NCBI GenBank assembly: GCA_018806915.1
Contig: JAGKQI010000105.1
Coordinates: 1,116,001-1,180,000 of the forward strand
Direction: 5' to 3'
DNA: 64,000 nt
Source: Phytophthora colocasiae
Lineage: Eukaryota > Oomycota > Peronosporomycetes > Peronosporales > Peronosporaceae
The notes beneath the pieces were generated by a model. That model had not been told where the DNA came from and ran no database searches. It saw only the letters and a program-made list of their open reading frames with translations. A program made the translations under genes and the position numbers. Shown one piece after another: positions 1 to 64,000 of this stretch (position 1 is the stretch's first letter; every line of letters starts with the position of its first letter).

Positions 1-3000
1 CCGCTAGAAGACGTCGCACCCGCACCGCCCGCACCGCTCTGCAGCGAGATCGACCCGCCAGTCGTCACACCACTGCCGCCGCTCAGCGAGATCGACCCAC
101 CTACCGTGCCAGCAGCTCCACCACTGGAAGCCGTGAACGAGTCGCCAGACCGAAGCGAAATGGACCCGCCGGCGCCACTATTGCCCGGACCCACGATTAA
201 CTAACACGGAGCCGCCGTTGCCGCCCGTGCTGCCTCCGGTGCTCACCGTCACTCCGCCGACCTTGCCCACCGTCGCAGAAACCAGTCGTGAGACTGATCA
301 TACCAGACGAACCACCAGTACTCGACCCGCCATCCGGAGTGCGCACCACCACGTTACCGCTCGTGAAGCTGCTGCTCGTGCCGCTCGTCACCTCCACGTT
401 GCCGCCCACACCACTACTCGCAGTCGTAGCAGTCGTAGTAGTCGTAGCACCACCGTTCAACAACACGTTACCGCCTGCACCAGTGTTACCTGTGCCCACC
501 GACAGCTCGATGTTGCCGCCTCGCCCTCCATTCGATGGACCTGTCGTCACACGAACAGAACCACTCGACGACTGCGACGCAGCACCGCTCGACACAGACA
601 ACGACCCACTCGTGCCGGACGAGGCACTCCACAGCGACACGTCGCCGCTCGTCGTGCTACTTCCTCCGCCTACGCCGCTGGTCACCGAGATAGACCCGCC
701 TGTCAGCACACCGTTCCCGCCGATCAGCTCGATCAAACCGCCGGAGCCTGAGCTGCGCCCGGCCGTCAGAGACACCTTGCCGCCCGCGCCACTCGTGCCG
801 TCGCCCACACTCACCAACACGGAGCCGCCGTTGCCGCCCGTGCTGCCTCCGCTGCCCAGCAACACGTTGCCGGAAGACCCGCCACTCGCACTACCGCTGC
901 TCAAGCTCAGCACGCCAGACCGACCGGCACTGCCGCCAGACCCAGTGCTCAGCGAAATCCAGCCGCTAGTGCTGGACACACCGCGACCGCTCACCACGTT
1001 GACAGAACCGCCAGTGCCACTCGATGCACTCGCCGAAGCTGTCGACTCGCCCGCTGACAGCGAGACCGACCCGCCCGACACACTGTTGCCAGAACCCACC
1101 GACAGCGAGATCGACCCGCCCTGGCCGCCCGTCGACACACCAGTGTTCATGGTGACGGAGCCGCTGTTGCCCGAGCGACTCACGCCACTCGTCAGACGCA
1201 GACTGCCGCTCACACCACTCGTTACCGTGGCACTGTCCGACGTCGTCAGCGATATGTCGCCGCTAGAAGACGTCGCACCCGCACCGCCCGCACCGCTCTG
1301 CAGCGAGATCGACCCGCCAGTCGTCACACCACTGCCGCCGCTCAGCGAGATCGACCCACCTACCGTGCCAGCAGCTCCACCACTGGAAGCCGTGAACGAG
1401 TCGCCAGACCGAAGCGAAATGGACCCGCCGGCGCCACTATTGCCCGGACCCACATTAACCAACACGGAGCCGCCGTTGCCGCCCGTGCTGCCTCCGGTGC
1501 TCACCGCCACTCCGCCGACCTTGCCCACCGTCGCAGAACCAGTCGTGAGACTGATCATACCAGACGAACCACCAGTACTCGACCCGCCATCCGGAGTGCG
1601 CACCACCACGTTACCGCTCGTGAAGCTGCTGCTCGTGCCGCTCGTCACCTCCACGTTGCCGCCAGTGCCACTCGATGCACTCGCAGTCGTAGCAGTCGTA
1701 GTAGTCGTAGCACCACCGTTCAACAACACGTTACCGCCTGCACCAGTGTTACCTGTGCCCACCGACAGCTCGATGTTGCCGCCTCGCCCTCCATTCGATG
1801 GACCTGTCGTCACACGAACAGACCCACTCGACGACTGCGACGCAGCACCGCTCGACACAGACAACGACCCACCGTGCCGGACGAGGCACTCCACAGCGAC
1901 ACGTCGCCGCTCGTCGTGCTACTTCCTCCGCCTACGCCGCTGGTCAGCTGATCGCCCCGCCTGTCAGCACACCGTTCCCGCCGATCAGCTCGATCAAACC
2001 GCCGGAGCCTGAGCTGCGCCCGGCCGTCAGAGACACCTTGCCGCCCGCGCCACTCGTGCCGTCGCCCACACTCACCAACACGGAGCCGCCGTTGCCGCCC
2101 GTGCTGCTCTCCGCTGCCCAGCAACACGTTGCCGGAAGACCCGCCACTCGCACTACCGCTGCTCAAGCTCAGCACGCCAGACCGACCGGCACTGCCGCCA
2201 GACCCAGTGCTCAGCGAAATCCAGCCGCTAGTGCTGGACACACCGCGACCGCTCACCACGTTGACAGAACCGCCAGTGCCACTCGATGCACTCGCCGAAG
2301 CTGTCGACTCGCCCGCTGACAGCGAGACCGACCCGCCCGACACACTGTTGCCAGAACCCACCGACAGCGAGATCGACCCGCCCTGGCCGCCCGTCGACAC
2401 ACCAGTGTTCATGGTGACGGAGCCGCTGTTGCCCGAGCGACTCACGCCACTCGTCAGACGCAGACTGCCGCTCACACCACTCGTTACCGTGGCACTGTCC
2501 GACGTCGTCAGCGATATGTCGCCGCTAGAAGACGTCGCACCCGCACCGCCCGCACCGCTCTGCAGCGAGATCGACCCGCCAGTCGTCACACCACTGCCGC
2601 CGCTCAGCGAGATCGACCCACCTACCGTGCCAGCAGCTCCACCACTGGAAGCCGTGAACGAGTCGCCAGACCGAAGCGAAATGGACCCGCCGGCGCCACT
2701 ATTGCCCGGACCCACATTAACCAACACGGAGCCGCCGTTGCCGCCCGTGCTGCCTCCGGTGCTCACCGTCACTCCGCCGACCTTGCCCACCGTCGCAGAA
2801 CCAGTCGTGAGACTGATCATACCAGACGAACCACCAGTACTCGACCCGCCATCCGGAGTGCGCACCACCACGTTACCGCTCGTGAAGCTGCTGCTCGTGC
2901 CGCTCGTCACCTCCACGTTGCCGCCCACACCACTACTCGCAGTCGTAGCAGTCGTAGTAGTCGTAGCACCACTGCTCAACAACACGTTACCGCCTGCACC

Positions 3001-5044
3001 AGTGTTACCTGTGCCCACCGACAGCTCGATGTTGCCGCCTCGCCCTCCATTCGATGGACCTGTCGTCACACGAACAGACCCACTCGACGACTGCGACGCA
3101 GCACCGCTCGACACAGACAACGACCCACTCGTGCCGGACGAGGCACTCCACAGCGACACGTCGCCGCTCGTCGTGCTACTTCCTCCGCCTACGCCGCTGG
3201 TCAAGCTGATCGCCCCGCCTGTCAGCACACCGTTCCCCGCCGATCAGCTCGATCAAACCGCCGGAGCCTGAGCTGCGCCCGGCCGTCAGAGACACCTTGC
3301 CGCCCGCGCCACTCGTGCCGTCGCCCACACTCACCAACACGGAGCCGCCGTTGCCGCCCGTGCTGCCTCCGCTGCCCAGCAACACGTTGCCGGAAGACCC
3401 GCCACTCGCACTACCGCTGCTCAAGCTCAGCACGCCAGACCGACCGGCACTGCCGCCAGACCCAGTGCTCAGCGAAATCCAGCCGCTAGTGCTGGACACA
3501 CCGCGACCGCTCACCACGTTGACAGAACCGCCAGTGCCACTCGATGCACTCGCCGAAGCTGTCGACTCGCCCGCTGACAGCGAGACCGACCCGCCCGACA
3601 CACTGTTGCCAGAACCCACCGACAGCGAGATCGACCCGCCCTGGCCGCCCGTCGACACACCAGTGTTCATGGTGACGGAGCCGCTGTTGCCCGAGCGACT
3701 CACGCCACTCGTCAGACGCAGACTGCCGCTCACACCACTCGTTACCGTGGCACTGTCCGACGTCGTCAGCGATATGTCGCCGCCAGAAGACGTCGCACCC
3801 GCACCGCCCGCACCGCTCTGCAGCGAGATCGACCCGCCAGTCGTCACACCACTGCCGCCGCTCAGCGAGATCGACCCACCTACCGTGCCAGCAGCTCCAC
3901 CACTGGAAGCCGTGAACGAGTCGCCAGACCGAAGCGAAATGGACCCGCCGGCGCCACTATTGCCCGGACCCACATTAACCAACACGGAGCCGCCGTTGCC
4001 GCCCGTGCTGCCTCCGGTGCTCACCGTCACTCCGCCGACCTTGCCCACCGTCGCAGAACCAGTCGTGAGACTGATCATACCAGACGAACCACCAGTACTC
4101 GACCCGCCATCCGGAGTGCGCACCACCACGTTACCGCTCGTGAAGCTGCTGCTCGTGCCGCTCGTCACCTCCACGTTGCCGCCCACACCACTACTCGCAG
4201 TCGTAGCAGTCGTAGTAGTCGTAGCACCACTGCTCAACAACACGTTACCGCCTGCACCAGTGTTACCTGTGCCCACCGACAGCTCGATGTTGCCCGCCTC
4301 GCCCTCCATTCGATGGACCTGTCGTCACACGAACAGACCCACTCGACGACTGCGACGCAGCACCGCTCGACACAGACAACGACCCACTCGTGCCGGACGA
4401 GGCACTCCACAGCGACACGTCGCCGCTCGTCGTGCTACTTCCTCCGCCTACGCCGCTGGTCAAGCTGATCGCCCCGCCTGTCAGCACACCGTTCCCGCCG
4501 ATCAGCTCGATCAAACCGCCGGAGCCTGAGCTGCGCCCGGCCGTCAGAGACACCTTGCCGCCCGCGCCACTCGTGCCGTCGCCCACACTCACCAACACGG
4601 AGCCGCCGTTGCCGCCCGTGCTGCCTCCGCTGCCCAGCAACACGTTGCCGGAAGACCCGCCACTCGCACTACCGCTGCTCAAGCTCAGCACGCCAGACCG
4701 ACCGGCACTGCCGCCAGACCCAGTGCTCAGCGAAATCCAGCCGCTAGTGCTGGACACACCGCGACCGCTCACCACGTTGACAGAACCGCCAGTGCCACTC
4801 GATGCACTCGCCGAAGCTGTCGACTCGCCCGCTGACAGCGAGACCGACCCGCCCGACACACTGTTGCCAGAACCCACCGACAGCGAGATCGACCCGCCCT
4901 GGCCGCCCGTCGACACACCAGTGTTCATGGTGACGGAGCCGCTGTTGCCCGAGCGACTCACGCCACTCGTCAGACGCAGACTGCCGCTCACACCACTCGT
5001 TACCGTGGCACTGTCCGACGTCGTCAGCGATATGTCGCCGCTAG
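1..5044 (-). CDS. Continuation of the giant CDS: repeat A copies with scattered frame breaks, open at the left edge
   Basis: Four repeat A copies continue the gene to the window edge without a stop in the inferred frame. Given bases are out of frame at about nine points: gains near 196, 281, 2108, 3236, 4293 and 5044, losses near 1873 and 1946, plus a harmless 6-bp in-frame insertion at about 1661-1682. The longest clean pieces are 3240-4292 and 197-1872 approximately. The C-terminus of the protein is outside the window. Confidence 0.7.
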
Positions 5045-8000
5045 GAAGACGTCGCACCCGCACCGCCCGCACCGCTCTGCAGCGAGATCGACCCGCCAGT
5101 CGTCACACCACTGCCGCCGCTCAGCGAGATCGACCCACCTACCGTGCCAGCAGCTCCACCACTGGAAGCCGTGAACGAGTCGCCAGACCGAAGCGAAATG
5201 GACCCGCCGGCGCCACTATTGCCCGGACCCACATTAACCAACACGGAGCCGCCGTTGCCGCCCGTGCTGCCTCCGGTGCTCACCGTCACTCCGCCGACCT
5301 TGCCCACCGTCGCAGAACCAGTCGTGAGACTGATCATACCAGACGAACCACCAGTACTCGACCCGCCATCCGGAGTGCGCACCACCACGTTACCGCTCGT
5401 GAAGCTGCTGCTCGTGCCGCTCGTCACCTCCACGTTGCCGCCCACACCACTACTCGCAGTCGTAGCAGTCGTAGTAGTCGTAGCACCACCGTTCAACAAC
5501 ACGTTACCGCCTGCACCAGTGTTACCTGTGCCCACCGACAGCTCGATGTTGCCGCCTCGCCCTCCATTCGATGGACCTGTCGTCACACGAACAGACCCAC
5601 TCGACGACTGCGACGCAGCACCGCTCGACACAGACAACGACCCACTCGTGCCGGACGAGGCACTCCACAGCGACACGTCGCCGCTCGTCGTGCTACTTCC
5701 TCCGCCTACGCCGCTGGTCAAGCTGATCGCCCCGCCTGTCAGCACACCGTTCCCGCCGATCAGCTCGATCAAACCGCCGGAGCCTGAGCTGCGCCCGGCC
5801 GTCAGAGACACCTTGCCGCCCGCGCCACTCGTGCCGTCGCCCACACTCACCAACACGGAGCCGCCGTTGCCGCCCGTGCTGCCTCCGCTGCCCAGCAACA
5901 CGTTGCCGGAAGACCCGCCACTCGCACTACCGCTGCTCAAGCTCAGCACGCCAGACCGACCGGCACTGCCGCCAGACCCAGTGCTCAGCGAAATCCAGCC
6001 GCTAGTGCTGGACACACCGCGACCGCTCACCACGTTGACAGAACCGCCAGTGCCACTCGATGCACTCGCCGAAGCTGTCGACTCGCCCGCTGACAGCGAG
6101 ACCGACCCGCCCGACACACTGTTGCCAGAACCCACCGACAGCGAGATCGACCCGCCCTGGCCGCCCGTCGACACACCAGTGTTCATGGTGACGGAGCCGC
6201 TGTTGCCCGAGCGACTCACGCCACTCGTCAGACGCAGACTGCCGCTCACACCACTCGTTACCGTGGCACTGTCCGACGTCGTCAGCGATATGTCGCCGCT
6301 AGAAGACGTCGCACCCGCACCGCCCGCACCGCTCTGCAGCGAGATCGACCCGCCAGTCGTCACACCACTGCCGCCGCTCAGCGAGATCGACCCACCTACC
6401 GTGCCAGCAGCTCCACCACTGGAAGCCGTGAACGAGTCGCCGGACCGAAGCGAAATGGACCCGCCGGCGCCACTATTGCCCGGACCCACATTAACCAACA
6501 CGGAGCCGCCGTTGCCGCCCGTGCTGCCTCCGGTGCTCACCGTCACTCCGCCGACCTTGCCCACCGTCGCAGAACCAGTCGTGAGACTGATCATACCAGA
6601 CGAACCACCAGTACTCGACCCGCCATCCGGAGTGCGCACCACCACGTTACCGCTCGTGAAGCTGCTGCTCGTGCCGCTCGTCACCTCCACGTTGCCGCCC
6701 ACACCACTACTCGCAGTCGTAGCAGTCGTAGTAGTCGTAGCACCACTGCTCAACAACACGTTACCGCCTGCACCAGTGTTACCTGTGCCCACCGACAGCT
6801 CGATGTTGCCGCCTCGCCCTCCATTCGATGGACCTGTCGTCACACGAACAGACCCACTCGACGACTGCGACGCAGCACCGCTCGACACAGACAACGACCC
6901 ACTCGTGCCGGACGAGGCACTCCACAGCGACACGTCGCCGCTCGTCGTGCTACTTCCTCCGCCTACGCCGCTGGTCAAGCTGATCGCCCCGCCTGTCAGC
7001 ACACCGTTCCCGCCGATCAGCTCGATCAAACCGCCGGAGCCTGAGCTGCGCCCGGCCGTCAGAGACACCTTGCCGCCCGCGCCACTCGTGCCGTCGCCCA
7101 CACTCACCAACACGGAGCCGCCGTTGCCGCCCGTGCTGCCTCCGCTGCCCAGCAACACGTTGCCGGAAGACCCGCCACTCGCACTACCGCTGCTCAAGCT
7201 CAGCACGCCAGACCGACCGGCACTGCCGCCAGACCCAGTGCCCAGCGAAATCCAGCCGCTAGTGCTGGACACACCGCGACCGCTCACCACGTTGACAGAA
7301 CCGCCAGTGCCACTCGATGCACTCGCCGAAGCTGTCGACTCGCCCGCTGACAGCGAGACCGACCCGCCCGACACACTGTTGCCAGAACCCACCGACAGCG
7401 AGATCGACCCGCCTTGGCCGCCCGTCGACACACCAGTGTTCATGGTGACGGAGCCGCTGTTGCCCGAGCGACTCACGCCACTCGTCAGACGCAGACTGCC
7501 GCTCACACCACTCGTTACCGTGGCACTGTCCGACGTCGTCAGCGATATGTCGCCGCTAGAAGACGTCGCACCCGCACCGCCCGCACCGCTCTGCAGCGAG
7601 ATCGACCCGCCAGTCGTCACACCACTGCCGCCGCTCAGCGAGATCGACCCACCTACCGTGCCAGCAGCTCCACCACTGGAAGCCGTGAACGAGTCGCCAG
7701 ACCGAAGCGAAATGGACCCGCCGGCGCCACTATTGCCCGGACCCACATTAACCAACACGGAGCCGCCGTTGCCGCCCGTGCTGCCTCCGGTGCTCACCGT
7801 CACTCCGCCGACCTTGCCCACCGTCGCAGAACCAGTCGTGAGACTGATCATACCAGACGAACCACCAGTACTCGACCCGCCATCCGGAGTGCGCACCACC
7901 ACGTTACCGCTCGTGAAGCTGCTGCTCGTGCCGCTCGTCACCTCCACGTTGCCGCCCACACCACTACTCGCAGTCGTAGCAGTCGTAGTAGTCGTAGCAC

Positions 8001-11000
8001 CACCGTTCAACAACACGTTACCGCCTGCACCAGTGTTACCTGTGCCCACCGACAGCTCGATGTTGCCGCCTCGCCCTCCATTCGATGGACCTGTCGTCAC
8101 ACGAACAGACCCACTCGACGACTGCGACGCAGCACCGCTCGACACAGACAACGACCCACTCGTGCCGGACGAGGCACTCCACAGCGACACGTCGCCGCTC
8201 GTCGTGCTACTTCCTCCGCCTACGCCGCTGGTCAAGCTGATCGCCCCGCCTGTCAGCACACCGTTCCCGCCGATCAGCTCGATCAAACCGCCGGAGCCTG
8301 AGCTGCGCCCGGCCGTCAGAGACACCTTGCCGCCCGCGCCACTCGTGCCGTCGCCCACACTCACCAACACGGAGCCGCCGTTGCCGCCCGTGCTGCCTCC
8401 GCTGCCCAGCAACACGTTGCCGGAAGACCCGCCACTCGCACTACCGCTGCTCAAGCTCAGCACGCCAGACCGACCGGCACTGCCGCCAGACCCAGTGCTC
8501 AGCGAAATCCAGCCGCTAGTGCTGGACACACCGCGACCGCTCACCACGTTGACAGAACCGCCAGTGCCACTCGATGCACTCGCCGAAGCTGTCGACTCGC
8601 CCGCTGACAGCGAGACCGACCCGCCCGACACACTGTTGCCAGAACCCACCGACAGCGAGATCGACCCGCCTTGGCCGCCCGTCGACACACCAGTGTTCAT
8701 GGTGACGGAGCCGCTGTTGCCCGAGCGACTCACGCCACTCGTCAGACGCAGACTGCCGCTCACACCACTCGTTACCGTGGCACTGTCCGACGTCGTCAGC
8801 GATATGTCGCCGCTAGAAGACGTCGCACCCGCACCGCCCGCACCGCTCTGCAGCGAGATCGACCCGCCAGTCGTCACACCACTGCCGCCGCTCAGCGAGA
8901 TCGACCCACCTACCGTGCCAGCAGCTCCACCACTGGAAGCCGTGAACGAGTCGCCAGACCGAAGCGAAATGGACCCGCCGGCGCCACTATTGCCCGGACC
9001 ACATTAACCAACACGGAGCCGCCGTTGCCGCCCGTGCTGCCTCCGGTGCTCACCGTCACTCCGCCGACCTTGCCCACCGTCGCAGAACCAGTCGTGAGAC
9101 TGATCATACCAGACGAACCACCAGTACTCGACCCGCCATCCGGAGTGCGCACCACCACGTTACCGCTCGTGAAGCTGCTGCTCGTGCCGCTCGTCACCTC
9201 CACGTTGCCGCCCACACCACTACTCGCAGTCGTAGCAGTCGTAGTAGTCGTAGCACCACCGCTCAACAAACACGTTACCGCCTGCACCAGTGTTACCTGT
9301 GCCCACCGACAGCTCGATGTTGCCGCCTCGCCCTCCATTCGATGGACCTGTCGTCACACGAACAGACCCACTCGACGACTGCGACGCAGCACCGCTCGAC
9401 ACAGACAACGACCCACTCGTGCCGGACGAGGCACTCCACAGCGACACGTCGCCGCTCGTCGTGCTACTTCCTCCGCCTACGCCGCTGGTCAAGCTGATCG
9501 CCCCGCCTGTCAGCACACCGTTCCCGCCGATCAGCTCGATCAAACCGCCGGAGCCTCGAGCTGCGCCCGGCCGTCAGGAGACACCTTGCCGCCCGCGCCA
9601 CTCGTGCCGTCGCCCACACTCACCAACACGGAGCCGCCGTTGCCGCCCGTGCTGCCTCCGCTGCCCAGCAACACGTTGCCGGAAGACCCGCCACTCGCAC
9701 TACCGCTGCTCAAGCTCAGCACGCCAGACCGACCGGCACTGCCGCCAGACTCAGTGCTCAGCGAAATCCAGCCGCTAGTGCTGGACACACCGCGACCGCT
9801 CACCACGTTGACAGAACCGCCAGTGCCACTCGATGCACTCGCCGATGCTGTCGACTCGCCCGCTGACAGCGAGACCGACCCGCCCGACACACTGTTGCCA
9901 GAACCCACCGACAGCGAGATCGACCCGCCCTGGCCGCCCGTCGACACACCAGTGTTCATGGTGACGGAGCCGCTGTTGCCCGAGCGACTCACGCCACTCG
10001 TCAGACGCAGACTGCCGCTCACACCACTCGTTACCGTGGCACTGTCCGACGTCGTCAGCGATATGTCGCCGCTAGAAGACGTCGCACCCGCACCGCCCGC
10101 ACCGCTCTGCAGCGAGATCGACCCGCCAGTCGTCACACCACTGCCGCCGCTCAGCGAGATCGACCCACCTACCGTGCCAGCAGCTCCACCACTGGAAGCC
10201 GTGAACGAGTCGCCGGACCGAAGCGAAATGGACCCGCCGGCGCCACTATTGCCCGGACCCACATTAACCAACACGGAGCCGCCGTTGCCGCCCGTGCTGC
10301 CTCCGGTGCTCACTAATACGTTGCCTACTGTAGCTGCTACAGCTGACCCAGTGGTTATGGTGATGGATCCAGACTTCCCCAACGTACCTGCATCCGGTGT
10401 AGCAAGAGTAGCGTTTCCACTTGAGCCGTAAAGACTGGGGCCTGACACAATCGAGATAGCACCACCAGCTGCATGTTGGTCAAGCGTAGATCCAGCCTTC
10501 ATGGTGACAATTGCCCCATCACCCGTATCTCCTGTCCCTCCGAGGAGTTGAATGGCACCCCCACTACCTTGCGTTGCATCACCAGTCTGGATATATGTAT
10601 CGCCACTATTGCCTCCGAGGCTTTTACCAGTAGAAACAAATATCCCCCCAGATCGCCCTGCGGGTCCTGATATCTCAGTCGCGATAATAATGTTTCCAGA
10701 ACTAGAAATACTGCTTCCACCAGATTTGAGCGAAATCTGGCCACCGGTTTGGGAACCAAGCCCTCCTGTAGCAACGAACGACCCCCCAACATCAGAGCTA
10801 TTTCCTGCTGATGCGGTTACGTCTCCACCTCGCACAGCGCCGGCACTTCCGACCACCAACTCAACATTTCCTGCTTTCTTCATCTGAGAACTGCCCGTAG
10901 CCACGACTACTTTCCCCGAATCAGCTACATTGGAATATCCTGTAGCGATGTTAACTGTTCCAGATTGGCCTGTGACTCCTGCAGCTGTAGTTTCAATTAC

Positions 11001-14000
11001 AACAGAACCGCTGGACGTCATCGTACCATATCCAGTACGTATGAAGATCGATCCTCCAGTGCCACTGTAACTATCACCACTGCTAACGTTAACCATCCCA
11101 CCAGATCCACGAGTCCCAGCGCCAACAAGCATAGCTATTGATCCTCCAGCTTGCCCAGTAGATAGACCCGTACTCAATGTAATAGTTCCACTGGCTCCTG
11201 AAACAGATACACCGGTAGAGGCAACTATAGCCCCCGAAACACCAGCATCACTAGAGTCTGGAGAACTCACCACGAGAGGGCCACTGCTTTGTACGCCGGC
11301 ACCTGATGATATGTTAACAGTTCCACCAGTCGTTTGGAGGCTTTCTCCAGCCATTAGGTTCACACCGCCCCCTCTAAATCGATTGGGCCCTCCAAATATT
11401 GTAGCATTTCCTCCCCATGCCGCGTTACTGGTACCAGCAGCTAGCACAACATTGCCAGCTTGAGAACTCATTGACGATCCGGTCGATATGTTTAGATTTC
11501 CACTGGCCAAATCTGCTGCTCCAGTACTGAGGCTCAATACGCCAGAGCTACTCGATTTGCCTGCTGAAGAAGTGGAGATATTGACATCTCCTGTAATTCC
11601 ACGATCCGCGTATCCTGATCGAGCTACAATCGATCCACCAGCGCTGGTGTTATTTCCACTGAGAAGGCTTATTGAACCACCAACACGAGTTTTAGATAGC
11701 CCAACTGCTAGTAAGACACTTCCAGACTGCCCAGACAACGAATTTCCAGACATAACGTTCACATCTCCCGAAACACCCGTGCCAGCGGTGCCACTAGTCA
11801 TGGCTATTGAGCCCGTTGAAATCGCACTCTTTCCCGTCTGAATAGCGACAGAACCCGATATCGCACTTCCGGAACCAGATGAAATAGAAGTCGACCCTCC
11901 ACTTGACCCATTTCCAGCAGATATGAACAACGAAGACCCCGAGAGCTGTCCAGACGATCCACCAACAACAGCAATGCCACCGGGACTTCCAGTTGCACTA
12001 CTGCCAGATTTCAGAGCTAAATTTCCAGTAATTCCATCACCTGCATCACCTGTAGCGATCAAAGTGGATCCACTCGAACCACTGACAATGCTACCAGATA
12101 CAAAAGAAATATTCCCTGACACGCCCGAGCTCGTAGCATCAGCGCTAGCCACTGCAATAGTACCGCTGCTTCCAGACTTATATTCAGTGCCACCAGAAGT
12201 AAAATTCACGTCGCCACCACCAGAGTTGCGACTACTTCCGCCACTGACGACAATGTTTCCGGCATGTTTGGCACTCCGGCCAGTCTGGAGTCCGATATCA
12301 CCGCTGCTTCCATCCACAGAGGCCCCGGTACTTAAGACGGCCGCGCCACTAAATAGACTTGAGCTGCCAGTCGTGAACCTTATGGTACCGGATGATCGAG
12401 CAGACTGCGTGAGCAGATCCACCCCACCTGACATTTGGCTACTACTCCAACCTCCAGACACTGTGACACTCCCTCCATCAGCACTAGAGCTGCCACCAGC
12501 AGAAACGTTCACATTGCCGCCACTTTGGTATCCACTCCACCCCGAAATCAGGGTCAAATTTCCACCACTAGCAGCACCCCTACCCGATGCAACACTAACA
12601 TTTCCACCAATCGTACTCGAGTCTCCAGTCGCCACCGAGACAGCGCCAGACGTACCGACGGCAGTCGTTCCTGATGATAGCGCCACAGACCTAGTGCTAG
12701 ATGAGATACCGACGCTGCCACTGGCTTGCCCGTCGCTCGTTCCAGACTGCAGGTACACTGCTCCCCCACGGCCGACACTTGATCGACCACCCGAAACGAC
12801 CACATCGCCGACCACGTCGCGTGCCGCACCTGACGATATCGACACGACACCACTTGATCCTTGGCTGCCACTGCCAGATGAAATATCGACGCGTCCACCT
12901 GCAGTCGAGTTACGAGAAGACATCGAGATTGCGCCAGACGTCATACCCGCTCCAGATAGAACGTCGAGTCGCCCACCCACACCAGAGCTGCTGTTCCCTG
13001 ATAAAGCTGACAGACCCTACAGTCACGCCGACACCAGCGCCTGCGGATAATCGAATCGAGCCTGCTGACACGCTGCTGTCCCCGGACGCGATACTTACAC
13101 CGCCAGAGAAAGAGGATGCCGAAGATCCAGTACCGATAGCGATTGTGCCACTCGAACCACTGCTGGTCGAAGCTGTACGAAGAGACACTGTAGCTGAAAC
13201 ATCGCTGGTGATGCCTACTGGCGCACCGGATGAAATATCGACCGTGCCCAGTGACCCTCGCCCAGACGAGATACTCACCGGACCAGCACTACGCATTGCA
13301 TCCGAAACGCTAGTCGAGATTGTGATCGCGCCACTACTGCCGGCAGACCCCGACGCGCCAGACAGTACGTTGACCGAACCTCCTTCGACAGACCATTGCC
13401 TCCACTCACATTGATGTCTCCTCCTGTGCTGGAGGCTCCACCTGTGACGGCAACACTACCACCGATACCACTTGCGGAGCCAGAGGCACCTCCTGTCACG
13501 CGCACGGCCCCGACCGCTGTAGAAGATGCCGAAGCGCCACTGCCAATGAGCACATCTCCAGACACACCGCTGGATGAGCTGCCAGATTCGATCTGACAGC
13601 CCCACTAGATGCCGCGGACGACACCCAGCTGAGCGCAAGCCCACCTTACCCGAGTCACTCACAAGAGATGTCCCCGACACGACATTCACGTTACCGCCTA
13701 CTCCTTTGAGCTGTCACCTGCGTTGACACGAACACTGCCTCCACTTCCGGTCGACGAGAAGCCTCCTGTGACAGACGTCAGCCCCACGCTCGTCTCCCCG
13801 TCGCCAGTTGTCAATGTTGTGTTGCCGCTTCCACGCCCCCGGTACCAGCGCTTGACGTTATTGAAACATCGCCAGAGGCACCACCTGTCGAAGCTCCGGA
13901 CACGATACTCACAGTGCCTCCGGAAGTGCTAGCTCCAGACGATCCAGCGGAGAGCGTCACACGACCACCACTACCCGTCGAGCTGGAACCAGCTCCCACT

Positions 14001-17000
14001 ACAACGTTGCCACTGTTGCCGCTAGCTGAATCACCGGAACGTAGGTCGACAAGACCACTCGATCCGGCGCCAACACCACGACCAGAAGCCACACTTACAT
14101 TTCCACCAATCGTACTTCGAGTCACCAGTCGCCATCGAGACAGCGCCAGACGTACCAACGGCAGTCGTTCCTGATGATAAGCGCCACAGACCCAGAGCCC
14201 ACGCTGCCTATGCTAGTGCTAGATGAGATACCGACGCTGCCACTGGCTTGTCCGTCGCTCGCTCCAGACTGCAGGTACACTGCTCCCCCACGGCCGACAC
14301 TTGACCGACCACCCGAAACGACCACATCGCCGACCACGTCGCGTGCCGCACCTGACGATATCGACACGACACCACTTGATCCTTGGCTGCCACTGCCAGA
14401 TGAAATATCGACGCGTCCACCTGCAGTCGAGTTACGAGAAGACATCGAGATTGCGCCAGACGTCATACCTGCTCCAGATAGAACGTCGAGTCGCCCACCC
14501 ACACCAGAGCTGCTGTTCCCTGATAAAAGCTGGACAGACCCTCCAGTCACGCCGACACCAGCGCCTGCGGATAATCGAATCGAGCCTGCTGACACGCTGC
14601 TGTCCCCGGACGCGATACTTACACCGCCAGAGAAAGAGGATGCCGAAGATCCAGTACCGATAGCGATTGTGCCACTCGAACCACTGCTGGTCGAAGCTGT
14701 ACGAAGAGACACTGTAGCTGAAACATCGCTGGTGATGCCTACTGGCGCACCGGATGAAATATCGACCGTGCCCAGTGACCCTCGCCCAGACGAGATACTC
14801 ACCGGACCAGCACTACGCATTGCATCCGAAACGCTAGTCGAGATTGTGATCGCGCCACTACTGCCGGCAGACCCCGACGCGCCAGACAGTACGTTGACCG
14901 AACCTCCCTTCGACAGACCATTGCCTCCACTCACATTGATGTCTCCTCCTGTGCTGGAGGCTCCACCTGTGACGGCAACACTCACCACCGATACCACTTG
15001 CGGAGCTCGAGGCACCTCCTGTCACGCGCACGGCCCTGACCGCTGTAGAAGATGCCGAAGCGCCACTGCCAATGAGCACATCTCCAGACACACCGCTGGA
15101 TGATCTGCCGGATTCGATCTGGACAGTCCCACTAGATGCCGCGGACGACACTCCAGCCGAGCGCAAGACCGCCTTGCCTGAGTCACCCACAACGGATGCC
15201 CCCGACACGACATTCACGCTACCGCCCATTCCCTTCGAGCTGTCACCTGCGTTGACACGAACACTGCCTCCACTTCCGGTCGATGAGAAGCCTCCTGTGA
15301 CAGACGTCAGCCCCACGCTCGTCTCCCCGTCGCCAGTTGTCAGCGTTGTGTTGCCGCTTCCACGTCCCCTGGTACCAGCGCTTGACGTTATTGAAACATC
15401 GCCAGAGGCACCACCTGCCGAAGACCCGGACACGATACTCACAGTGCCGCCGGGTGCGCTAGCTCCAGATGACCCAGCAGAGAGCGTCACACGACCACCA
15501 CTACCCGTCGAGCTGGAACCAGCTCCCACCACAACGTTGCCACTGTTGCCGCTAGCTGAATCACCGGAACGTAGGTCGACGAGACCACTCGATCCGACGC
15601 CAATACCTCGGCCAGAAGCTACGCTTACATTTCCACCCACTGTACTCGAGTCTCCAGTCGCCACCGAGACAGCGCCAGACGTACCGACGGCAGTCGTTCC
15701 TGATGATAGCGCCACAGACCCAGAGCCCACGCTGCCTATGCTAGTGCTAGATGAGATACCGACGCTGCCACTGGCTTGCCCGTCGCTCGTTCCAGACTGC
15801 AGGTACACTGCTCCCCCACGGCCGACACTTGATCGACCACCCGAAACGACCACATCGCCGACCACGTCGCGTGCCGCACCTGACGATATCGACACGACAC
15901 CACTTGATCCTTGGCTGCCACTGCCAGATGAAATATCGACGCGTCCACCTGCAGTCGAGTTACGAGAAGACATCGAGATTGCGCCAGACGTCATACCCGC
16001 TCCAGATAGAACGTCGAGTCGCCCACCCACACCAGAGCTGCTGTTCCCTGATAAAAGCTGGACAGACCCTCCAGTCACGCCGACACCAGCGCCTGCGGAT
16101 AATCGAATCGAGCCTGCTGACACGCTGCTGTCCCCGGACGCGATACTTACACCGCCAGAGAAAGAGGATGCCGAAGATCCAGTACCGATAGCGATTGTGC
16201 CACTCGAACCACTGCTGGTCGAAGCTGTACGAAGAGACACTGTAGCTGAAACATCGCTGGTGATGCCTACTGGCGCACCGGATGAAATATCGACCGTGCC
16301 CAGTGACCCTCGCCCAGACGAGATACTCACCGGACCAGCACTACGCATTGCATCCGAAACGCTAGTCGAGATTGTGATCGCGCCACTACTGCCGGCAGAC
16401 CCCGACGCGCCAGACAGTACGTTGACCGAACCTCCCTTCGACAGACCATTGCCTCCACTCACATTGATGTCTCCTCCTGTGCTGGAGGCTCCACCTGTGA
16501 CGGCAACACTACCACCGATACCACTTGCGGAGCCCGAGGCACCTCCTGTCACGCGCACGGCCCCGACCGCTGTAGAAGATGCCGAAGCGCCACTGCCAAT
16601 GAGCACATCTCCAGACACACCGCTGGATGAGCTGCCAGATTCGATCTGGACAGCCCCACTAGATGCCGCGGACGACACTCCAGCTGAGCGCAAGCCCACC
16701 TTACCCGAGTCACTCACAAGAGATGCCCCCGACACGACATTCACGTTACCGCCTACTCCTTTTGAGCTGTCACCTGCGTTGACACGAACACTGCCTCCAC
16801 TTCCGGTCGACGAGAAGCCTCCTGTGACAGACGTCAGCCCCACGCTCGTCTCCCCGTCGCCAGTTGTCAATGTTGTGTTGCCGCTTCCACGCCCCCTGGT
16901 ACCAGCGCTTGACGTTATTGAAACATCGCCAGAGGCACCACCTGTCGAAGCTCCGGACACGATACTCACAGTGCCTCCGGAAGTGCTAGCTCCAGACGAT

Positions 17001-20000
17001 CCAGCGGAGAGCGTCACACGACCACCACTACCCGTCGAGCTGGAACCAGCTCCCACTACAACGTTGCCACTGTTGCCGCTAGCTGAATCACCGGAACGTA
17101 GGTCGACAAGACCACTCGATCCGGCGCCAACACCACGACCAGAAGCCACACTTACATTTCCACCAATCGTACTCGAGTCTCCAGTCGCCATCGAGACAGC
17201 GCCAGACGTACCAACGGCAGTCGTTCCTGATGATAGCGCCACAGACCCAGAGCCCACGCTGCCTATGCTAGTGCTAGATGAGATACCGACGCTGCCACTG
17301 GCTTGTCCGTCGCTCGCTCCAGACTGCAGGTACACTGCTCCCCCACGGCCGACACTTGACCGACCACCCGAAACGACCACATCGCCGACCACGTCGCGTG
17401 CCGCACCTGACGATATCGACACGACACCACTTGATCCTTGGCTGCCACTGCCAGATGAAATATCGACGCGTCCACCTGCAGTCGAGTTACGAGAAGACAT
17501 CGAGATTGCGCCAGACGTCATACCCGCTCCAGATAGAACGTCGAGTCGCCCACCCACACCAGAGCTGCTGTTCCCTGATAAAAGCTGGACAGACCCTCCA
17601 GTCACGCCGACACCAGCGCCTGCGGATAATCGAATCGAGCCTGCTGACACGCTGCTGTCCCCGGACGCGATACTTACACCGCCAGAGAAAGAGGATGCCG
17701 AAGATCCAGTACCGATAGCGATTGTGCCACTCGAACCACTGCTGGTCGAAGCTGTACGAAGAGACACTGTAGCTGAAACATCGCTGGTGATGCCTACTGG
17801 CGCACCGGATGAAATATCGACCGTGCCCAGTGACCCTCGCCCAGACGAGATACTCACCGGACCAGCACTACGCATTGCATCCGAAACGCTAGTCGAGATT
17901 GTGATCGCGCCACTACTGCCGGCAGACCCCGACGCGCCAGACAGTACGTTGACCGAACCTCCCTTCGACAGACCATTGCCTCCACTCACATTGATGTCTC
18001 CTCCTGTGCTGGAGGCTCCACCTGTGACGGCAACACTACCACCGATACCACTTGCGGAGCCCGAGGCACCTCCTGTCACGCGCACGGCCCCGACCGCTGT
18101 AGAAGATGCCGAAGCGCCACTGCCAATGAGCACATCTCCAGACACACCGCTGGATGAGCTGCCAGATTCGATCTGGACAGCCCCACTAGATGCCGCGGAC
18201 GACACTCCAGCTGAGCGCAAGCCCACCTTACCCGAGTCACTCACAAGAGATGTCCCCGACACGACATTCACGTTACCGCCTACTCCTTTTGAGCTGTCAC
18301 CTGCGTTGACACGAACACTGCCTCCACTTCCGGTCGACGAGAAGCCTCCTGTGACAGACGTCAGCCCCACGCTCGTCTCCCCGTCGCCAGTTGTCAATGT
18401 TGTGTTGCCGCTTCCACGCCCCCTGGTACCAGCGCTTGACGTTATTGAAACATCGCCAGAGGCACCACCTGTCGAAGCTCCGGACACGATACTCACAGTG
18501 CCGCCGGGTGCGCTAGCTCCAGACGATCCAGCGGAGAGCGTCACACGACCACCACTACCCGTCGAGCTGGAACCAGCTCCCACTACAACGTTGCCACTGT
18601 TGCCGCTAGCTGAATCACCGGAACGTAGGTCGACAAGACCACTCGATCCGGCGCCAACACCACGACCAGAAGCAACACTTACATTTCCACCAATCGTACT
18701 CGAGTCTCCAGTCGCCATCGAGACAGCGCCAGACGTACCAACGGCAGTCGTTCCTGATGATAGCGCCACAGACCCAGAGCCCACGCTGCCTATGCTAGTG
18801 CTAGATGAGATACCGACGCTGCCACTGGCTTGTCCGTCGCTCGCTCCAGACTGCAGGTACACTGCTCCCCCACGGCCGACACTTGACCGACCACCCGAAA
18901 CGACCACATCGCCGACCACGTCGCGTGCCGCACCTGACGATATCGACACGACACCACTTGATCCTTGGCTGCCACTGCCAGATGAAATATCGACGCGTCC
19001 ACCTGCAGTCGAGTTACGAGAAGACATCGAGATTGCGCCAGACGTCATACCCGCTCCAGATAGAACGTCGAGTCGCCCACCCACACCAGAGCTGCTGTTC
19101 CCTGATAAAAGCTGGACAGACCCTCCAGTCACGCCGACACCAGCGCCTGCGGATAATCGAATCGAGCCTGCTGACACGCTGCTGTCCCCGGACGCGATAC
19201 TTACACCGCCAGAGAAAGAGGATGCCGAAGATCCAGTACCGATAGCGATTGTACCACTTGAACCACTGCTGGTCGAAGCTGTACGAAGAGACACTGTAGC
19301 AGAAACATCGCTGGTGATGCCTACTGGCGCACCGGATGAAATATCGACCGTGCCCAGTGACCCTCGCCCGGACGAGATACTCACCGGACCAGCACTACGC
19401 ATTGTATCCGAGACGCTAGTCGAGATTGTGACTGAGCCACTGCTGCCAGTAGATCCCGACGCGCCAGCCAGTACGGTGACCGAACCTCCCTTCGACAGAC
19501 CATTGCCACCACTCACATTGATGTCTCCTCCTGTGCTGGAGGCTCCACCTGTGACGGCAACACTACCACCGATACCACTTGCGGAGCCCGAGGCACCTCC
19601 TGTCACGCGCACGGCCCCGACCGCTGTAGAAGATGCCGAAGCGCCACTGCCAATGAGCACATCTCCAGACACACCGCTGGATGAGCTGCCAGATTCGATC
19701 TGGACAGCCCCACTAGATGCCGCGGACGACACTCCAGCTGAGCGCAAGCCCACCTTACCCGAGTCACTCACAAGAGATGTCCCCGACACGACATTCACGT
19801 TACCGCCTACTCCTTTTGAGCTGTCACCTGCGTTGACACGAACACTGCCTCCACTTCCGGTCGACGAGAAGCCTCCTGTGACAGACGTCAGCCCCACGCT
19901 CGTCTCCCCGTCGCCAGTTGTCAATGTTGTGTTGCCGCTTCCACGCCCCCTGGTACCAGCGCTTGACGTTATTGAAACATCGCCAGAGGCACCACCTGTC

Positions 20001-23000
20001 GAAGCTCCGGACACGATACTCACAGTGCCTCCGGAAGTGCTAGCTCCAGACGATCCAGCGGAGAGCGTCACACGACCACCACTACCCGTCGAGCTGGAAC
20101 CAGCTCCCACTACAACGTTGCCGCTATCGCTACTTGTGGAGTCGCCAGATATAAGCTGGATCCAGCCACTTGTGCCTAGATTGGTGTTTCCGCTGGCCAT
20201 GATCAAGTCACCAGAGTCACTAGCAGGGCCAGCATTAACGGTGCCAATAGTTACACTGCCAGTGTTCCCATCAGTGCTACCACCAGATGAAATTGCTACG
20301 GATCCACCGACGCTGTTTTTCCCTGATGTTGATCCTCCTTCAAGGGAGATGCTGCCACCGTGGTCACCGCTATCTCCAACACCAACGACAATATTGCCGG
20401 CTTGACCATTAGGCGCATCTCCCGAAACAATTTGAACACTTCCGGACGAGCTTGATTTCGAAGCTCCTGTCTCGATCGATACAGAACCAGTTGATGCCAT
20501 ACCATTTCTAGTTGCAAAAGCCTCCGAATCCGCGCTAGATACAATGACGTCACCACTCTTTTCAGGCAAGTTAGCCGAAACATGGAAGCGGCGATGTTGA
20601 GCATGGATTGCAGCAACAAGGTCAAGAATGACCTTCTGCTTGTCGATTTGGTGGAAGTTCATGAGGCTAAAATCGCTCTCGTTCAGGTAAAAGTCCCCGA
20701 CGCTCACGTACTCGGGGAAAGTTTCGTGGGCTTGCTGGGCAATAACACCTCTTACAACTGAATCCTCGATACCGCGGATTCTTCTCCACTCATCAGTGTA
20801 TCGATATTGCTTGATTTCAAGAGACTGCAACCGCTGAAGAATATCGTCCTCGTCCACGTCTTCGATGTCAGTCTTGATGCGTCGATCTGAAGGAGATATA
20901 ACTTGTGGGAATTGAGCTGGCACCGTGCCAACAACCATGTCTTTTCGAACACGGAACACGATACCATCCGCAGTACCGGAGCCCGGGTTCTCAAATAGAG
21001 TTTCTTCTGTGGATGTCTGTTTAACAAACCTACCGTCGAGTGACACATCAGATCCATCACTTGTCACGGAGACACGCCCGTCACTTCCAACATCAATCGA
21101 ACCCTTCCGATCCCCAGATATTAATGCGATTGATCCGCCAACAGCCCCACTTCCAGCAGAAACTGAAACATCGCCACTGCTAGAATCATCAGAACTCGAA
21201 TACGTCTTCAGCTGTAGATTTCCAGGAGTGCCTGAACTGGATTGACCAGTTTCCATAAGAACATCACCACCGATGCCACTAGACGACGAGCCGCCAGCTA
21301 CCGTGACAGCACCGCCAGGTCCGCTTGACGAAGAAGAACCGCCGGTCACGGCCACAGACCCCGAAGGACCAGTTGACGAACCGCCACCGATCACCGACAC
21401 ATCGCCTCCGGAACCAGTGTCATCGCTGGAACCACCCACAACGCTCACTGGACCAACGGCACCTGTACTGCTAGTGCCGCTGCCCACACGCACAGCGCCT
21501 GAGTCGCCGTCCACCACGTTGCCAGACACAATCGACACATCGCCAGACACAGACGAAGCACTGGCATCACCGCTCCCGACCGACACAACGCCGCTCGACA
21601 CAACGCCGCCACCGCTAGACACCGACACCGCGCCGCCCGTCGAAAGGCTGCTAACGCCACCAGACACAGACACACTACCCGCGGCTGCAGACGCACTGCC
21701 AGACTGAACAGACACCTCGCCACTGCTAGCTTCGTCTGAAGACCCGGAAGACAGCGTCACCACGCCTGACACAGCGTCAACCGACGAGCCGCTGCTAATT
21801 GACGTCGAGCCGCTCGAGGCGTCACCACTGGCAGAAGCACCGCTCTCAACGCTCACGTTGCCGCTGCCGAGCGACCCCGTGCCAGACAAAATGGCCACAC
21901 CACCGCCGACACCAGCTACGCTCGCACCGCCATCCACGGAAACGCCGCCACCAGTGCCAGCACCCGTCGAGGCCGCACCTCCAGACAAGGAAACGGCTCC
22001 CGCTACGCCAGATGTCGCACTCAGAGAGCCACCGCGAACGTTCACCGAGCCGCCGCCCACACCGTCGTCGGTGCTAGCACCGGCATCCACGTTGATGTTG
22101 CCGCCAAGGTCACTGCGACGAACGCCACTGGACAAGCTCACCACGCCGTCCTCGCCGGACGACACCGTCACGGAGCCACCGCGTGCGCTTGAACCACCAC
22201 TTGAGCCGCCACGGATCTCCACACCGCCAGCATCTGCGTCGCTAACGCCACCGCTTGCAACCACCACACCTCCACTCGAGCCGCTTGCGCTGACACCAGA
22301 CACGACCGACAGCGAACCGGACGTACCGAAAACCGCATCGCCAGTCCCGATGGCCACCTCGCCGCTAGAGCTCGCGCTCGTTGCAGCTGCGCTAGACACC
22401 GTGACGCTTCCGCTGTTCGCGCTGCCTGCACCGCTCTCCAGCGTCACAGAACCTCCTGCAGACGAGTCGCCGCTGCTTCCGCCGCGCATTGACACAGAGC
22501 CACCGCTAGACACAGCACTGTCCCCGCCGACCACACTCACAGATCCAGACGTGCTGTCACTCGAGTCGCCACTGCTCAACGTCACGTCACCGGACACGCC
22601 GTCAGATGAAGTGCCACTCGCCACATACACAGACCCGCTCGCGCTGCCTGCAGACGAACCCAGCGTCACATCACCGCTGACAACAGACGCGTCATCGCTG
22701 CCCCCGCTTAAGATGGACACCGACCCGCCCTGCACGACACCAGCACCACCGGACACAGACACCTCGCCGCCAACGTTGACCCCTGCAGAACGGCCACCCG
22801 TTAACCGAACAGCGCCTGCCACGGCTCCAACAGAAGGCACCGTAGACAGCAGAGACGAACCGCCCGTCAACAGTACGTCACCCGCCGCCGATTCACTACT
22901 GGACCCACTGCGCACCTCAATGTCGCCGCCGTCGGCCTTAGACAGACCCACCGACAAGGTAATGCCGCCAGCGGAAGCACTCTCGCTCGACGCAGAGCCG

Positions 23001-26000
23001 GACGAGATATGCACTTCGCCCGACACCACGCCATCCGAGCTCACCAGCCGCACTCCACCACTGCTGCTCAGACCTTCTCCGCTGCGCAACACTAGTGAGG
23101 CTCCAGCGTCCGACGAACTCTCGCCGCCAGACACGGTCACGTCACCGCCCGTTGCACCAGCACCACCGGTCAAAGCCAACGACCCGCCGACAGCACCAGA
23201 GCTGCTGCCGCCCGTCACGCGCACGAGACCACCGTCAGCAGTCGCATCGCCGCCAAACACGCTCACCGACCCGCTTGCCTGTTCTGGCGACGCGCCAGAC
23301 GCGATCGACACAGCGCCAGACGAACCGGTGGACGCCGACCCACTCGATACAGACACGGCACCACTCACGGTTGTGCTCGCGCCGCCTTCAGAACCGAGCG
23401 TCACGGACCCACTCTCCGCCGACAAACCGTCGCCGCTCACGATCGTCACGCTACCGCCCGTCAATCCCGACGCGCCACCTCGCACGCTCACAGTGGAGCC
23501 CTCGCCCGCCGTCGTCAATGAACCACCAGCCACCTCGATGAACCCAGCACTAGAGCCACCGGAACCGGTACCGATACGAACCGATCCGCTAGACACACTG
23601 CTAGCGCTGGTGTGCACATCGATATCGCCACTCGAACCGCCGGGCACGACATTCGTCGACAACGTCACGCCACCGCTGTTCAGGGAGCCAACGCCGCTAG
23701 TCACCAGCACAGACCCTCCCGTGTTCATCTCGGACGACCCGCCATCAATCGACACGTCGCCGCCATCTCCCTGCGCGTTCGCAGATCCGACGATCTTCAC
23801 CTTTTGAGCCGCGGCCGCGCTGTGCACACTGCCGCCGACCAACTCCACGTCGCTGCCGACATCAGTACTGTCGCCCTGCATGAGCTGCAGGCTGCCGCCA
23901 GAACCGCTACGGACAAACACACTACTGCCAGCCGCGCCGCTGCCGGACTCGCCGCTCGACACACTCACATCACCGCCGACGCTACTAGGCGACGAGCCGC
24001 CAGCTACCGTGACAGCACCGCCAGGTCCGCTTGACGAAGAAGAACCGCCGGTCACGGCCACAGACCCCGAAGGACCAGTTGACGAACCGCCACCGATCAC
24101 CGACACATCGCCTCCGGAACCAGTGTCATCGCTGGAACCACCCACAACGCTCACTGGACCAACGGCACCTGTACTGCTAGTGCCGCTGCCCACACGCACA
24201 GCGCCTGAGTCGCCGTCCACCACGTTGCCAGACACAATCGACACATCGCCAGACACAGACGAAGCACTGGCATCACCGCTCCCGACCGACACAACGCCGC
24301 TCGACACAACGCCGCCACCGCTAGACACCGACACCGCGCCGCCCGTCGAAAGGCTGCTAACGCCACCAGACACAGACACACTACCCGCAGCTGTAGACGC
24401 GCTGCCAGACTGAACAGACACCTCGCCACTGCTAGCTTCGTCTGAAGACCCGGAAGACAGCGTCACCACGCCTGACACAGCGTCAACCGACGAGCCGCTG
24501 CTAATTGACGTCGAGCCGCTCGAGGCGTCACCACTGGCAGAAGCACCGCTCTCAACGCTCACGTTGCCGCTGCCGAGCGACCCCGTGCCAGACAAAATGG
24601 CCACACCACCGCCGACACCAGCTACGCTCGCACCGCCATCCACGGAAACGCCGCCACCAGTGCCAGCACCCGTCGAGGCCGCACCTCCAGACAAGGAAAC
24701 GGCTCCCGCTACGCCAGATGTCGCACTCAGAGAGCCACCGCGAACGTTCACCGAGCCGCCGTCCACACCGTCGTCGGTGCTAGCACCGGCATCCACGTTG
24801 ATGTTGCCGCCAAGGTCACTGCGACGAACGCCACTGGACAAGCTCACCACGCCGTCCTCGCCGGACGACACCGTCACGGAGCCACCGCGTGCGCTTGAGC
24901 CGCCACTTGAGCCGCCACGGATCTCCACATCGCCAGCATCCTCGTCGTTAACGGCACCGCTTGCAACGACCACATCTCCGCTCGAGCCACTTGCGCTGAC
25001 ACCAGACACGACCGACAGCGAACCGGACGTACCGAAAACCGCATCGCCAGTCCCGATGGCCACCTCGCCGCTAGAGCTCGCGCTCGTTGCAGCTGCGCTA
25101 GACACCGTGACGCTTCCGCTGTTCGCGCTGCCTGAACCGCTCTCCAGAGTCACAGAACCTCCTGCAGACGAGTCGCCGCTGCTTCCGCCGCGCATTGACA
25201 CAGAGCCACCGCTAGACGCAGTACTGTCCCCGCCGACCACACTCACAGATCCAGACGTGCTGTCACTCGAGTCGCCACTGCTCAACGTCACGTCACCGGA
25301 CACGCCGTCAGATGAAGTGCCACTCGCCACAAACACAGACCCGCTCGCGCTGCCTGCAGACGAACCCAGCGTCACATCACCGCTGACAACAGACGCGTCA
25401 TCGCTGCCCCCGCTTAAGATGGACACCGACCCGCCCTGCACGACACCAGCACCACCGGACACAGACACCTCGCCGCCAACGTTGACCCCTGCAGAACGGC
25501 CACCCGTTAACCGAACAGCGCCTGCCACGGCTCCAACAGAAGGCACCGTAGACAGCAGAGACGAACCGCCCGTCAACAGTACGTCACCCGCCGCCGATTC
25601 ACTGCTGGACCCACTGCGTACCTCAATGTCGCCGCCGTCGGCCTTAGACAGACCCACCGACAAGGTAATGCCGCCAGCGGAAGCACTCTCGCTCGACGCA
25701 GAGCCGGACGAGATATGCACTTCGCCCGACACCACGCCATCCGAGCTCACCAGCCGCACTCCACCACTGCTGCTTGGACCTTCTCCGCTGCGCAACGCTA
25801 GTGAGGCTCCAGCGCCCGACGAACTCTCGCCGCCAGACACGGTCACGTCACCGCCCGTTGCACCAGCACCACCGGTCAAAGCCAACGACCCGCCGACAGC
25901 ACCAGAGCTGCTGCCGCCCGTCACGCGCACGAGACCACCGTCAGCAGTCGCATCGCCGCCAAACACGCTCACCGACCCGCTTGCCTGTTCTGGCGACGCG

Positions 26001-29000
26001 CCAGACGCGATCGACACAGCGCCAGACGAACCGGTGGACGCCGACCCACTCGATACAGACACGGCACCACTCACGGTTGTACTCGCGCCGCCTTCAGAAC
26101 CGAGCGTCACCGACCCACTCTCCGCCGACAAACCGTCGCCGCTCACGATCGTCACGCTACCGCCCGTCAATCCCGACGCGCCACCTCGCACGCTCACAGT
26201 GGAGCCCTCGCCCGCCGTCGACGAACCACCAGCTACCTCGATGAACCCAGCACTAGAGCCACCGGAACCGGTACCGATACGAACCGATCCGCTAGACACA
26301 CTGCTAGCGCTGGTGTGCACATCGATGTCGCCACTCGAACCGCCGGGCACGACATTCGTCGACAACGTCACGCCACCGCTGTTCAGGGAGCCAACGCCGC
26401 TAGTCACCAGCACAGACCCTCCCGTGTTCATCTCGGACGACCCGCCATCAATCGACACGTCGCCGCCATCTCCCTGCGTGTTCGCAGATCCGACGATCTT
26501 CACCTTTTGAGCCGCGGCCGCGCTGTTCACACTGCCGCCGACCAACTCCACGTCGCTGCCGACATCAGTACTGTCGCCCTGCATGAGCTGCAGGCTGCCG
26601 CCAGAACCGCTACGGACAAACACACTACTGCCAGCCGCGCCGCTGCCGGACTCGCCGCTCGACACACTCACATCACCGCCGACGCTACTAGGCGACGAGC
26701 CGCCAGATACCGTGACAGCACCGCCAGGGCCGCTCGATGAAGAAGAACCGCCGGTCACGGCCACAGACCCCGAAGGACCAGTTGACGAACCGCCACCGAT
26801 CACCGACACATCGCCTCCGGAACCAGTGTCATCGCTGGAACCACCCACAACGCTCACTAGACCAATGGCACCTGTACTGCTAGTGCCGCTGCCCACACGC
26901 ACAGCGCCTGAGTCGCCGTCCACCACGTTGCCAGACACAATCGACACATCGCCAGACACAGACGAAGCACTGGCATCACCGCTCCCGACCGACACAACGC
27001 CGCTCGACACAACGCCACCACCGCTAGACACCGACACCGCGCCGCCTGTCGAAAGGCTGCTAACGCCACCAGACACAGACACACTACCCGCAGCTGTAGA
27101 CGCGCTGCCAGACTGAACAGACACCTCGCCACTGCTAGCTTCGCCTGAAGATCCGGAAGACAGCGTCACCACGCCCGACAAAGCGTCTACCGACGAGCCG
27201 CTGCTAATTGACGTCGAGCCGCTCGAGGCGTCACCACTGGCAGAAGCACCGCTCTCAACGCTCACGCTGCCGCTGCCGAGCAACCCCGTGCCAGACAAAA
27301 TGGCCACACCACCGCCGACACCAGATACGCTCGCACCGCCATCCACGGAAACGCCGCCACCAGTGCCAGCACCCGTCGAGGCCGCACCTCCAGACAAGGA
27401 AACGGCTCCCGCTACGCCAGATGTCGCACTCAGAGAGCCACCGCGAACGTTCACCGAGCCGCCGCCCACACCGTCGTCGGCGCTAGCACCGGCATCCACG
27501 TTGATGTTGCCGCCAAGGTCACTGCGACGAACGCCACTGGACAAGCTCACCACGCCGTCCTCGCCGGACGACACCGTCACGGAGCCACCGCGTGCGCTTG
27601 AGCCGCCACTTGAGCCGCCACGGATCTCCACATCGCCAGCATCCTCGTCGTTAACGGCACCGCTTGCAACGACCACATCTCCGCTCGAGCCGCTTGCGCT
27701 GACACCAGACACGACCGACAGCGAACCGGACGCACCGGAAGCCGCATCGCCAGTGCCAATGGCCACCTCGCCGCTAGAGCTCGCGCTCGTTGCAGCTGCG
27801 CTAGACACCGTGACGCTTCCGCTGTTCGCGCTGCCTGAACCGCTCTCCAGAGTCACAGAACCTCCTGCAGACGAGTCGCCGCTGCTTCCGCCGCGCATTG
27901 ACACAGAGCCACCGCTAGACACAGCACTGTCCCCGCCGACCACACTCACAGATCCAGACGTGCTGTCACTCGAGTCGCCACTGCTCAACGTCACGTCACC
28001 GGACACGCCGTCAGATGAAGTGCCACTCGCCACATACACAGACCCGCTCGCGCTGCCTGCAGACGAACCCAGCGTCACATCACCGCTGACAACAGACGCG
28101 TCATCGCTGCCCCCGCTTAAGATGGACACCGACCCGCCCTGCACGACACCAGCACCACCGGACACAGACACCTCGCCGCCAACGTTGACCCCTGCAGAAC
28201 GGCCACCCGTTAACCGAACAGCGCCTGCCACGGCTCCAACAGAAGGCACCGTAGACAGCAGAGACGAACCGCCCGTCAACAGTACGTCACCCGCCGCCGA
28301 TTCACTACTGGACCCACTGCGCACCTCAATGTCGCCGCCGTCGGCCTTAGACAGACCCACCGACAAGGTAATGCCGCCAGCGGAAGCACTCTCGCTCGAC
28401 GCAGAGCCGGACGAGATATGCACTTCGCCCGACACCACGCCATCCGAGCTCACCAGCCGCACTCCACCACTGCTGCTTGGACCTTCTCCGCTGCGCAACG
28501 CTAGTGAGGCTCCAGCGCCCGACGAACTCTCGCCGCCAGACACGGTCACGTCACCGCCCGTTGCACCAGCACCACCGGTCAAAGCCAACGACCCGCCGAC
28601 AGCACCAGAGCTGCTGCCGCCCGTCACGCGCACGAGACCACCGTCAGCAGTCGCATCGCCGCCAAACACGCTCACCGACCCGCTTGCCTGTTCTGGCGAC
28701 GCGCCAGACGCGATCGACACAGCGCCAGACGAACCGGTGGACGCCGACCCACTCGATACAGACACGGCACCACTCACGGTTGTGCTCGCGCCGCCTTCAG
28801 AACCGAGCGTCACGGACCCACTCTCCGCCGACAAACCGTCGCCGCTCACGATCGTCACGCTACCGCCCGTCAATCCCGACGCGCCACCTCGCATGCTCAC
28901 AGTGGAGCCCTCGCCCGCCGTCGACGAACCACCAGCTACCTCGATGAACCCAGCACTAGAGCCACCGGAACCGGTACCGATACGAACCGATCCGCTAGAC

Positions 29001-32000
29001 ACACTGCTAGCGCTGGTGTGCACATCGATGTCGCCACTCGAACCGCCGGGCACGACATTCGTCGACAACGTCACGCCACCGCTGTTCAAGGAGCCAACGC
29101 CGCTAGTCACCAGCACAGACCCTCCCTGTGTTCATCTCGGACGACCCGCCATCAATCGACACGTCGCCGCCATCTCCCTGCGCGTTCGCAGATCCGACGA
29201 TCTTCACCTTTTGAGCCGCGGCCGCGCTGTGCACACTGCCGCCGACCAACTCCACGTCGCTGCCGACATCAGTACTGTCGCCCTGCATGAGCTGCAGGCT
29301 GCCGCCAGAACCGCTACGGACAAACACACTACTGCCAGCCGCGCCGCTGCCGGACTCGCCGCTCGACACACTCACATCACCGCCGACGCTACTCGGCGAC
29401 GAGCCGCCAGATACCGTTACAGCACCGCCTGGTCCGCTCGATGAAGAAGAACCGCCGGTCACGGCCACAGACCCCGAAGGACCAGTTGACGAACCGCCAC
29501 CGATCACCGACACATCGCCTCCGGAACCAGTGTCATCGCTGGAACCACCCACAACGCTCACTGGACCAACGGCACCTGTACTGCTAGTGCCGCTGCCCAC
29601 ACGCACAGCGCCTGAGTCGCCGTCCACCACGTTGCCAGACACAATCGACACATCGCCAGACACAGACGAAGCACTGGCATCACCGCTCCCCGACCGACAC
29701 AACGCCGCTCGACACAACGCCACCACCGCTAGACACCGACACCGCGCCGCCTGTCGAAAGGCTGCTAACGCCACCAGACACAGACACACTACCCGCAGCT
29801 GTAGACGCGCTGCCAGACTGAACAGACACCTCGCCACTGCTAGCTTCGTCTGAAGATCCGGAAGACAGCGTCACCACGCCCGACAAAGCGTCTACCGACG
29901 AGCCGCTGCTAATTGACGTCGAGCCGCTCGAGGCGTCACCACTGGCAGAAGCACCGCTCTCAACGCTCACGCTGCCGCTGCCGAGCAACCCCGTGCCAGA
30001 CAAAATGGCCACACCACCGCCGACACCAGATACGCTCGCACCGCCATCCACGGAAACGCCGCCACCAGTGCCAGCACCCGTCGAGGCCGCACCTCCAGAC
30101 AAGGAAACGGCTCCCGCTACGCCAGATGTCGCACTCAGAGAGCCACCGCGAACGTTCACCGAGCCGCCGCCCACACCGTCGTCGGCGCTAGCACCGGCAT
30201 CCACGTTGATGTTGCCGCCAAGGTCACTGCGACGAACGCCACTGGACAAGCTCACCACGCCGTCCTCGCCGGACGACACCGTCACGGAGCCACCGCGTGC
30301 GCTTGAGCCGCCACTTGAGCCGCCACGGATCTCCACATCGCCAGCATCCTCGTCGTTAACGGCACCGCTTGCAACGACCACATCTCCGCTCGAGCCGCTT
30401 GCGCTGACACCAGACACGACCGACAGCGAACCGGACGCACCGGAAGCCGCATCGCCAGTGCCAATGGCCACCTCGCCGCTAGAGCTCGCGCTCGTTGCAG
30501 CTGCGCTAGACACCGTGACGCTTCCGCTGTTCGCGCTGCCTGAACCGCTCTCCAGAGTCACAGAACCTCCTGCAGACGAGTCGCCGCTGCTTCCGCCGCG
30601 CATTGACACAGAGCCACCGCTAGACACAGCACTGTCCCCGCCGACCACACTCACAGATCCAGACGTGCTGTCACTCGAGTCGCCACTGCTCAACGTCACG
30701 TCACCGGACACGCCGTCAGATGAAGTGCCACTCGCCACAAACACAGACCCGCTCGCGCTGCCTGCAGACGAACCCAGCGTCACATCACCGCTGACAACAG
30801 ACGCGTCATCGCTGCCCCCGCTTAAGATGGACACCGACCCGCCCTGCACGACACCAGCACCACCGGACACAGACACCTCGCCGCCAACGTTGACCCCTGC
30901 AGAACGGCCACCCGTTAACCGAACAGCGCCTGCCACGGCTCCAACAGAAGGCGCCGTAGACAACAGCAGAGACGAACCGCCCGTCAACAGTACGTCACCC
31001 GCCGCCGATTCACTGCTGGACCCACTGCGTACCTCAATGTCGCCGCCGTCGGCCTTAGACAGACCCACCGACAAGGTAATGCCGCCAGCGGAAGCACTCT
31101 CGCTCGACGCAGAGCCGGACGAGATATGCACTTCGCCCGACACCACGCCATCCGAGCTCGCCAGCCGCACTCCACCACTGCTGCTCAGACCTTCTCCGCT
31201 GCGCAACGCTAGCGAGGCTCCAGCGCCCGACGAACTCTCGCCGCCAGACACGGTCACGTCACCGCCCGTTGCACCAGCACCACCGGTCAAAGCCAACGAC
31301 CCGCCGACAGCACCAGAGCTGCTGCCGCCCGTCACGCGCACGAGACCACCGTCAGCAGTCGCATCGCCGCCAAACACGCTCACCGACCCGCTTGCCTGCT
31401 CTGGCGACGCGCCAGACGCGATCGACACAGCGCCAGAAGAACCGGTGGACGCCGACCCACTCGATACAGACACGGCACCACTCACGGTTGTGCTCGCGCC
31501 GCCTTCAGAACCGAGCGTCACGAACCCACTCTCCGCCGACAAACCGTCGCCGCTCACGATCGTCACGCTACCGCCCGTCAATCCCGACGCGCCACCTCGC
31601 ATGCTCACAGTGGAGCCCTCGCCCGCCGTCGACGAACCACCAGCTACCTCGATGAACCCAGCACTAGAGCCACCGGAACCGGTACCGATACGAACCGATC
31701 CGCTAGACACACTGCTAGCGCTGGTGTGCACATCGATATCGCCACTCGAACCGCCGGGCACGACATTCGTCGACAACGTCACGCCACCGCTGTTCAGGGA
31801 GCCAACGCCGCTAGTCACCAGCACAGACCCTCCCGTGTTCATCTCGGACGACCCGCCATCAATCGACACGTCGCCGCCATCTCCCTGCGCGTTCGCAGAT
31901 CCGACGATCTTCACCTTTTGAGCCGCGGCCGCGCTGTGCACACTGCCGCCGACCAACTCCACGTCGCTGCCGACATCAGTACTGTCGCCCTGCATGAGCT

Positions 32001-35000
32001 GCAGGCTGCCGCCAGAACCGCTACGGACAAACACACTACTGCCAGCCGCGCCGCTGCCGGACTCGCCGCTCGACACACTCACATCACCGCCGACGCTACT
32101 AGGCGACGAGCCGCCAGCTACCGTGACAGCACCGCCAGGTCCGCTTGACGAAGAAGAACCGCCGGTCACGGCCACAGACCCCGAAGGACCAGTTGACGAA
32201 CCGCCACCGATCACCGACACATCGCCTCCGGAACCAGTGTCATCGCTGGAACCACCCACAACGCTCACTGGACCAACGGCACCTGTACTGCTAGTGCCGC
32301 TGCCCACACGCACAGCGCCTGAGTCGCCGTCCACCACGTTGCCAGACACAATCGACACATCGCCAGACACAGACGAAGCACTGGCATCACCGCTCCCGAC
32401 CGACACAACGCCGCTCGACACAACGCCACCACCGCTAGACACCGACACCGCGCCGCCTGTCGAAAGGCTGCTAACGCCACCAGACACAGACACACTACCC
32501 GCGGCTGCAGACGCACTGCCAGACTGAACAGACACCTCGCCACTGCTAGCTTCGTCTGAAGATCCGGAAGACAGCGTCACCACGCCCGACAAAGCGTCTA
32601 CCGACGAGCCGCTGCTAATTGACGTCGAGCCGCTCGAGGCGTCACCACTGGCAGAAGCACCGCTCTCAACGCTCACGCTGCCGCTGCCGAGCAACCCCGT
32701 GCCAGACAAAATGGCCACACCACCGCCGACACCAGATACGCTCGCACCGCCATCCACGGAAACGCCGCCACCAGTGCCAGCACCCGTCGAGGCCGCACCT
32801 CCAGACAAGGAAACGGCTCCCGCTACGCCAGATGTCGCACTCAGAGAGCCACCGCGAACGTTCACCGAGCCGCCGCCCACACCGTCGTCGGCGCTAGCAC
32901 CGGCATCCACGTTGATGTTGCCGCCAAGGTCACTGCGACGAACGCCACTGGACAAGCTCACCACGCCGTCCTCGCCGGACGACACCGTCACGGAGCCACC
33001 GCGTGCGCTTGAGCCGCCACTTGAGCCGCCACGGATCTCCACATCGCCAGCATCCTCGTCGTTAACGGCACCGCTTGCAACGACCACATCTCCGCTCGAG
33101 CCGCTTGCGCTGACACCAGACACGACCGACAGCGAACCGGACGCACCGGAAGCCGCATCGCCAGTGCCAATGGCCACCTCGCCGCTAGAGCTCGCGCTCG
33201 TTGCAGCTGCGCTAGACACCGTGACGCTTCCGCTGTTCGCGCTGCCTGAACCGCTCTCCAGAGTCACAGAACCTCCTGCAGACGAGTCGCCGCTGCTTCC
33301 GCCGCGCATTGACACAGAGCCACCGCTAGACGCAGTACTGTCCCCGCCGACCACACTCACAGATCCAGACGTGCTGTCACTCGAGTCGCCACTGCTCAAC
33401 GTCACGTCACCGGACACGCCGTCAGATGAAGTGCCACTCGCCACAAACACAGACCCGCTCGCGCTGCCTGCAGACGAACCCAGCGTCACATCACCGCTGA
33501 CAACAGACGCATCATCGCTGCCCCCGCTTAAAACGGACACCGACCCGCCCTGCACGACACCAGCACCACCGGACACAGACACCTCGCCGCCAACGTTGAC
33601 CCCTGCAGAACGGCCACCCGTTAACCGAACAGCGCCTGCCACGGCTCCGGCGGAAGGCGCCGTAGACAACAGAGACGAACCGCCCGTCAACAGTACTTCA
33701 CCCGCCGCCGATTCACTGCTGGACCCACTGCGTACCTCAATGTCGCCGCCGTCGGCCTTAGACAGACCCACCGACAAGGTAATGCCGCCAGCGGAAGCAC
33801 TCTCGCTCGACGCAGAGCCGGACGAGATATGCACTTCGCCCGACACCACGCCATCCGAGCTCGCCAGCCGCACTCCACCACTGCTGCTCAGACCTTCTCC
33901 GCTGCGCAACGCTAGCGAGGCTCCAGCGCCCGACGAACTCTCGCCGCCAGACACGGTCACGTCACCGCCCGTTGCACCAGCACCACCGGTCAAAGCCAAC
34001 GACCCGCCGACAGCACCAGAGCTGCTGCCGCCCGTCACGCGCACGAGACCACCGTCAGCAGTCGCATCGCCGCCAAACACGCTCACCGACCCGCTTGCCT
34101 GCTCTGGCGACGCGCCAGACGCGATCGACACAGCGCCAGAAGAACCGGTGGACGCCGACCCACTCGATACAGACACTGCACCACTCACGGTTGTACTCGC
34201 GCCGCCTTCAGAACCGAGCGTCACCGACCCACTCTCCGCCGACAAACCGTCGCCGCTCACGATCGTCACGCTACCGCCCGTCAATCCCGACGCGCCACCT
34301 CGCACGCTCACAGTGGAGCCCTCGCCCGCCGTCGACGAACCACCAGCTACCTCGATGAACCCAGCACTAGAGCCACCGGAACCGGTACCGATACGAACCG
34401 ATCCGCTAGACACACTGCTAGCGCTGGTGTGCACATCGATGTCGCCACTCGAACCGCCGGGCACGACATTCGTCGACAACGTCACGCCACCGCTGTTCAA
34501 GGAGCCAACGCCGCTAGTCACCAGCACAGACCCTCCCGTGTTCATCTCGGACGACCCGCCATCAATCGACACGTCGCCGCCATCTCCCTGCGCGTTCGCA
34601 GATCCGACGATCTTCACCTTTTGAGCCGCGGCCGCGCTGTTCACACTGCCGCCGACCAACTCCACGTCGCTGCCGACATCAGTACTGTCGCCCTGCATGA
34701 GCTGCAGGCTGCCGCCAGAACCGCTACGGACAAACACACTACTGCCAGCCGCGCCGCTGCCGGACTCGCCGCTCGACACACTCACATCACCGCCGACGCT
34801 ACTAGGCGACGAGCCGCCAGATACCGTGACAGCACCGCCAGGGCCGCTCGATGAAGAAGAACCGCCGGTCACGGCCACAGACCCCGAAGGACCAGTTGAC
34901 GAACCGCCACCGATCACCGACACATCGCCTCCGGAACCAGTGTCATCGCTGGAACCACCCACAACGCTCACTAGACCAACGGCACCTGTACTGCTAGTGC

Positions 35001-38000
35001 CGCTGCCCACACGCACAGCGCCTGAGTCGCCGTCCACCACGTTGCCAGACACAATCGACACATCGCCAGACACAGACGAAGCACTGGCATCACCGCTCCC
35101 GACCGACACAACGCCGCTCGACACAACGCCGCCACCGCTAGACACCGACACCGCGCCGCCCGTCGAAAGGCTGCTAACGCCACCAGACACAGACACACTA
35201 CCCGCAGCTGTAGACGCGCTGCCAGACTGAACAGACACCTCGCCACTGCTAGCTTCGCCTGAAGATCCGGAAGACAGCGTCACCACGCCTGACACAGCGT
35301 CAACCGACGAGCCGCTGCTAATTGACGTCGAGCCGCTCGAGGCGTCACCACTGGCAGAAGCACCGCTCTCAACGCTCACGTTGCCGCTGCCGAGCGACCC
35401 CGTGCCAGACAAAATGGCCACACCACCGCCGACACCAGCTACGCTCGCACCGCCATCCACGGAAACGCCGCCACCAGTGCCAGCACCCGTCGAGGCCGCA
35501 CCTCCAGACAAGGAAACGGCTCCCGCTACGCCAGATGTCGCACTCAGAGAGCCACCGCGAACGTTCACCGAGCCGCCGCCCACACCGTCGTCGGTGCTAG
35601 CACCGGCATCCACGTTGATGTTGCCGCCAAGGTCACTGCGACGAACGCCACTGGACAAGCTCACCACGCCGTCCTCGCCGGACGACACCGTCACGGAGCC
35701 ACCGCGTGCGCTTGAACCACCACTTGAGCCGCCACGGATCTCCACACCGCCAGCATCTGCGTCGTTAACGGCACCGCTTGCAACGACCACATCTCCGCTC
35801 GAGCCGCTTGCGCTGACACCAGACACGACCGACAGCGAACCGGACGCACCGGAAGCCGCATCGCCAGTCCCGATGGCCACCTCGCCGCTAGAGCTCGCGC
35901 TCGTTGCAGCTGCGCTAGACACCGTGACGCTTCCGCTGTTCGCGCTGCCTGAACCGCTCTCCAGAGTCACAGAACCTCCTGCAGACGAGTCGCCGCTGCT
36001 TCCGCCGCGCATTGACACAGAGCCACCGCTAGACACAGCACTGTCCCCGCCGACCACACTCACAGATCCAGACGTGCTGTCACTCGAGTCGCCACTGCTC
36101 AACGTCACGTCACCGGACACGCCGTCAGATGAAGTGCCACTCGCCACATACACAGACCCGCTCGCGCTGCCTGCAGACGAACCCAGCGTCACATCACCGC
36201 TGACAACAGACGCGTCATCGCTGCCCCCGCTTAAGATGGACACCGACCCGCCCTGCACGACACCAGCACCACCGGACACAGACACCTCGCCGCCAACGTT
36301 GTCTCCGGCAGAACGGCCACCCGTTAACCGAACAGCGCCTGCCACGGCTCCGACAGAAGGCACCGTAGACAACAGAGACGAACCGCCCGTCAACAGTACG
36401 TCACCCGCCGCCGATTCACTGCTGGACCCACTGCGCACCTCAATGTCGCCACCGTCGGCCTTAGACAGACCCACCGATAAGGTAATGCCGCCAGCGGAAG
36501 CACTCTCGCTCGACGCAGAGCCGGACGAGATATGCACTTCGCCCGACACCACGCCATCCGAGCTCGCCAGCCGCACTCCACCACTGCTGCTCAGACCTTC
36601 TCCGCTGCGCAACGCTAGCGAGGCTCCAGCGCCCGACGAACTCTCGCCGCCAGACACGGTCACGTCACCGCCCGTTGCACCAGCACCACCGGTCAAAGCC
36701 AACGACCCGCCGACAGCACCAGAGCTGCTGCCGCCCGTCACGCGCACGAGACCACCGTCAGCAGTCGCATCGCCGCCAAACACGCTCACCGACCCGCTTG
36801 CCTGCTCTGGCGACGCGCCAGACGCGATCGACACAGCGCCAGAAGAACCGGTGGACGCCGACCCACTCGATACAGACACTGCACCACTCACGGTTGTACT
36901 CGCGCCGCCTTCAGAACCGAGCGTCACCGACCCACTCTCCGCCGACAAACCGTCGCCGCTCACGATCGTCACGCTACCGCCCGTCAATCCCGACGCGCCA
37001 CCTCGCACGCTCACAGTGGAGCCCTCGCCCGCCGTCGTCGATGAACCACCAGCCACCTCGATGGACCCAGCACTAGAGCCACCGGAACCGGTACCGATAC
37101 GAACCGATCCGCTAGACACGCTGCTAGCGCTGGTGTGCACATCGATGTCGCCACTCGAACCGCCGGGCACGACATTCGTCGACAACGTCACGCCACCGCT
37201 GTTCAGGGAGCCAACGCCGCTAGTCACCAGCACAGACCCTCCCGTGTTCATCTCGGACGACCCGCCATCAATCGACACGTCGCCGCCATCTCCCTGCGTG
37301 TTCGCAGATCCGACGATCTTCACCTTTTGAGCCGCGGCCGCGCTGTTCACACTGCCGCCGACCAACTCCACGTCGCTGCCGACATCAGTACTGTCGCCCT
37401 GCATGAGCTGCAGGCTGCCGCCAGAACCGCTACGGACAAACACACTACTGCCAGCCGCGCCGCTGCCGGACTCGCCGCTCGACACACTCACATCACCGCC
37501 GACGCTACTAGGCGACGAGCCGCCAGATACCGTGACAGCACCGCCAGGGCCGCTCGATGAAGAAGAACCGCCGGTCACGGCCACAGACCCCGAAGGACCA
37601 GTTGACGAACCGCCACCGATCACCGACACATCGCCTCCGGAACCAGTGTCATCGCTGGAACCACCCACAACGCTCACTGGACCAACGGCACCTGTACTGC
37701 TAGTGCCGCTGCCCACACGCACAGCGCCTGAGTCGCCGTCCACCACGTTGCCAGACACAATCGACACATCGCCAGACACAGACGAAGCACTGGCATCACC
37801 GCTCCCGACCGACACAACGCCGCTCGACACAACGCCACCACCGCTAGACACCGACACCGCGCCGCCTGTCGAAAGGCTGCTAACGCCACCAGACACAGAC
37901 ACACTACCCGCAGCTGTAGACGCGCTGCCAGACTGAACAGACACCTCGCCACTGCTAGCTTCGTCTGAAGATCCGGAAGACAGCGTCACCACGCGCCCGA

Positions 38001-41000
38001 CAAAGCGTCTACCGACGAGCCGCTGCTAATTGACGTCGAGCCGCTCGAGGCGTCACCACTGGCAGAAGCACCGCTCTCAACGCTCACGCTGCCGCTGCCG
38101 AGCAACCCCGTGCCAGACAAAATGGCCACACCACCGCCGACACCAGATACGCTCGCACCGCCATCCACGGAAACGCCGCCACCAGTGCCAGCACCCGTCG
38201 AGGCCGCACCTCCAGACAAGGAAACGGCTCCCGCTACGCCAGATGTCGCACTCAGAGAGCCACCGCGAACGTTCACCGAGCCGCCGCCCACACCGTCGTC
38301 GGCGCTAGCACCGGCATCCACGTTGATGTTGCCGCCAAGATTACTGCGACGAACGCCACTGGACAAGCTCACCACGCCGTCCTCGCCGGACGACACCGTC
38401 ACGGAGCCACCGCGTGCGCTTGAGCCGCCACTTGAGCCGCCACGGATCTCCACATCGCCAGCATCCTCGTCGTTAACGGCACCGCTTGCAACGACCACAT
38501 CTCCGCTCGAGCCGCTTGCGCTGACACCAGACACGACCGACAGCGAACCGGACGCACCGGAAGCCGCATCGCCAGTGCCAATGGCCACCTCGCCGCTAGA
38601 GCTCGCGCTCGTTGCAGCTGCGCTAGACACCGTGACGCTTCCGCTGTTCGCGCTGCCTGAACCGCTCTCCAGAGTCACAGAACCTCCTGCAGACGAGTCG
38701 CCGCTGCTTCCGCCGCGCATTGACACAGAGCCACCGCTAGACGCAGTACTGTCCCCGCCGACCACACTCACAGATCCAGACGTGCTGTCACTCGAGTCGC
38801 CACTGCTCAACGTCACGTCACCGGACACGCCGTCAGATGAAGTGCCACTCGCCACAAACACAGACCCGCTCGCGCTGCCTGCAGACGAACCCAGCGTCAC
38901 ATCACCGCTGACAACAGACGCATCATCGCTGCCCCCGCTTAAAACGGACACCGACCCGCCCTGCACGACACCAGCACCACCGGACACAGACACATCGCCG
39001 CCAACGTTGTCTCCGGCAGAACGGCCACCCGTTAACCGAACAGCGCCTGCCACGGCTCCGGCAGAAGGCGCCGTAGACAACAGAGACGAACCGCCCGTCA
39101 ACAGTACGTCACCCGCCGCCGATTCACTGCTGGACCCACTGCGTACCTCAATGTCGCCGCCGTCGGCCTTAGACAGACCCACCGACAAGGTAATGCCGCC
39201 AGCGGAAGCACTCTCGCTCGACGCAGAGCCGGACGAGATATGCACTTCGCCCGACACCACGCCATCCGAGCTCGCCAGCCGCACTCCACCACTGCTGCTC
39301 AGACCTTCTCCGCTGCGCAACGCTAGCGAGGCTCCAGCGCCCGACGAACTCTCGCCGCCAGACACGGTCACGTCACCGCCCGTTGCACCAGCACCACCGG
39401 TCAAAGCCAACGACCCGCCGACAGCACCAGAGCTGCTGCCGCCCGTCACGCGCACGAGACCACCGTCAGCAGTCGCATCGCCGCCAAACACGCTCACCGA
39501 CCCGCTTGCCTGCTCTGGCGACGCGCCAGACGCGATCGACACAGCGCCAGAAGAACCGGTGGACGCCGACCCACTCGATACAGACACTGCACCACTCACG
39601 GTTGTACTCGCGCCGCCTTCAGAACCGAGCGTCACCGACCCACTCTCCGCCGACAAACCGTCGCCGCTCACGATCGTCACGCTACCGCCCGTCAATCCCG
39701 ACGCGCCACCTCGCACGCTCACAGTGGAGCCCTCGCCCGCCGTCGTCGATGAACCACCAGCCACCTCGATGGACCCAGCACTAGAGCCACCGGAACCGGT
39801 ACCGATACGAACCGATCCGCTAGACACGCTGCTAGCGCTGGTGTGCACATCGATGTCGCCACTCGAACCTCCAGACACGACATTCGTCGACAACGTCACG
39901 CCACCGCTGTTCAAGGAGCCAACGCCGCTAGTCAGCAACACAGACCCTCCCGTGTTCATATCGGACGACCCGCCATCAATCGACACGTCGCCGCCATCTC
40001 CCTGCGCGTTCGCAGATCCGACGATCTTCACCTTTTGAGCCGCGGCCGCGCTGTTCACACTGCCGCCGACCAACTCCACGTCGCTGCCGACATCAGTACT
40101 GTCGCCCTGCATGAGCTGCAGGCTGCCGCCAGAACCGCTACGGACAAACACACTACTGCCAGCCGCGTCGCTACCGGACTCGCCGCTCGACACACTCACA
40201 TCACCGCCGACGCTACTAGGCGACGAGCCGCCAGCTACCGTGACAGCACCGCCAGGTCCGCTTGACGAAGAAGAACCGCCGGTCATGGCCACAGACCCCG
40301 AAGGACCAGTTGACGAACCGCCACCGATCACCGACACATCGCCTCCGGAACCAGTGTCATCGCTGGAACCACCCACAACGCTCACTAGACCAACGGCACC
40401 TGTACTGCTAGTGCCGCTGCCCACACGCACAGCGCCTGAGTCGCCGTCCACCACGTTGCCAGACACAATCGACACATCGCCAGACACAGACGAAGCACTG
40501 GCATCACCGCTCCCGACCGACACAACGCCGCTCGACACAACGCCACCACCGCTAGACACCGACACCGCGCCGCCTGTCGAAAGGCTGCTAACGCCACCAG
40601 ACACAGACACACTACCCGCAGCTGTAGACGCGCTGCCAGACTGAACAGACACCTCGCCACTGCTAGCTTCGTCTGAAGATCCGGAAGACAGCGTCACCAC
40701 GCCCGACAAAGCGTCTACCGACGAGCCGCTGCTAATTGACGTCGAGCCGCTCGAGGCGTCACCACTGGCAGAAGCACCGCTCTCAACGCTCACGCTGCCG
40801 CTGCCGAGCAACCCCGTGCCAGACAAAATGGCCACACCACCGCCGACACCAGATACGCTCGCACCGCCATCCACGGAAACGCCGCCACCAGTGCCAGCAC
40901 CCGTCGAGGCCGCACCTCCAGACAAGGAAACGGCTCCCGCTACGCCAGATGTCGCACTCAGAGAGCCACCGCGAACGTTCACCGAGCCGCCGCCCACACC

Positions 41001-44000
41001 GTCGTCGGCGCTAGCACCGGCATCCACGTTGATGTTGCCGCCAAGATTACTGCGACGAACGCCACTGGACAAGCTCACCACGCCGTCCTCGCCGGACGAC
41101 ACCGTCACGGAGCCACCGCGTGCGCTTGAGCCGCCACTTGAGCCGCCACGGATCTCCACATCGCCAGCATCCTCGTCGTTAACGGCACCGCTTGCAACGA
41201 CCACATCTCCGCTCGAGCCGCTTGCGCTGACACCAGACACGACCGACAGCGAACCGGACGCACCGGAAGCCGCATCGCCAGTGCCAATGGCCACCTCGCC
41301 GCTAGAGCTCGCGCTCGTTGCAGCTGCGCCTAGAACACCGTGACGCTTCCGCTGTTCGCGCTGCCTGAACCGCTCTCCAGAGTCACAGAACCTCCTGCAG
41401 ACGAGTCGCCGCTGCTTCCGCCGCGCATTGACACAGAGCCACCGCTAGACGCAGTACTGTCCCCGCCGACCACACTCACAGATCCAGACGTGCTGTCACT
41501 CGAGTCGCCACTGCTCAACGTCACGTCACCGGACACGCCGTCAGATGAAGTGCCACTCGCCACAAACACAGACCCGCTCGCGCTGCCTGCAGACGAACCC
41601 AGCGTCACATCACCGCTGACAACAGACGCATCATCGCTGCCCCCGCTTAAAACGGACACCGACCCGCCCTGCACGACACCAGCACCACCGGACACAGACA
41701 CATCGCCGCCAACGTTGTCTCCGGCAGAACGGCCACCCGTTAACCGAACAGCGCCTGCCACGGCTCCGGCAGAAGGCGCCGTAGACAACAGAGACGAACC
41801 GCCCGTCAACAGTACGTCACCCGCCGCCGATTCACTGCTGGACCCACTGCGTACCTCAATGTCGCCGCCGTCGGCCTTAGACAGACCCACCGACAAGGTA
41901 ATGCCGCCAGCGGAAGCACTCTCGCTCGACGCAGAGCCGGACGAGATATGCACTTCGCCCGACACCACGCCATCCGAGCTCACCAGCCGCACTCCACCAC
42001 TGCTGCCTAGGCCTTCTCCGCTGCGCAACGCTAGCGAGGCTCCAGCGCCCGACGAACTCTCGCCACCAGACACGGTCACGTCACCGCCCGTTGCACCAGC
42101 ACCACCGGTCAAAGCCAACGACCCGCCGACAGCACCAGAGCTGCTGCCGCCCGTCACGCGCACGAGACCACCGTCAGCAGTCGCATCACCGCCAAACACG
42201 CTCACCGACCCGCTTGCCTGCTCTGGCGACGCGCCAGACGCGATCGACACAGCGCCAGAAGAACCGGTGGACGCCGACCCACTCGATACAGACACGGCAC
42301 CACTCACGGTTGTACTCGCGCCGCCTTCAGAACCGAGCGTCACCGACCCACTCTCCGCCGACAAACCGTCGCCGCTCACGATCGTCACGCTACCGCCCGT
42401 CAATCCCGACGCGCCACCTCGCACGCTCACAGTGGAGCCCTCGCCCGCCGTCGTCGATGAACCACCAGCCACCTCGATGGACCCAGCACTAGAGCCACCG
42501 GAACCGGTACCGATACGAACCGATCCGCTAGACACGCTGCTAGCGCTGGTGTGCACATCGATGTCGCCACTCGAACCTCCAGACACGACATTCGTCGACA
42601 ACGTCACGCCACCGCTGTTCAAGGAGCCAACGCCGCTAGTCACCAGCACAGACCCTCCCGTGTTCATATCGGACGACCCGCCATCAATCGACACGTCGCC
42701 GCCATCTCCCTGCGCGTTCGCAGATCCGACGATCTTCACCTTTTGAGCCGCGGCCGCGCTGTTCACACTGCCGCCGACCAACTCCACGTCGCTGCCGACA
42801 TCAGTACTGTCGCCCTGCATGAGCTGCAGGCTGCCGCCAGAACCGCTACGGACAAACACACTACTGCCAGCCGCGCCGCTACCGGACTCGCCGCTCGACA
42901 CACTCACATCACCGCCGACGCTACTAGGCGACGAGCCGCCAGATACCGTGACAGCACCGCCAGGGCCGCTCGATGAAGAAGAACCGCCGGTCACGGCCAC
43001 AGACCCCGAAGGACCAGTTGACGAACCGCCACCGATCACCGACACATCGCCTCCGGAACCAGTGTCATCGCTGGAACCACCCACAACGCTCACTAGACCA
43101 ACGGCACCTGTACTGCTAGTGCCGCTGCCCACACGCACAGCGCCTGAGTCGCCGTCCACCACGTTGCCAGACACAATCGACACATCGCCAGACACAGACG
43201 AAGCACTGGCATCACCGCTCCCGACCGACACAACGCCGCTCGACACAACGCCACCACCGCTAGACACCGACACCGCGCCGCCTGTCGAAAGGCTGCTAAC
43301 GCCACCAGACACAGACACACTACCCGCAGCTGTAGACGCGCTGCCAGACTGAACAGACACCTCGCCACTGCTAGCTTCGTCTGAAGATCCGGAAGACAGC
43401 GTCACCACGCCCGACAAAGCGTCTACCGACGAGCCGCTGCTAATTGACGTCGAGCCGCTCGAGGCGTCACCACTGGCAGAAGCACCGCTCTCAACGCTCA
43501 CGCTGCCGCTGCCGAGCAACCCCGTGCCAGACAAAATGGCCACACCACCGCCGACACCAGATACGCTCGCACCGCTATCCACGGAAACGCCGCCACCAGT
43601 GCCAGCACCCGTCGAGGCCGCACCTCCAGACAAGGAAACGGCTCCCGCTACGCCAGATGTCGCACTCAGAGAGCCACCGCGAACGTTCACCGAGCCGCCG
43701 CCCACACCGTCGTCGGCGCTAGCACCGGCATCCACGTTGATGTTGCCGCCAAGATTACTGCGACGAACGCCACTGGACAAGCTCACCACGCCGTCCTCGC
43801 CGGACGACACCGTCACGGAGCCACCGCGTGCGCTTGAGCCGCCACTTGAGCCGCCACGGATCTCCACATCGCCAGCATCCTCGTCGTTAACGGCACCGCT
43901 TGCAACGACCACATCTCCGCTCGAGCCGCTTGCGCTGACACCAGACACGACCGACAGCGAACCGGACGCACCGGAAGCCGCATCGCCAGTGCCAATGGCC

Positions 44001-47000
44001 ACCTCGCCGCTAGAGCTCGCGCTCGTTGCAGCTGCGCTAGACACCGTGACGCTTCCGCTGTTCGCGCTGCCTGAACCGCTCTCCAGAGTCACAGAACCTC
44101 CTGCAGACGAGTCGCCGCTGCTTCCGCCGCGCATTGACACAGAGCCACCGCTAGACGCAGTACTGTCCCCGCCGACCACACTCACAGATCCAGACGTGCT
44201 GTCACTCGAGTCGCCACTGCTCAACGTCACGTCACCGGACACGCCGTCAGATGAAGTGCCACTCGCCACAAACACAGACCCGCTCGCGCTGCCTGCAGAC
44301 GAACCCAGCGTTACATCACCGCTGACAACAGACGCATCATCGCTGCCCCCGCTTAAAACGGACACCGACCCGCCCTGCACGACACCAGCACCACCGGACA
44401 CAGACACCTCGCCGCCAACGTTGTCTCCGGCAGAACGGCCACCAGTTAACCGAACAGCGCCTGCCACGGCTCCGGCAGAAGGCGCCGTAGACAACAGAGA
44501 CGAACCGCCCGTCAACAGTACGTCACCCGCCGCCGATTCACTGCTGGACCCACTGCGTACCTCAATGTCGCCGCCGTCGGCCTTAGACAGACCCACCGAC
44601 AAGGTAATGCCGCCAGCGGAAGCACTCTCGCTCGACGCAGAGCCGGACGAGATATGCACTTCGCCCGACACCACGCCATCCGAGCTCACCAGCCGCACTC
44701 CACCACTGCTGCCTAGGCCTTCTCCGCTGCGCAACGCTAGCGAGGCTCCAGCGCCCGACGAACTCTCGCCACCAGACACGGTCACGTCACCGCCCGTTGC
44801 ACCAGCACCACCGGTCAAAGCCAACGACCCGCCGACAGCACCAGAGCTGCTGCCGCCCGTCACGCGCACGAGACCACCGTCAGCAGTCGCATCACCGCCA
44901 AACACGCTCACCGACCCGCTTGCCTGCTCTGGCGACGCGCCAGACGCGATCGACACAGCGCCAGAAGAACCGGTGGACGCCGACCCACTCGATACAGACA
45001 CGGCACCACTCACGGTTGTACTCGCGCCGCCTTCAGAACCGAGCGTCACCGACCCACTCTCCGCCGACAAACCGTCGCCGCTCACGATCGTCACGCTACC
45101 GCCCGTCAATCCCGACGCGCCACCTCGCACGCTCACAGTGGAGCCCTCGCCCGCCGTCGTCGATGAACCACCAGCCACCTCGATGGACCCAGCACTAGAG
45201 CCACCGGAACCGGTACCGATACGAACCGATCCGCTAGACACGCTGCTAGCGCTGGTGTGCACATCGATGTCGCCACTCGAACCTCCAGACACGACATTCG
45301 TCGACAACGTCACGCCACCGCTGTTCAGGGAGCCAACGCCGCTAGTCAGCAACACAGACCCTCCCGTGTTCATCTCGGACGACCCGCCATCAATCGACAC
45401 GTCGCCGCCATCTCCCTGCGCGTTCGCAGATCCGACGATCTTCACCTTTTGAGCCGCAGCCGCGCTGTTCACACTGCCGCCGACCAACTCCACGTCGCTG
45501 CCGACATCAGTACTGTCGCCCTGCATGAGCTGCAGACTGCCGCCAGAACCGCTACGGACAAACACACTACTGCCAGCCGCGCCGCTACCGGACTCGCCGC
45601 TCGACACACTCACATCACCGCCGACGCTACTAGGCGACGAGCCGCCAGATACCGTGACAGCACCGCCAGGGCCGCTCGATGAAGAAGAACCGCCGGTCAC
45701 GGCCACAGACCCCGAAGGACCAGTTGACGAACCGCCACCGATCACCGACACATCGCCTCCGGAACCAGTGTCATCGCTGGAACCACCCACAACGCTCACT
45801 AGACCAACGGCACCTGTACTGCTAGTGCCGCTGCCCACACGCACAGCGCCTGAGTCGCCGTCCACCACGTTGCCAGACACAATCGACACATCGCCAGACA
45901 CAGACGAAGCACTGGCATCACTGCTCCCGACCGACACAACGCCGCTCGACACAACGCCACCACCGCTAGACACCGACACCGCGCCGCCTGTCGAAAGGCT
46001 GCTAACGCCACCAGACACAGACACACTACCCGCAGCTGTAGACGCGCTGCCAGACTGAACAGACACCTCGCCACTGCTAGCTTCGTCTGAAGATCCGGAA
46101 GACAGCGTCACCACGCCCGACAAAGCGTCTACCGACGAGCCGCTGCTAATTGACGTCGAGCCGCTCGAGGCGTCACCACTGGCAGAAGCACCGCTCTCAA
46201 CGCTCACGCTGCCGCTGCCGAGCAACCCCGTGCCAGACAAAATGGCCACACCACCGCCGACACCAGATACGCTCGCACCGCCATCCACGGAAACGCCGCC
46301 ACCAGTGCCAGCACCCGTCGAGGCCGCACCTCCAGACAAGGAAACGGCTCCCGCTACGCCAGATGTCGCACTCAGAGAGCCACCGCGAACGTTCACCGAG
46401 CCGCCCATGTACGTCCCTTTGCCTGAAACAATATCAAGTTGCCCACCAACTCCTGAGCTGCTGTTCCCAGAGAAAAGCTGGACAGACCCTCCAGTCACAC
46501 CGACACCAGCACCTGCAGATAGTTGAATCGAGCCTGCCGACACGCTGCTGTCCCCGGACGCGATGCTTACACCACCAGAGAAAGAGGATGCCGAAGATCC
46601 AGTACCGATAGCGATTGTACCACTTGAACCACTGCTGGTCGAAGCTGTACGAAGAGACACTGTAGCAGAAACATCGCTGGTGATGCCTACTGGCGCACCG
46701 GATGAAATATCGACCGTGCCCAGTGACCCTCGCCCGGACGAGATACTCACCGGACCAGCACTACGCATTGTATCCGAGACGCTAGTCGAGATTGTGACTG
46801 AGCCACTGCTGCCAGCAAATTTTGACGCGCCAGCCAGTACGGTGACCGAACCTCCCTTCGACAGACCATTGCCACCACTCACATTGATGTCTCCTCCTGT
46901 GCTGGAGGCTCCACCTGTGACGGCAACACTACCACCTACACCGCCTGCGGAGCTCGACGCACCGCCAACCACGCGCACGGCACCAACCGTCGTAGACGAC

Positions 47001-50000
47001 GTCGAAGCGCCACTGCTGATGAGCACATCTCCAGACACACCGCTGGATGATCTGCCGGATTCGATCTGGACAGTCCCACTAGATGCCGCGGACGACACTC
47101 CAGCCGAGCGCAAGACCGCCTTGCCTGAGTCACCCACAACGGATGTCCCCGACACGACATTCACGCTACCGCCCATTCCCTTCGAGCTGTCACCTGCATT
47201 AACAAGTACACTGCCTCCACTACCGGTCGATGAAAAGCCTCCTGTGACAGATGTCAACCCCACGCTCGTCTCTCCGTCGCCAGTTGTCAGCGTCGTGTTA
47301 CCGCTTCCACGTCCCTTGATACCGGAGCTTGACGCGATTGAAACATCGCCAGAGGCACCACCTGCCGAAGACCCGGACACGATACTCACAGTGCCGCCGG
47401 GTGCGCTAGCTCCAGATGACCCAGCAGAGAGCGTCACACGACCACCACTACCCGTCGAGCTGGAACCAGCTCCCACCACAACGTTGCCACTGTTGCCGCT
47501 AGCTGAATCACCGGAACGTAGGTCGACGAGACCACTCGATCCGACGCCAATACCTCGGCCAGAAGCTACGCTTACATTTCCACCCACTGTACTCGAGTCA
47601 CCGGTCGCCACTGAGACTGCACCGGACGAACCGACAGCAGTCGTTCCTGATATAAGCGTCACCGATCCAGAGCTCACGCTGCCTACCCCACCACCAGACG
47701 AGATGCCCACGCTACCACTAGCTTGTCCGTCGCTCGCTCCAGACTGCAGGTACACTGCTCCGCCACGACCGACACTTGACCGGCCACCAGAAACTGCCAC
47801 ATTACCAACCACGTCACGTGCCGCGCCTGATGATATCGACACGACACCACTTGATCCTTGGCTGCCACTGCCAGATGAAATATCGACGCGTCCGCCTGCA
47901 GTCGAGTTGCGAGTAGACATCGAGATTGCGCCAGACGTCATACCCGCTCCAGAAACAACGTCGAGTCGTCCACCCACACCAGAGCTGCTGTTCCCAGAGA
48001 AAAGCTGGATAGACCCTCCAGTCACACCGACACCAGCACCTGCAGATAGTTGAATCGAGCCTGCCGACACGCTGCTGTCCCCGGACGCGATGCTTACACC
48101 ACCAGAGAAAGAGGATGCCGAAGATCCAGTACCGATAGCGATTGTACCACTTGAACCACTGCTGGTCGAAGCTGTACGAAGAGACACTGTAGCAGAAACA
48201 TCGCTGGTGATGCCTACTGGCGCACCGGATGAAATATCGACCGTGCCCAGTGACCCTCGCCCGGACGAGATACTCACCGGACCAGCACTACGCATTGCAT
48301 CCGAAACGCTAGTCGAGATTGTGACTGAACCACTGCTGCCAGCAAATTTTGACGCGCCAGCCAGTACGGTGACCGAACCTCCCTTCGACAGACCATTGCC
48401 ACCACTCACATTGATGTCTCCTCCTGTGCTGGAGGCTCCACCTGTGACGGCAACACTACCACCTACACCGCCTGCGGAGCTCGACGCACCGCCAACCACG
48501 CGCACGGCACCAACCGTCGTAGACGACGTCGAAGCGCCACTGCTGATGAGCACATCTCCAGACACACCGCTGGATGATCTGCCGGATTCGATCTGGACAG
48601 TCCCGCTAGACGCCGCGGACGACACTACAGCCGAGCGCAAGACCACTTTGCCCGAGTCACCCACAACGGATGTCCCCGACACGACATTCACGCTACCGCC
48701 CATTACCTTCGAGCTGTCACCCGCATTAACAAGTACATTGCCTCCACTACCGGTCGACGAAAAGCCTCCTGTGACAGATGTCAACCCCACGCTCGTCTCT
48801 CCGTCGCCAGTTGTCAGCGTCGTGTTACCGCTTCCACGTCCCTTGATACCGGAGCTCGACGCGATTGACACGTCACCAGAGGCACCAGCCGCCGAAGCTC
48901 CGGACACGATACTCACAGTGCCTCCGGGCGCACTAGCTCCAGATGACCCAGCAGAGAGCGTCACACGACCACCACTACCCGTCGAGCTGGAACCAGCTCC
49001 CACCACAACGTTACCACTGTTTCCGCTAGCTGAATCACCGGAGCGTAGGTCGACGAGACCACTCGATCCGGCGCCAACACCTCGGCCAGAAGCTACGCTT
49101 ACATTTCCGCCCACTGTACTCGAGCCACCGGTCGCCACTGAGACTGCACCGGACGAACCGACAGCAGTCGTTCCTGATGTCAGCGTCACCGATCCAGAGC
49201 TCACGCTGCCTACGCCACCACCAGATGAGATGCCCACGCTACCACTAGCTTGTCCGTCGCTCGCTCCAGACTGCAGGTACACTGCTCCGCCACGACCGAC
49301 ACTTGACCGGCCACCAGAAACTGCCACATTGCCGACCACGTCGCGTGCCGCGCCTGATGATATCGACACGACCCCACTCGATCCTTGGCTGCCACTGCCA
49401 GATGAAATATCGACGCGTCCGCCTGCAGTCGAGTTGCGAGTAGACATCGAGATTGCGCCAGACGTCATACCCGCTCCAGAAACAACGTCGAGTCGTCCAC
49501 CCACACCAGAGCTGCTGTTCCCAGAGAAAAGCTGGACAGACCCTCCAGTCACGCCGACACCAGCACCTGCAGATAGTTGAATCGAGCCTGCCGACACGCT
49601 GCTGTCCCCGGACGCGATGCTTACACCGCCAGAGAAAGAGGATGCCGAAGATCCAGTACCGATAGCGATTGTGCCACTTGAACCACTGCTGGTCGAAGCT
49701 GTACGAAGAGACACTGTAGCAGAAACATCGCTGGTGACGCCTACTGGCGCACCGGATGAGATATCAACCGTGCCCAGTGACCCTCGCCCGGACGAGATAC
49801 TCACCGGACCAGCACTACGCATTGCATCCGAAACGCTAGTCGAGATTGTGACTGAACCACTGCTGCCAGCAAATTTTGACGCGCCAGCCAGTACGGTGAC
49901 CGAACCTCCCTTCGACAGACCATTGCCACCACTCACATTGATGTCTCCTCCTGTGCTGGAGGCTCCCCCTGCGACGGCAACAGTACCACCGATACCACTT

Positions 50001-53000
50001 GCGGAGCTCGACGCACCGCCAACCACGCGCACGGCACCGACCGTCGTAGAAGACGTCGAAGCGCCACTGCTGATGAGCACATCTCCAGACACACCGCTGG
50101 ATGATCTGCCGGATTCGATCTGGACAGTCCCGCTAGACGCCGCGGACGACACTACAGCCGAGCGTAAGACCACTTTGCCCGAGTCACCCACAACGGATGT
50201 CCCCGACACGACATTCACGCTACCGCCCATTACCTTCGAGCTGTCACCCGCATTAACAAGTACATTGCCTCCACTACCGGTCGACGAAAAGCCTCCTGTG
50301 ACAGATGTCAACCCCACGCTCGTCTCTCCGTCGCCAGTTGTCAGCGTCGTGTTACCGCTTCCACGTCCCTTGATACCGGAGCTCGACGCGATTGACACGT
50401 CACCAGAGGCACCAGCCGCCGAAGCTCCGGACACGATACTCACAGTGCCTCCGGGCGCACTAGCTCCAGATGACCCAGCAGAGAGCGTCACACGACCACC
50501 ACTACCCGTCGAGCTGGAACCAGCTCCCACCACAACGTTACCACTGTTTCCACTATCTCCACTCTTAGAGTTTCCAGACACAAGCTTAATCGACCCACTA
50601 GTGCCTAGATTGGTATTTCCAGTCGCCATGAACAAATCTCCAGAGACACCGGATGGGCCAGCATTAGCTGTAATGATAGTTATACTGCCAGTGTTCCCAT
50701 CAGCGCTACCACCAGATGAAATAGCTACGGATCCACCGACGCTGTTTTTCCCTGATGTCGATCCTCCTCCAAGGGAGATGCTGCCACCGTGGTCACCGCT
50801 ATCTCCAACACCAACGACAATATTGCCGGCTTGACCATTAGGCGCATCTCCCGAAACAATTTGAACACTTCCGGACGAGCTTGATTCCGAAGCTCCTGTC
50901 TCGATCGATACAGACCCAGTTGATGCCATACCATTTCTAGTTGCAAAAGTTTCCGAATCCGCGCTAGATACAATGACGTCACCACTCTTTTCAGGCAAGT
51001 TAGCCGAAACATGGAAGCGGCGATGTTGAGCATGGATTGCAGCAACAAGGTCAAGAATGACCTTCTGCTTGTCGATTTGGTGGAAGTTCATGAGGCTAAA
51101 ATCGCTCTCGTTCAGGTAAAAGTCCCCGACGCTCACGTACTCGGGGAAAGTTTCGTGGGCTTGCTGGGCAATAACGCCTCTTACAACTGAATCTTCGATA
51201 CCGCGGATTCTTCTCCACTCATCAGTGTATCGATATTGCTTGATTTCAAGAGACTGCAACCGCTGAAGAATATCGTCCTCGTCCACGTCTTCGATGTCAG
51301 TCTTGATGCGTCGATCTGAAGGAGATATAACTTGTGGGAATTGAGCTGGCACCGTGCCAACAACCATGTCTTTTCGAACACGGAACACGATACCATCCGC
51401 AGTACCGGAGCCCGGGTTCTCAAATAGAGTTTCTTCTGTGGATGTCTGTTTAACAAACCTTCCGTCGAGTGACACATCAGATCCATCACTTGTCACGGAG
51501 ACACGCCCGTCACTTCCAACATCAATCGAACCCTTCCGATCCCCAGATATTAAAGCAATTGATCCGCCACCAGCCCCACTTCCAGCAGAAACTGAAACAT
51601 CGCCACTGCTAGAATCATCAGAACTCGAATACGTCTTCAGCTGTAGATTTCCAGGAGTGCCTGAACTGGATTGACCAGTTTCCATAAGAACATCACCACC
51701 GATGCCACTAGACGATGACCCGCCTGATACCGTGACAGCACCGCCAGGGCCGCTCGATGAAGAAGAACCGCCGGTCACGGCCACAGACCCCGAAGGACCA
51801 GTTGACGAACCGCCACCGATCACCGACACATCGCCTCCGGAACCAGTGTCATCGCTGGAACCACCCACAACGCTCACTAGACCAACGGCACCTGTACTGC
51901 TAGTGCCGCTGCCCACACGCACAGCGCCTGAGTCGCCGTCCACCACGTTGCCAGACACAATCGACACATCGCCAGACACAGACGAAGCACTGGCATCACC
52001 GCTCCCGACCGACACAACGCCGCTCGACACAACGCCACCACCGCTAGACACCGACACCGCGCCGCCTGTCGAAAGGCTGCTAACGCCACCAGACACAGAC
52101 ACACTACCCGCAGCTGTAGACGCGCTGCCAGACTGAACAGACACCTCGCCACTGCTAGCTTCGTCTGAAGATCCGGAAGACAGTGTCACCACGCCCGACA
52201 AAGCGTCTACCGACGAGCCGCTGCTAATTGACGTCGAGCCGCTCGAGGCGTCACCACTGGCAGAAGCACCGCTCTCAACGCTCACGTTGCCGCTGCCGAG
52301 CGACCCCGTGCCAGACAAAATGGCCACACCACCGCCGACACCAGCTACGCTCGCACCGCCATCCACGGAAACGCCGCCACCAGTGCCAGCACCCGTCGAG
52401 GCCGCACCTCCAGACAAGGAAACGGCTCCCGCTACGCCAGATGTCGCACTCAGAGAGCCACCGCGAACGTTCACCGAGCCGCCGCCCACACCGTCGTCGG
52501 CGCTAGCACCGGCATCCACGTTGATGTTGCCGCCAAGATTACTGCGACGAACGCCACTGGACAAGCTCACCACGCCGTCCTCGCCGGACGACACCGTCAC
52601 GGAGCCACCGCGTGCGCTTGAGCCGCCACTTGAGCCGCCACGGATCTCCACATCGCCAGCATCCTCGTCGTTAACGGCACCGCTTGCAACGACCACATCT
52701 CCGCTCGAGCCGCTTGCGCTGACACCAGACACGACCGACAGCGAACCGGACGCACCGGAAGCCGCATCGCCAGTGCCAATGGCCACCTCGCCGCTAGAGC
52801 TCGCGCTCGTTGCAGCTGCGCTAGACACCGTGACGCTTCCGCTGTTCGCGCTGCCTGAACCGCTCTCCAGAGTCACAGAACCTCCTGCAGACGAGTCGCC
52901 GCTGCTTCCGCCGCGCATTGACACAGAGCCACCGCTAGACGCAGTACTGTCCCCGCCGACCACACTCACAGATCCAGACGTGCTGTCTCTCGAGTCGCCA

Positions 53001-56000
53001 CTGCTCAACGTCACGTCACCGGACACGCCGTCAGATGAAGTGCCACTCGCCACAAACACAGACCCGCTCGCGCTGCCTGCAGACGAACCCAGCGTTACAT
53101 CACCGCTGACAACAGACGCATCATCGCTGCCCCCGCTTAAAACGGACACCGACCCGCCCTGCACGACACCAGCACCACCGGACACAGACACCTCGCCGCC
53201 AACGTTGTCTCCGGCAGAACGGCCACCCGTTAACCGAACAGCGCCTGCCACGGCTCCGGCGGAAGGCGCCGTAGACAACAGAGACGAACCGCCCGTCAAC
53301 AGTACGTCACCCGCCGCCGATTCACTGCTGGACCCACTGCGTACCTCAATGTCGCCGCCGTCGGCCTTAGACAGACCCACCGACAAGGTAATGCCGCCAG
53401 CGGAAGCACTCTCGCTCGACGCAGAGCCGGACGAGATATGCACTTCGCCCGACACCACGCCATCCGAGCTCGCCAGCCGCACTCCACCACTGCTGCCTAG
53501 GCCTTCTCCGCTGCGCAACGCTAGCGAGGCTCCAGCGCCCGACGAACTCTCGCCGCCAGACACGGTCACGTCACCGCCCGTTGCACCAGCACCACCGGTC
53601 AAAGCCAACGACCCGCCGACAGCACCAGAGCTGCTGCCGCCCGTCACGCGCACGAGACCACCGTCAGCAGTCGCATCGCCGCCAAACACGCTCACCGACC
53701 CGCTTGCCTGCTCTGGCGACGCGCCAGACGCGATCGACACAGCGCCAGAAGAACCGGTGGACGCCGACCCACTCGATACAGACACTGCACCACTCACGGT
53801 TGTACTCGCGCCGCCTTCAGAACCGAGCGTCACCGACCCACTCTCCGCCGACAAACCGTCGCCGCTCACGATCGTCACGCTACCGCCCGTCAATCCCGAC
53901 GCGCCACCTCGCACGCTCACAGTGGAGCCCTCGCCCGCCGTCGTCGATGAACCACCAGCCACCTCGATGGACCCAGCACTAGAGCCACCGGAACCGGTAC
54001 CGATACGAACCGATCCGCTAGACACGCTGCTAGCGCTGGTGTGCACATCGATGTTGCCACTCGAACCTCCAGACACGACATTCGTCGACAACGTCACGCC
54101 ACCGCTGTTCAGGGAGCCAACGCCGCTAGTCAGCAACACAGACCCTCCCGTGTTCATCTCGGACGACCCGCCATCAATCGACACGTCGCCGCCATCTCCC
54201 TGCGCGTTCGCAGATCCGACGATCTTCACCTTTTGAGCCGCAGCCGCGCTGTTCACACTGCCGCCGACCAACTCCACGTCGCTGCCGACATCAGTACTGT
54301 CGCCCTGCATGAGCTGCAGACTGCCGCCAGAACCGCTACGGACAAACACACTACTGCCAGCCGCGCCGCTGCCGGACTCGCCGCTAGACACACTCACATC
54401 ACCGCCGACGCTACTAGACGACGAGCCGCCAGATACCGTGACAGCACCGCCAAGGCCGCTCGATGAAGAAGAACCGCCAGTTACGTTGATAGTGCCAGCT
54501 GTACCTGATGCAGTAGCCCCAGTTTGAATTGCTATCGAACCTGCACGTTCTGAATTGGTTGAACCGGATCGAATCTGAATTCCTCCGGATGTACTTGAGA
54601 TGGCGTCACCAGTTTCCATGAGTACTTGCCCAGTTGCACTTGCATCCGACGCTTGTGTTTGAATAGCAATTTTTCCTCCTGTTTCGTGCTCGGCGCTTGG
54701 TGACAAAATTGACATAGCTCCTGACTTCATTTTACCACGTCCTGACGCAATAGTCACGTTGCCACCAAGGTTGTCGGATTCACCAGCTTCTACAACCACA
54801 TTCCCTGGTGCATATGAATCAACAGAAATACTAGGATCTCCGCCAGATGTGCGTCCCGATAGAAGAGCTATATCCCCACTCCTCTCAAAACCAGGACCAG
54901 TTTCAAGAATCAAGGAACCAGCTTCTTGGACGCTATCAGCTGAAGCCGTTGAAAGCTTAATATGCCCCGATTTAGTGTCGCCACTAGCACTACGCAACTG
55001 AACATCAGCAGCAGCAGTGGTAATTCGGTCTGTTCCAGAATTAACCAAAAATTCGCCAGAAACGCGAGTAGATGTCGAGGTGACACCAACAACGCCTTTC
55101 GCGCCAGCAAATGAGTCGCCAGTACTTATGGCAATTGACCCACTCTCACCAAATGCAGACCAACCTGTTGTCACGGAGATACTACCGCTGTTTCGACTCC
55201 CACGAGAATCAGGGGTCTGCAAGTTCACATTTCCTGGATTCTCGTAGCTTTCTCCGCTTGCAATCATCACGTTACCAGCTGCTGTCCCACTACCTTGAGA
55301 TGATCCTGCTTCAATTACTATAGACCCACCGTCACCGGCCATACTACTTCCTGCTCGCATGCTGATTGCACCCGAGTTGGCTTGAGCACCCCCACTAGCA
55401 ATATTAACATCTCCGCTTTGACTCAGGCTGGATGATCCTGATTCGATACTGATGCTGCCGCTACTCCCACTAGGGGAAGCCTTAGTGTAGGACCCTGCAT
55501 CTGCTGTACTGATGTCAATCCGCCCGCTTTGCCCTTCACTATTGGGCCCAACCTTGAAGCGCTTGTGTTGGGCGTGAATAGCCGCGATTAAATCCATCGT
55601 TATCTGCTGCTTGTTCACCTCATGGAATTGCTCCAAGCTGAAATTTTTCTCTGGAAGCGAAAGTGTTGATATCGTTACGTATTCAGGAAATGTTTCTTGC
55701 GCTTGTTGAGCAATCACACCACGAACAGTTATATCCGGGATCCCACGAATTTCTCGCCACATCTCCGAATAGCGATATTGTTTTACCTCGAGAGTTTGAA
55801 GACGTTGAAGGATAGCATCTTCGTCAATATCTTCGATATCCGTCTTAATTCGTCGGTCGGACGGGTACGTGATCTCGGTGATTTGTGCAGGCACGTGACT
55901 GATCATCTTGTTTGGCTGGAGTCGCCAAATTACTCCTCCCGGTACAGTGGTTTCTCCATTTGCTACCGTCAGCTCACCACTTTCAACACTGATGCTGATG

Positions 56001-59000
56001 TTTCTGCCTCCACGAATTGCCATGGAAGAAGTCGTCGACGCCTTGACGCTGATAGACCCATCGCCTGACACACTCATGTGGGAAGCTGTATTATTTGTTC
56101 CCGTAAGCATTGCATCACCGCCGCCAGATTTCAATGTTAAGCTTCCGCCAACACCGGTGGCTGCAGAAGCTGTCCCACTAGCGATCTCAATGTTTCCTCC
56201 TTGTGTAAATCCTGTTCCTGATGCAAGAATAATGTTACCTCCATTCAGAGTAGAGCTCGCACCGACCATCATTCTGAGTGATCCAGTGGAGTTACTAACG
56301 CTTGAGCCAGTCTGAAGTGTGACATCCCCACTAGCTCCCGCAGTTGCAACACCACTACCAAGAACCACTTCACCGCTTGAGGAAGAGCTAGCGGATACGA
56401 CAGTCAAGCTACCGCTAGCAGCACCCGATCCGGTGGTAAGTTGAATCGAACCGCCGTTACTCAGGGAAGCAGTAGATGAGCCGCTTTCTATCGCGACATC
56501 ACCTGCAACCACGCTACTAGATGATCCAGTAATTGATACAACGCCTCCTGCAGTGAAGCCGCTGCCAGCACTCAGATTGAGGTTGCCACTCTTCTTATAT
56601 GTCGAGCTTCCAGACGATATCTTCACATTACCCGATGACCCACTACTGTCAGAAGTTCGAAGATGCAGCAAACCACTGTCGCCATCTCCTCCAGCATTGC
56701 CTGATTGCACGATAATTTCACCACTAACTACTTTACCAGTGCCTGACGATACCATCACAGATCCGCCCACGGCAGAAAAATTCCCACCGCCAGTAAGTCG
56801 AACTGCACCACTATTGTCAAGTGCCCCGTTGCCTCCTTGAATGTCAATAGAACCTGCCTTTCCCGTTGATACAGATCCAGTGAATAAATGAATATGACTA
56901 GATGAAGCTCGAGCAGAACCAGTACTAATCATAACAGGTCCACTGCTGGCCTTGCTGTCCGCTGACTGAATCAATACCCCGCCGCTGTCAGCACTTTCGC
57001 TTGCACCTGAAACGAGAGAGATTATTCCTCCATTTAGGGTCATTCCATCCCCAGAAGTAAAAGACAACGCCCCTCCAGTTTGGCCAGTACCAGCACTAAC
57101 AGAAACGTCGCCCCCGATTGCAGATTTCGACCCACCAGCACTGAGTATCACATCGCCACCATTACCAGTACCGAGTGCGCCAGTAGTGCTTCCTGCAGAT
57201 AATTCCAGCAGAGCGCCCTTCGTTTCAGAAGATAACCCAGCAGCAACTGCGATGTTTCCACCAGAAATTCCTGAAGTCCCGGTCTTAATCTCTACATGAC
57301 CAGCAGAGCCTTGTTGTGAGTTTCCGGTAGAAATACCAACATATCCTGTAGACGCAATCGGATTGGTACTTGCATCGGCTGTCAATACAGAGACAGATCC
57401 TGACAATTCAGGGCCGACCCCCGTGTTAACTCGAATTGAACCCCCAGTCCCTGAAGCCGCTTCTCCAGCAGCCAAAGAGATGCTACCACTGCTCATACCG
57501 AGACGAACCTCGAGGTTGCCCCCAACACCAGAACTACTGCTTCCAGTACTCAGAGTAATTGAACCAGGGACGCCAGTATTGGCCATCCCTGTCGACATTG
57601 AAATCGACCCGGACACTCCAGTATTGGTGTCACCCGAGCTGATAGCCACATTTCCCGTAGTGCCAGGAGACACACCTGAAGATACGGCAATGGACCCCGA
57701 TTTTACTTTTCCTTGTCCACTCACAATTTCAACAAGCCCACTGCTTCCATCAATAGGGGCGTCCTGCGTTTGCAGTATGACATCACCACTAGACGAAATC
57801 GCATTCGCGCCACTGACAATATTTACGGCGCCACCTGACGCAGTAACAGCTTCACCACCTTGAAGAGAAACGGTTCCGCCAACGTCCATAGTGAAAGAAC
57901 CCCCGTAGCTTTTTCCACCCACGACTTCAACAGAACCACCACGACCACCACCAGCTTCGTCATCTCCGAGGCCAACACCGCCAACGACAGTGACACTGCC
58001 ACCAATGGCACTCTTGGTCTGAAGTGCATCTCCACCAGTAATGCTGACTGCCTGGCCATTGCCAGCGCTTGCCTTCCCTGCAGCAACTTGGATACCTGTA
58101 TTATCCGACACCGCACCGAGACCAGTACTAAGAACGATTGCTCCGACCGAGCTGGTAGCCGAATCACCAGTTTTCAAAGATATTTGGCCAGATGATCCGT
58201 CGTCTTTTGCAGAATCTGGGGTTGCTAAGGAGAGTTGGCCACTGGAAGTAGCCGAATTGTATCCGGTTAGAATGATAACCTTACCACCGCTAGCTTTCGA
58301 TGAAGTTGTTGAGCCAGCAGTGAGGGAGACGTCCCCACCGGCCGAGTTGGACCCCTTACCAACCGCAACGTTGATCGAGCCTGCTTTCCCACTCTTAACA
58401 GCACCTGTCTGAAAACTAATACTTCCGGATCCACCAAGGCTGGTGGAGGCACCTGTGTGGAGTTCAATTGCACCTGACAAACTAGGTGCATTGGCCGTAT
58501 CGATAGAGATGTCGCCACTGGATGATACTACTGAGCCACCAGAAAGGATCGAGATTGCTCCGCCAGAGGATGCCGTAGCGGCCCCACCAGTAATAGCAAT
58601 TCCTCCTCCTTCATCCTGTCTGTTTGCGCCAGCAGATGACCCAGCCTCGATTTCTACATCACCGCCGTTACCACCATCTTTGTCATCAGTAGAGCTTCCA
58701 CGACCGCCAGCAAGGCGGATACGTCCTCCTTGGGAACGAGCAGCCGAAGCGTCTCCTCCTGACAGCTGGATCGCGCCACCATCACCAGCAGAACCAAGAC
58801 CGACAGCAACTGTAATGTTGCCACCGCCGCCGCCCTTAGCATCACCAGTGTGAATTGATACATTTCCAGAGCCTGGAAAATCAGTAGAGCCTCCAGTTCG
58901 GATCACCACAGAGCCAGAGTACCCTTCCTTTCCTGCTTCAACTGTCGACAATACGACACTTCCGCTGGACGACGTGCTGCTCTTACCAGACTGGATCGCA

Positions 59001-62000
59001 ACACTGCCCCCACCATCAGCATGATTGGTCGCTCCAGCAGTAATATCCACACTTCCTCCCTGACGACCAGCACCGGACCCTACAGTGAGTTGGATATCCC
59101 CGCCAGCCCCGTGTTCTGATGTACCAGAGCTTAGTGCCACGACACCAGAAGACTCGCCGCGAGAATAACCCGAGTGCATACTCACGGTACCACTGCCACT
59201 GTTACTGCCACTACGACCAGAACTAATGTCAATATCGCCGCTGGAGCCTGGAGAGGAAATGCCAGTAACAACGGTGACGGATCCACCTTTGGCGGCAGAA
59301 GTACTTCCTGCCGTAAGGTAGACATTTGATGCACCTTCGAGGCTGGAGCCACCTTGAACAGTTATATCTCCACTATTCCCCCTTGCCGCAGAGCCGGAAT
59401 TCATGGTGATAGACCCACTAGCACCATTGGTCGTTGCACCCGTGCTGACGCTGACGTTTCCCGACAATTTGTCAACAGAATCGCCCGAGGATATTTTCAC
59501 ATCACCGCTCGAAGAAGAGACGCCATTTCCGGTTACAATCGCCACGGACCCCCCTGTTGCAACGGTACTTGTACCGCTTTGCAAGCGAATAGATCCACCA
59601 ATGTCTGTCGAACTTTTGCCACTTGCGTCACCACCAGTCAGAATGACATCACCACCATCACCACCGTCCTTGCTGTCAGAGCTCAAACCACTACCTGCAG
59701 CCAATGAAACTTTTCCACCAACAGACGCCGGGCTGGTGGTATCCCCAGCTCGCGCAGTTATGTCTCCTCCAAGTTTACCGACGCCGACACCAACAGAAAG
59801 CAGGATGCTTCCACCGTGACCGCCCGTTGCGCTTCCAGTTATCAGAGAAATGACGCCAGAGTCCCCCTTCGCCGAAGTACCTGAAGAAACGGTGATGGAT
59901 CCACTAGCTCCAGATGTCCCGGAGTTGTCAGTATTTACAGTAATGCTACCACTGTCAAACTTTGTGCTGGAGCCTGAAGTAAGTATAACATTGCCGCCAG
60001 GTTGGCCGACTGCAGATGTAGATCCCGCCTTCAGCTTTAGATCACCACCAGCTTTTCCAGCACTATTGCCAAGAGAGACGTCGACACTACCGCTGTTTCC
60101 CTTGTCAGAATCGCCCGTTCGAACGATGTAGCTGCCTGAATCACCATCCCTACTAGAACCAGTTCGAATCTTGATTGACCCACTAACACCGTAGAACCCT
60201 GAATCCGAAGTAAAAATCTCGATATCTCCACTGGAATAAAACTGAGGCACACCGGAAATAATACTGACTGTGCCGCCACTTCCTTTGTGTGCTGAGCCAC
60301 CTTGGACCGTAACAGCTCCGCCTAATTATACACAAATAAGTTAAATGAATGCATCCAATAGTACGTTGGCCTAGGTCGAACCTACCGATATCGCCGCCAG
60401 CTTGTCCTTGAGCATCGCCGCCAGCAATATTGACAGGGCCTCCTTTTCCGCCCCATGCGGGATTGCGATTAGTTCCACCACCACCAGTGATATCCACTTT
60501 ACCACCAGTTGATTTCATATCGGCCATATCCCCAGCATTAATAATTACATTTCCGCCACTACCTGTACTGCCGCTTCCAACATTCAAAGCGATATCACCC
60601 GCTGGCCCGGGTCTAGCATCCCCGGTTCCTAAAAGTAGTGGCCCGCTTACACCGCTAGCAGCATATCCAGTTTGCACCTTAAACGTTCCAGATACACCTT
60701 TTTTGCCAGAGTCGGGGGTCCAGAGCGTTATATCACCACTGCTGGAAGCCGTGCCCGTGCCAGAAAATAGCTCAATACCACCACCAGTGGAGACTTTACT
60801 TGCCCCTCCTTCTACGTGAATCATTCCTCCGATATCTTTCTCGGCTTTTCCACCCATGCCTTCACCTCCACGAATTTGAACAACGCCACCGTCGCCGCCA
60901 TTGCCCAGATTTGGGTTTGTGCCAGAGCCTGCTTGAAGCGTAATCCCTCCTCCAACTTGGGAGACCGCTGTGTAACAAACACATCGAATGAAGGTTAGCA
61001 GCATGACTACAAACAATAGAATAAGCCAAGTACGTACCGGAAGTATCACCGGCGGTTAAGTTAACATCACCACCGTTGCCAGTATCCCCGACTCCAACAG
61101 ACACGATAACATTTCCGCCATGACCAGATTTCGCGAATCCCGTGACAAAAGCCATCGCACCGCTGTCAGTAGACGAGCTTTTGCCGGTGGTGAATGTTAA
61201 CGACCCAGTCCCGCCATCTTGGCCACTGTTTGGCGTCTGGACCAAAAAGTCACCTGACGTGGATTTTACAGAACCACCGGTCGTAAGGGCAATCGAGCCT
61301 CCAGTTTGTCTGTGGAGGGCAAGTCCGGCGCTAATAGTCACGTCTCCTCCCGGATTCTCGGTGTTGTTACCAACAGAAAGAGATATGTACCCGCCCTTGC
61401 CTTTAAGAGCTTGCCCACTATACAAACTGATCTCACCGCTGTCCCCAGCAGTAGTGTCACCAGTGCTGACAATAGCGGAACCACTTGTACCCTTCGTTCC
61501 TGAAGAAGCAGTGGCGATAGTTACAGCACCACTGGATGTTGCCGAACTATAGCCAGTATCAAGGCGGATACCTCCGCCTCGTCCTTTGCTGGCATAACCA
61601 CCCTCCAGAGATATACCCCCACCACTGTTGAGTACAGTACTTCCGCCTTGCGAAGCTCCACCAGTTACCTTCACGACACCACCGTTACCCCCATTGGTGA
61701 AGGAAGGACTAGTTCCCTCACCAGCCTGGATGGCAACTGTTCCTCCAGTTTTGCCAGCATCAGCCGTCGTGCCAGCGGTCAACTGAACCTGACCACCATC
61801 CATCTTCGTCCCGGTGCCAACCGTAGCGATAATATCACCTCCATGACCGAGCCTCGCAGATCCAGTCGAAAGCACGAGAGCGCCCGAGTCTGTCGCCGTC
61901 GCCGTTCCTGTTTGAACTTTTACACCCCCACTTCCACCGGCCACACCAGCGTTCGGGGTATTCACTGTGATATCACCACTTGAAGTTGCTTGACTTGCAC

Positions 62001-64000
62001 CTGAAACGAGGGATATAACCCCTCCTGTGCGAGAGTCCGTTGTAGTACCTGCTTCCAAAGAAATCAACCCTCCCTCACCAAAGTCCCCACTTCCAACGAG
62101 TACCTGGATCTGGCCTCCTTTTCCAACTTTTGCCGTGCCAGTATTAAGATTCATCGGGCCAGAGTTGCCATATGATGATGTTCCCGTGGAAAGTGTCACC
62201 ATACCACTTACGCCACGAGATCCTGCGTTGGGAGTGGAAATCATGACAGATCCGCTAGAGCTGGCAACTCCTGAGCCGGAAGTCACAGCCACATCACCCC
62301 CATATCCGAATGATCCTCGACCTCCGGCTACGTTGATGCTGCCACCATTATCAAGCGAATTCGAACCACGTGCTTCGCCGCCGATAATGTCAATATCTCC
62401 GCCGTCTCCTCCATCAACAGCATTTGTGCTGGAACCCGAGCCGCCAGTTAACGCCACCTTGCCTCCGGCACGTCCCATTCCGGATGACTCTCCTGCACTA
62501 ACTTGAACGTCCCCACCATCCGTCGCGTCACCAGCCCCAACAACAACTTGAATCGTTCCGCTGTGACCTCTTGACGCAGTACCTGTGAACAACTTCATAC
62601 TACCAGCACTACCGTCGGGGCTATTTCCAGTAGCAAGAGAGAGAGTGCCGCTCATACCTCCACTTGCAGCCTGAGCTGACGAAATTTCCACAGCACCACT
62701 CCAGGAGTTCGTGCTAGCCCCGGAAAACACCTTGATGTTGCCACCAATCCCGCTTTGTGCTTCACCACCCTGAATAAAGACGGTACCGCCAGCGTCTTGA
62801 GCAGCAGATCCAAGTGATGAACCGCCAGCAAGAGTTACTCGGCCGCCATCACCTCCGTCGCCTGAATTATCACTAGTACCGGAGCCTCCACTTAGGAGCA
62901 AAGCTCCACCTGTAGTGGCAGCATGAGTCGAAGATCCGGACTGAATATTAATATCACCGCCGTCACCAATGCCATTTGAGCCTATCGAGACTGAGACACT
63001 ACCAGCTTGGCCTTCAGATGTGCCAGTTCCGAGGGTAATCGCACCAGCTCTCCCTAACAGTGTGTCACCGGTACGCAAAGCAAGACCCCCTGAGTCGCCG
63101 AACGCAGTTGCGCCAGCGGATGCCAAATAAACTGCACCAGATGAACTTAAACTCGATACACCGCTCGAAAGTGTAACGGTCCCTCCAACTGACGAGGTAC
63201 TGCCTCCACCACGAAGCTGAAGCTCACCACCAGTTCCGTCAATAGATTGACCTCCAGCAAGCTTAACTCGGCCGCCATTTCCTTCAGCTTTTAAATGAAT
63301 TCCGTGACCATTGCCTCCAGCAATATTAACATCGCCTCCAACTCCGCCATTTGAGGACATACCAGATCCACCACTAAGCGTGATAGCACCACCAACACCG
63401 CTATCAACAGCGGTATTACCACTAGCGATGTTGACATTACCAGGTGTGCTTTCCGATGAAGATCCAGCTTGAACCTGTACATTTCCCGCCGGGCTATAAA
63501 TGGTGTACCCTGTTCCAATCGTAACACTTCCAGATTCGCCGAGAACTGCTGAGCCACTCGTAAGTCTAACGGTCCCAGTTCCTTTCCCTTGGGTACTAGT
63601 CGCTGATGTCACTTCCACACTCCCACTAATCCCAGACGTGCTCATTCCAGATGCCAGGCGAACTGCACCTCCAGTGCCACTATCGGCTTGTCCACCAGTA
63701 AGGATAACTCCACCACCATCTCCGACGACTGTCTTGCCTCCTGTCAGCTCAACACCACCGCTGTTGCCCTCGGTCGAGCTTCCACTGGATATTTTAACGT
63801 GGCCAGAGTCTGGTGTAGACTCGCCTGTAGACAGACGAATGTCGCCACTTCTAGCTTTAGCCCCCGCAGCCGTCTGGATGACCACATCTCCACTCGAGTC
63901 ATTTAGACTTAATCCACTGAGAATGGTGACGGATCCACCAGCTCCGCCAGTGGCGTTCCCGCCTACGACAATCACATGGCCACCGGCGGATGTGTTTGAT
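1..64000 (-). CDS. Giant Gly/Ser-rich repeat protein with three internal S74 auto-processing domains (partial at both ends)
   Basis: One minus-strand gene fills the window; neither terminus is present. Three exons are visible (64000-61038, 60967-60386, 60321 leftward). The product is a coil-repeat protein of about 21,000 residues in the window, built from units like GGSVSVxSG, rich in Gly, Ser, Thr, Val and Ala, with no cysteine that I could find in the true frame. Three S74-type intramolecular chaperone domains are embedded and supply most of the His, Tyr and Trp. The minus strand is coding because only it carries the S74 domains, and because both introns join in-frame coil sequence. I infer an extracellular or surface beta-fibre; the biological role is unknown. 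About 27 small indels in the repeat arrays break the frame as given; unique regions are intact. It resembles no family I can name beyond the S74 domains. Confidence 0.85.
5045..8999 (-). CDS. Continuation of the giant CDS: three intact repeat A copies
   Basis: About 1,275 codons of repeat A lie between a lost C at 9000 (GGACCACATT against GGACCCACATT) and an extra G near 5044 (CTAGGAAGACG against CTAGAAGACG). Unit coils include GGSVLVNVGPGNSGAGG, GGSISLQSGAGG and SSGDVSLWSASSGTSG; one Thr-rich run, ATTTTTATTA, is present in every unit. This is the cleanest view of repeat A: unit spacing here is 1257-1258 bp. Confidence 0.78.
9000..9578 (-). other. Cluster of frame breaks in repeat A
   Basis: A lost C at 9000, an extra A near 9268 (CAACAAACACG), an extra C near 9556 (GCCTCGAGC) and an extra G near 9577 (GTCAGGAGAC). 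Together they account for the 1259-bp spacing of this unit. Confidence 0.85.
9578..12994 (-). CDS. Continuation of the giant CDS: end of repeat C, unique coil region B, start of repeat A
   Basis: About 1,140 codons. It runs from the last partial C copy through region B (12575-10312) into the first repeat A copy, ending at a cluster of extra bases near 9577 and 9556. Region B coils (for example GGNVNVSAGG and SGSVAIQTGKSA) are not tandemly copied and have no frame break. The partial C copy carries an in-frame 21-bp deletion near 12690 relative to its sisters. Confidence 0.78.
10312..12575 (-). other. Region B: unique, non-amplified coil sequence
   Basis: About 2.26 kb with the same coil grammar as the arrays but no tandem copies and a less GC-rich, more mixed codon choice. 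Coils include GGNLTLISG, SGNISFVSG, GGSIVARSG and AGGSIAMLVGAGTRGSGG. The frame is intact throughout. I see no domain other than coils. It probably shows what the arrays looked like before amplification. Confidence 0.75.
12995..14179 (-). pseudogene. Heavily frame-disrupted repeat C copy (still part of the giant gene)
   Basis: Against the four neighbouring C copies this stretch has about nine small length changes. Losses are near 13002 and 13009 (AAAAGCTGGACAG reduced to AAAGCTGACAG), 13384, 13597, 13624, 13705 and 13841; gains are near 14117 and 14179. The landmark spacing here is 1522 bp instead of 1527, which those changes explain exactly. No long minus-strand frame survives. The density of indels is far above any other C copy, and most fall in homopolymers or short runs, so I favour uncorrected read error over real decay. 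It is labelled pseudogene only because the given bases do not translate through. Confidence 0.6.
14180..14981 (-). CDS. Continuation of the giant CDS: part of one repeat C copy
   Basis: About 267 codons of repeat C lie between single-base gains near 14983 and 14179 (GATGATAAGCGCC against GATGATAGCGCC on the plus strand). The content matches the sister copies around 15.7-16.5 kb and 17.2-18.0 kb almost base for base. Confidence 0.7.
14980..14986 (-). other. Frame break in repeat C (+1 nt)
   Basis: The plus strand reads CAACACTCACCACCG against CAACACTACCACCG, and it explains the 1528-bp spacing of this copy. Confidence 0.85.
14985..29125 (-). CDS. Continuation of the giant CDS: repeat D copies, S74 no. 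1, repeat C copies
   Basis: About 4,710 codons without interruption. In protein order it has nearly three D copies (to 21283), the second D-S74 junction, S74 domain no. 1 (20890-20576), then more than three C copies. Within this intact frame an S74 domain sits between two long coil arrays, as at 51005-51319. The left end is an extra base near 14983 (AACACTCACCACC against AACACTACCACC). Coils of C read like GGSVNVVSG and SSGDVLIGSG; coils of D read like SGSVSVVGG and SGDVTLSSG. Confidence 0.8.
20126..21282 (-). repeat. S74 cassette, left member of a large internal duplication
   Basis: This block contains S74 no. 1 with its stem and flanks, and matches 50556-51703. From about 20250 onward the two are nearly identical, with scattered differences such as ATCCTCGAT/ATCTTCGAT; the part next to repeat C (20126-20250) is clearly more diverged. 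Both cassettes are flanked by D on the protein-upstream side and C on the downstream side. Confidence 0.9.
20576..20890 (-). other. S74-type intramolecular chaperone/auto-processing domain no. 1
   Basis: Same domain as no. 2 with only scattered base differences. Ser codon is 20890-20888 and Lys codon 20875-20873; IKQYRY, GVIAQQAHETFPEYV and IHAQHRRFHV are all present, so the domain looks competent. It sits between the 9.3-copy D array (upstream in the protein) and the 4.9-copy C array (downstream). The reading frame is open on both sides for thousands of codons. Confidence 0.9.
29122..29129 (-). other. Frame break in repeat D (+1 nt)
   Basis: The plus strand reads GACCCTCCCTGTGTTC against GACCCTCCCGTGTTC: one extra T. 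Confidence 0.85.
29128..29687 (-). CDS. Continuation of the giant CDS: short repeat D piece between two 1-nt gains
   Basis: About 187 codons of repeat D lie between an extra base near 29689 and another near 29126 (CCTCCCTGTG against CCTCCCGTG on the plus strand). It includes the QLMQGDSTDVGSDVELVGG region, one of the few parts of D that departs from the simple coil pattern. Frames on either side resume in register if each extra base is discounted. Confidence 0.7.
29686..29692 (-). other. Frame break in repeat D (+1 nt)
   Basis: The plus strand reads CCGCTCCCCGACC against CCGCTCCCGACC: one extra C in a C run. Confidence 0.85.
29692..37991 (-). CDS. Continuation of the giant CDS: three repeat D copies, between two frame breaks
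   Basis: About 2,767 codons of repeat D with no internal break. The array changes variant type inside this segment: AGDNVGG in the copy at about 36300 gives way to AGVNVGG at about 33595 and further left. The left boundary is an extra C near 29689 (CTCCCCGACC against CTCCCGACC). It holds only the coil repeat; no S74 domain or other insert is present. The high copy identity suggests recent amplification or conversion. Confidence 0.75.
37990..37996 (-). other. Frame break in repeat D (+2 nt)
   Basis: The plus strand reads CACCACGCGCCCGAC against CACCACGCCCGAC in sister copies. The gain is one GC dinucleotide. Confidence 0.85.
37996..41328 (-). CDS. Continuation of the giant CDS: repeat D copies, between two frame breaks
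   Basis: About 1,110 codons of repeat D in the same gene. It is bounded by a 2-nt gain near 41332 (GCGCCTAGAACACC on the plus strand against GCGCTAGACACC in sister copies) and a 2-nt gain near 37993 (ACGCGCCCGAC against ACGCCCGAC). It carries the RRSNLGG and AGDNVGG variants typical of the right-hand D copies. It is not a separate gene: no start, stop or spacer separates it from its neighbours, and sister copies read straight through both break sites. Confidence 0.75.
41329..41336 (-). other. Frame break in repeat D (+2 nt)
   Basis: The plus strand reads GCTGCGCCTAGAACACCG; all sister copies read GCTGCGCTAGACACCG. Two separate single-base gains (C and A) shift the frame. Confidence 0.85.
41337..60321 (-). 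CDS. Exon (3'-most), longest intact stretch: diverged coils, S74 no. 3, linker, repeat D, S74 no. 2, repeat C, repeat D
   Basis: About 6,300 codons are uninterrupted from the acceptor of intron 2 to a 2-nt frame break near 41329-41336. In protein order it holds diverged coils (to 55862), S74 domain no. 3 (55861-55545), a unique coil linker (to 54479), one D copy, S74 no. 2 (51319-51005), 2.7 C copies, and the first part of the long D array. S74 no. 2 and no. 3 are followed directly by more coils with no stop, so neither is C-terminal. This is the best stretch for protein analysis because it needs no frame repair. The apparent start near 60250 is an in-frame GTG (Val) inside a coil, not an initiation codon. 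Confidence 0.85.
46405..46450 (-). other. Junction between repeat D and repeat C with a diverged coil
   Basis: Repeat D (GGSVNVRGG) meets repeat C here through the peptide GGQLDIVSGKGTYMGG. In the C units the same position reads GGRLDVVSGAGMTS. The junction is therefore a diverged C start and marks the point where the second D array was attached. Confidence 0.7.
46408..50555 (-). repeat. Tandem repeat C, right array: 1527-bp unit, about 2.7 copies
   Basis: The landmark TGCTGTTCCC occurs at 46459, 47986 and 49513, exactly 1527 bp apart twice. No frame break is present. These copies share variants among themselves (SVTVLAGASKFAGSSG, SSSGIKGRGSGN) that most left-array copies lack, so each array has been homogenised locally. 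Confidence 0.92.
50556..51703 (-). repeat. S74 cassette, right member of a large internal duplication
   Basis: This contains S74 no. 2 and its stem and pairs with 20126-21282. At its repeat C edge the coil reads GNTNLGTSGSIKLVSG, against GNTNLGTSGWIQLISG in the left cassette. At its D edge it continues into METGQSSSGTPGNLQLKTYS, shared by both cassettes. Confidence 0.9.
51005..51319 (-). other. S74-type intramolecular chaperone/auto-processing domain no. 2
   Basis: The domain starts SDRRIKTDIEDVDEDD. Catalytic-type Ser is codon 51319-51317 and Lys 51304-51302. It contains IKQYRY, GVIAQQAHETFPEYV and IHAQHRRFHV. The stem before it includes FVKQTSTEETLFENP and VRKDMVVGTVPAQFP, replacing the Gly/Ser coils with a mixed composition. 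Predicted cleavage before the Ser would separate the upstream D-right copy from everything downstream. The domain is nearly identical at DNA level to no. 1, about 30.4 kb away, which dates the block duplication as recent or the copies as homogenised. Confidence 0.9.
51704..54478 (-). repeat. Repeat D, right locus: a single ~2.7-kb copy
   Basis: One full unit (landmark at 54230) plus about 70 bp of a second. It carries the RRSNLGG and AGDNVGG variants, as do the right-hand copies of the long D array. The frame is intact. A one-off SGDSRDS (for SGDSSDS) lies at about 52985. Confidence 0.9.
54479..55544 (-). other. Unique coil linker between repeat D and S74 no. 3
   Basis: About 355 codons of non-amplified coils, richer in charged residues than the arrays (for example GGKIAIQTQASDASATG and SGHIKLSTASADSVQEAG). 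There is no frame break and no recognisable domain. It starts right after S74 no. 3 (KVGPNSEGQSGRIDIS) and merges into repeat D at GGSSSSSGLGG. Confidence 0.75.
55545..55861 (-). other. S74-type intramolecular chaperone/auto-processing domain no. 3 (diverged copy)
   Basis: This non-repetitive ~105-residue domain begins at SDRRIKTDIEDIDED. The putative nucleophile Ser is codon 55861-55859 and the partner Lys is codon 55846-55844, five residues on, the spacing of the S-D-x-x-x-K motif in phage endosialidases and MYRF. Further family hallmarks are KQYRY, the GVIAQQAQETFPEYV block, and a C-terminal helix ending IHAQHKRF. In known members the domain drives trimer assembly and then self-cleaves just before the Ser. 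The preceding stem contains VPAQITEITYP, and coil sequence resumes at once after the domain. It matches domains no. 1 and 2 closely in the first 60 residues and poorly around the FSLEQFHE part, so it is an older duplicate. Confidence 0.88.
60322..60385 (-). other. Spliceosomal intron 2, 64 bp
   Basis: On the minus strand it starts GTAGGTTCGACC and ends TGTATAATTAG; a CATTTAAC sequence upstream of the acceptor could be the branch site. It is AT-richer than the flanking exons. Splicing joins GGDIG to GAVTVQGG, restoring the coil pattern in phase 1. The unspliced frame runs into out-of-pattern residues. Confidence 0.85.
60386..60967 (-). CDS. Exon (middle): 582-bp coil-repeat exon, phase 1-1
   Basis: This exon lies between the two introns. 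It is 582 bp, exactly 194 codons, with the same phase (1) at both ends, so skipping it would leave the frame intact. It encodes coils such as GGVVQIRGG, GGIELFSG and GGNVIINAG, plus one TPDSGKKGVSG anchor of the ~148-residue super-repeat. It begins at 60967 after acceptor CAG and ends at 60386 before donor GTAGGT. The hydrophobic leader-like peptide obtained by extending this frame upstream is intron translation and lacks an ATG at its head, so it is not a signal peptide. Confidence 0.85.
60968..61037 (-). other. Spliceosomal intron 1, 70 bp
   Basis: On the minus strand it starts GTACGTACTTGG and ends TTACACAG, with a TGCTAAC branch-like motif about 35 nt before the acceptor. Removing it joins a phase-1 G to CG, giving AGDTSAVSQVGGGITLQAG, which matches the coil pattern on both sides. 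Reading through it gives an out-of-pattern hydrophobic, Cys-containing stretch. Confidence 0.88.
61038..64000 (-). CDS. Exon (5'-most in window): diverged coil repeats, open at the 5' side
   Basis: The frame is open to the right edge of the window, so the true start lies outside. The first in-frame residues at the edge read SNTSAGGHVIVVGG, already in coil repeat. A GTG near 63975 could be mistaken for a start but sits mid-repeat. The exon has about 987 codons of coils such as GGSVTILSG and GGDIDIIGG. Phrases of the type TPNAGxxGxSG recur every ~148 or ~90 residues. It ends with a phase-1 G at 61038, directly before donor GTACGT. There is no frame break or stop, in contrast to the left part of the window, and repeat units here differ from each other at most positions, so this part is old and not recently amplified. 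Confidence 0.85.

What the first reader, a model, noticed from the sequence alone, without database searches (positions are those of the whole stretch)
20576..55861. Three internal S74 auto-processing domains that could cut one giant chain into separate fibres
In known S74 proteins (phage endosialidase tailspikes, MYRF) the domain trimerises the chain and then self-cleaves just before the Ser of S-D-x-x-x-K. Phage copies are usually C-terminal. Here three copies with intact Ser and Lys at the right spacing lie inside one chain, each followed by thousands of bases of coil code. Cleavage at Ser 55861, 51319 and 20890 would give an N-terminal part and pieces of about 1,510, 10,140 and >6,960 residues, each later piece carrying an S74 domain at its N-terminus. 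This suggests a self-processing polyprotein that makes several trimeric fibres in fixed ratio. I know of no described example.
Basis: partly seen in the sequence, partly recalled or inferred. Interest (0 to 1): 0.88.

Follow-up and report, generated by a model that had tools for sequence, protein, structure and literature searches.

The report
Giant self-cutting oomycete fibre protein
An oomycete (water mould) genome carries a giant glycine-serine repeat gene with two intact copies of the self-cleaving domain of phage tail fibres and human MYRF inside one unbroken reading frame, and a third that likely belongs to the same gene, so that the protein, predicted to be secreted, would likely assemble as trimers and cut itself into several separate fibres.

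The parts
61038..64000 (-). exon 1 of the giant gene (its Met is at 65658, outside the window, in L005): predicted signal region, weak PSI match, then glycine-serine repeats
60968..61037 (-). putative intron 1, 70 nt, GTACGT...ACACAG
   Evidence: splicing keeps the frame; no transcript evidence
60386..60967 (-). exon 2, glycine-serine repeats
60322..60385 (-). putative intron 2, 64 nt, GTAGGT...AATTAG
41333..60321 (-). uninterrupted coding frame with S74-1 and S74-2; with exons 1 and 2 gives 8,064 residues (arithmetic)
55550..55861 (-). S74-1 (MYRF-type ICA domain); predicted cut before the Ser of codon 55859-55861, residue 3222
51008..51319 (-). S74-2; predicted cut before the Ser of codon 51317-51319, residue 4736
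20579..20890 (-). S74-3, recent duplicate of S74-2 (0 amino-acid differences in 109 codons)
51690..54485 (-). isolated copy of the 2.7 kb repeat (array A type)
46422..50555 (-). array B, 1.53 kb units, first block, about 2.7 units
21261..46405 (-). array A, about 9 units of 2.7 kb, 97-99% identical; contains the four frame breaks between S74-2 and S74-3
12572..20122 (-). array B, second block, about 5 units of 1.5 kb
1..10313 (-). array C, 1.26 kb units, continuing outside the window to about -11799
14861..29131 (-). second long open stretch (4,757 codons) holding S74-3
9543..13016 (-). open stretch of 1,158 codons, mostly outside the arrays, glycine-serine repeats

Best explanation
The locus is an oomycete gene for a giant, predicted secreted, glycine-serine repeat protein with internal MYRF-type ICA (Peptidase_S74) domains, each of which would likely trimerise the chain and then cut it just before its Ser, so that one precursor would likely become several separate trimeric fibre pieces. 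Shown: the three domains, their intact Ser and Lys, their MYRF-like sequence and predicted fold, two of them in one unbroken frame, strong constraint on S74-1 and S74-2, and a related repeat protein in a green-alga protein set. Inferred: that the frame breaks further on are assembly errors, so that S74-3 and about 27,400 residues belong to one chain; that the domains trimerise and cut; that the repeats form extended beta-rich fibres; that the cuts would give an N-terminal piece of 3,221 residues (signal region included), one of 1,514, and one or two longer pieces, each later piece starting with an ICA domain as a trimer cap. The ICA trimers would act as folding checkpoints along a chain too long to find its register from its ends, and would release a segment only once its trimer had formed.
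Against: No protein or transcript data for this locus. Four frame breaks lie between S74-2 and S74-3 and 27 more follow; I could not see reads. No trimer was modelled; the helix after the ICA core is short (residues 134-154 of the model), whereas MYRF trimerisation is driven mainly by a C-terminal triple coiled coil (PMC8326128, passages). The repeat model failed (mean pLDDT 58.9, almost no strand), so the fibre fold is unproved. The cut site is the longest identical run between S74-1 and S74-2 (12 residues), but a run of 12 or more arises in 18% of shuffles. The algal relative shows no S74 in its 3,798 residues. No other oomycete could be searched.
Confidence: 0.6

Rival explanations
1. The S74 domains trimerise and register the giant chain but cut little or not at all, acting as internal clamps of one continuous fibre.
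For: The domains are flanked on both sides by the same kind of repeats, as if set into a continuous rod; no trimer model or cleavage data exist.
Against: Ser, Asp, Arg and Lys of the cutting motif are kept in all three copies; in MYRF Ser and Lys are indispensable for cutting (PMC8326128, passages).
Confidence: 0.22
2. The locus is a decaying pseudogene: the frame breaks are real and only fragments are made.
For: 31 frame breaks counted on the assembled path.
Against: They all lie in near-identical arrays and none in the other 20.6 kb; both ends and all S74 copies are intact; S74-1/S74-2 show purifying selection.
Confidence: 0.1
3. The chain ends soon after 41.3 kb and the arrays beyond belong to other genes, so that only two S74 domains share a protein.
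For: First frame break at about 41.3 kb.
Against: The same 2.7 kb unit runs across that break. I made no search for other gene starts beyond it.
Confidence: 0.06
4. It is an integrated viral (polinton-like or giant-virus) fibre gene.
For: S74 is common in polinton-like virus fibres, with single copies often C-terminal, and such elements are reported in Phytophthora genomes (PMC12220804, passages).
Against: Putative introns, 82 kb length, and a leucyl-tRNA synthetase reading frame ending about 200 bases from its stop. Of 8 flanking ORFs scanned with Pfam, 2 were that synthetase, 1 Helitron-like, 1 Pif1-like, 1 transposase and 3 without a match. No viral profile search of the flanks was made.
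Confidence: 0.02

Closest known systems
MYRF / Dictyostelium MrfA ICA domain
   Same: Internal Peptidase_S74 domain in a eukaryotic protein; Pro before the motif, Ser, Arg and Lys kept in the PDB construct alignment apart from its Ser (read Ala there); longer loops; best sequence and fold match
   Different: MYRF has one ICA, a DNA-binding domain and a membrane span, and makes a transcription factor; here up to three ICA domains in a predicted secreted repeat protein in which neither was found
Phage fibre S74 chaperones (endosialidase 3gw6, T5 L-shaped fibre 4uw8, neck appendage 3gud)
   Same: Same family and fold
   Different: Known as C-terminal chaperones (PMC3742443 and PMC10769870, passages); the cut removes the chaperone, it does not divide a chain into long pieces. 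Best phage records match S74-1 at 26-34% identity over 42-61% of the query (the 20 listed of 30)
Bdellovibrio MAT adhesive trimeric fibres (PMC10769870)
   Same: Fibre proteins with a signal peptide and self-cutting S74, Ser mutant uncut (passages)
   Different: Typically about 1,000 residues, terminating in S74, bacterial
Polinton-like virus fibres (PMC12220804)
   Same: Peptidase_S74 in large modular proteins of elements of eukaryotes, up to 3.9 k residues (passages)
   Different: Single copies, often C-terminal; viral
P0001, Nephroselmis pyriformis repeat protein (MMETSP0034_2)
   Same: Same glycine-serine repeat family with shared unit order
   Different: No Pfam family, so no S74, in the 3,798 residues held
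Phytophthora Lpv vesicle glycoproteins (PMC3869178)
   Same: Very large oomycete glycoproteins (>400 kDa) held in zoospore vesicles (passages)
   Different: Sequences not compared here

Membership tests
Peptidase_S74 / ICA domain | Profile match above the curated cut-off | tested here: met
Peptidase_S74 / ICA domain | Ser-Asp-x-x-x-Lys catalytic motif | tested here: met
   three of three copies
Peptidase_S74 / ICA domain | ICA fold | tested here: met
Peptidase_S74 / ICA domain | Homotrimer and self-cleavage before Ser | not testable with these tools
   needs protein; no multimer prediction offered
Peptidase_S74 / ICA domain | Trimeric beta-helix stalk upstream | tested here: inconclusive
   model residues 1-41 mostly below pLDDT 50; repeat model mean 58.9
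MYRF transcription factors | DNA-binding domain upstream of the ICA | tested here: not met
   none in exon 1 or in 5,000 of the 6,331 codons of the exon 3 frame; exon 2 not scanned
MYRF transcription factors | Transmembrane segment after the ICA | tested here: not met
   no 19-residue window over 1.6 in the four stretches tested; simple hydropathy, and not the whole locus
Phage-type C-terminal S74 fibre | S74 at the C-terminus | tested here: not met
   over 4,700 residues of unbroken frame follow S74-1 and over 3,200 follow S74-2; control: 31 of 31 examined matches have at most 123 residues between match and stop

The most novel reading that the evidence does not exclude
A cellular structural polyprotein of about 27,400 residues, among the largest proteins of any organism, divides itself at three MYRF-type ICA domains into four giant trimeric fibres, with each ICA acting as a co-translational folding checkpoint and then as the N-terminal cap of the next fibre: a way of building megadalton fibres in fixed ratio from one message.
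Probability: 0.4. Interest if true: 0.88.

Novelty: new variant of a known kind. Interest (0 to 1): 0.74.

Why it matters
S74/ICA is described, in the passages I saw, as a C-terminal chaperone of phage-like fibres or a single internal cutter in MYRF. Several intact copies inside one giant predicted secreted chain would be a new use: self-processing of a structural polyprotein in a cellular organism. It would explain how very long homotrimers keep register, add a further kind of protein to the eukaryotic ICA proteins, and give oomycete surface biology a candidate fibre. It is directly testable with small constructs. No paper describing a chain with several S74 domains came up in the eight searches aimed at S74/ICA; this is a weak test, since only open-licence papers are held, the lists were cut (for example 20 of 677, 12 of 133) and one search was spoiled by a term that also means carotid artery.

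Tried and rejected
Phage origin: rejected; the genome is an oomycete's and the locus has putative introns and a host neighbour. Relatives: two protein searches around S74-1 found none at E<=0.01 (874 and 195 candidates); a viral scan with S74-1 alone confirmed none of 10 stretches; the prokaryote scan gave one locus, with a C-terminal S74. A third protein search with residues 1-1700 of the long frame gave the algal P0001 only (839 candidates scored). No other oomycete genome could be searched (one search says it has no relatives here), so spread and age are unknown. The repeat region could not be modelled usefully. NCBIfam gave nothing. PMC11302233 looked relevant but its 'S74' is a page number. 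The PSI match is below its cut-off (21.5 against 23.1 bits). In one search a third comparison failed through a wrong frame and is not used. The frame-path script uses residue composition; it gave 47 events, of which 16 were dropped before the count: 13 at or above 51130 (skips over domains that searches show to be open, and the two introns), 2 at S74-3 and the final stop. Of the 31 kept, 2 were labelled short introns by the script but lie in arrays; some close pairs may be one event, so the count and the 1.3e-4 are approximate. That the unique parts are open rests on the frames themselves.

Full report
What the window is. It lies at 1116001-1180000 of contig C22 in a 92.5 Mb, 105-contig genome. 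Sixty-two elicitin matches, with none in the 14 control genomes, mark it as an oomycete; the species is not known to me. The window lies inside one minus-strand locus that reaches into both flanks: a Met at 65658 (L005) starts the reading and a stop at about -16679 (L011) ends it, about 82 kb in all. A genome search with the first 514 residues listed 79 matches, all inside this locus (84 of 123 candidates were scored), and the last 52 residues match nowhere else. A leucyl-tRNA synthetase reading frame ends about 200 bases away, tail to tail.

Reading frame. Exon 1 runs from 65658 to 61038; two putative introns of 70 and 64 nt (GTACGT...ACACAG at 61037-60968; GTAGGT...AATTAG at 60385-60322) join it to exons 2 and 3, and the spliced frame is open with S74-1 at residue 3222 (other GT-AG pairs also keep the frame open). 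Exon 3 stays open to 41333, so that by arithmetic 8,064 residues can be read without a break, S74-2 being residue 4736. The start has a basic stretch and a hydrophobic core like a signal region (best 15-residue window 1.73; my judgement, no signal tool was run), then a weak PSI match (E 2.9e-4, below cut-off). No membrane-like span was found in the four stretches tested. The 6,331-codon frame contains no Cys.

Frame breaks. After 41333 the assembled sequence changes frame. I counted 31 such places on the path to the stop, 4 before S74-3 and 27 after (with 16 other events dropped as told under Tried and rejected; the count is approximate). All 31 lie in three kinds of near-identical tandem array (2.7, 1.5 and 1.26 kb units), which make up 61.7 of 82.3 kb; none lies in the other 20.6 kb. 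Independent random placement would give that with a chance of 1.3e-4. This fits errors of a long-read assembly in repeats, but I saw no reads, so it is inference. If it is right the chain has about 27,400 residues.

The S74 domains. All three match PF13884 well above the cut-off; a single 5,000-residue unbroken translation holds two of them, and a 4,757-residue one holds the third. S74-2 and S74-3 are identical over 109 codons but for 2 silent changes and lie in an 8 kb block duplicated at 93% identity: S74-3 is a recent copy. S74-1 is old by comparison: 64.5 of 69.3 synonymous sites differ from S74-2, against 58.5 of 257.7 nonsynonymous sites, so both have been kept by selection. The aligned domain keeps 71 of 106 residues (72 of 109 for the core as cut) while the 94 compared columns upstream keep 22 and the 47 downstream keep 18. 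The longest identical run is PSDRRIKTDIED, the cut site; a run of 12 or more arises in 18% of shuffles, so I rest nothing on its length.

Placement control. In 25 viral loci and L038 the S74 match ends at most 77 residues before the stop (26 of 26; L039 and L040 gave the same values and may be one element). In 115 genomes drawn from the class of L038, 8 had S74 (11 matches, one of them L038 itself); of the other 10 I examined 5, in 3 genomes, and they have 50-123 residues after the match, one of them at the end of a 25,189-codon open frame. The giant's copies are followed by thousands of residues. Paper passages agree for polinton-like viruses (single copies often C-terminal; PMC12220804) and Bdellovibrio fibres (13 of 21 MAT proteins terminate in S74; PMC10769870).

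The repeats. Strand-like motifs recur at about 15 residues: of 273 spacings in the 6,331-codon frame 161 are 13-17 and 96 exactly 15. The only protein at E<=1e-5 in one search (839 candidates scored) is a 3,798-residue sequence labelled by EukProt with an MMETSP identifier and taxid 156128, Nephroselmis pyriformis (E 1.4e-212); MMETSP is, as I recall, a transcriptome project. Its unit order matches: its residues from 1001 on score 145.8 and 136.2 bits against two stretches of this gene, above all 40 unit-shuffled versions of each (maxima 78.5 and 121.4). Pfam finds no family in it. So the repeat family is shared by an oomycete and a green alga; its union with S74 I have seen only here. A monomer model of the repeats failed (mean pLDDT 58.9).

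How it most likely works. Inferred: the chain enters the secretory path, three chains align, each ICA trimer locks the register of the segment before it, and once formed cuts before its Ser. S74-1 would free an N-terminal piece of 3,221 residues (signal region included), S74-2 a piece of 1,514, S74-3 (if in frame) one of about 10,143, leaving about 12,523 with the C-terminal module. Whether the pieces separate or stay stacked is open. A surface coat, adhesive or flagellar-hair role is a guess; nothing here tests it.

Limits. No transcript, proteome, reads or second oomycete were available. The verdict on cutting rests on homology and conservation. The literature searches cover an open-licence library only and their lists were cut.

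Noticed in passing
L001 / G000:C22:92022-94655 (+): A second S74 gene in the same genome: EGF-like domain, C-terminal S74 with a coiled-coil-like tail and ASDERFK motif; lacks the MYRF-type loops.
   Followed up: partly
L065 (G101:C34:133000-146000): A bacterial genome of about 2.4 Mb has a 25,189-codon open frame ending in a C-terminal S74, 100 residues before the stop.
   Followed up: partly
P0001 (protein): Nephroselmis pyriformis sequence of 3,798 residues with the same glycine-serine super-repeat order; the repeat family spans distant eukaryotes.
   Followed up: partly
10313 down to -11799 (outside the window): Array of about 17 units of 1.26 kb, about 99% identical, coding in the same direction; looks like a very recent expansion.
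   Followed up: partly
15072-20405 (+): Long antisense open frame of 1,777 codons, most likely a by-product of the codon bias of the repeats.
   Followed up: no
L013:7947-9998 (+), L005:3841-4596 (-), L005:6008-7672 (+): Helitron-like, Pif1-helicase and IS4-type transposase pieces on the two sides of the giant gene.
   Followed up: no
   Followed up: no
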